Below, piece by piece: positions 1 to 64,000 of a stretch of 64,000 nucleotides of DNA. Each line of letters begins with the position of its first letter. The first letter of the stretch is position 1. The notes beneath the pieces were generated by a model. That model did not search any database. It was not told where the DNA came from and was given only the letters and a program-made list of their open reading frames with translations. Source of the stretch: Bugula neritina (taxonomy: Eukaryota; Bryozoa; Gymnolaemata; Cheilostomatida; Bugulidae); assembly GCA_964035545.1 (NCBI GenBank), contig OZ037766.1, forward strand, positions 33,459,773 to 33,523,772, given 5' to 3'. Both the position numbers and the translations under genes were made by a program.

Positions 1-885
1 GTATGGATGTCTCTTAATCTGAATAGCTACAGCACCTGTGTATGGATGTCTCTTAACCTGAATAGCTACAGCACCTGTGTATTGGTGTCTCTTAATCTGA
101 ATAGCTACAGCACCTGTGTATGAATGTCTCTTAACCTGAATAGCTACAGCACCTGTGTATGGGTGTCTCTTAACCTGAATAGCTACAGCACCTGTGTATG
201 GGTGTCTCTTAACCTGAATAGCTACAGCACCTGTGTATTGGTGTCTCCCAATCTGAATAGCTACAGCACCTGTGTATGGATGTCTCTTAACCTGAATAGC
301 TACAGCACCTGTGTATGGATGTCTCTTAACCTGAATAGCTACAGCACCTGTGTATTGGTGTCTCTTAATCTGAATAGCTACAGCACCTGTGTATTGGTGT
401 CTCCCAATCTGAATAGCTACAGCACCTGTGTATGGATGTCTCTTAACCTGAATAGCTACAGCACCTGTGTATGGGTGTCTCTTAACCTGAATAGCTACAG
501 CACCTGTGTATGGGTGTCTCCTAATCTGAATAGCTACAGCACCTGTGTATAGGTGTCTCCTAATCTGAATAGCTACAGCACCTGTGTATTGGTGTCTCTT
601 AACCTGAATAGCTACAGCACCTGTGTATTGGTGTCTCCCAATCTGAATAGCTACAGCACCTGTGTATGGATGTCTCTTAACCTGAATAGCTACAGCACCT
701 GTGTATTGGTGTCTCTTAACCTGAATAGCTACAGCACCTGTGTATTGGTGTCTCTTAATCTGAATAGCTACAGCACCTGTGTATGGATGTCTCTTAACCT
801 GAATAGCTACAGCACCTGTGTATTGGTGTCTCTTAACCTGAATAGCTACAGCACCTGTGTATTGGTGTCTCTTAATCTGAATAGC
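1..885. repeat. 39-bp minisatellite, about 23 copies
   Basis: Period 39 with few variants (TGTATGG/TGTATTG and CTTAACC/CTTAATC/CCCAATC). It starts at the window edge and so may extend left. The unit is a multiple of three and stop-poor, which gives apparent ORFs; no protein features. Confidence 0.95.
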
Positions 886-2296
886 TCAGAGTGTGAGTTT
901 GTAGTCAAAGCCCAGTCTATTAGAACATAGTACGTTTATAAAGCAGTTAAATGAAGCGTATAGGCCTACACAGCTAACTGCAGCTTGCATTGGCTATAAA
1001 AGTAAAACCATTGAACTATAATTATAGTTTCAGTTTAGTGGGTAAAACATGCCAGTTTATGGGAAAATTAAACCTATATAACCCATACGCTGCAGTTATA
1101 TTAATATGTCTTGAAACTATCATGAATAAGGTATGTGTTGAAACTATCATGAATAAGGTATATGTGTTGAAACTGCCATGAATAAAATAAGTGTTAAAAC
1201 TATCATAAATAAGGTATTAATTGAAATTATCATGAATAAGGTATGCGTTGAAACTATTATGAATAAGGTATGTGTTGAAACTGCCAAGAATAAGGTATGT
1301 GTTGAAACTATTAGTAGAGCTAAAAGTTATCTATAACCAAGCATTATACTCTTTTTGCTTTTATAGCAGCGGTGGCTAAAGCTGTGATATTTACTTAGTT
1401 TTCTTATTTGGGAAAGAGCTGATAACTTCAGGTAGTAATTTCTGAGCAACAATGATACCAAAACCGGCTCTGTGATGCCCTTATTTGGGAGCCAGTAAAA
1501 TAGTTTGATTCAGTCATGTTCCATTCTTAGACACAACGATCTATCAAAGGGTATGACTCTCAGAAAACAAGAAGGGGCCATGTTGAGTCCTCAACCAATC
1601 AGCTTTCAATCACAGCAGACGCACTCAACATGTGTTCTCAGCAGACAAAGAGTGGCTGTTTCTAGTTGTTTGGGGACCATCTAGATGGAAGGTGAGCTTT
1701 CAACAGTAATTTCACATCATAAGTTTTAAAGCTTTTGTAATTGCAAAATTTTTTTGCATATTGAAGAATTTCTGAACTTGAATACAAGCAATTTATGCTA
1801 GACATAAATTGATTTTGAGTTATTATTGTAAATGAGCTTTAAATTTGCTTTTCCCTTGAAAGTAGTTTTCCAATGCTAAGTATTAGAATTCAAAGTTTAT
1901 AACTTGGTGCTGTATATATGATTGTAGTAAAGGTTAAATTAGAGTGTGCAAGTTATTAAAAAATGTAAGTGAGTGTAAGTGAGAGTAAGTGAAACTGTAA
2001 ATGATATGAGTGAGTGTGAGTGAGAATGAGTGAGACTGTGAGTGAGTGTGAGTGAGAATGAGTGAGACTGTGAGTGAGTGTGAATATAGAGTTGAGTGAG
2101 AGTGTATTTATGCGGTTCCCACTCTTTGCTGTAACTTGCACATTACTTATTTGCAAAAACAATTTTAGAATCCCAATTCTGAAAATTAAATTTTTACTTT
2201 ATATGAGCGTTTTAATAGCATATTGTTACGAAATGTTATTTCAGACAAAGTTGAAGAACATAGATTTTATGCAAAACACACTTGAAAGAAATTAAA
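886..2296. other. Upstream region of transporter copy A
   Basis: Mostly unique sequence with a 27-bp repeat at about 1102-1310 (unit with GAATAAGGTATGTG) and a GTGAGT-rich tract at 1965-2095. The sequence GATGGAAG|GTGAGC at about 1690 could be the donor of a non-coding first exon, with the 5' end of the transporter transcript nearby. No TATA box or other firm promoter element was identified. Confidence 0.4.
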
Positions 2297-5200
2297 ATGG
2301 CCAAATGCCCAGACTATGAAGAAGAAATAAATGAAGGCACGGAACTCAACACCGCACCAAAGAAATACAAGTCCTATGGCCAATACAGTGACAAGAAATC
2401 TCTGTTAGTAAGTGAACAGTTACTTTTAGTGAGTACACAGTTCTTTCTAATGAATGAGTGATTTGTTATAAGTGACATACCCGTGACGCATCTGTGACAC
2501 ACCTGTGACACACCTTTGACGTATCTGTGACACACCTGTGACGCATCTGTGACACACCTGTGACACACCTGTGACACACCTGTGACACACCTGTGACACA
2601 ACTGTGACACAACTGTGACTCACAGCAATGTTCCTTTATATTAATCTTGTCTGGTGGTGATCGACCCCATACATAGTCCCGAAAGTTACAACAGGTAATA
2701 TATGTATTTTATGATGTAATTAAATTAATTGTTTGCTGTAACTTTTCAGTACTATTTGACAATCACGCCGTCTAACAAAAAAAATATGTTACACGCTATT
2801 GAAAAATATTGTTGCTTAAGATATTTACATAAACAAGATATATATGTAGAATTGTTATAACACACTCACTAACAGTGGGTAGAACAGATCAAAGGTATGA
2901 ATAACAAAAATATGAAAGCAAAGGTGAAACTTTGATGCTAAATCTGCTGGTACCAGCAGAGACTAGAGAGTGAATGAGTGTATAATATGCTGGCAGGTTT
3001 GAGATAGTTTATACATATATACAAGTACACATACATTACACGTAGGTTACACTAGCAGCTGTGACTTACACATGTACACGTAGGTTACACTAGCTGTTAC
3101 TTACACATGTACACGTAGGTTACATTAGCTGTTACTTACACATGTACACCTAGGTTACACTAGTTGTGGCTTACACATGTACACGTAGGTTACACTAGCT
3201 GTGACTTACACATGTACACGTAGGTTACACTAGCTGTTACTTACACATGTACACGTAGGTTACACTAGCTGCTGTGACTTACACATGTACACGTAGGTTA
3301 CACTAGCAGCTGTGACTTACACATGTACACGTAGGTTACACTAGCAGCTGTGACTTACACATGTACACCTAGGTTACACTAGCTGTTACTTACACATGTA
3401 CACGTAGGTTACACTAGCTGTTACTTACACATGTACACGTAGGTTACACTAGCTGTTACTTACACATGTACACCTAGGTTACACTAGCTGTTACTTACAC
3501 ATGTATACGTAGGTTACACTAGCAGCTGTGACTTACACATGTACACCTAGGTTACACTAGCTGTTACTTACACATGTACACGTAGGTTACACTAGCTGTT
3601 ACTTACACATGTACACCTAGGTTACACTAGCTGTTACCTACACATGTATACGTAGGTTACACTAGCAGCTGTGACTTACACATGTACACCTAGGTTACAC
3701 TAGCTGTTACTTACACATGTACACGTAGGTTACACTAGCTGTTACTTACACATGTACACGTAGGTTACACTAGCTGCTGTGACTTACACATGTACACGTA
3801 GGTTACACTAGCAGCTGTGACTTACACATGTACACGTAGGTTACACTAGCAGCTGTGACTTACACATGTACACCTAGGTTACACTAGCTGTTACTTACAC
3901 ATACATTACACGTAGGTTACACTAGCTGTTACTTACACATACATTACACGTAGGTTACACTAGCTGTTACTTACACATGTACACCTAGGTTACACTAGCT
4001 GTTACTTACACATGTACACGTAGGTTACACTAGCTGTGACTTACACATGTACACAGTATACACGTACAGTAAATATATTTACTCTACTCATAGTATGGAG
4101 AGAAAGACAGAGATGAGGAATTATTTGGTAAAAAAGAGAAAGAGATGCAAGATGCTGGAGACCAGCCAATTACTGCGAAAGTTCTGATTGAGCTTTTACT
4201 TTGCTCTTGCGCTTTTCTTGGCAGAGTAAGAACTATATTATACATTGTACATTATACATATGCAGCATACTATATGTTATAACTGCTAGCACATAAAATA
4301 CATTATACATTATACATATGCATATGCAGCATACTATATGTTGTAGCAGCATACTATATGTAACTGTCTGTGAGTGTATATTATTCTAAGGATATTAATC
4401 TGACTTGTAGGGTTTGTGCCTGAACTCTGTTGGCCCAACCTTGATAGACTTGAGACAAATAGCCTCTCTCACTATATCTCAAGCGGCTTACATCTTTGGA
4501 TCTCAGTCTAGCGGACTTCTTATTGGTTCTATCCTTGCCAAAATCATGCTTCAAGAGTAAGTATATTCAGTCATCTCTCTAGAGTAAGTATACACTGTGT
4601 AGTGTAAGTATACAGTCATCTCTCTAGAGAAAGTATATACAGTAATCTCTCTAGAGTAAGTATATTCAGTCATCTCTCTAGAGTAAGTATATTCAGTCAT
4701 CTCTCTAGAGTAAGTATATTCAGTCATCTCTCTAGAGTAAGTATATTCAGTCATCTCTCTAGAGTAAGCATACAGTCATCTCTCTAGAGTAAGTATATTC
4801 AGTCATCTCTCTAGAGTAAGTATATTCAGTCATCTCTCTAGAGTAAGTATATTCAGTCATCTCTCTAGAGTAAGTATATACAGTCATATCTATAGTGTAA
4901 GTATATACTGTGTAGTGTAAGTATATAGTGTAGTATAAGTATATATAGTATAGTATAAGTATATATAATATATAGTGTAAGTATATATAGTATAGTGTAA
5001 GTATATATAGTATAGTGTAAGTATATATAGTGTAGTATAAGTATATATAGTATAGTGTAAGTATATATAGTATAGTGTAAGTATATATAGTGTAGTGTAA
5101 GTATATATAGTGTAGTGTAAGTATATATAGTGTAGTGTAAGTATATATAGTGTAGTATAAGTATATATAGTGTAGTATAAGTATATATAGTATAGTGTAA

Positions 5201-8200
5201 GTATATATAGTATAGTGTAAGTATATATAGTGTAGTGTAAGTATATATAGTGTAGTGTAAGTATATATAATATAGTGTAAGTATATATAGTATAGTGTAA
5301 GTATATATAGTGTAGTGTAAGTATATATAGTGTAGTGTAAGTATATATAGTATAGTATAAGTAGGCAGTGTGGTGTAAGAATATATAGTATAGTGTAAGT
5401 ATATATAGTGTAGTATAAGTATATATAGTATAGTGTAAGTATATATAGTATAGTTTAAGTATATATAGTGTAGTATAAGCATATATAGTGTAGTATAAGT
5501 ATATATAGTGTAGTATAAGTATATATAGTATAGTATAAGTATATATAGTGTAGTGTAAGTATATATAGTGTAGTATAAGTATATATAGTATAGTATAAGT
5601 ATATATAGTATAGTATAAGTATATATAGTGTAGTGTAAGTATATATAGTGTAGTATAAGTATATATAGTATAGTATAAGTATATATAGTGTAGTGTAAGT
5701 ATATATAGTATAGTGTAAGTATATATAGAAAAGTGTAAGTATATATAGAATAGTGTAAGTATACAGTTAAATTATTTTGTAGGTTCAACACGCAGTTTGC
5801 CCTCGGAATGTGTCTCTTCATCCAAGGATTCTCCACCATGCTGATCCCCGCCTTCCACAGCGCCGTCGTAATGTGCATTATGTTCCTCTTTCAGGGCTTT
5901 GCTATTGGCGTCGTCATTATCGGTGAGTAACTCTTATACTGCCATCTCTATACATTGTCATGTGTTGCAGGTGTCATGTGCTGCAGGTGTCATGTGCTGC
6001 AGGTGTCATGTGTTGCATGTGTCATGTGTTGCAGGTGTCATGTGTTGCAGGTGTCATGTGTTGCAGGTGTCATGTGTTGCAGGTGTCATGTATTGTTGGT
6101 GTCATGTGCTGCAGGTGTCATGTGTTGCAGGTGTCATGTATTTTAGGTGTCATGCGCTGCAGGTGTCATGCGCTGCAGGTGTCATGTGTTGCAGGTGTCA
6201 TGTATTGTAAGTGTCTTGTGTTGTAGGTGTGTGTTCAACTTGTATACGTATTGGGGGGAAGAAAAGAAATGGAATGTTCTTACAGGCAGCTTACTTAGGT
6301 GTGGCTATAGGCAGTGTTTGTGGGCCGTTTGTTGCGCGCCCCTTCCTATCCACTGTAGCCCAGGTAGAAGTAGATGAAGAAGATGAGATAATCAGCTCAT
6401 ACCTAAACAGCCAGTAAGATTGTACTGTACTATATGCTACACTATGTGTTACATATACTACACTATGTGTTACATATACTACACTATGTGTTACATATAC
6501 TACACTATGTGTTACATATACTACACTATGTACTACATATACTACACTATGTACTACACTATATACTACACTATGTGTTACATATACTACACTATGTGTT
6601 ACACATACTACACTATGTGTTACACATACTACACTATGTACTACACTATGTGTTACATATACTACACTATGTATTACATATACTACACTATATACTACAC
6701 TATGTATTACATATACTAGACTATGTACTACATATATACTACACTATGTATTACATATACTACACTATGTATTACATATACTACACTATGTGTTACATAT
6801 ACTACACTATATACTACACTATGTATTACACATACTACACTATGTACTACATATACTACACTGTGTGTTACATATGCTACAGTTAGTGTTACATAAGTTA
6901 TTCTCAAAAAAATGATTGATGAAGTAGTCAGCACTAATGTACAGCTTATGTTACGCATTATTCAACTTATATTACACGTTATTCAACTTATATTACACAT
7001 TATTCAACTTATATTATACACTATTCAACTTATATTATACACTATTCAACTTATATTATACATTATTCAACTTATATTATACACTATTCAACTTATATTA
7101 TACACTATTCAACTTATATTATACACTATTCAACTTATATTATACATTATTCAACTTATATTATACATTATTCAACTTATATTATACACTATTCAACTTA
7201 TATTATACATTATTCAACTTATATTACACATTATTCAACTTATATTATACACTATTCAACTTATATTATACACTATTCAACTTATATTATACACTATTCA
7301 ACTTATATTATACACTATTCAACTTATATTATACATTATTCAACTTATATTATACACTATTCAACTTATATTATACATTATTCAACTTATATTATACACT
7401 ATTCAACTTATATTATACACTATTCAACTTATATTATACATTATTCAACTTATATTATACACTATTCAACTTATATTATACACTATTCAACTTATATTAT
7501 ACACTATTCAACTTATATTATACATTATTCAACTTATATTATACATTATTCAACTTATATTATACATTATTCAACTTATATTATACACTATTCAACTTAT
7601 ATTATACATTATTCAACTTATATTATACACTATTCAACTTATATTACACACTATTCAACTTATATTATACACTATTCAACTTATATTATACATTATCCAA
7701 CTTATATTACACACTATTCAACTTATATTATACACTATTCAACTTATATTATACATTATTCAACTTATATTATACACTATTCAACTTATATTATACATTA
7801 TTCAACTTATATTATACACTATTCAACTTATATTATACACTATTCAACTTATATTATACACTATTCAACTTATATTATACACTATTCAACTTATATTATA
7901 CATTATTCAACTTATATTATACATTATTCAACTTATATTATACACTATTCAACTTATATTACACACTATTCAACTTATATTATACACTATTCAACTTATA
8001 TTATACATTATTCAACTTATATTATACATTATTCAACTTATATTATACACTATTCAACTTATATTATACACTATTCAACTTATATTATACATTATTCAAC
8101 TTATATTATACACTATTCAACTTATATTATACATTATTCAACTTATATTATACACTATTCAACTTATATTACACACTATTCAACTTATATTATACACTAT

Positions 8201-10384
8201 TCAACTTATATTATACATTATCCAACTTATATTACACACTATTCAACTTATATTATACACTATTCAACTTATATTATACATTATTCAACTTATATTATAC
8301 ACTATTCAACTTATATTATACATTATTCAACTTATATTATACATTATTCAACTTATATTATACACTATTCAACTTATATTACACACTATTCAACTTATAT
8401 TATACACTATTCAACTTATATTATACATTATCCAACTTATATTACACACTATTCAACTTATATTATACACTATTCAACTTATATTATACATTATTCAACT
8501 TATATTATACTAATATTATACTTATATAATACATTATTCAACTTATATTATACACTATTCAACTTATATTATACACTATTCAACTTATATTATACACTAT
8601 TCAACTTATATTATACACTATTCAACTTATATTATACACTATTCAACTTATATTATACACTATTCAACTTATATTATACACTATTCAACTTATATTATAC
8701 ACTATTCAACTTATATTATACATTATTCAACTTATATTATACATTATTCAACTTATATTACACATATACCTTGTAGTAGTACAGTAGCACCAAGCGTGTT
8801 TTTGCTAAACCAGTCGGCTCCTCTGAGTCCTGCTCCACTCAACTCAGTTCCGTTGGTGATGGCTTCCGTCTTGACCAGCACAATGACTCCCACCTCCCCG
8901 GGAATTGTCTTCACTCAGACACACGTCAACATCTATTATCTAATCATAGGCATCGTAATCTGCATACCCGCCACCTCTTTCATGGTGCTTTACTGGAAGA
9001 GTGGTAACCCTATCAAAAACCCTAAAGATGACTCCTCAAAGACAGAGTCACTGTCTCTCAACGACTGCACGGCTCCCCTTTCCATTACCATTGCAATGAC
9101 CTTCTTACTCTGTCTCTTTTACTTCGGCATACAGGACTCATACAGTCACCTAGTTACCTCCTTTGCCATTCTTGGTCCTCTCAAGTTCTCCACCTCTCAG
9201 GGTGTATACATTTCTTCATTGTTCTGGTCTTCCATGTGCTTTGGAAGACTTAATGGTAAGACATAAACTATTGATGCTTGGGTATCTCTTTGTGAAGCTT
9301 TTTTACATACATAAATAGGTTAACTGAATGTATTACAGTATATCTGTCTGAGTATCATATGTTAAAGAGTATATCTGTCTGAGTATCATATGTTAAAGAG
9401 TATATCTGTCTGAGTATCATATGTTAAAGAGTATATCTGTCTGAGTATCATATGTTAAAGAGTATATCTGTCTGAGTATCATATGTTAAAGAGTATATCT
9501 GTCTGAGTATCATATGTTAAAGAGTATATCTGTCTGAGTATCATATGTTAAAGAGTATATCTGTCTGAGTATTATATGTTAAAGAGTATATCTGTCTGAG
9601 TATCATATGATAGACTGTGGAGTATAATATCTTCCTACAGGAATCTGGATAGCTAAGATGATAAGCCCTTTCAAGATGCTGTTGATGGACATTTCGGTAG
9701 CATTGATAGCCGGTGCTTTCCTCATGTTCTTTGCCGATAAGTCTGCTGGGGTCTTGTGGGCCTTCACCTCAGTTTTGGGACTCTTCTTTGCAACTATCAA
9801 CGGGGCAGTGGTCGCTTGGGCAGCTAAGCACTTGCCAAGTAAGGGCTGCACTCTTATAGTTGAAATAATAATACAATTGTTTTTGGCTTTTAGCAAAGTT
9901 AAGCTCTCTCATTAAACTTACATAATTTCAAGTTGATTTTTGCTAAATTTATGTTAAAATAACAACCTCGATCATATAAAATATAGCAAAATTATAGTAT
10001 TTCCAACATGCAAACTAAAAGTGTGTGCAGTTGACATTTTCTTTTCCGTTGTTTTTTTTAAATTGCTTTATAAAAGCTTATGAGTCTTGTTGAGCTCTAA
10101 AGACTTGAGAGTTCTAAGCGACTCTAAGCAGTTTATGGTTTATTATTTCAGGTAACAACTACATTCTAGCTATCATAATGGTGGGCAGATGTGCTGGGGC
10201 GCTAGTTCTGCCAACCACTGCCACTACTCTGTTTGAGCACAGTGGTCCAATGGCTCTGATGTACATAGTTTTCACAGTTACTTGCCTCAAGTTGGCTATT
10301 CTTCTTCTCTCCCAGTTTTCTGTCATCAAATATGGCATTGATGGTAAACTATACAGTCGATCAGGGATGATAAATCTAACTTAA
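2297..10384 (+). CDS. MFSD4 / sodium-dependent glucose transporter 1-like MFS transporter (copy A, 8 exons)
   Basis: Predicted 12-helix plasma-membrane transporter of the major facilitator superfamily, closest by motif memory to MFSD4A/MFSD4B (NaGLT1, a sodium-coupled sugar carrier); the substrate here is not proven. Exons by phase tracking: 2297-2407, 4094-4225, 4411-4556, 5783-5922, 6227-6413, 8777-9255, 9641-9838, 10152-10384; 541 codons, intron phases 0,0,2,1,2,1,1, all GT-AG. Residues 1-70 are a charged cytosolic N-terminus. The first helix carries the family sequence LCLNSVGPTLIDLRQ (exon 3), followed by GFAIGVV (exon 4), GSVCGPFVARPF (exon 5), FGIQDSYSHL and SSLFWSSMCFGRL (exon 6), NGAVVAWAAKHLP (exon 7) and NNYILAIIMVGR (exon 8). 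Start ATG at 2297 is the first in frame, with purine at -3. The gene has a sister downstream (13572-25344). Introns 1, 3, 4, 5 and 6 are filled with tandem repeats. Certain as a gene; substrate inferred only from family. Confidence 0.9.
2478..2617. repeat. 11-bp TGTGACACACC array in copy A intron 1
   Basis: About 12 copies of an 11-bp unit shortly after the exon 1 donor at 2408. The rest of the intron to 3020 is unique and AT-rich. Confidence 0.9.
3020..4058. repeat. 35-bp minisatellite, about 28 copies, copy A intron 1
   Basis: Units of 34-39 bp containing TACACATGTACACGTAGG and GGTTACACTAGC. Variants (CGTAGG/CCTAGG, GTTACT/GCAGCTGTGACT) recur in the same order, so groups of units have been copied together. 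The array ends 36 bp before the exon 2 acceptor at 4093. Confidence 0.93.
4557..4890. repeat. 27-bp array made of exon 3 donor copies, copy A intron 3
   Basis: Begins at the true donor of exon 3 (AAGA|GTAAGTAT at 4557). The unit starts with GTAAGTAT and ends TCTCTAGA, so each of about 11 copies carries a donor-like site. It passes directly into the 20-bp family that follows. Confidence 0.93.
4891..5765. repeat. 20-bp GTAAGTATATATAGTGTA array, about 43 copies, copy A intron 3
   Basis: Period 20, with TGTAAGTATAT in nearly every unit, apparently evolved from the GTAAGTAT part of the neighbouring 27-bp unit. A long minus-strand ORF across it is a repeat artefact. Confidence 0.93.
5955..6226. 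repeat. 16-bp array of acceptor-like TTGCAG|GTGTC units, copy A intron 4
   Basis: About 16 copies of CAGGTGTCATGTGTTG. The true acceptor is the last unit in altered form (TTGTAG|GTGTGTG at 6226), so each unit resembles the intron 4 / exon 5 junction. Confidence 0.93.
6423..6893. repeat. 21-bp array (TACTACACTATGTGTTACA), copy A intron 5
   Basis: Starts within about 10 bases of the exon 5 donor (6414). About 22 full or shortened units. Open frames on both strands are artefacts. Confidence 0.92.
6950..8770. repeat. 21-bp array (TTATATTATACACTATTCAA), about 87 copies, copy A intron 5
   Basis: Very homogeneous, with a CATTATT/CACTATT variant pattern and recurring blocks that imply multi-unit copying. 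Ends a few bases before the exon 6 acceptor (8776). Because 21 is a multiple of three it leaves two overlapping frames of about 530 codons open; these are not genes. Confidence 0.95.
9339..9608. repeat. 31-bp array, about 9 copies, copy A intron 6
   Basis: Unit contains GTATATCTGTCTGAGTATC. Nearly identical copies, so recently expanded. Ends about 30 bases before the exon 7 acceptor at 9640. Confidence 0.93.
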
Positions 10385-12225
10385 TATATAAGTAGCCTAC
10401 TTGATATTCAACAAGTTATTCTATGACTATTTATCCTAGAGATAGAGTGTGACACTGATGAGGGTCTATGACTAACTAGTGTTGCTAGTTTGAGATCTAC
10501 TTGTAAATGATGTGTTTTACATTCTCACTTTAACTGAAACATTAAAATATATTATACTTTGAATTTTTGCAAACTACAACTTTAATTGTGTTTACGAGCT
10601 TAGGTCTAAAAGTTGACTTAATTAGAAGTTTTAGGTATGTGCTTGTAAGTTTGGCATAATGTATGACACTTAATTGTGTGTCATAAACAATTATGCTACA
10701 TCATGTTACATTATGTGCATATAGATGCCACACTGTATAAATAGTTTTGCAAAGCTCAAGGGTTGAAGCCTGGCTACATGAAGAAATAAGCTGGAATTAC
10801 CTCTCAATGCTCACATAGTAGGCTTTTACCCTGTTGTGATTTTCAATTTTAATTTCAAGATGAAATCAATGAATAAATAAACACTGAACATAAATGAAAT
10901 TTTTTTCTTAAATGCAACCTTTCAGAATATATTCACATCTGCCATCACATATCTAAGATAAAGAGATAGGCAAGAAGAAAGCATTTGATGCACAGCAAGC
11001 TTGATTAGCTATATAGGAGGAAATCTCAGTGCAAAGTAACACTATACTGCAACGTACAGAAAGTTTTGAACACATAAAGTATGATGTATAAGCTACAGTT
11101 CTTATAGATTTGTTGTTGTACAGTTTTCAGATTAAACAATGCCATCTTCCAATTGGTTGTAAGTTTATGTACTTGCTTATACTTGGTGTAATTAGGATCT
11201 GCACTTTTTACGGTTGAAAGATCTGTAAAAGTTTCCCTATGTTAAGGCTAGGCTGTTGTTAGTTTACCAAGCAACTTGCTCACTGCTTGCTTTACTTGCT
11301 GTGGCTTTACTACAGTGGCTTCATCTCAACTAATGATCGACGTGCTGATAACTGCACAAATTTAGATGTAAGTTAAAGTATTGTCTCCGTTTAATTCTTT
11401 TGCAGTCTGTTAACGTGTTAAAGAAGCTGAGTTCAAATATATTTCATCACCTTGTTTCAGCAACTATTAAGCAAGTGTATTGATTGGAATACTTTAGTAT
11501 AGAGAATATAATCATCAGTTATGTTTACACAACATGCTTGACATGTTGCCTCTAATATAACAGCATATGTTTACACAATAGACAATTATAGATTCCCAAT
11601 AATCTTAAAGAGCTAAGCAATTGCTCTTCTTCTATTCAAGTCTTTCTCCAAACAAAAAATTGGGTGACATGAAAATATTGGTGCATATACGAATAAAATA
11701 GACTTTTTATGGTCTGATATAAATTGCAGTGTTGCGAAATCTGATATCATAAACAGTAGCTTTTATTATTTTACAGTTTTATTTTGCTGGCTTTGTGACT
11801 AGCTGGGTTTAGCTATAGCAAAGTAGCTAATGGCAATAGCTTAGATACAACATATTGCCATATATTAAATGTTATTTGATATAAAATGAAGCTTCTTGGC
11901 AGTAGAAAAAATGTATTATCTTTTCTTCCTGCAAGATAAGTTCCAACAACATAAACAGGTTAATATTTAGCAATGGAGCTGCAGCATAGACAAGGTTTTT
12001 AACCACTGTTCTCAACCCCCATCTTTTGTCAGCCTATGGTGAACCTTGAAAATAATATTTCTTTGATTTTAATGATGGCTTTTATTGATCATACAGGGAA
12101 ATATTTGCATTTGACATTGTTTATATAATTTCCATTTTATCTAAAAGTCATCCATATACATACAAGGGTTTCACGTACGGAGTGTAAGAGATAGAGATAA
12201 AGGAATAATATACTTACTCTAACGT
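10385..12225. other. Intergenic region between the two transporters, unique part
   Basis: AT-rich unique sequence holding the 3' UTR of copy A. Candidate poly(A) signals are ATTAAA at 10541 and AATAAATAAA at 10872. No coding exon, RNA gene or mobile element recognised. Confidence 0.5.
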
Positions 12226-12227
12226 AT

Positions 12228-12358
12228 GTATGTACACAGTAGAATAATATATGTAATGTATTTATACAGTAGAATATATGTAATGTATGTACTGCACAGT
12301 AGAATATATGTAATGTATGTACACAGTAGAATATATGTAATGTATGTAATGTATGTAC
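12228..12358. repeat. Short 25-bp array (ACAGTAGAATATATGTAATG)
   Basis: About five partial or complete copies upstream of transporter copy B. No function seen. Confidence 0.8.
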
Positions 12359-12664
12359 TAGTGTTTTGGGCAAGTGCAATCAAGCATTTCGAATGTTACT
12401 TTAACTGAATTCACTCCCCTGCTGATCTAATCTTTTACATTAATCCTGTTTGAATTCCAAGCACGCATCAAGTGAAACCACATGTTATAATTGATGAGTT
12501 TAAGGATAAATTTGGTTGTATTTATTCATGCAGCTTACAAAGTTGTCATGGTGATTGATGAGCTTGTAGGGCTAATAGTAGGTGAAGTGACCAGACGTAG
12601 TTCTCTTTAGACAGATTCGGGTCAGTTCAGTGTGTTACTTGTAGATAGATATACAGTCTATATA

Positions 12665-13313
12665 ATATACATGTATTACTATACTACATATAGTAAGTAC
12701 AATATATTACTATACTACATAGAGTAAGTACAATATATTACTATACTACATAGAGTAAGTACAATATATTACTATACTACATAGAGTAAGTACAATATAT
12801 TACTATACTATATAGAGTAAGTACAATATATTACTATACTACATATAGTAAGTACAATATATTACTATACTACATAGAGTAAGTACAATATATTACTATG
12901 CTACATAGAGTAAGTATAATATATTACTATGCTACATAGAGTAAGTACAATATATATAGAGTATATAGAGTAAGTACAATATATTACTATACTACATAGA
13001 GTAAGTATAATATATTACTATGCTACATAGAGCAAGTATAATATATTACTATACTACATAGAGTAAGTACAATATATTACTATACTACATAGAGTAAGTA
13101 TAATATATTACTATGCTACATAGAGTAAGTACAATATATATAGAGTATATAGAGTAAGTATAATATATTACTATACTACATAGAGTAAGTATAATATATT
13201 ACTATACTACATAGAGTAAGTATAATATATTACTATACTACATAGAGTAAGTACAATATATTACTATACTACATAGAGTAAGTACAATATATATAGAGTA
13301 TATAGAGTAAGTA
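12665..13313. repeat. 31-bp array (AGAGTAAGTACAATATATTA), about 20 copies
   Basis: Lies 260 bases upstream of the first exon of copy B. The unit carries AGTAAGTA, donor-like. A shortened unit (ATATATAGAGTATATAGAG) recurs at least three times, so blocks have been duplicated. It may be within a 5' UTR intron or intergenic. Confidence 0.9.
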
Positions 13314-13571
13314 GATAAAGAAAGTTTAAAAACAGAATAGTAGGCCTATACTATATCCAGTAAAATTGGTTGAGGGGAAGCATAGACTTCACTCAGTATA
13401 TTTACATAGATGTAATTGACCATAATAATATAATATAGTTATTATATAATATATAGTTTATCTAGTATATAGAATATTTATAATACCGCATCTCTACTAT
13501 ATAGTATAGCTATTACATAATGTATTTATTATACAGTATATTTTTTATAGAGTACAACATTAAATTCTAGC

Positions 13572-16500
13572 ATGCCTGAATGGAGGCATCTGATTGGTCA
13601 GTTTGTGAGGGAGTCTAATGCAAGTGAAAGAGAGGCTGATCCGGAGACAGCAGAGCTGACTAAGTCAGCACACTACAGCTATGATCAGAAAGAAGACATT
13701 GCGCTGAATATTCAACCCAAGACTTACCAGTCTTATGATCAGGCAGAAGATAACTCCACAAGCACATTTGCAGAGGTTAGATAATTCCACCAATCCTAAC
13801 AGAGCTTAGATAACTCCACAAATATTGTAATAGGGTTAAATAATTCTCATAAAATATTTGAAATGATGTGCTCACAGAAATGCAGCAGTAATTTGGTATT
13901 TATAGTAAGATTCTACCCTTCTTTCCTGTTGATATTAGAAATTTAGCGTATTGAAGCCTTATAGCTAATAAAGTGGTCATGAATTATTGCAGTAATGCTA
14001 TAGTGTGGTGATATGATGTGGTAGTATAATATTATGGTAATATAATAATATGAAAGTGGTGATAATAGGGAAATGTAATTTTGTAGCTATATATAATATT
14101 CAATGCTCATTGGAGGGAAGTTTCATACATTCTCTGCAAACTTTAAATGAGTATTTGAGAGTTATCTCATCCATATAGCTTTTTATATAGTTTTCAAGTG
14201 ACCTTTATTACTCAGGTGTAGGAGTTAGCTGCTCATACCTAACAACACTATAATACATAATAATATAATATAGTATATAATAATATAATATAAAACATAA
14301 TAACATAATATAAAACATAATAATATAATATAGTACATAATAATATAATATAATACATAATAATATAATATAATAATTATAATACATAATAATATAATAT
14401 AATACATAATAACATATAATGCTTCTATAAGCTGCCAGTCAAAGCATTTTTCTAGTGATGGTAGTTTCTGGTTAGAAGTTGGTTTCATGATATTATTGTT
14501 AAGCAACTGGCTTGCTGTTGGTATACAAAGTATTGATTGTGCAGCTGTATTAAGGTGGTAAAGCAGTAGATATTGACTTATATCCAAAAAGCTAAAGCTG
14601 CTACTAGTACACAAATAAACCTATTGCCGAGAACATGCTGGTTTCTAACATTCCAGCAAGCTGTTTAATGCCCAATTGTCCGTTGGAGTTGAAATAGTTA
14701 AATTATTAATATAACGTATGAATTACAGCTGTTAGATGCATGTGAGCAATCGATTGAGCGAATGCGTCTGATTGGCTAGTGGAAATGCCCTTGATGCGTA
14801 TATGAATGCTCATTATTACTATTGATGCACTAATAAAAAGTGGCATTGACACTACAACATATAGTTGATACAATATACTGTAGCGGAGGCTATATAGTGT
14901 TAGTATAATATACACGTGTATTAGTGTATTACATATTTGTTAGCAAGCTGCAAGGGATACCAGTTGCATGTGGATCAATATTGGTTACTGCAAAGTAAAG
15001 CCACTTCCACTAGCAGACTAAGTGGGACTATAGTAGAGCTATACACTGTTGTTGGGACTATACAGTAGAGCTATACACTGTTGTTAGGACTATACAGTAG
15101 AGCTATACACTGCTGTTGGGATTATACAGTAGAGCTATACACTGCTGTTGGGATTATACAGTAGAGCTATACACTGCTGTTGGGACTATAATAAACACCC
15201 GAGTGTATGCTAGGATTCTGGGCTACTGATAGCATTCCAAAACATAAAAGAGACAAATTATCCAGGAAATGGCAGAACAGATCACTGTTGCATCAGCTAT
15301 AGTCAGCAATACCCAGTAGTTGTGTCAGCTATAGTCAGTAGTTGTGTCAGTTATAGTCAGTAGTTGTGTCAGCTATAGTCAGTAGTTGTGTCAGTTATAG
15401 TCAGTAGTTGTGTCAGCTATAGTCAGTAGTTGTGTCAGCTATAGTCAGTAGTTGTGTCAGCTATAGTCAGTAGTTGTGTCAGCTATAGTCAGTAGTTGTG
15501 TCAGCTATAGTCAGTAGTTGTGTCAGCTGTAGTCAGTAGTTGTGTCAGCTGTAGTCAGTAGTTGTGTCAGCTATAGTCAGTAGTTGTGTCAGCTATAGTC
15601 AGTAGTTGTGTCAGCTATAGTCAGTAGTTGTGTCAGCTATAGTCAGTAGTTGTGTCAGCTATAGTCAGTAGTTGTGTCAGCTATAGTCAGTAGTTGTGTC
15701 AGCTATAGTCAGTAGTTGTGTCAGCTATAGTCAGTAGTTGTGTCAGCTATAGTCAGTAGTTGTGTCAGCTATACTCAGTAGTTGTGTCAGCTGTAGTCAG
15801 TTTCCTTAATAATGGTCAACCGGCACTCAGTAGAAAGATTCAGTAGATTTGGCCACGTAATCAGACTGGACTCTCCTCCTCTGCTTGAGGTGAGAATTTA
15901 GAAACTTTACAGTAGCTAGTAGAATATATTATATTACATTATGTGTTATAATATATATATTATATTACATACTGTAATGTAATATATTCTATATATTATA
16001 TTACAGTATGTAATATAATATATATATAATATATTATATTGCAGTATGTAATATAATATATAGAATATATTACATTACAGTATGTAATATAATATATAGA
16101 ATATATTACATTACAGTATGTAATATAATATATAGAATATATTACATTACAGTATGTAATATAATATATGGAATATATTACATTACAGTATGTAATATAA
16201 TACATTGAATATATTGTATTACAGTATGTAATATAATATATTCTATATAATATATTATAGTATGTAATATAATATATTCTATATAATATATTACAGTATG
16301 TAATATAATATATAGAATATATTATATTACAGTGTGTAATATAATATATAGAATATATTATTGTATCACAGTATGTATTGAGAGACTATTCAACTTCATC
16401 AATCAACTTCCACAATCGTGTAAAGGAAATGATTAGGCAGTTATTGACAAAGAATTGTATGTTTGCTTGTTTATTGGGTCATTATGACTATTTGAAGAAA

Positions 16501-19500
16501 TACTGCAGCCTATCTCAACCTTAGCAAATCGCAAGCTAGCTACTGTGCTTGTATGCTGGGTAGTGTATAGTGTGTACTGTGTAGTGTGTACTGTATAGTG
16601 TGTACTGTATAGTGTGTAGTGTGTACTGTGTAGTGTGCAGTGTGTACTGTGTACTGTGTAGTGTGTACTGTGCTTGTATACTGTATAGTGTGTACTGTGT
16701 AGTGTGTACTGTGTAGTGTGTAGTGTGTAGTGTGTACTGTGTAGTGTGTACTGTGCAGTGTGTAGTGTATACTGTGTAGTGTATACTGTGTAGTGTATAC
16801 TGTATACTGTGTAGTGTATACTGTGTAGCGTATACTGTGTAGTGTATACTGTGTATACTGTGTAGTGTATACTGTGCTTGTATACTGTATAGTGTGTACT
16901 GTGTAGTGTGTACTGTGTAGTGTGTAGTGTGTACTGTGTAGTGTGTACTGGGCAGTGTGTAGTGTATACTGTGTACTGTGTAGTGTATACTGTGTACTGT
17001 GTAGTGTATACTGTGTAGTGTGTACTGTGTAGTGTGTAGTGTGTACTGTGTAGTGTGCACTGTGCAGTGTGTAGTGTATACTGTGTACTGTGTAGTGTGT
17101 ACTGTGCAGTGTGTAGTGTGTACTGTGTACTGTGTAGTGTGTACTGTGTAGTGTATACTGTGTAGTGTGTAGTGTATACTGTGTAGTGTATATTGTATAG
17201 TGTATACTGTGTAGTGTATACTGTGTAGTGTATATTGTATAGTGTATACTGTGTAGTGTATACTGTGTAGTGTATATTGTATAGTGTATACTGTGTAGTG
17301 TATACTGTGTAGTGTATATTGTATAGTGTATACTGTGTAGTGTGTACTGTGTAGTGTGTAGTGTATACTGTGTAGTGTGTACTGTGCAGTGTGTAGTGTA
17401 TACTGTGTACTGTGTAGTGTATACTGTGTAGTGTATACTGTGTAGTGTATACTGTGTAGTGTGTAGTGTATACTGTGTAGTGTGTACTGTGCAGTGTGTA
17501 GTGTATACTGTGTACTGTGTAGTGTATACTGTGTAGTGTATACTGTGTAGTGTATACTGTGTAGTGTGTACTGTGTAGTGTGTAGTGTGTACTGTGTAGT
17601 GTGTAGTATGTACTGTGTAGTGTATACTGTGTAGTGTGTACTGTGTAGTGTGTACTGTGTAGTGTGTACTGTGTAGTGTATACTGTGTACTGTGTAGTGT
17701 GTATTGTGTAGTGTATACTGTGTAGTATGTACTGTGTAGTGTATACTGTGTAGTGTGTACTGTGTAGTGTATACTGTGTACTGTGTAGTGTGTACTGTGT
17801 AGTGTATACTGTGTAGTATGTACTGTGTAGTGTATACTGTGTAGTGTGTACTGTGTAGTGTATACTGTGTAGTATGTACTGTGTAGTGTATACTGTGCAG
17901 TGTGTAGTGTATACTGTGTACTGTGTAGTGTATACTGTATATTTCTCAAAGGTTTCAGTTTTTAGCATCACCAGTTCGACTGAACAATTGTCATATCTTG
18001 TAAAATTGTTTCTATTGCAACTTTATCAGAATAGGGTGAGATCAGCCTTCCATCATTTCCAAAATGACTTTAAGCGTTATCAGTCAACAACTTGAGTGTG
18101 CCAGTATAAAATGTGCAACGTGTGACTATGTGGCTGTGTGACTATGTGACTGTGTTACTGTGTGACTGTGTGACTGTGTGACTATGTGACTGTGTGACTA
18201 TGTGACTATGTGACTATGTGACTATGTGGCTGTGTGACTGTGTGGCTGTGTGACTGTGTGACTGCGTGACTATGTGACTGCATAACTGTGTGTGATGGAG
18301 TTGATATCTAAGCAAGTGTGAAATAACATAATATTATTTAGCTGAACTTGAAAGACATTGCATAACATCAAATGACCACAGGTGAGCAGATTGAGGTAAT
18401 GTGCAGTTGTTTTACCACCTTCTACATTATATAACAATCCAGCAGTAAGTATATTATAGATTGTTGAGAACATTTACTAGCTAAAATTCGGCTCATTATC
18501 TTAACAGCAACATTAGCTGAAAATACTGCTGGTAGATTTTGGTCATGTGACCGCAGAGTTAGTAGAATACACACAGCTAGTGTACACGTATGTAGTAAGT
18601 GTATTGTATACATACTCTGGGACAAGCTCGTCACGTGTACAACTCACGCAGGTAAAAGGAAGAGGATGTGATCAATCAATGCTAGAAGAGTGTTGCATTG
18701 TGGGTACATCTCATCTACCACAACACATCTCCGAATAACTTCCTTAAATATTAATCAATTCAAAGAATTTGTTTAAAGATGACACGTGGAACCATATTAA
18801 TAGATTATGTATGTTTTGCAACAGACAATTAACTAATAGGGTGACAAATCTTTCTTATATGTAAATACCTGTTGAGTATAGTATATACCTGTTGAGTATA
18901 CTATATACCTGTTGAGTATAGTATATACCTGTTGAGTATAGTATATACCTGTTGAGTATACTATATACCTGTTGAGTATAGTATATACCTGTTGAGTATA
19001 CCATATACCTGTTGAGTATACTATATACCTGTTGAGTATGCTATATACCTGTTAAGTATACCATATACCTGTTGAGATGTATATTTATTTGCGTGGTTGA
19101 GAAATTCTCTGTCAGTAACCTTTGTAGAGTGGAATGACCTAAGTGTCAATCGCTTGTGAAAGTATATTAAACTGAAACTTAATTTGATCACATTGCGTTG
19201 TAGTATAATGTAGCTGTAGAGTTACTGTTCAAAAAATAGTGGATGCTCTTTATCATATTGTTATGTCATGAACAATTTTCCTTTACTATCACTACAAGTG
19301 TTCTCTAATTGTAAAGAGAATAAAAATAAGTAATACTTTGCGTGGAGAGTGCTGTAGATATGCTTGGCAATGTGAACTTAATACATGCATTATCATAGAA
19401 TAAGGTTAAAGACAGTTGTATTATTACAGAATGAGGTAAAGGACAGTTGTATTATAACAGAATGAGGTAAAGGACAGTTGTATTATTACAGAATGAGGTA

Positions 19501-22500
19501 AAGGACAGCTATGACACAATTGAAACCGACTCAGAAGAAGGAAGGTTCCAGAAGAAGCTACGGACAGAAAATTTCGAGCAAGAAGATGAAGAACCTATCA
19601 CTAAAAAAATTGTCATTGAGCTGATTATCTGTATTCTGGCATTTGTTGGAAGGGTAAGTGTTGAATTCAACAGTTGAGAGGGGAAAGTGTTGAATTCAAC
19701 AGTTGAGAGGGGTAAATGTTGAATTCAACAGTTGAGAGGGGTAAGTGTTGAATTCAACAGTTGAAAAGGGTAAGTGTTGAATTCAACAGTTGAGGAGGGT
19801 AACTGTGGAATTCAACAGTTGGGAAAGATAAGTGTTGAATTCAACAGTTGAGAGGGGAAAGTGTTGAATTCAACAGTTGAGAGGGGTAAATGTTGAATTC
19901 AACAGTTGAGAGGGGTAAGTGTTGAATTCAACAGTTGAAAAGGGTAAGTGTTGAATTCAACAGTTGAGGAGGGTAACTGTGGAATTCAACAGTTGGGAAA
20001 GATAAGTGTTGAATTCAACAGTTGATGAGGGTAAGTGTGGAATTCAACAGATGAGAAAGATAAGGGTTGAATTCAACAGTTGAGAGGGGTAAGTGTTGAA
20101 TTCTACAGTTCATTTGGATGTTGTATTCGTTGAAAGGATAAGTGTCCATTGTAGTCTATCAACAGAAGGTTTAGTTGAGAAAATATTGTTACTATGGAGT
20201 TACCTTCTCAATTGATTCTGTCTGGAGGAATATCTATGAGCATGAAAATTAGCGTTATTTGTAATTCACTTTTTTATTTTAGTTTTTCTTTCTGTCTTAC
20301 CAGCAATTGGTTAAAAGTAAATAACATACAGATATATGTATGAATCATATATTTTTATACGTCATATATTTATATGTCATATATGTATTTATTCGTCGCA
20401 TATATCAACATGCATAGAAACAGGTGAAGACAACTCTGAATTTACATTGCTCACTCCATTTGAATGTAATTTAAATATTTTCCCATATTTCTGGGAAATC
20501 CCAAATGAAACATTTCTATGGCTCAACATTCATAATATTTTGCAGCTTCATTTATTGTATTAATCTAACATTTTGGAATATTCACATTCATATTTCTTGG
20601 AACTCGGTCTATCTTTATTGAATATCATACCACACTTCCATAATAAGTAATAACATGTATATCTCTAGGGTCTTTGCCTGAACTCTGTGGGACCCACATT
20701 GATTGACCTGAGACAGATTGCTCATTTCACAGTACCACAGGCTGCATGGATCTTTGTATCTCAGTCTACAGGCTTTCTCATTGGTTCCTTGCTAGCTAAG
20801 AAAGTTCTTCAAGAGTAAGTCATCAGATTTTTTTTATCCTTTACTTACTACTTACACTAGTTTACTTACTACTTACACTAGTTTACTTACTCCTTACACT
20901 AGTTTACTTACTACTTACACTAGTTTACTTACTACTTACACTAGTTTACTTACTACTTACACTAGTTTACTTACTACTTACACTAGTTTACTTACTACTT
21001 ACACTAGTTTACTTACTACTTACACTAGTTTACTTACTACTTACACTAGTTTACTTACTACTTACACTAGTTTACTTACTACTTACACTAGTTTACTTAC
21101 TACTTACACTAGTTTACTTACAACTTACACTAGTTTACTTCCTACTTACACTAGTTTACTTACTACTTACACTAGTTTACTTACTACTTTCACTAGTTTA
21201 CTTACTACTTACACTAGTTTACTTACTACTTACACAGTTTACTTACTACTTACACTAGTTTACTCACTACTTACACTAGTTTACTTACTGCTTACACTAG
21301 TTTACTTACTACTTACACTAGTTTACTTACTACTTACACTAGTTTACTTACTACTTACACTAGTTCACTCACTACTTACACTAGTTTACTCACTACTTAC
21401 ACTAGTTTACTTACTACTTACACTAGTTTACTTACTGCTTACACTAGTTTACTTACAGCTTACACTAGTTTACTTACTGCTTACACTAGTTTACTTACTA
21501 CTTACACTAGTTTACTTACTGCTTACACTAGTTTACTTACTACTTACACTAGTTTACTTACTACTTACACTAGTTCACTTACTGCTTACACTAGTTTACT
21601 TACTGCTTACACTAGTTTACTTACTACTTACACTAGTTTACTTACTACTTACACTAGTTTACTTACTACTTACACTAGTTTACTTACTACTTACACTAGT
21701 TTACTTACTGCTTACACTAGTTTACTTACTACTTACACTAGTTTACTTACTACTTTCACTAGTTTACTTACTACTTACACTAGTTTACTTGCTACTTACA
21801 CTAGTTTACTTACTACTTACACTAGTTTACTTACTACTTACACAGTTTACTTACTACTTACACTAGTTTACTTACTACTTACGTCTATCAACATAATATT
21901 TGCAGGATCAACAACGAGTTTGCACTTTCTATGTGCCTCTTCTCTCAGGCCATATTCTCGGCGCTCATCCCGGCTTTTAGAAGTGCCGTGGTTATGTGTC
22001 TAATGTTCATTGGTCAGGGCTTTGCCATAGGAGTTGTGGGTATAGGTGAGCATGATATTACAATACCACAGGTTATACAACACTACACTATATACACTAC
22101 ATACTACACTATATACACTACATACTACACTATATACACTACATACTACACTATATACACTACACTACATATGACACTACACTATATACAATACTACACT
22201 ATGTGCTACACTATACTACCGACAAAGCTAAGATTATGTAACTCTGCATTCACTTTTTTGCTTTTCCATAGGAGTTTGCGCCACATGCATTCGCATTGGT
22301 GGGAAGAATAGAAATGGTATGTTTCTACAGGCAGCCTACTTGGGAGTTTCTATTGGCAGCGTTTGCGGGCCGTTCATTGCACGCCCCTTCCTCTCCAACT
22401 TAGCTAAGCAAGAAATTAACCATCAGGGAGAGCAGCCAAGACTTGTAAACACGCACCTCTATGGAAAGTAAGAAATGTACTTATTTGTGTATATACAATA

Positions 22501-25344
22501 CTTATTCTACTGTGTACATACAGTACTTACTCTACTGTGTACATACAATACTTATTCTACTGTGTACATACAGTACTTACTCTACTGTGTACATACAATA
22601 CTTACTCTACTGTATACATACAGTACTTACTCTACTGTGTACATAAAATACTTACTCTACTGTGTACATACAGTACTTACTCTACTGTGTACATAAAATA
22701 CTTACTCTACTGTGTACATACAGTACTTACTCTACTGTGTACATAAAATACTTACTCTACTGTGTATATACAGTACTTACTCTACTGTGTACTTACAGTA
22801 CTTACTCTACTGTGTATAGTACTTGCAGTACTTACTCTGTAACACACACTTATGTTTTCAGCAAAGCAAACTTTGAGTTGACGAGTACAACTCCACAACT
22901 ACTCCCAGAATACTCGATACACACCAACCTCAGCATAGATAACACAAGCTCTGCTGTTCCACCTGAGACACAGCTCTTTACAAAGACTCACGTCTACTTC
23001 TATTACGTCATAATAGGACTGGTGCTGTGTGTCCCAGCTAGCTCCTTCTTTGCCCTCTACTACCAAAGTGGCAGCTCTGTTAGAAACACTAAGATAGACT
23101 CATCTCATTCGGAGTCGCTTTCACTGCAAGACTGTACAGCACCACTGCTCATTGCCATCATTCTGATATTCATACAGTGTCTGCTCTACTTTGGCATACA
23201 AGACACTTACAGTAACCTCCTCACTACCTTCGCTATACTCGGTCCCCTCCACTTCACCAAGACTCAAGGTGTTTACCTGTCGTCCCTTTTCTGGGCCTCC
23301 ATGTGTTTTGGTAGACTTAATGGTGAGCCAAAGTATATATTCTCTACATATATATCTGCTTACAGTATTATATACTCCCTACATATATATCTGCTTACAG
23401 TATTATATACTCCCTACATATCTATCTGCTTACAGTATATACTCTCTACATATCTATCTGCTTACAGTATTATATACTCTCTACATATCTATCTGCTTAC
23501 AGTATCATATACTCCCTACATATATATCTGCTTACAGTATTATATACTCTCTACATATCTATCTGCCTACAGTATTATATACTCTCTACATATATATCTG
23601 CTTACAGTATTATATACTCTCTACATATATATCTGCTTACAGTATTATATACTCCCTACATATATATCTGCTTACAGTATTATATACTCCCTACATATCT
23701 ATCTGCTTACAGTATATACTCTCTACATATCTATCTGCTTACAGTATTATATACTCTCTACATATATATCTGCTTACAGTATATACTCTCTACATATATA
23801 TCTGCTTACAGTATTATATACTCCCTACATATCTATCTGCTTACAGTATTATATACTCTCTACATATATATCTGCTTACAGTATTATATACTCTCTACAT
23901 ATATATCTGCTTACAGTATTATATACTCCCTACATATATATCTGCTTACAGTATTATATACTCCCTACATATCTATCTGCTTACAGTATTATATACTCTC
24001 TACATATCTATCTGCTTACAGTATCATATACTCCCTACATATATATCTGCTTACAGTATTATATACTCTCTACATATCTATCTGCCTACAGTATTATATA
24101 CTCCCTACATATCTATCTGCTTACAGTATATACTCCCTACATATATATCTGCTTACAGTATATACTCTCTACATATCTATCTGCTTACAGTGTTATATAC
24201 TCTCTACATATATATCTGCTTACAGTATTATATACTCCCTACATATATATCTGCTTACAGTATTATATACTCCCTACATATATATCTGCTTACAGTAGTA
24301 TATACTCTCTACATATCTATCTGCTTACAGTATATACTCTCTAAATATATATCTGCTTACAGTATATACTCTCTACATATATATCTGCTTACAGTATTAT
24401 ATACTCCCTACATATCTATCTGCTTACAGTATATACTCTCTACATATCTATCTGCTTACAGTATCATATACTCCCTACATATCTATCTGCTTACAGTATT
24501 ATATACTCCCTACATATATATCTGCTTACAGTATTATATACTCTCTACATATCTATCTGCTTACAGTATTATATACTCCCTACATATGTATCTTACAGTG
24601 TGTGCTATATTTTTATATTTTCAGGTATTTGGATAGCAAAGCTGATTTCTCCATTTAAGCTCCTACTAATAGACATGATAGTTGGGGGCATAGCAGCTGC
24701 CGCCCTTCTGTTTTTCTCTAGTAGGTCCCCAGGTGTACTGTGGACTTTCACTGTTCTCTTGGGTCTATCATTTGCCACTATAAATGGTGCGACAGTATCC
24801 TGGGCAGCCAAGCATTTGCCAGGTGAGATGTCATTGTTATAGAGTATAGACAGGTGAGATGTTAATGTTATATAGAGTATAGACAGGTGAGATGTCATTG
24901 TTATATAGAGTATAGACAGCTGAGATGTTATTGTTATATAGAGTATAGACAGGTGAGATGTTAATGTTATATAGAGTATAGACAGATGAGATGTTAATGT
25001 TATATAGAGTATAGACAGGTGAGATGTCATTGTTATATATAGTATAGACAGGTGAGATGTCAATATTGTTTTGTGATTTGACAGGAAACAACTATATTTT
25101 GGCTATAATAATGGTTGGCCGATGCTGTGGACTGCTGGTATTGCCCACTACAGTCACCACTCTATTCAGACTGACGGGCCCCATAACCCTAATGTATGCA
25201 CTGTTCTTTGTCGTCTGCACAATGACAGCAGCCTTGACACTTGCTCATTTCATCTCTCTCAAGTTTGGTGTCGAAGGGAAACTTCACAGTAAATCAGAAA
25301 TGAGAAAGTTGAAGAAAGAAACTGAAGATGGTGCAAGTATTTAG
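13572..25344 (+). CDS. MFSD4 / sodium-dependent glucose transporter 1-like MFS transporter (copy B, 8 exons)
   Basis: Tandem paralogue of the transporter at 2297-10384 with the same family motifs (LCLNSVGPTLIDLRQ, SSLFWASMCFGRL, NGATVSWAAKHLPG, NNYILAIIMVGRCCG). Exons: 13572-13775, 19492-19653, 20669-20814, 21906-22045, 22272-22467, 22862-23322, 24625-24822, 25085-25344; 588 codons. Exons 3, 4 and 7 have exactly the lengths of copy A (146, 140, 198) and all intron phases agree. Exon 1 (68 codons) is the least certain: its end resembles the N-terminus of copy A (a Y-x-SY-x-Q pattern), but its donor GAG|GTTAGA is weak, and a second candidate first exon with a strong donor lies at 15812-15889. 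The longer N- and C-termini are the main differences from copy A; the C-terminus ends in a charged tail. Whether the two copies differ in substrate or tissue is unknown. Confidence 0.87.
13776..15015. other. Copy B intron 1, proximal part
   Basis: Mostly unique AT-rich sequence. It includes an ATAATATAATATA-type simple array at about 14245-14412. No exon with acceptable splice sites was found here. Confidence 0.5.
15016..15192. repeat. 32-bp array, about 5 copies, copy B intron 1
   Basis: Unit contains ACAGTAGAGCTATACACTG. Few copies with small differences. Confidence 0.88.
15297..15800. repeat. 22-bp array (AGTTGTGTCAGCTATAGTC), about 22 copies, copy B intron 1
   Basis: Highly uniform. Ends just before the candidate alternative first exon at 15812, and its last units supply the preceding AG. 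Confidence 0.93.
15812..15889 (+). CDS. Possible alternative first exon of transporter copy B
   Basis: An ATG opens 26 codons that end at a strong phase-0 donor GAG|GTGAGA, the phase needed to join exon 2 at 19492. It sits inside the 5.7 kb first intron, just after the 22-bp array. It cannot be an internal exon, because reading in from the preceding AG gives a stop at once. The peptide contains RFGHVIRLD, which also recalls the RWFGHV tail common at the end of non-LTR retrotransposon reverse transcriptases, so a small retroelement relic is an equal alternative. Confidence 0.25.
15945..16365. repeat. AT-rich palindromic array, copy B intron 1
   Basis: Units of about 36 bp, about 10 copies, combine ATTACAG, TATGTAATATAATATA and TATAGAATATATTACAT. 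Each half-unit is nearly the reverse complement of the next (ATTACA against TGTAAT), so the tract can fold into hairpins or cruciforms. Confidence 0.88.
16555..17935. repeat. TGTGTAGTGTATAC-type short-unit array, 1.4 kb, copy B intron 1
   Basis: Mixed 8-, 10- and 14-bp units of TACTGTGTAGTG with dispersed higher-order blocks. Strong strand bias (G/T on the + strand). Long minus-strand frames of repeated YTLHSTHYT-like peptides are artefacts. Confidence 0.92.
18120..18290. repeat. TGACTGTG / TGACTATG octamer array, copy B intron 1
   Basis: About 20 octamers. Followed to 18865 by unique sequence with no recognised exon. Confidence 0.88.
18866..19076. repeat. 20-bp array (GTATATACCTGTTGAGTATA), about 10 copies, copy B intron 1
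   Basis: Near-identical units with G/C variants at one site. Unique sequence follows to the repeated acceptor at 19385. Confidence 0.92.
19385..19512. repeat. 31-bp array containing duplicated acceptor and first bases of copy B exon 2
   Basis: About four units, each reading TTATTACAG|AATGAGGTAAAG and on through GGACAG. The last is the real acceptor (19491) and exon start. Using an earlier copy would give a TGA after eleven codons, so only the last copy is productive. Confidence 0.9.
19654..20110. repeat. 29-bp donor-derived array with 174-bp higher-order repeat, copy B intron 2
   Basis: Starts at the exon 2 donor (AGG|GTAAGTG). About 15 units, each with GTAAGTG or a variant and the 14-base palindrome TGTTGAATTCAACA. 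Six successive variant units (19654-19827) are repeated in the same order directly afterwards, giving a six-unit higher-order repeat. Confidence 0.94.
20845..21882. repeat. 21-bp array (TTTACTTACTACTTACACTA), about 49 copies, copy B intron 3
   Basis: Pyrimidine-rich on the + strand, with CACTAG at the end of each unit. Begins 30 bases after the exon 3 donor (20815) and ends about 24 bases before the exon 4 acceptor. Confidence 0.95.
22072..22205. repeat. 19-bp array (ACTATATACACTACATACT), about 6 copies, copy B intron 4
   Basis: Short array within a 226-bp intron. Unrelated to the 16-bp array at the matching position in copy A. Confidence 0.88.
22487..22830. repeat. 25-bp array (CTTACTCTACTGTGTACATA), about 13 copies, copy B intron 5
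   Basis: Alternating CAGTA and AAATA endings suggest two-unit copying. Fills the intron between donor 22468 and acceptor 22861. Confidence 0.93.
23331..24597. repeat. 35/31-bp array with acceptor-like CTGCTTACAG, about 37 copies, copy B intron 6
   Basis: Every unit contains TCTGCTTACAG|TA, a plausible 3' splice site. The true acceptor is a separate site, TATTTTCAG at 24624. Long open frames fuse exon 6 to repeat translation and are artefacts. Confidence 0.94.
24823..25062. repeat. 31-33-bp array of exon 7 donor copies, copy B intron 7
   Basis: The exon 7 junction CAG|GTGAGATGTCATTG (24823) is repeated about 7 more times as CAG|GTGAGATG or CTGAGATG, so every unit is a near-copy of the true donor. 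Confidence 0.94.
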
Positions 25345-26001
25345 ACTTCGTTAGGGAACATTCGTCCGGCACTCATGTTTAAATGTTGTGATAAAATAGT
25401 TTATCTTTTCATTCACTGATTTCTCTGCATCTTTTACTAACTAACTGTTTTTTGTGAAATGATATTTTTGGAATATTCTAATCTCTAATACAGATTAATT
25501 TCCTTACCCACTTTTCTCTCAACTTTACTTCTTTGATTACCACTTTCTACCAAAGCACCGGTACGTTGCCACTTCTACTGCTACTATACTCATCTCACAC
25601 AAACAATTAACATGTTATATGCAACATCATAATATAACTTGATATAATTATATACTAACTGTATGTTGTGATACAGAGAACTCTTGCATATACTATACTA
25701 TGCACTGCATGACATAATGCAGACAGCAGTCTGTGTTATCAAAGTCAACTGTTTATTTATAGAGTAAACCCTTGTTTATATATATATGTATATGTTTATA
25801 TATATGTGTAATTATAAAGTCTATTCCAAGATAAACATTCAGCTAGTCTGTGTTATACTACAAGTCAGTCAGCTATATGACATACAGTTCAGCTACTGAC
25901 TTACACATATACAGCTACTTACACTTATACAGCTACTTACTTACACATATACAGCTACTGACGTACACACATAAAGTTGCGGGCACACTGAAGAGTTAAG
26001 A
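25345..26001. other. Intergenic region between transporter B and the dioxygenase
   Basis: AT-rich. The 3' UTR of the transporter must lie here, but no canonical AATAAA was noticed. Imperfect TACACATATACAGCTAC repeats at about 25885-25980. No gene seen. Confidence 0.45.
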
Positions 26002-29000
26002 ATGAGTGAGATTTCCTCATCACCGGGTCTAGCTTTTTATCCTGATGACCTGTTGCCACGCAGACAGCTTGTGCTTGGGGAAGCAGGCATTGGCAGCAGC
26101 TGCATTGGCAGCAGCAGCAGTGGCAGCAGAAGACTGAAGGTCACTATAAATAATGAGGTAGTAATTACGATGTATTAAACATATAATATTATGTTAACAT
26201 AGATAAGATATAACATATATGTTACATAAAGTGTATAACATATAGTATATATAACATATAGAGAGCATATATTACATAGAGTATATAGTAGAGAGAGAGT
26301 ATATAGCATGTTACAGCATATATAGTATATAAAACATATGATATAGAAGTGTGTATAGAGAGAAATATAACATGTGCATGTTTACTTACTGCAGGTTCTG
26401 GAGTACCCAGGGGAGTGGCTACGACACAACTGTCAGTGTACTGAGTGTTTTGGGCCGACATTTCATAACTTTGTTTCTAATTTTAGAACACTAGTAGAGC
26501 AAGATGTGCAACTGGTGTCTGTGTGCGTGATGGAGGTGAGTGTAATAGTACTCCCAGCTGCCATGGTGATGATATCATACTATAGCTGGGTGATGTCATA
26601 CTATAGCTAGGTGATGTCATACTATAGCTAGGTGATGATGTCATACTATAGCTAGGTGATGTCATATTATAGCTAGGTGATGATGTCATACTATAGCTAG
26701 GTGATGATGTCATACTATAGCTAGGTGATGATATCATACTATAGCTAGGTGATGTCATATTATAGCTAGGTGATGATGTCATACTATAGCTAGGTGATGA
26801 TATCATACTATAGCTAGGTGATGATATCATACTATAGCTAGGTGATGATATCATATTATAGCTAGGTGATGATATCATACTATAGCTAGGTGATGATGTC
26901 ATACTATAGCTAGGTGATGATATCATACTATAGCTAGGTGATGTCATATTATAGCTAGGTGATGATGTCATACTATAGCTAGGTGATGATATCATACTAT
27001 AGCTAGGTGATGATATCATACTATAGCTAGGTGATGATATCATACTATAGCTAGGTGATGATATCATATTATTATGTGTTTGTAGGACTGTTCGAGCATA
27101 CGTTGTAAGTTCAGTGATGATCACACATCAACTTACACTATCAGCTGGTTGTATAACAGAAGAATGACAAGAGAAGGCAACTTGGAGCGAAGAAAGAGTC
27201 TAATGCTCTTTCCGATTAAACCATGGCCAGACTCTGTTGAAATGGTTGTGAATTCAGACTCATATCAGCAGGTAAAGTACTTGATATACAAGTGATGACT
27301 GAGTAAGGTACTGTACACTACTGAGTAAGGTACTGTACACTACTGAGTAAGGTACTGTACACTACTGAGTAAGGTACTGCATACTACTGAGTAAGGTACT
27401 GTATACTACTGAGTAAGGTACTGTATACTACTGAGTAAGGTACTGTATACTACTGAGTAAGGTACTGTACACTACTGAGTAAGGTACTGCATACTACTGA
27501 GTAAGGTACTGTACACTACTGAGTAAGGTACTGTACACTACTGAGTAAGGTACTGTACACTACTGAGTAAGGTACTGCATACTACTGAGTAAGGTACTGT
27601 ATACTACTGAGTAAGGTACTGTATACTACTGAGTAAGGTACTGTATACTACTGAGTAAGGTACTGTACACTACTGAGTAAGGTACTGTACACTACTGAGT
27701 AAGGTACTGTATACTACTGAGTAAGGTACTGTACACTACTGAGTAAGGTACTGCATACTACTGAGTAAGGTACTGTACACTACTGAGTAAGGTATGCTGA
27801 TGGTCTCATCTCTTTGTAGGTAACTGAAACATTTGGAGGATTTGAGAAATTTGCTAAGTCACTGATTGTTGACGGAATATTTCTCATTACTGACTCACCT
27901 GACAAGTATGTGAATGAGGAGTTTGGTGAGAGGACAGGACTGAGACCAGTGAGCACTCATTATGGGTAATATGTACTATGAGTATATACATATATAATAT
28001 GAGTATATACATATATAATATGAGTATATACATATATAATATGGGTATATACATATGTACTATGAGTATATACATATATAATATGAGTATATACATATAT
28101 GATATGAGTATATACATATATAATATGAGTATATACATATATAATATGAGTATATACATATATGATATGATTATCTATATATATGTAATATGAGTATATA
28201 CATATATAATACGATTACTTATATATATAATATGAGTATATACATATATAATATGAGTATATACATATATGATATGAGTATATACATATATAATATGATT
28301 ATCTATATAATATAATATGAGTATATACATATATAATACGATTACTTATATATGTAATATGAGCATATATAACATTATATACATAATAATATGTAATGTT
28401 ATATATAATATCATGATAATATTATATATATAATGTTATATATAATATTATATATAATATTATTATGTAATATCATATAAAATATTATATATATATAATT
28501 GTAGATCTGTGCTGACAATAAAAAGTCTCAAGAACCAGGTCAATGTAGCAACCACATCTGGAGAGTTGGAGTTGCATATAGACGACACTTATTTGATATC
28601 CTGTCCCCAGGTAACTGTTCATCTCTTGTCCCACCTCCTTTTCCCATTTCATATTCATGTTATATGACATTGACTCATTATATGACACTGACTCATAATA
28701 TATGACACTGACACATATTATATAACACTGACACACATTATATAACACTGACACATATTGTATAACACTGACACATATTATATAACACTGACACATATTA
28801 TATAACACTGACACATATTATATAACACTGACACATATTATATAACACTGACACATATTATATAACACTGACTCATTATCTGACACTGACACATATTATA
28901 TAACACTGACACATATTATATAACACTGACACATATTATATAACACTGACACATATTATATAACACTGACACATATTATATAACACTGACTCATTATCTG

Positions 29001-30241
29001 ACACTGACACATATTATATAACACTGACACATATTATATAACACTGACTCATTATCTGACACTGACACATATTATATAACACTGACTCATATTATATAAC
29101 ACTGACTCATATTATCTAACACTGACACATATTATATAACACTGACACGTATTATCTAACACTGACACATATTATATAACACTGACACATATCATATAAC
29201 ACTGACACATAGTATATAACACTGACACATAGTATATAACACTGACACATATTATATAACACTGACACATATTATATAACACTGACACATATTATATAAC
29301 ACTGACACATATTATATGACACTGACACATATTATATAACACTGACACATATTATATAACACTGACTCATATTATCTAACACTGACACATATTATATAAC
29401 ACTGACACGTATTATCTAACACTGACACATATTATATAACACTGACACACATTATATAACACTGACTCATGTTATATAACACTGACACATATTATATAAC
29501 ACTGACTCATATTATCTAACACTGACACATATTATATAACACTGACACATATTATGCAACACTGACTTACTCTAGATTCAAATGCTACATGGTATAAAAG
29601 AGGCAGCTAAAGGAGGAGACAGTGTCTTAGTTGATGGTATAAAAGCTGCCAATGTATTGAGGGAGAAACATCCAGAATATTACAAGATACTCACAGAAAC
29701 AAACAACCGCGCAGATGGTGTGATCGCTTACAGAGACCGGCCTCAATTTTATCACACCAACAGCTGTCCGATCATCAATCTAAACGAAGATGGAGAACCA
29801 GAGTATATAAGATGGTCCAACCCCTCTCACAGCACCTTCTTTGGAGGGACAGCGGAAGAGTATGAACAATTCATCATGGCCTTTAAGCAGTTTTACAAAA
29901 TTCTCTATGACTGCGCAATTACAGTGAAAATTAAACCAGGTAAATAATTTTTAGTATTACTTGTATTTATAATGTAGTTTATTCAATTTATATGTTATAT
30001 ACAGCACAGTATGTGAGTAATATTCACTCAGCATATATGTGATAATATGTTACTATATGATGTGACATTATACATGCTTATTCTCACAGGCTATATTTTG
30101 GCCTTTGACAACAAGAGAGTAATGCATGGCAGGCTAGCCTTCGATCCTAATGAGCAGAGAGAACTTGAACTGTGGTACGTGGATTGGGACGCCCTGTACT
30201 CTACACTAAGAGTAAAAACCATCAATAATAACCTCCCCTAG
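26002..30241 (+). CDS. Gamma-butyrobetaine dioxygenase-like Fe(II)/2-oxoglutarate hydroxylase (7 exons)
   Basis: Family member of gamma-butyrobetaine dioxygenase (last step of carnitine synthesis) and trimethyllysine dioxygenase. Exons: 26002-26157, 26395-26535, 27086-27271, 27820-27965, 28505-28610, 29576-29939, 30090-30241; 416 codons against 387 in human BBOX1. The N-terminal zinc domain shows [15 protein letters not shown] with Cys65, Cys67, Cys70 in the C-x-C-x-x-C spacing, and His112 in DDHTSTY as likely fourth ligand. The double-stranded beta-helix holds the iron site His234-x-Asp236 (LHIDD) and distal His379 (RVMHGR); Arg390 is the likely 2-oxoglutarate anchor. The ending [12 protein letters not shown] favours BBOX over TMLHE. 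Residues 32-48 are a Ser/Gly-rich stretch not expected in the family. All catalytic residues are present, so an active enzyme is likely; the exact substrate is inferred. No mitochondrial presequence is obvious. Confidence 0.92.
26560..27070. repeat. 24/21-bp array (GCTAGGTGATGATGTCATAC), about 22 copies, dioxygenase intron 2
   Basis: Each unit has TAG|GTGATG and the near-palindrome GATGATGTCATACTATAGC. Starts about 25 bases after donor 26536 and ends 15 bases before the exon 3 acceptor. Confidence 0.93.
27293..27795. repeat. 22-bp array (GAGTAAGGTACTGTACACTA), about 23 copies, dioxygenase intron 3
   Basis: Each unit contains AAG|GTACTG, donor-like, and the palindrome GTACTGTAC-type core. Three- to five-unit blocks recur. 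Confidence 0.93.
27965..28370. repeat. 21-bp TATGAGTATATACATATATA array, dioxygenase intron 4
   Basis: The first unit is the exon 4 end itself: CATTATGG|GTAATATG is followed by TATGAGTATATACATA repeats. About 17 units, then AT-only sequence to the acceptor at 28504. Confidence 0.88.
28660..29560. repeat. 20-bp array (CACTGACACATATTATATAA), about 45 copies, dioxygenase intron 5
   Basis: Each unit holds ACTGAC, a good match to the branch-point consensus. The last unit (AACACTGACTTACTCTAG at 29575) supplies the likely real branch point and acceptor. Confidence 0.94.
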
Positions 30242-31401
30242 AGCTCAACTAATGAGTGAACATACAGCCATCGCCAACCTTAACACTCTGTTAATCTACT
30301 TGCCTGCAAGCTGTCTTTACTGCAGTATATCATACAACATATGCCGCTCTTATAGTGCTAGTTAGTGCTTGATAATAGAAATAGTATACTTTCACTAATA
30401 AACTGTTGAGTAATAGCCTAAGTACATTATAATGTATATGTTACTATAATAAGTTTTAATAAGTGCTCTGATATTTCAATATATTTTGGTTTCAACGGAT
30501 GAATGCTACAATATTAGGGATGCTGATGGGTGTTATTTAAAAACTTATGAAAACCAAAAATGACAAATGATTAGTAATTTTTTACTGTTTCATTGCCACC
30601 TTAATGTGATCAGAAAATAATTATAGTACCTATTAAATTCTTTATGCTCTGAATTATAAAGACTACAGCTAAAGAGGGAAAGTTAATCATATGGGTAATG
30701 AGTTTTGTTTATTTAGTTTAGTTCCTTGCTGAATTTTAATAAAAGCCTATGTGGTTAAAAAATATATTTATTAGGTTACCGTTTGTTTGTTTATTTCATC
30801 AATATATATACATAAAGTAAAGAAAATACAAGGGATCACCCAAAGGAGGTAATGATGAGGCCCAATGGTGCGCCATAGCAGAGACTGTGATTGGCAGTTG
30901 AAAAGCTAATAATGATTGCGATTATATGATTGCATCAAGATCACATTTTGCAACCCCAAAACTAAGCGACACATTGTAATTTTGTTATTATTTTGAAAAT
31001 GATAAAAACGTATGCGTTGTCCCGCGCAATATTAAAACACCAGAAGGACATGGCTGAGCAACACTTAACGAATAGCGTGCCGTGTAATAATTAGTGTGTA
31101 ATTAACGATTCCATTACTCTATTTGTGAATTGTTAAAATACACTGATTCGTTATTTATTCATAGGATTTCATCACGCAGCACATTGGCATTGCCAACACC
31201 ATTTTTGAACACCGTATCCTGTAAGGATAATCTAACCTAACGTATCACTAACTGAGAAGTTCCCTTCAATCCACCCACAGAAATCAACACCAAACTATTA
31301 AACTACATAATTAGTTTGGACTCTCATTTTTTGCACTTTGCTCTATAATAATAACTCGAAGTCGATCTGAGCTCAAATTGAAATTAATAAATATAATCAT
31401 A
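30242..31401. other. Intergenic region: dioxygenase 3' UTR to synthetase 5' UTR
   Basis: Unique AT-rich DNA and one of the few long stretches without a tandem array. The synthetase promoter must lie near 31200-31400, but no TATA box was identified. No other gene seen. Confidence 0.5.
30397..30402 (+). promoter_or_regulatory. Poly(A) signal AATAAA of the dioxygenase gene
   Basis: Canonical hexamer about 156 bases after the stop codon at 30241, the first in the 3' region. Confidence 0.6.
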
Positions 31402-34400
31402 ATGGAATTATCACCAGAGGAAGTTGAAGGCTTTGCAAGACAAACTTTGAAGTCTGTAAGTAATTTAGTATTTACTTTTACCTTTAGTCTTAAAGTTAAA
31501 AAACTATAAGCGTAAACATGAGGCACAAATAATTTAGCATATAAGTTTTAGGTAGTACTAGTACGTAGTTTTCTTTGTTTCACAATCAAATTGAGGGCAA
31601 TACTAATACTTGCGACACTAACTCTAAGTGACTATTAGTATTAGTATTACTATTAGTATTACTATTACTATTGGTATTAGTGTTACTATTAGTATTACTA
31701 TTACTATTAGTATTACTCAATTAGTATTACTATAACTATTACATTAGTATTAGTATTACTTGTAGGCCTAGATTCTAGTATATATTGAAAGCAATTTTAA
31801 TAAGTTTTTCTATAATTGATAATACCTAATTAATATAAATAAAAATATTACTATTACTAAAAAAATTAGTTTTAATATTATAATTATTATTACTATTACT
31901 ATTAGATTTAGTATTAGTATATTTTATAACCAGTAACTGTGAGTAATGAGTATCAGTATGGGATAAATCGTTACTATTAGTAGAGGTGTTCATATACTAG
32001 ACAAACTTCTCTAACGCACATTTGTTTTTACTTTTTAATCACTAACTTAGAGTAAAAGCAAAGGTGTAAATAATTTCCAACTGTGTTCTGGTGTTAGATT
32101 TTGAATAACTGTTTGTCACCAAGAGTGAAGTATAAAATACAAAATTTATTTTACTTTTAGTAACTTTTAGTAACTTAAAAAGCAAAGAATAAGCCTTTAG
32201 CTTTAAGATTGGCTGTTTTGAAATTTTTATTTTGTCACATATATTTACTAATGGTGAAATTAAAAGCAACTAGCATAAGGATAGTTGAACTTTATTAAAT
32301 AACAATTGCCATAACATATCACGGCACTAATTTGATAGCTGATTATTGGACTTGTCACTAATCCACTGTTGGATAATAATGAGTTGACAAGTTAGGGATA
32401 TACACCAAGTTAGGGATATACACCAAGTTAGGGATGTACACCAAGTGAGGGATATACACCAAGTTAGGGGTGTACACCAAGTTAGGGGTATACACCAAGT
32501 TAGGGATATACACCAAGTTAGGGGTATACACCAAGTTAGGGATATACACCAAGTTAGGGATATGCACCAAGTTAGGGGTATACACCAAGTGAGGGATATA
32601 CACCAAGTTAGGGATGTACACCAAGTGAGGGATATACACCAAGTTAGGGATATACACCAAGTTAGGGGTATACACCAAGTTAGGGATATACACCAAGTTA
32701 GGGATATACACCAAGTTAGGGGTATACACCAAGTTAGGGATATACACTAAATCTTTTAGTAATAGTAATAGTGTTTCCTGTTGTACATTGAATAGGAAGA
32801 AAAAGTGAAAGAAATGGAAGCTGAGTTGTTGAAGCTGCAGTCTCTATGCTCAGAGTCTGCTCTACGGGAGATATCGGAGGACATGGTGACCGAGGAGTTA
32901 GCTACTTTAAGGGCAGAAAATGCTAAACTGAGATATCGATGCAACATTCTGAGCAGGGTAGATAGTTTACTAGTGACTGTGTGTAGTATACTGAGTAGTT
33001 ATAGTAACTGTGTGTATTATACTGAGTAGTTATAGTGACTGTGTGTAGTATACTGAGTAGTTATAGTAACTGTGTGTAGTATACTGAGTAGTTATAGTAA
33101 CTGTGTGTAGTATACTGAGTAGTTATAGTAACTGTGTGTAGTATACTGAGTAGTTATAGTAATTGTGTGTAGTATACTGAGTAGTTATAGTGACTGTGTG
33201 TAGTATACTGAGTAGTTATAGTGACTGTGTGTAGTATACTGAGTAGTTATAGTAACTGTGTGTAGTATACTGAGTAGTTATAGTAACTGTGTGTAGTATA
33301 CTGAGTAGTTATAGTAACTGTGTGTAGTATACTGAGTAGTTATAGTAACTGTGTGTAGTATACTGAGTAGTTATAGTAACTGTGTGTAGTATACTGAGTA
33401 GTTATAGTAACTGTGTGTAGTATACTGAGTAGTTATAGTAACTGTGTGTAGTATACTGAGTAGTTATAGTAACTGTGTGTATTATACTGAGTAGTTATAG
33501 TAGCTGTGTGTATTATACTGAGTAGTTATAGTAACTGTGTGTAGTATACTGAGTAGTTATAGTAACTGTGTGTAGTATACTGAGTAGTTATAGTAACTGT
33601 GTGTAGTATACTGAGTAGTTATAGTAACTGTGTGTAGTATACTGAGTAGTTATAGTGACTGTGTGTAGTATACTGAGTAGTAACTGCGTGTGGTATACTG
33701 AGTAGTTATAGTAACTGTGTGTAGTATACTGAGTAGTTATAGTAACTGTGTGTATTAAGGCAGTTGAGGCAGAAGAGAGAAAAGCCAATACAGTGAAGAA
33801 ACCCCACATGTTAGACATCATTGGCTCTCTCACTGATCTCTTCACAGAGGCTATCAAGTCAGCATTCCCAGAACTGAGAGGGAAAACTCCGCAAGCTGTC
33901 ATGTCAGTCGCTACGAACCCCAAGTTTGGTGACTACCAGTGTAACAGTGCCATGGGCCTTGTACAGGTAGCTGTAATATATACCCTAGTGTGTGTAATAT
34001 ATACCCTAGTGTGTGTAATATATACCCTAGTGTGTGTAATATATACCCTAGTGTGTGTAATATATACCCTAGTGTGTGTAATATATACCCTAGTGTGTGT
34101 AATATATACTCTAGTCTCTGTAATATATACTTTAGTCCCTGTAATATATACTCTAGTGTGTGTAATATATACTCTAGTTCCTGTAATATCTGCTCTAGTG
34201 TGTGTAATATATACCCTAGTGTGTGTAATATATACTCTAGTCTCTGTAATATATACTTTAGTCCCTGTAATATATACTCTAGTGTGTAATATATACTCTA
34301 GTTCCTGTAATATCTGCTCTAGTGTGTGTAATATATACCCTAGTCTCTGTAATATATACTCTAGTCTCTGTAATATATACTTTAGTCCCTGTAATATATA

Positions 34401-37400
34401 CTCTAGTCTGTAATATATGTGACCTGGCACCACAAAACAAGGGATGTATATAAAATGTGTGATACCTAGTTATTACTATGGAGTGATAGAGCAGACTTTT
34501 TTGAACATTTTGCACTTTATTTGAAGTCTCTAGCATAAGTAGAACTCGAGATATCAGTATTTAAAAACCTTAACGTTTTTAGAATTTCTAAATTACTGTT
34601 TCGAGAAAATCGCGTTTCAAGTTGGCAACTCTAGAATAAGTTGAGAATTATTTGTTTACAATTTACAAGCCTTAGCAACGGGTCTTTGTATAACAGGAAT
34701 AGTGACAAATTTGGTATTAAAATAATTGTGAAAGTTTGGGCTTTCTGTTAAACTAAATTTCATGCTGCCTCAACTTAAATTTAGGTCAAATATGGCCGCC
34801 AAACTTTTTGTCTAATTTATTTGTCAATTTGCTTTTTACTTTGTTTAATGGTTGAAAGGTTTAACAATTCCAGCAAAGAAGAAGATGTTTCAGCAAGTTT
34901 GTGTGTTGAGATATTTAAATTAGGCATCCAAGTCAGCAGGAAATCATATAAAACAAAATGGCAGCTGCTTCCTCTTATACATTGAATACCTCCCTTTCCT
35001 CTAATATATTCTGTAATATATCAAATTGCAGCTATTGAGCTGTGCTGTTTCATAATTATTGCTTTATGAGTAGAACACTTATGAGAAAATTATTTGACTA
35101 TTATGAGATCATGCGAGGTTCATTCATAAATATCTTTATAATCTCTAACAGCAACTAAATTTAGCAATTGATTTGGCTGAGATGTTGAAAATATTATAAA
35201 CATAAAATCAGCTATTTGAACTTTTGAGTTTTATTAGGCATTATTATTCACATTTAAAACATCAAATACATTATTTTAAAAAACCAATTAAATGCAGTAA
35301 AAAATCCAGCCTGGATACAACCATTATGCTTGAATTAACTCTTATCAAGAAAAGAAAAATTAGATAGCTTCTACGGTTTTTGCAGAGAAGGCACTTATCA
35401 TCTTTCTACTTTCTTGGTCTTCATAATATGAGTTTACGGAGTATGGACACATAACATCATATATGTGGCAAAAGCTTCATCACTATCATCAGTTGATTTT
35501 CTAGCAATTATAGATGCTGCTACTTGACCTCCATCCTGCAAATCTACCCACTTATTGTCTATTCCAGAGCTGAAAGTACAATGTTGACTTTTTTTAAATA
35601 ACAAAAGGAAACGGTAGCTTGATTAGAAATTATACCCAGTTATATTATAAAAATTTAGTTGGCTGAACACTGTTGTAGTACTATTATGACAGTAGTTAAT
35701 TGTGATCCTGCATTTCATCAACGTTTAAATTTATTGAATTAAACAGAACAATTTAAATTAAAAAAATGCTTGATAATTTTCAAGCACATCATTAAAAGAC
35801 TGCAAACCTTTTTATGAATGAAATAAGCAGAAGCCATAACCTTGCAAGCCAAAATTCGGAGTGTCTACATTAGAAGTATTAGATTGATAGGTAGTAGAGT
35901 TGTGTAGGTATAAGTCTTCACTCTAATGCCCTCACAAGTGCACTTTCTAAAATGTACAGAATATCGGATTATTCTATATTAACATAGTATTATCAGTAAA
36001 ATTACACATTATGCACTTGAATATCTAGCATATCTGCAATTGGCAATTTTGAAGCAATGTCTTTAGATAACTATTAACCACTCAGGCATTCAATTGAGTA
36101 AAAAAGCTAGCTAAGTGCAACTGAGTCTATTAGAGACATTTACTATAAAATCAATTTGAATTCAATGAATTACTTTAAAATATGAATAAATTTTTGCTCA
36201 TCTTATAATAAAATTAAAAAGTTTAGACTATTTATGCATTCAGTTAGTGTTACTACTCACTAAATAAGACTAAAAGTAACTTACTGAAAAACTAAGTCAG
36301 TCAACTATAGAATCATCATGAACTCGCATTAATATTTCATCATTATAATCATTTACATTTAGTCACATTTTTCATTTCAATTTGGTTATAGGTGATGCTT
36401 TTATGAATATAAATATGATTATCAATTGAGTTTTGATAGTAACACTAACTGTAAGCCTGCATAATGTGATAAAGATTTTATCATTATATTTTAAATCAAA
36501 CTTTGAGCTAATTTAAAAATCACAAAAGGAACCGGTAGTTTGACTAGTACCAGTAGGCCTAATGTTAATACTAATAGTAATAGTAATCAGTAACTGTATT
36601 GACAAAATCTAAGACAGAGGCTAAAAGTTACTAAGAGTAAGAGTAAGTCTAATGTAAATTGAAATATCAACTATAGAATAAATCAATAAATATAATACTA
36701 TCAGTATGAGTATCAAGTTTTAATAGCATAGGCAAAACTCAGAGTCAGACCCAAATAATAATACAGTAATACTAATAAGTAATAAGTAATAGTAATACTA
36801 ATAGTAATAGTGAATTTATAACTATTAATTACTTATAGTTATACTTATAGTTATAGTTATACTATTAGTATTACTATTATTATTAATGAGTTACATTTGG
36901 TTTTACTACCAAATACCAGTATCAGTAAATCATGAATAATAGTCATTATGAGTAACCGTACCTCAAACTGTGAGTCATAGTGAAAGTCATTTAAATAGTT
37001 ACTAGTAGTAGTATAGAATAGAATAGACTAAGACAGACTCCTACTACTAGTGATAGTATAAATATTATTAAATTGATAACTACAAATAATCCTGGCAACA
37101 ATTCTAAGTTAGTAGCGTAAATGATTGTTTTGAGTATAATTACCTGTATTGTTGTGGTTTTCAAGCTTGAACGCTAAAGATAAAGATTAAGTTCAGCATT
37201 TATCACCAAAGGGCAAAACAGCTCAGTAACTTAAAAGCTAACTTTGGATGGAACACGATGAAAAACTAAAACTAGCCTTCGATTTTAAATATGATACTTC
37301 TGACAGTACGAAGAAAGAGGTGTAAGCTAAATTAATTTGATAAAAAATAAATTTGCAAGATCTCATGCTATGAAAGTGACTAAAATTGTCTTCTTTCTTT

Positions 37401-40400
37401 AATCGATAACTTCGCAATTTTTTCATCATTTAAAAAATTGAAAGCCTTAGTTACCAACTTTAAATGCAATTTTAGAGCTGAAGGAATCATCAAATGCTTA
37501 CGAAAATATTATTTTTGAAATCCTTAGATTTTTTTGCACTAGAAAAGTCTAAAATCTAAAAATTGGAAATTAATTTCAAATTTAAGTATTTCCAAATTAA
37601 ACCTTCATTTACTACACTTAATAAACGCCGCCACATCCCCGGTTTTGTCGCGACTGGTCACATATACTCTAGTCCCTGTAATATATGCTCTAGTGTGTGT
37701 AATATATACTCTAGTTTCTGTAATATATGCAGGCATTCAAGGGCGCCGGTGTCAAGGCTAATCCAAGAGAAATTGCTTCTAAAATAGTTGAGGCTCTTCC
37801 CCCAAATGACACCATTGCTAAGGTACTCTTCTCTATATAATATACTATAAAATGACACCATTGCTAAGGTACTCTTCTCTATATGATATACTATAAAATG
37901 ACACCATTGCTAAGGTACTCTTCTCTATATGATATACTATAAAATGACACCATTGCTAAAGTATTCTTCTCTATATAATATACTATTAAATGACACCATT
38001 GCTAAGGTACTCTTCTCTATATAATATACTATAAAATGACACCATTACTAAAGTACTCTTCTCTATATGATATACTATAAAATGACACCATTGCTAAAGT
38101 ACTCTTCTCTATATGATATACTATAAAATGACACCATTGCTAAAGTATTCTTCTCTATATAATATACTATTAAATGACACCATTACTAAGGTACTCTTCT
38201 CTATATGATATACTATAAAATGACACCATTGCTAAAGTATTCCTCTCTATATAATATACTATTAAATGACACCATTACTAAGGTACTCTTCTCTATATGA
38301 TATACTATAAAATGACACCATTGCTAAAGTATTCCTCTCTATATAATATACTATTAAATGACACCATTGCTAAGGTACTTTTCTCTATATAATATACTAT
38401 AAAATGACACCATTACTAAGGTACTCTTCTCTATATGATATACTATAAAATGACACCATTACTAAAGTATTCTTCTCTATATGATATACTATTCAATGAC
38501 ACCATTGCTAAGGTACTCTTCTCTATATGATGTACTATTCAATGACACCATTGCTAAGGTACTCTTCTCTATATGATATACTATTCAATGACACCATTGC
38601 TAAGGTACTCTTCTCTATATGATATACTATTCAATGACACCATTGCTAAGGTACTCTTCTCTATATAATATACTATTCAATGACACCATTGCTAAGGTAC
38701 TCTTCTTTATATAATATACTATTAAATGACACCATTGCTAAGGTACTCATCTATTACATAATTGTTGTAGACTGAGATAGCAGGTCCTGGATTTATTAAC
38801 ATTTTCTTGAGTAAGGATTTCGTAGCCTCTCAACTTCAAACCATGCTGGTGGAGGGGGTAAGAGCCCCCTATCTTGGGGAGAGAAAGAGGGTTCTAGTTG
38901 ACTTTTCTTCTCCTAACATTGCTAAGGAAATGCATGTTGGACACTTGAGGCAAGTGTCTATTATTATACTATAATATACAGGTAGCTATTATGTAATATT
39001 ATACAGGTAAATATTATGTAATATTATACAGGTAACTATTATGTAATAATATACAGGTAACTATTATGTAATAATATACAGGTAACTACTATGTAATAAT
39101 ATACAGGTAACTATTATGTAATAATATACAGGTAACTATTATGTAATAATATACAGGTAACTGTTATGTAATATTATACAGGTAACTATTATGTAATAAT
39201 ATACAGGTAACTGTTATGTAATATTATACAGGTAACTATTATGTAATAATATACAGGTAACTATTATGTAATATTATACAGGTAACTATTATGTAATAAT
39301 ATACAGGTAACTATTATGTAATAATATACAGGTAACTATTATGTAATAATATACAGGTAACTATTATGTAATAATATACAGGTAACTATTATGTAATAAT
39401 ATACAGGTGGTAACTGTTATGTAATATTATACAGGTAACTATTATGTAATAATATACAGGTAACTGTTATGTAATATTATACAGGTAACTGTTATGTAAT
39501 AATATACAGGTAACTGTTATGTAATAATATACAGGTAACTGTTATGTAATATAATACACATAACTATTATGTAATAATATGCAGGTCAACTATCATAGGA
39601 GACAGTATTAGCAACTTGTGTGAGTTCCTCGGCCATGATGTAGTTCGAGTGAACCACGTAGGTGACTGGGGCACACAGTTTGGTATGTTGATAGCTCACC
39701 TGCAGGACAAGTTCCCAAACTACGCCAAAGAGTCTCCTCCTATAGCAGATCTTCAGGCTTTTTATAAGGTATGACTTGATAATATAATGTGTTAGTATTG
39801 ACATGTTATATGTTAGTATTGACATGTCATATGTTAGTATTGACATGTCATGTGTTAGTATTGATATGTCATGTATTAGTATTGACATGTCATATGTTAG
39901 TATTGACATGTCATGTGTTAGTATTGATATGTCATGTGTTAGTATTGACATGTCATATGTTAGTATTGACATGTCATATGTTAGTATTGACATGTCATAT
40001 GTTAGTATTGACATGTCATGTGTTAGTATTGACATGTCATATGTTAGTATTGACATGTCATGTATTAGTATTGACATGTCATGTGTTAGTATTGACATGT
40101 CATGTGTTAGTATTGATATGTCATGTATTAGTATTGACATGTCATATGTTAGTATTGACATGTCATGTGTTAGTACTGCTACTTTTCAAGGAATCCAAGA
40201 AGAGGTTTGATGCGGAGAAGGAGTTCAAGGCGAGAGCTTACCAGGCGGTAGTGAAACTTCAGTCACATGACCAGGAACATTTGGCAGCTTGGAATCTGAT
40301 ATGTGATGTGTCAAGGAAAGGTGTGTGGTAATATAGGGAATATATACAGTATAGGGAATATACAGTATAGGGAATATACAGTGTAGGGAATATACTGTAT

Positions 40401-43400
40401 TTATTTTATATAGCAACTTTTTAGAGTTTCAAAAAATCTATGACAGACTGCAAATTAGAATTGAAGAAAAGGGAGAATCTTTTTATCAAGACAGGATGAG
40501 TTCAGTTGTGAAGGAATTGGAAAAAGGAGGTCAGTATGTTATCAGTATACAGTCAGTATATAGTCAGTATATAGTCAGTATATAGTCAGTATACAGTCAG
40601 TATATAGTCAGTATACAGTCAGTATATAGTCAGTATATAGTCAGTGTACAGTCAGTATATAGTCAGTGTACAGTCAGTATATAGTCAGTATATAGTCAGT
40701 ATATAGTCAGTATACAGTCAGTATACAGTCAGTATATAGTCAGTATATAATCAGTATATAATCAGTATATAGTCAGTATACAGTCAGTATACAGTCAGTA
40801 TATAATCAGTATATAGTCAGTATACAGTCAGTGTACAGTCAGTATAGAGTCAGTATATAGTCAGTATACAGTCAGTATACAGTCAGTATACAGTCAGTAT
40901 ACAGTCAGTATACAGTCAGTATACAGTCAGTATACAGTCAGTATACAGTCAGTATACAGTCAGTATACAGTCAGTATACAGTCAGTATACAGTCAGTATA
41001 GAGTCAGTATATAGTCAGTATACAGTCAGTATACAGTCAGTATATAGTCAGTATGTTATCAGTATATAGTCAGTATACAGTCAGTATACAGTTAGTATAC
41101 AGTCAGTATACAGTCAGTATACAGTCAGTATACAGTCAGTATACAGTCAGTATACAGTCAGTATACAGTCAGTATACAGTCAGTATACAGTCAGTATACA
41201 GTCAGTATATAGTCAGTATATAGTCAGTATACAGTCAGTATATAATCAGTATACAGTCAGTATGGAGTCAGTATGGAGTCAGTATACAGTCAGTATATAG
41301 TCAGTGTACAGTCAGTATATAGTCAGTATACAGTCAGTGTACAGTCAGTATACAGTCAGTATATAGTCAGTATATAGTCAGTATACAGTCAGTATACAGT
41401 CAGTATACAGTCAGTATATAATCAGTATATAGTCAGTATACAGTCAGTGTACAGTCAGTATACAGTCAGTATATAGTCAGTATACAGTCAGTATATAGTC
41501 AGTATACAGTCAGTATGGAGTCAGTATGGAGTCAGTATACAGTCAGTATATAGTCAGTGTACAGTCAGTATATAGTCAGTATACAGTCAGTATATAGTTA
41601 ATATACAGTCATTTTGTCACTATTGTAGGGTATTTAACCAAAGAGGAAGGCAGAACACTCATGTTCATACCAGGAGCCTCAATCCCCATGACTCTAGTGA
41701 AGTCGGATGGTGGATATACATACGACACGTCTGATATGGCAGCCATTAAGTATAGACTGTTTGAGGAGAATGCTGACTGGATACTCTATGTGGTGGATGC
41801 TGGACAGGTAGCTTCTTATATATACTCTACAGAATATCTATACTCTTATATCATTATATAGTATATTCATCTACAGAATGTCTATACTCTTATATCATTA
41901 TATAGCATATACTCTACAGAATATCTATACTCTTATATCATTATATAGTATATTCATCTACAGAATGTCTATACTCTTATATCATTATATAGCATATACT
42001 CTACAGAATGTCTATACTCTTATACCATTATATAGTATATTCATCTACAGAATATCTATACTCTTATATCATTATATAGCATATACTCTACAGAATGTCT
42101 ATACTCTTATATCATTATATAGTATATTCATCTACAGAATATCTATACTATTATATCATTATATAGTATATACTCTACAGAATGTCTATGCTCTTATACC
42201 ATTATATAGTATATACTCTACAGAATATCTATACTGTTATATCATTATATAGTATATTCATCTACAGAATATCTATACTCTTATATCATTATATAGTATA
42301 TTCTCTACAGAATATCTATACTATTATATCATTATATAGTATATACTCTACAGAATGTCTATACTCTCATATGATTATACAGGGAACACATCTAGAGAAT
42401 GTCTATGCGGCTGCCAGACACGTAGGTTGGTACAAGGCGACCGAAAAGAGGGTGGAGCACATAGGGTTTGGGGTTGTACTTGGTGAAGACAAGAAGAAGT
42501 TCAAAACGAGGTCAGGAGATACTGTGAGGTTGGTGGACCTGTTGGAAGAGGGGTGCAGAAGGAGTGGAGAGAAGCTGAGGGAGAAGGGGAGAGATAAGGT
42601 GTATATTGTACCTCTGTAATATAATATATTGTAACTCTGTAGTATAATATATTGTACCTCTGTAATATAATATATTGTACCTCTGTAATATAATATATTG
42701 TACCTCTGTAATATAATATATAGTACCTCTGTAATATAATATATTGCACCTCTGTAATATAATATATTGTAACTCTGTAATATAATATATTGCACCTCTG
42801 TAATACAATATATTGCACCTCTGTAATATAATATATTGTACCTCTGTAATATAATATATTGTCACTCTGTAATATAATATATAGTACCTCTGTAATATAA
42901 TATATTGTAACTATGTAATATAATATATTGCACCTCTCTAATATAATATATAGTACCTCTGTAATATAATATATTGTACCTCTGTAATATAATATATTGT
43001 AACTCTGTAATATAATATATTGTACCTCTGTAATATAATATATTGCACCTCTGTAATATAATATATTGTACCTCTGTAATATAATATATTGCACCTCTCT
43101 AATATAATATATTGTACCTCTGTAATATAATATATTGTACCTCTGTAATATAATATATTGCACCTCTCTAATATAATATATTGTACCTCTGTAATATAAT
43201 ATATTGTACCTCTGTAATATAATATATTGTACCTCTGTAATATAATATATTGTACCTCTGTAATATAATATATTGCACCTCTGTAGTATAATATATTGTA
43301 ACTCTGTAATATAATATATTGTACCTCTGTAATATAATATATTGTAACTCTGTAATATAATATATTGTACCTCTGTAATATAATATATTGCACCTCTGTA

Positions 43401-46400
43401 ATATAATATATTGTACCTCTGTAATATAATATATTGTACCTCTGTAATATAATATATTGTACCTCTGTAATATAATATATTGTACCTCTGTAATATAATA
43501 TATTGCACCTCTCTAATATAATATATTGTACCTCTGTAATATAATATATTGTACCTCTGTAATATAATATATTGTACCTCTGTAATATAATATATTGTAA
43601 CTCTGTAATATAATATATTGTAACTCTGTAATATAATATATTGTAACTCTGTAGTATAATATATTGTAACTCTGTAATATAATATATATTGTACCTCTGT
43701 AATATAATATATTGTAACTCTGTAATATAATATATTGTACCTCTGTAATATAATATATTGTAACTCTGTAATATAATATATTGTACCTCTGTAATATAAT
43801 ATATTGTACCTCTGTAATATAATATATTGTAACTCTGTAATATAATATATTGTACCTCTGTAATACAATATATTGCACCTCTGTAATATAATATATAGTA
43901 CCTCTGTAATATAATATATAGTACCTCTGTAATATAATATATTGTACCTCTGTAATATAATATATTGTACCTCTGTAATATAATATATTGTACCTCTGTA
44001 ATATAATATATTGTAACTCTGTAATATAATATATTGTAACTCTGTAATATAATATATTGTAACTCTGTAGTATAATATATTGTAACTCTGTAATATAATA
44101 TATATTGTACCTCTGTAATATAATATATTGTAACTCTGTAATATAATATATTGTACCTCTGTAATATAATATATTGTAACTCTGTAATATAATATATTGT
44201 ACCTCTGTAATATAATATATTGTACCTCTGTAGTATAATATATTGTAACTCTGTAATATAATATATTGCACCTCTGTAATATAATATATTGTACCTCTGT
44301 AATATAATATATTGTACCTCTGTAATATAATATATAGTAACTCTGTAATATAATATATTGTAACTCTGTAATATAATATATTGCACCTCTGTAATATAAT
44401 ATATTGTACCTCTGTAATATAATATATTGCACCTCTGTAATATAATATATTGTACCTCTGTAATATAATATATTGTACCTCTGTAATATAATATATTGTA
44501 CCTCTGTAATATAATATATTGTACCTCTGTAGTATAATATATTGTACCTCTGTAGTATAATATATTGTAACTCTGTAATATAATATATTGTACCTCTGTA
44601 ATATAATATATTGTACCTCTGTAATATAATATATTGTCACTCTGTAATATAATATATTGTAACTATGTAATATAATATTATATTGTACCTCTGTAATATA
44701 ATATATTGTAACTCTGTAATATAATATATTGTAACTCTGTAATATAATATATTGTAACTCTGTAGTATAATATATATTGTAACAAGGATGTCTATTGGGT
44801 TGATATTTTGTTGAAGGAATTAACTGCTGAAGAACTTGTTGCTGCCAGGAATGCAGTCGCATATGGCTGTGTCAAGTATGCTGACTTGAGTCATAATCGT
44901 ACTAATGACTACGTCTTCTCTTTTGATAAGGTATTGATATGATATGATATGATACTGATAATACTATGATAGTATACTGATAATACTATGATATGATACT
45001 GATGATACTATGATATGATATGATACTGATAATACTATGATATGATACTGATGATACTATGATATGATATGATACTGATGATACTATGATATGATATGAT
45101 ACTGATGATACTATGATATGATACTGATGATACTATGATATGATATGATACTGATGATACTATGATACGATACTGATAATACTATGATATGATATGATAC
45201 TGATGATACTATGATATGATATGATACTGATGATACTATGATATGATATGATATGATATGATACTGATGATACTATGATATGATATGATACTGATGATAC
45301 TATGATATGATACTGATAATACTATGATATGATATGATACTGATAATACTATGATATGATATGATACTGATGATACTATGATATGATATGATACTGATGA
45401 TACTATGATATGATATGATACTGATGATACTATGATACGATACTGATAATACTATGATATGATATGATACTGATGATACTATGATATGATATGATACTGA
45501 TGATACTATGATATGATATGATACTGATGATACTATGATACGATACTGATAATACTATGATATGATATGATACTGATGATACTATGATATGATATGATAT
45601 GATACTGATGATACTATGATATGATATGATACTGATAATACTATGATATGATACTGATAATACTATGATATGATATGATACTGATAATACTATGATATGA
45701 TATGATACTGATGATACTATGATATGATACTGATGATACTATGATATGATATGATACTGATGATACTATGATACGATACTGATAATACTATGATATGATA
45801 TGATACTGATGATACTATGATATGATATGATACTGATGATATGATATGATATGATACTGATGATACTATGATATGATATGATACTGATGATACTATGATA
45901 TGATATGATACTGATACTACTATGATATGATACTGATACTACTATGATACGATACTGATAATACTATGATATGATACTGATACTATGGTACTATGGTTTA
46001 CTGATGAGGTACTAAATGTTGAAAATAGTTAATTATTGTAGATGCTGGATGACAAAGGAAATACAGCTGCGTATTTGTTGTATACCTACACTAGAATAAG
46101 GTAAGTGTATTATTCACACACTGTATCTACTGGTACTAGAATAAGGTAAGTGTATTATTCACACACTGTATCTACTGATACTAGAATAAGGTAATTGTAT
46201 TATTCACATACTGTATATACTGATACTAGAATAAGGTAAGTGTATTATTCACACACTGTATCTACTGATACTAGAATAAGGTAATTGTATTATTCACACA
46301 CTGTATCTACTGATACTAGAATAAGGTAAGTGTATTATTCACACACTGTATCTAGTGATACTAGAATAAGGTAAGTGTATTATTCACACACAGCATATAC

Positions 46401-48994
46401 TGACACTAGAATAAGGTGATGAGATATAATGTATAATGTTTGTTTTCAGATCAATAGCCAGACTTGCTAATGTAAGTGCTGAGGCTTTGGGGGAGGCTGC
46501 CAGGACTACCCTTCCTTCTATTGAACATCCTGCTGAATGGAAACTTGCTAAGTTTATTCTCAGATTTCCCCAGGTGATTGCATATCATGTACTACCCTAC
46601 CCTACCCCCTACCTAACCCCTTACTCTACCACCTACCCCCTACCCTACCCCCTACCTAACCCCTACCCCTTACCCTACACTATACTCTATACTACACTAC
46701 TCTATACTACTCTATACTACTCTATAGTCTATACTACTCTATACTACTCTATAGTCTATACTACTCTATACTACTCTATAGTCTATACTACTCTATAGTC
46801 TATACTACTCTATACTCTATACTACTCTATAGTCTATACTACTCTATAGTCTATACTACTCTATAGTCTATACTACTCTACTCTTACTACTCTACTCTAT
46901 ACTACTCTATACTACTGTACTCTATACTCTATACTACTCTACTCTATACTACTCTACTCTACTCTACTCTACTCTACTCTACTCTACTCTACTCTATACT
47001 ACTCTACTCTATACTACTCTACTCTTACTACTCTACTCTATACTACTCTATACTACTGTACTCTATACTCTATACTACTCTACTCTATACTACTCTACTC
47101 TACTCTACTCTACTCTACTCTACTCTACTCTACTCTACTCTACTCTATACTACTCTACTCTATACTACTCTACTCTATACTACTCTACTCTACTCTACTG
47201 TAGGTGATAGCCCAGGTAACAGCTGAAATGTGTCTACACTTCCTGTGCGAGTATCTCTACGACTTGTCCCGGGCTTACACCGAGTTCTACGACAACTGTT
47301 ATTGCGTAGAGAAAGACAGAGTTACTGGTTAGTTGTGTTATATTATATTATATTATATTATACTGGTTAGTTGTGTTATATTATATTATATTATATTATA
47401 CTGGTTAGTTGTGTTATATTATATTATATTATATTATACTGGTTAGTTGTGTTATATTATATTATATTATATTATACTGGTTAGTTGTGTTATATTATAC
47501 TGGTTAGTTGTGTTATATTATATTATATTATATTATACTGGTTAGTTGTGTTATATTATATTATATTATATTATACTGGTTAGTTGTGTTATATTATATT
47601 ATATTATATTATACTGGTTAGTTGTGTTATATTATATTATATTATATTATACTGGTTAGTTGTGTTATATTATATTATATTATATTATACTGGTTAGTTG
47701 TGGTATATTATATTATATTATATTATACTGGTTAGTTGTGTTATATTATATTATATTATATTATACTGGTTAGTTGTGTTATATTATATTATATTATATT
47801 ATACTGGTTAGTTGTGTTATATTATATTATATTATACTGGTTAGTTGTGTTATATTATATTATATTATACTGGTTAGTTGTGTTATATTATATTATATTA
47901 TATTATACTGGTTAGTTGTGTTATATTATATTATATTATATTATACTGGTTAGTTGTGTTATATTATATTATATTATATTATATTATATTATATTATACT
48001 GGTTAGTTGTGTTATATTATATTATATTATATTATACTGGTTAGTTGTGTTATATTATATTATATTATATTATATTATATTATACTGGTTAGTTGTGTTA
48101 TATTATATTATATTATATTATACTGGTTAGTTGTGTTATATTATATTATATTATATTATACTGGTTAGTTGTGTTATATTATATTATATTATATTATACT
48201 GGTTAGTTGTGTTATATTATATTATATTATATTATACTGGTTAGTTGTGTTATATTATATTATATTATATTATATTATACTGGTTAGTTGTGTTATATTA
48301 TATTATATTATATTATATTATACTGGTTAGTTGTGTTATATTATATTATATTATATTATATTATACTGGTTAGTTGTGTTATATTATATTATATTATATT
48401 ATATTATACTGGTTAGTTATATTATATTATATTATATTATATTATATTATACTGGTTAGTTGTGTTATATTATATTATATTATATTATACTGGTTAGTTG
48501 TGTTATATTATATTATATTATATTATACTGGTTAGTTGTGTTATATTATATTATACTGGTTAGTTGTGTTATATTATATTATACTGGTTAGTTGTGTTAT
48601 ATTATATTATATTATATTATATTATACTGGTTAGTTGTGTTATATTATATTATACTGTTTAGTTGTGTTATATTATATTATACTGGTTAGTTATATTATA
48701 TTATATTATATTATACTGGTTAGTTGGACATTCTTGTTAGTTTTCAGTATTCTACTCTGTATATGTTATAGTATATGTTGTATTATATGTTATAGTATAT
48801 GTTATAGTATATATTATTGTATGTCTTATAGTATATATTATTGTATTTCTTATAGTATATTTAACAGTATATACATTATTTCAGGGGAGATAATCAAAGT
48901 GAATACTGGAAGATTGTTACTTTGTGAGGGAACTGCCAATGTGATGGCAAAATCTTTTAGCATATTGGGACTGCAGCCTGTCTCTAAGATGTAG
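31402..48994 (+). CDS. RARS1: Arginyl-tRNA synthetase, cytoplasmic (15 exons)
   Basis: Charges tRNA-Arg with arginine using ATP in the cytosol; in animals part of the multisynthetase complex through its N-terminal coiled coil. Exons: 31402-31455, 32796-32957, 33760-33966, 37733-37822, 38771-38949, 39585-39768, 40191-40320, 40425-40529, 41629-41807, 42383-42598, 44817-44930, 46042-46100, 46450-46573, 47204-47327, 48885-48994; 678 codons (human 660). Residues about 18-72 form a leucine-rich coiled coil. The class I signature is MHVGHLR (HVGH 226-229), followed by [13 protein letters not shown]. The KMSK loop is replaced by KFKTRSGDT near 469-477, as in animal enzymes. Exons 11-15 code for the DALR anticodon-binding domain ending QPVSKM. 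Unusual splice sites: intron 5 begins GC (AG|GCAAGT at 38950), and exons 3, 7 and 11 follow AAG acceptors. Exon 8 uses the second of two nearby TAGs (40424), which restores EFQKIYD. Introns make up about 88% of the gene and are nearly all tandem repeats. Confidence 0.96.
31456..32390. other. Synthetase intron 1, proximal part
   Basis: AT-rich, with a degenerate ATTAGT/ATTACT simple-sequence tract at about 31630-31930. Similar TAGTAATAGTAA tracts occur inside the insertion at 34419-37661. No exon seen. Confidence 0.5.
32392..32750. repeat. 18-bp array (GGGATATACACCAAGTTA), about 20 copies, synthetase intron 1
   Basis: Open on both strands because 18 is a multiple of three. Ends 45 bases before the exon 2 acceptor at 32795. 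Confidence 0.94.
32962..33759. repeat. 29-bp array filling synthetase intron 2, about 27 copies
   Basis: Unit contains TGTGTAGTATACTGAGTAG. It begins within a few bases of the donor (AGG|GTAGATAG at 32958), and its last unit, altered to GTGTGTATTAAG, is the functional acceptor of exon 3. Confidence 0.94.
33967..34418. repeat. 21-bp array (TGTAATATATACCCTAGTGTG), left part, synthetase intron 3
   Basis: Starts at the donor CAG|GTAGCTGTAATATA. About 21 units with CCC/CTC/TTT variants. Interrupted by the 3.24 kb element and continued at 37662. Confidence 0.93.
34419..37661. mobile_element. 3.24 kb DNA-transposon-like insertion with terminal inverted repeats
   Basis: Unique AT-rich sequence splits the 21-bp array of synthetase intron 3; the same repeat resumes on the far side at 37662. 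The left end 34419-34447 and the reverse complement of the right end 37633-37661 agree at 23 of 29 positions; both begin GTGACC and share ACAAAAC and GGGATGT. Both flanks read TATAT/ATATA, so a target duplication of TA or ATAT is possible but cannot be fixed within the repeat. No intact transposase is visible, only a remnant at 35434-35586, so it is probably non-autonomous. Superfamily not assigned. Confidence 0.72.
35434..35586 (-). pseudogene. Short coding-like remnant inside the 3.24 kb insertion
   Basis: About 50 open codons on the minus strand, ending in a stop at 35434-35436, read as ordinary protein (for example [15 protein letters not shown]) rather than simple repeat. It lies inside the element at 34419-37661 and could be a relic of a transposase or of a captured exon. 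I do not recognise the family and found no start codon or continuation. Confidence 0.3.
37662..37732. repeat. 21-bp array, right part after insertion, synthetase intron 3
   Basis: Three to four further units of the array seen at 33967-34418, running into the exon 4 acceptor ATATGCAG at 37732. Confidence 0.9.
37804..38750. repeat. 46-bp array copying the last 19 bases of exon 4 plus its donor, synthetase intron 4
   Basis: The exon 4 end (ATGACACCATTGCTAAG|GT at 37823) recurs every 46 bases, about 20 times, with few changes, followed by ACTCTTCTCTATATGATATA. Every unit is exon fragment plus donor. Reading past the true donor meets TAA within about six codons. Confidence 0.96.
38972..39584. repeat. 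25-bp array of joined acceptor-donor units, synthetase intron 5 (GC-AG)
   Basis: About 24 units of GTAACTATTATGTAATAATA plus TACAG; each junction reads TACAG|GTAACT. The true acceptor is the last unit (ATATGCAG|GTCAAC, 39584). Confidence 0.95.
39782..40175. repeat. 21-bp array (TGTTAGTATTGACATGTCAT), about 19 copies, synthetase intron 6
   Basis: Contains the palindrome TGACATGTCA in each unit. Ends about 15 bases before the AAG acceptor of exon 7. Confidence 0.94.
40530..41605. repeat. 11-bp array (GTCAGTATACA), about 97 copies, synthetase intron 8
   Basis: The donor of exon 8 is GGAG|GTCAGTATG, and GTCAGTAT is the core of the unit, so nearly every 11 bases repeat the donor sequence. ATA/ACA/GGA variants form larger recurring blocks. 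Confidence 0.95.
41815..42375. repeat. 41/44-bp array, about 13 copies, synthetase intron 9
   Basis: Unit contains CTACAG|AATATCTATACTC; the CTACAG element resembles an acceptor and the true one is TATACAG at 42382. Two unit lengths alternate. Confidence 0.92.
42605..44780. repeat. 23-bp array (CTCTGTAATATAATATATTG), about 94 copies, synthetase intron 10
   Basis: Starts six bases after the donor AAG|GTGTATATTGTACC (42599) and runs almost to the acceptor. Single-base variants (GTACC, GTAAC, GCACC, AGTACC) recur as blocks. Long minus-strand frames up to 643 codons are artefacts. Confidence 0.96.
44935..45990. repeat. Nested GATAT / ACTGATGATACTATGAT array, synthetase intron 11
   Basis: Units of about 22, 27 and 32 bp differ by insertion of GATAT pentamers, a clear step-wise length series. 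Starts at the donor AAG|GTATTGATATGATA (44931). Confidence 0.93.
46090..46410. repeat. 45-bp array copying the last 11 bases of exon 12 plus its donor, synthetase intron 12
   Basis: ACTAGAATAAG|GTAAGTGTA at the exon 12 end (46101) recurs every 45 bases, seven times, with a perfect or near-perfect GTAAGT donor each time. The following TAA in frame makes any later copy unproductive. Confidence 0.95.
46590..47203. repeat. CTACTCTATA pyrimidine-rich array, synthetase intron 13
   Basis: Pentamer and decamer repeats of TACTC/TATACTACTC, C/T-rich on the transcript strand, running straight into the acceptor CTACTGTAG (47203) and so giving a 600-base polypyrimidine tract. Two long blocks are duplicated. 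Confidence 0.93.
47321..48720. repeat. About 36-bp array copying ACTG|GTTAGTTG donor of exon 14, synthetase intron 14
   Basis: The exon 14 junction TTACTG|GTTAGTTGTG (47328) recurs about 37 times as ATACTG|GTTAGTTGTG, separated by a variable number of TTATA pentamers. Confidence 0.95.
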
Positions 48995-49100
48995 CACTGT
49001 ATAGTTACACTGGTAGATGTAGCACTGCATAGTTACACTGGTAGATGTAGCACTGCATAGTTACACTGGTAGATGTAGCACTGCATAGTTACACTGTTTA
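48988..49100. repeat. 28-bp array duplicating the synthetase stop codon junction
   Basis: The last codons and stop (AGATGTAG ending 48994) are repeated four times every 28 bases as TAGATGTAGCACTGCATAG, in the 3' UTR. The first TAG ends the protein. Confidence 0.92.
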
Positions 49101-49134
49101 TCTGTAGATAAATATCCACATGTTTTTATCTCAA

Positions 49135-49140
49135 AATAAA
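49135..49140 (+). promoter_or_regulatory. Poly(A) signal AATAAA of the synthetase gene
   Basis: Canonical hexamer 141 bases after the stop codon, just after the stop-codon array. Confidence 0.65.
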
Positions 49141-49726
49141 CGTTTACATTATTAGCCAGTATTCTTTCTTCACAAGGTGGTATGTATAATGTTATAGGAG
49201 ATTTGACACATGAGTATATAAAAAGCTATAGCATACTACGTTACACTGTGACATGTACCTTAGTCATGGGTAGGAGAAAGTGTAGGTGTCATTACATAGG
49301 GAGCATGTGAAATACCTGCAATCACCTGTGCAGGCATGTCAATCACCTGCAATCACTGCTATACATGATAACATCACTTCAACAAGCTAGAAATCAATTG
49401 ACATATTCTCCAGAATATATATGCACACCGCCTAATTACCGTCATCATTATGAACTTTCAATTATAAAAACTAAGCTAATTACTGTGTAAATCAATGCAA
49501 ATAGCTTGGCCTTGGTTCCTTATATAGTGTGGCGTGTTCACTATGTTATGCTGTATCATATATGCGGGTATAACAAAGTTGTGGAGCTCTACTATGTGTA
49601 AACAATCATCTATACATTACTATTGAGAAGTTTACTCACCAGCTTGTCATCAGTTGCGTGTTTGAGCTGCCGCATTAGATGCTTCATCTGCTATAGCTGC
49701 CGCAGTAGACTGGTAATACATTTCGT
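49141..49726. other. Intergenic region after the synthetase
   Basis: Unique sequence. A minus-strand stretch at 49640-49687 reads as ATG plus 16 codons (MKHLMRQLKHATDDKL) and ends at a perfect donor CTG|GTGAGT. It could be the first coding exon of a gene on the other strand, but no second exon was found, so it is not called as a gene. Confidence 0.4.
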
Positions 49727-49905
49727 ATATATATATATATATATATATACATATATATATGTATATATATATATATACATATATACACATTTGTATATAT
49801 GTATATATATATACATATAATTATTATACATATATACATATAATTATTATACATATATACATATACATATAATTATTATACATATATACATATACACACA
49901 TTTGT
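49727..49905. repeat. TA-rich microsatellite
   Basis: TATATA with ACATATACATA variants and repeated ATAATTATTATACATATATA blocks; simple sequence only. Confidence 0.9.
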
Positions 49906-50109
49906 ATATATGTACACCAGTGCATGTAACCGTATATATAACTGAACATACTAATCTATTGGTTATACCTTAGGCGTAGCAATATTATGGATTTTAATCA
50001 ACCATAATCAATGTTTTTTAATCTCCGATGATTTGATATTTAATTAAACACTTGATAAGGATCACTTTCGCTAGCCTGTACACTGCAGGCTTCTATGCAG
50101 ACGCATTAT

Positions 50110-51650
50110 ACTAATAACTCTCACTGGTTGTATACTACTTGTTAATGTGTGTACTGGTAACTCTTAATAGTTGTACTACTTGCTAGTATATATACTGATA
50201 ACTCTTACTAGTTGTTAGTATATATACTTAGAACTCTTACTAGTTGTTAGTATATGTACTGATAACTCTTACTAGTTGTTAGTATATATACTGATAACTC
50301 TTACTAGTTGTACTACTTGTGAGTATATGTACTGATAACTCTTAATAGTTGTACTACTTGTTAATGTGTGTACTGGTAACTCTTAATAGTTGTACTACTT
50401 GTTGATATATGTACTGATAACTTTTACTAGTTGATGCTAGTTGTTAGTATATATACTAAAAACTCTTACTAGTTGTTAGTATATGTACTGATAACTCTTA
50501 CTAGTTGTTAGTATATATACTGATAACTCTTACTAGTTGTACTACTTGTGAGTATATGTACTGATAACTCTTACTAGTTGTTGCTAGTTGTTAGTATATA
50601 TACTAAAAACTCTTACTAGTTGTTAGTATATGTACTGATAACTCTTACTAGTTGTTAGTATATATACTGATAACTCTTACTAGTTGTTAGTATATATACT
50701 GATAACTCTTACTAGTTGTTAGTATATATACTGATAACTCTTACTAGTTGTACTACTTGTGAGTATATGTACTGATAACTCTTACTAGTTGTTGCTAGTT
50801 GTTAGTATATATACTAAAAACTCTTACTAGTTGTTAGTATATGTACTGATAACTCTTACTAGTTGTTAGTATATATACTGATAACTCTTACTAGTTGTTA
50901 GTATATATACTGATAACTCTTACTAGTTGTACTACTTGTGAGTATATGTACTGATAACTCTTACTAGTTGTTAGTATATATACTGATAACTCTTACTAGC
51001 TGTACTACTTGTTGGTATATATACTGATAACTCTTACTAGTTGATGCTAGTTGTTAGTATATATACTAAAAACTCTTACTAGTTGTTAGTATATGTACTG
51101 ATAACTCTTACTAGTTGTTAGTATATATACTGATAACTCTTACTAGCTGTACTACTTGTTGGTATATATACTAAAAACTCTTACTAGTTGATGCTAGTTG
51201 TTAGTATATATACTAAAAACTCTTACTAGTTGTTAGTATATATACTGATAACTCTTACTAGTTGTGCTACTTGTGAGTATATGTACTGATAACTCTTACT
51301 AGTTGTTAGTATATATACTAAAAACTCTTACTAGTTGTTAGTATATATACTGATAACTCTTACTAGTTGTACTACTTGTGAGTATATGTACTGATAACTC
51401 TTACTAGTTGTACTACTTGTTAGTATATATACTGATAACTCTTACTAGTTGTTGCTAGTTGTTAGTATATATACTAAAAACTCTTACTAGTTGTTAGTAT
51501 ATGTACTGATAACTCTTACTAGTTGTTAGTATATATACTGATAACTCTTACTAGTTGTTAGTATATGTACTGATAACTCTTACTAGCTGTACTACTTGCT
51601 AGTATATGTACTGATGACTCTTACTAGTTATAGTGCTTTTTAGTATATAT
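50110..51650. repeat. 32-bp array (TTAGTATATATACTGATAAC), about 47 copies, upstream of olfactomedin gene
   Basis: Each unit contains CTGATAACTCTTACTAG, a branch-point-like then acceptor-like order. It ends at TTCTAG 20 bases before the start codon, so it probably fills a 5' UTR intron. Multi-unit blocks with GTACTACTTGTGAG inserts recur. Confidence 0.92.
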
Positions 51651-51696
51651 ATACTGACAACTGTTACTAATTCTAGTAGAAACTACAACCACCCTA

Positions 51697-61932
<10,236 letters not shown>

Positions 61933-61936
61933 GTGA

Positions 61937-64000
61937 GCTCTTTCTATAGTATTCTGTAGACGCAGTGTTATAATAAGTTCTCTCTTTCTATAGTATTCTG
62001 TAGACGCAGTGTTATAACAAGTTCTCTCTTTCTATAGTATTCTGTAGACACAGTGTTATAATAAGTTCTCTCTTTCTATAGTATTCTGTAGACACAGTGT
62101 TATAATAAGTTCTCTCTTTCTATAGTATTCTGTAGACGCAGTGTTATAACAAGTTCTCTCTTTCTATAGTATTCTGTAGACACAGTGTTATAACAAGTTC
62201 TCTCTTTCTATAGTATTCTGTAGACACAGTGTTATAACAAGTTCTCTCTTTCTATAGTATTCTGTAGACGCAGTGTTATAATAAGTTCTCTCTTTCTATA
62301 GTATTCTGTAGACGCAGTGTTATAATAAGTTCTCTCTTTCTATAGTATTCTGTAGACACAGTGTTATAATAAGCTCTCTCTTTCTATAGTATTCTGTAGA
62401 CACAGTGTTATAACAAGTTCTCTCTTTCTATAGTATTCTGTAGACACAGTGTTATAACAAGTTCTCTCTTTCTATAGTATTCTGTAGACGCAGTGTTATA
62501 ATAAGTTCTCTCTTTCTATAGTATTCTGTAGACGCAGTGTTATAATAAGTTCTCTCTTTCTATAGTATTCTGTAGACGCAGTGTTATAATAAGTTCTCTC
62601 TTTCTATAGTATTCTGTAGACGCAGTGTTATAATAAGCTCTCTCTTTCTATAGTATTCTGTAGACACAGTGTTATAACAAGTTCTCTCTTTCTATAGTAT
62701 TCTGTAGACACAGTGTTATAATAAGTTCTCTCTTTCTATAGTATTCTGTAGACGCAGTGTTATAATAAGTTCTCTCTTTCTATATTATTCTGTAGACACA
62801 GTGTTATAATAAGCTCTCTCTCCCTATAGTATTCTGTAGACACAGTGTTATAATAAGTTCTTTCTATAGTATTCTGTAGACACAGTGTTATAATAAGTTC
62901 TCTCTTTCTATAGTATTCTGTAGACGCAGTGTTATAATAAGCTCTCTCTTTCTATAGTATTCTGTAGACACAGTGTTACAATAAGCTCTCTCTTTCTATA
63001 GTATTCTGTAGACGCAGTGTTATGATAAGTTCTCTCTTTCTATAGTATTCTGTAGACGCAGTTTTATAATAAGCTCTCTCTCCCTATAGTATTCTGTAGA
63101 CACAGTGTTATAATAAGTTCTTTCTATAGTATTCTGTAGACACAGTGTTATAATAAGTTCTCTCTTTCTATAGTATTCTGTAGACACAGTGTTATAATAA
63201 GTTCTCTCTTTCTATAGTATTCTGTAGACACAGTGTTATAATAAGTTCTTTCTATAGTATTCTGTAGACACAGTGTTATAATAAGTTCTCTCTTTCTATA
63301 GTATTCTGTAGACGCAGTGTTATAATAAACTCTCTCTTTCTATAGTATTCTGTAGACACAGTGTTATAATAAGTTCTTTCTATAGTATTCTGTAGACGCA
63401 GTTTTATAATAAGCTCTCTCTTTCTATAGTATTCTGTAGACACAGTGTTATAATAAGTTCTCTCTTTCTATAGTATTCTGTAGACGCAGTGTTATAATAA
63501 GTTCTCTCTTTCTATAGTATTCTGTAGACACAGTGTTATAATAAGCTCTCTCTCCCTATAGTATTCTGTAGACACAGTGTTATAATAAGTTCTTTCTATA
63601 GTATTCTGTAGACACAGTGTTATAATAAGTTCTCTCTTTCTATAGTATTCTGTAGACGCAGTGTTATAATAAGCTCTCTCTTTCTGTAGTATTCTGTAGA
63701 CACAGTGTTATAATAAGTTCTCTCTCTATAGTATTCTGTAGACACAGTGTTATAATAAGTTCTCTCTTTCTATAGTATTCTGTAGACGCAGTGTTATAAT
63801 AAGCTCTCTCTTTCTATAGTATTCTGTAGACGCAGTGTTATAATAAGCTCTCTCTTTCTATAGTATTCTGTAGACGCAGTGTTATAATAAGTTCTCTCTT
63901 TCTATAGTATTCTGTAGACGCAGTGTTATAATAAGCTCTCTCTTTCTATAGTATTATGTAGACACAGTGTTATAATAAGTTCTCTCTTTCTATAGTATTC
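61937..64000. repeat. 44-bp array with TCTCTCTTTCTATAG acceptor-like sites, about 47 copies to window end
   Basis: Starts four bases after the donor CAT|GTGAGC (61933) and runs to the window edge. Each unit has a full polypyrimidine tract and TATAG, a strong 3' splice site on paper. The next olfactomedin exon must lie beyond 64000. Confidence 0.96.

What the first reader, a model, noticed from the sequence alone, without database searches (positions are those of the whole stretch)
2297..64000. Introns are built from private tandem arrays seeded at splice junctions
In at least a dozen introns the repeat unit contains the adjacent true donor or acceptor, often with 4-23 exonic bases, and the array starts or ends at that exon. 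Seen for donors at 4557, 19654, 24823, 37823, 40530, 46101, 47328, 58031 and 61531, for acceptors at 6226, 19491, 39584 and 57830, and for the stop codon at 48994. Each intron has its own sequence. This suggests a recurring local process: duplication across the exon edge followed by amplification that lengthens introns. I know of no named system matching this at such density.
Basis: partly seen in the sequence, partly recalled or inferred. Interest (0 to 1): 0.88.

Follow-up and report, generated by a model that had tools for sequence, protein, structure and literature searches.

The report
Chromosome-end introns rewritten by tandem repeats
Near the chromosome ends of what looks like an animal genome, almost every intron in this window has turned into its own short tandem repeat, often carrying a sliver of the neighbouring exon; this resembles the intron 'stuttering' recently described in birds, here in AT-rich DNA, and chance placement in short introns may explain the link to exon edges.

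Summary
Five genes were rebuilt (41 introns). Arrays occur in 38 of 41 introns and fill 77% of intron DNA. Eleven donors and five acceptors lie inside an array. Array edges lie within 30 bp of 31 of 41 donors, against 2.8 expected.

(1) It is a chromosome-end property: the window lies 52-116 kb from a contig end; arrays fill a median 50% of 18 near-end stretches (C1-C7) and 3% of 21 interior ones. (2) Junction seeding is not needed if introns were short: with arrays collapsed to one unit, introns have median 77 nt, and random placement predicts 8.2 donor crossings (9 seen) and 8.2 acceptor crossings (5 seen). Two stop codons are crossed too. (3) Introns are not clearly longer than interior ones (median 635 against 512, p=0.20). 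(4) A named precedent exists: 'sequence stuttering' of chicken dot chromosomes (PMC12954441).

New here: AT-rich units (GC 0.29), chromosome ends, and private units sharing one composition (AA/TT 0.36 of expectation; AAA 0.08 and GTA 3.1 times interior).

The parts
2297..10384 (+). Gene A, MFS transporter (MFSD4-like, name recalled), 8 coding exons, 7 introns
13572..25344 (+). Gene B, paralog of A, 8 exons, same phases in 7 of 7 introns, positions exact in 5 of 7
26002..30241 (+). Gene C, gamma-butyrobetaine-dioxygenase-like, 7 exons
31402..48994 (+). Gene D, RARS1, 15 exons; GC-AG intron at 38950; stop TAG 48992-48994
51697..61949 (+). Gene E, olfactomedin-domain gene, 8 exons; only residues 258-435 supported by homology
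2401..2446 (+). two-copy 21-bp array over donor 2408 (7 exonic nt)
4554..4906 (+). 27-bp array over donor 4557 (3 exonic nt), followed by a related 20-bp array 4893-5763
5956..6230 (+). 16-bp array ending over acceptor 6226 (4 exonic nt)
13748..13821 (+). 2.5-copy 29-bp array over donor 13776 (28 exonic nt)
19389..19508 (+). 31-bp array over acceptor 19491 (17 exonic nt)
19645..20110 (+). 29-bp array over donor 19654 (9 exonic nt)
24820..25064 (+). 33-bp array over donor 24823 (3 exonic nt)
37804..38752 (+). 46-bp array, 20.6 copies, over donor 37823 of RARS1 (19 exonic nt)
38971..39593 (+). 25-bp array ending over acceptor 39584 (9 exonic nt)
40542..41611 (+). 11-bp array starting 12 nt after the start of the intron at 40530; the unit repeats the donor motif, no exonic array bases
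44924..45995 (+). 27-bp array over donor 44931 (7 exonic nt)
46090..46417 (+). 45-bp array over donor 46101 (11 exonic nt)
47323..48654 (+). 38-bp array over donor 47328 (5 exonic nt)
48987..49096 (+). 28-bp array over the RARS1 stop codon (8 coding nt): a coding edge that is not a splice site
56604..57834 (+). 25-bp array ending over acceptor 57830 (4 exonic nt, near chance)
58006..59327 (+). array over donor 58031 (25 exonic nt), mixed 24/36/60-bp units
61520..61817 (+). 39-bp array over donor 61531 (11 exonic nt)
61938..64000 (+). 44-bp array over the stop codon of gene E (12 coding nt), runs off the window

Best explanation
The window is a subtelomere in which short tandem duplications arise and turn over at a very high rate (minisatellite growth). 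Shown: arrays concentrate near chromosome ends; units are local and private; arrays fill introns nearly from edge to edge but hardly touch coding sequence; the non-array remainder plus one unit has median 77 nt per intron. Inferred: a duplication in a short intron often overlaps the exon edge by geometry alone. It is tolerated because the outermost copy of the donor, acceptor or stop codon still works, so the exon bases are carried along. Repeated expansion and loss then replaces intron DNA until only exons and minimal splice signals remain unique. The driver is most likely chromosome-end recombination or break repair (inferred, not measured). It also prefers or retains sequence without A/T runs, which is why private units share one composition.
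For: Position: window at C2:33,459,773-33,523,772 of 33,575,671 bases. 16 of 18 stretches within 250 kb of contig ends have array fraction >=0.2 (median 0.498), 1 of 21 interior stretches does (median 0.028), p=1.3e-5; at the C2 end it is 0.19, 0.32 and 0.12 at 305, 505 and 1005 kb. 12 interior myosin introns: 2 of 12 with arrays, 8.8% of bases. Geometry: uniform seeding in the collapsed intron predicts 8.2 and 8.2 crossings against 9 donors and 5 acceptors; mean unit centre 0.44 against 0.50, P=0.21, in 29 one-block introns. Not splice-specific: two of five stop codons lie in arrays. Introns older than arrays: 5 of 7 intron positions coincide exactly between A and B, arrays do not. Replication at other ends: AMP deaminase, L034. 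Composition: AA+TT 286 against 796 expected, 119 of 121 units below expectation; unique stretches of the same introns 0.93; 119 of 121 artificial arrays recovered by TRF, 0.91.
Against: The geometric argument needs introns to have been compact when seeded; interior introns have median 512 nt, and with such lengths 9 donor crossings exceed expectation (2.85, P=0.0025). Array starts within 13 nt of donors are slightly above the uniform model (14 against 9.6, P=0.055). AGGT[AG] occurs in 9 of 55 intronic units on the sense strand and in 3 antisense. In crossing units the exonic parts are also AA/TT-poor (0.65 against 0.53 in the intronic parts), so the carried-along idea rests on GTA/TAC and ATA/TAT only. 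No recombination map, reads, RNA or second individual. Sample points were picked by hand. Two near-end points have few arrays: C5 end 60 kb and C2 end 30 kb.
Confidence: 0.66

Rival explanations
1. Junction seeding: breaks or slippage are specifically provoked at exon-intron edges (for example by transcription, R-loops or splicing), so arrays start there.
For: Array edges at 31 of 41 donors within 30 bp; excess over interior-length introns, P=0.0025; 4 of 4 array-bearing AMP deaminase donors within 9 nt; AGGT[AG] 9 sense against 3 antisense of 55 intronic units.
Against: No clear excess over uniform seeding in the collapsed introns; stop codons crossed; half of the non-genic bases in the window are also arrays; GTAAG nearly strand-symmetric in units (6 sense, 4 antisense of 55).
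Confidence: 0.17
2. Selection boundary only: arrays grow anywhere, and array edges sit at exons because selection removes growth beyond the minimal splice signals. Seeds need not be near the edge.
For: Unique remainder is short on both sides (38 introns, 5' median about 11.5 nt, 3' about 21.5 nt, read from the lists), coding array fraction 3.2%, same edges at two stop codons.
Against: Does not by itself explain units containing up to 28 exonic bases, which need a duplication spanning the edge.
Confidence: 0.12
3. Intron gain by tandem duplication of AGGT-bearing exon segments, later amplified.
For: Exon bases with splice sites are duplicated, as in the Rogers/Hellsten model (passages of PMC4974935).
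Against: 5 of 7 intron positions coincide exactly in paralogs A and B while the arrays are not shared. Only B intron 1 is crossed at both ends, by two different units.
Confidence: 0.02
4. Assembly artefact: the assembler or basecaller invented or distorted the arrays.
For: C2 tips look like a nanopore-type miscall (TTTTAAA next to TTTGGGG; the miscall is recalled), so arrays may be less well polished.
Against: Copies differ, flanking exons are intact and in frame, the consensus of the 37804 array keeps its AAA and AA, and arrays occur near an end of each of seven contigs.
Confidence: 0.03

Closest known systems
Sequence stuttering / exon stuttering of avian dot chromosomes (Hron et al. 2026, PMC12954441)
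   Same: Introns filled with local tandem expansions confined between exons; a subset copies the exon edge with its donor or acceptor; special chromosomal compartment; intergenic DNA also affected.
   Different: There: GC-rich, dot microchromosomes, blocks of tens to hundreds of bases, 190 of 5,572 dot introns with detectable exon copies, length variation between individuals shown. Here: AT-rich (unit GC 0.29), ends of large contigs, median unit 21 bp, 15 of 41 introns with an array reaching 3-28 nt into coding bases, animal probably outside vertebrates (inferred, no name given), no population data.
Subtelomeric VNTR enrichment in human (PMC7608644)
   Same: Minisatellites concentrated toward chromosome ends, including introns.
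   Different: Human: VNTR structural variants enriched 7.1-fold in the last 5 Mb, GC-rich long units. Here: median array fraction 0.498 against 0.028 within 250 kb, AT-rich, nearly every intron of the window.
[quoted passage not shown]
   Same: Tandem duplication across a splice motif that leaves the protein unchanged.
   Different: Here at least five introns existed before; the duplication rewrites an intron and does not create one.
AT-rich minisatellites of rare fragile sites FRA16B/FRA10B (recalled; one search was a search listing only)
   Same: AT-rich units of tens of bases that expand.
   Different: Single human loci; no junction involvement known to me; units here show no overall hairpin excess.

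Membership tests
Sequence stuttering (Hron et al. 2026) | Intron repetitiveness by local tandem expansions | tested here: met
   38 of 41 introns, 77.1% of bases; paired introns of A and B share no 12-mer in 7 of 7 pairs
Sequence stuttering (Hron et al. 2026) | Occasional involvement of exon-edge fragments with splice sites | tested here: met
   11 donors and 5 acceptors of 41 each; RARS1 junctions supported by alignment
Sequence stuttering (Hron et al. 2026) | Extensive intron-length variation within the species | not testable with these tools
   one assembly, no reads
Sequence stuttering (Hron et al. 2026) | GC-rich setting (an association in the paper, not part of its three main features) | tested here: not met
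   median unit GC 0.29 over 127 arrays
Sequence stuttering (Hron et al. 2026) | Concentrated in a special chromosomal compartment | tested here: met
   chromosome ends in place of dot chromosomes
Subtelomeric VNTRs | Array density higher near chromosome ends | tested here: met
   16 of 18 near-end stretches against 1 of 21 interior at >=0.2
Subtelomeric VNTRs | Copy-number polymorphism | not testable with these tools
   no second haplotype
Intron gain by tandem duplication | Intron absent before the duplication | tested here: not met
   5 exact shared positions in A and B; 2 further positions lie 3-4 columns apart in poorly alignable stretches; the 27 introns of C, D and E not tested
Intron gain by tandem duplication | Both splice sites come from one duplicated segment | tested here: not met
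   only B intron 1 of 41 is crossed at both ends, by different units

The most novel reading that the evidence does not exclude
A sequence-selective amplifier acts at the chromosome ends of this genome. Independent, private arrays are drawn from or driven toward one narrow composition (AA/TT at 0.36 of expectation, AAA/TTT at 0.08 and GTA/TAC at 3.1 times interior; AGTATA in 44 of 121 units against 4 in random segments), unlike the unique DNA beside them. Exon bases mainly ride along with the selected intronic part. Intron stuttering would then be a general, independently evolved chromosome-compartment instability that does not need GC-richness or G4, with a substrate rule that can be tested.
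Probability: 0.35. Interest if true: 0.78.

Novelty: new variant of a known kind. Interest (0 to 1): 0.62.

Why it matters
The bird paper tied intron stuttering to GC-rich dot chromosomes and offered replication stress (with G4) or meiotic repair as possible causes. The same anatomy in AT-rich DNA at chromosome ends argues against GC or G4 as a requirement and points to the compartment, where recombination or end-linked replication may be unusual. It gives a second, very dense system in which exon-edge duplication can be counted, and a simple null model (random seeding in compact introns) that bears on any claim of junction targeting. The shared unit composition is a new clue to what makes DNA expand.

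Tried and rejected
Hairpin drive: units fold no better than dinucleotide shuffles (mean z -0.06, 121 arrays, 7.4% at rank <=0.05) or GC-matched interior concatemers (p=0.19), although 16 of 121 fall in the lowest 5% of the latter. Donor-derived vocabulary: the composition is close to strand-symmetric, TAC 82 against GTA 61 on the sense strand of 52 intronic units. Composition as a result of ageing: AA/TT depletion does not change with copy number (Spearman -0.13, p=0.11). Nested microsatellite origin: 13-16 of 121 units have excess self-repeats at p<=0.05, too few to explain the rest. Polarity of decay: 16 arrays, first copy 0.039, middle 0.056, last-but-one 0.097 from consensus, p=0.05 and 0.07: suggestive only. 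Higher-order repeats: 9 of 43 blocks have a multiple-period row, at least 3 of them better read as a sub-period. A codon-only exon finder found 27 of 46 exons with 14 other hits, so interior introns were taken from Pfam myosin matches. Rfam found nothing at gathering scores in the window or L033. A guess that the species is a bryozoan led to one paper search (15 of 3,029 listed), which gave nothing usable.

Corrections made on re-check: one search had used 86 of the 90 myosin rows on animal contigs (42 introns, median 568); one search used all 90 (43 introns, median 512, null P=0.0025 in place of 0.0014). Four of the 94 rows, on ciliate-like contigs, were left out of both. An alignment of A and B showed exact intron positions in 5 of 7, not 7 of 7.
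Full report
Place. The window is G000:C2:33,459,773-33,523,772 of a 33,575,671-base contig, 52-116 kb from its end. The 215.8 Mb genome has 295 contigs; C1 to C7 are 35.6 to 15.8 Mb long. The proteins are animal-like (RARS1, AMP deaminase 2, olfactomedin; inference); the tools give no species name.

Gene models. I joined exons by splice signals, phase and homology. Genes A and B are MFS transporters (MFSD4-like is recalled; Pfam gives MFS_1 for A) with the same intron phases in 7 of 7. In their alignment 5 of 7 intron positions coincide exactly; the other two lie in poorly alignable stretches 3-4 columns apart (positions counted by hand). C matches gamma-butyrobetaine dioxygenase over residues 51-408. 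D matches cytoplasmic arginine-tRNA ligase 4r3z_B over residues 14-678 with every exon junction continuous, including a GC-AG intron at 38950; short gaps occur only in the variable N-terminal region. E carries an OLF domain, and its first exons have no homology support. In total there are 46 coding exons and 41 introns.

The observation. TRF arrays cover 77.1% of intron bases, 3.2% of coding bases and 50.6% of the rest. 38 of 41 introns have arrays; the array-free ones are 150, 185 and 313 nt. Eleven arrays run into the upstream exon by 3-28 nt and five into the downstream exon by 4-24 nt, in 15 introns together. Two of five stop codons lie in arrays. Circular shifts of the exons give a mean of 2.8 junctions of 41 with an array edge within 30 bp (maximum 9); 31 donors and 23 acceptors are seen. 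The exon-edge test is clear for donors (6 of 41 at rank <=0.05; p=0.015, 0.0016, 0.0022 against 12, 24, 36 nt deeper) and mixed for acceptors (2 of 41; p=0.45, 0.08, 0.003).

Chromosome ends. Interior stretches have almost no arrays. Of 18 stretches within 250 kb of ends of C1-C7, 16 have array fraction >=0.2 (median 0.498). Of 21 interior stretches, 1 does (a satellite; median 0.028); two of the 21 are myosin genes that I chose. Left out of this count: L009 (all N), the two C2 tips, the window itself, and four points at 305-1005 kb. The points were chosen by hand at round distances. C5 start, C5 end, C6 start, C6 end and C7 start were sampled by a single point each, and C7 end not at all. The fall with distance was measured at the C2 end only: 0.19, 0.32 and 0.12 at 305, 505 and 1005 kb. 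The 400 kb point on the other arm (0.0) holds an integrase-like frame of Gypsy type, read by eye with no family search, and tells nothing. Two near-end points have few arrays: C5 end at 60 kb (0.009) and C2 end at 30 kb (0.056). In 12 interior myosin introns, whose edges are approximate, 2 have arrays, 8.8% of bases. One of these, in L043, begins at or near the exon edge, so the process is rare and not absent inside.

Replication. On the other arm of C2 at 150 kb an AMP deaminase gene (gap-free to AMP deaminase 2, 26xc_A, over residues 3-332) has five introns, the last one cut by the locus end. Four carry arrays, starting 1, 0, 9 and 4 nt after the start of the intron; the other is 109 nt and array-free. 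At the start of C1 an array begins with CAG and the donor GTTAGT at the end of a long open frame (L034).

Is the junction special? Collapsing every array to one unit leaves introns of median 77 nt. If a unit falls anywhere in such an intron, 8.2 donor and 8.2 acceptor crossings of at least 4 nt are expected over 59 array blocks; 9 and 5 are seen. In the 29 introns with one block, 7.1 are expected and 5 and 4 seen. Unit position in those 29 is not skewed (mean 0.44 against 0.50, P=0.21), and array starts within 13 nt of donors are 14 against 9.6, P=0.055. If introns had interior lengths (median 512 nt from 43 myosin introns), 2.85 would be expected; 9 donors has P=0.0025 and 5 acceptors P=0.15. 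So the verdict rests on short introns at seeding. The short remainder on both sides, the array-free introns of 109-313 nt and the crossed stop codons favour that reading; the interior lengths do not. Fewer acceptor crossings fit the longer signal upstream of acceptors (established knowledge).

Local origin and age. Paired introns of A and B share no 12-mer in 7 of 7 pairs, so arrays came after gene duplication while at least five introns are older. In RARS1 intron 3 a 3.2 kb element with inverted ends interrupts one array, with the same unit on both sides.

Shared composition. 127 arrays (at least 3 copies, units 8-120 bp) from the window, the near-end stretches and its points at 305-1005 kb have median unit 21 bp and GC 0.29; 32 interior arrays are shorter (median 75 bp). 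In 121 units of 12 bp or more AA+TT is 286 against 796 expected, and 119 of 121 are below expectation. AAA/TTT is 0.08 and GTA/TAC 3.07 times interior. Units holding AAA or TTT: 17 of 121 against about 86 for random segments (10 of 62 in the window, 7 of 59 elsewhere). The effect is similar outside genes (10 arrays, 0.42), in interior arrays (26, 0.38) and on both strands; it is milder in 9 junction-crossing arrays (0.57). Unique stretches of the same introns are normal (0.93), and artificial arrays pass TRF unchanged (119 of 121 recovered, 0.91). In 14 of the 16 crossing units (the two with 3 exonic nt left out) the exonic parts hold fewer GTA/TAC (3 of 152 trinucleotides against 20 of 243) and ATA/TAT (7 against 47); ACT/AGT does not differ (7 against 12), and AA+TT hardly does (0.65 against 0.53). 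Most of the hexamer excess follows from dinucleotides; GAGTATA remains at 17 against 4.2 in shuffles. I cannot tell whether this is a rule for starting or for keeping arrays.

Known kinds. Hron et al. 2026 (PMC12954441; [quoted passage not shown] They report it in birds and, as data not shown, in GC-rich gerbil genes. The human subtelomere paper (PMC7608644, passages) supplies the chromosome-end parallel. Searches for 'sequence stuttering' (10 of 484 listed), for intron tandem repeats (20 of 111), for subtelomeric VNTRs with introns (15 of 83) and for invertebrate subtelomeric repeats (all 7) listed no title on an invertebrate case of this kind; only an open-licence library was searched.

Verdict. 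A real, striking, chromosome-end phenomenon that works like sequence stuttering; full membership waits for length variation between individuals.

Noticed in passing
34419-37661: 3.2 kb element with GTGACC...GGTCAC inverted ends inside the array of RARS1 intron 3; the same array unit lies on both sides.
   Followed up: partly
L022 and L030 (tips of C2): Both tips carry TTTGGGG repeats in telomere orientation, capped by TTTTAAA repeats; an unusual telomere-like unit for an animal, the cap perhaps a nanopore miscall (recalled).
   Followed up: no
G000 contigs C90, C114, C115: Long myosin matches with many TAA and TAG but no TGA read through: probably ciliate contigs in the assembly.
   Followed up: no
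L033 (C2:400001-404000): GC 0.56 stretch with an integrase-like frame, read by eye as a Gypsy-type LTR retroelement.
   Followed up: partly
L043 (reverse complement 1302-1377): 13-bp array at or near an exon edge of a myosin gene about 4.7 Mb from the end of C1: the same process in the interior.
   Followed up: partly
12674-13313: 31-bp array with AGAGTAAGTA upstream of gene B exon 1, possibly the donor of an unannotated 5' exon.
   Followed up: no
L008 (C2:18000001-18010000): A 20-bp satellite fills the whole 10 kb stretch (507 copies), perhaps centromeric.
   Followed up: no
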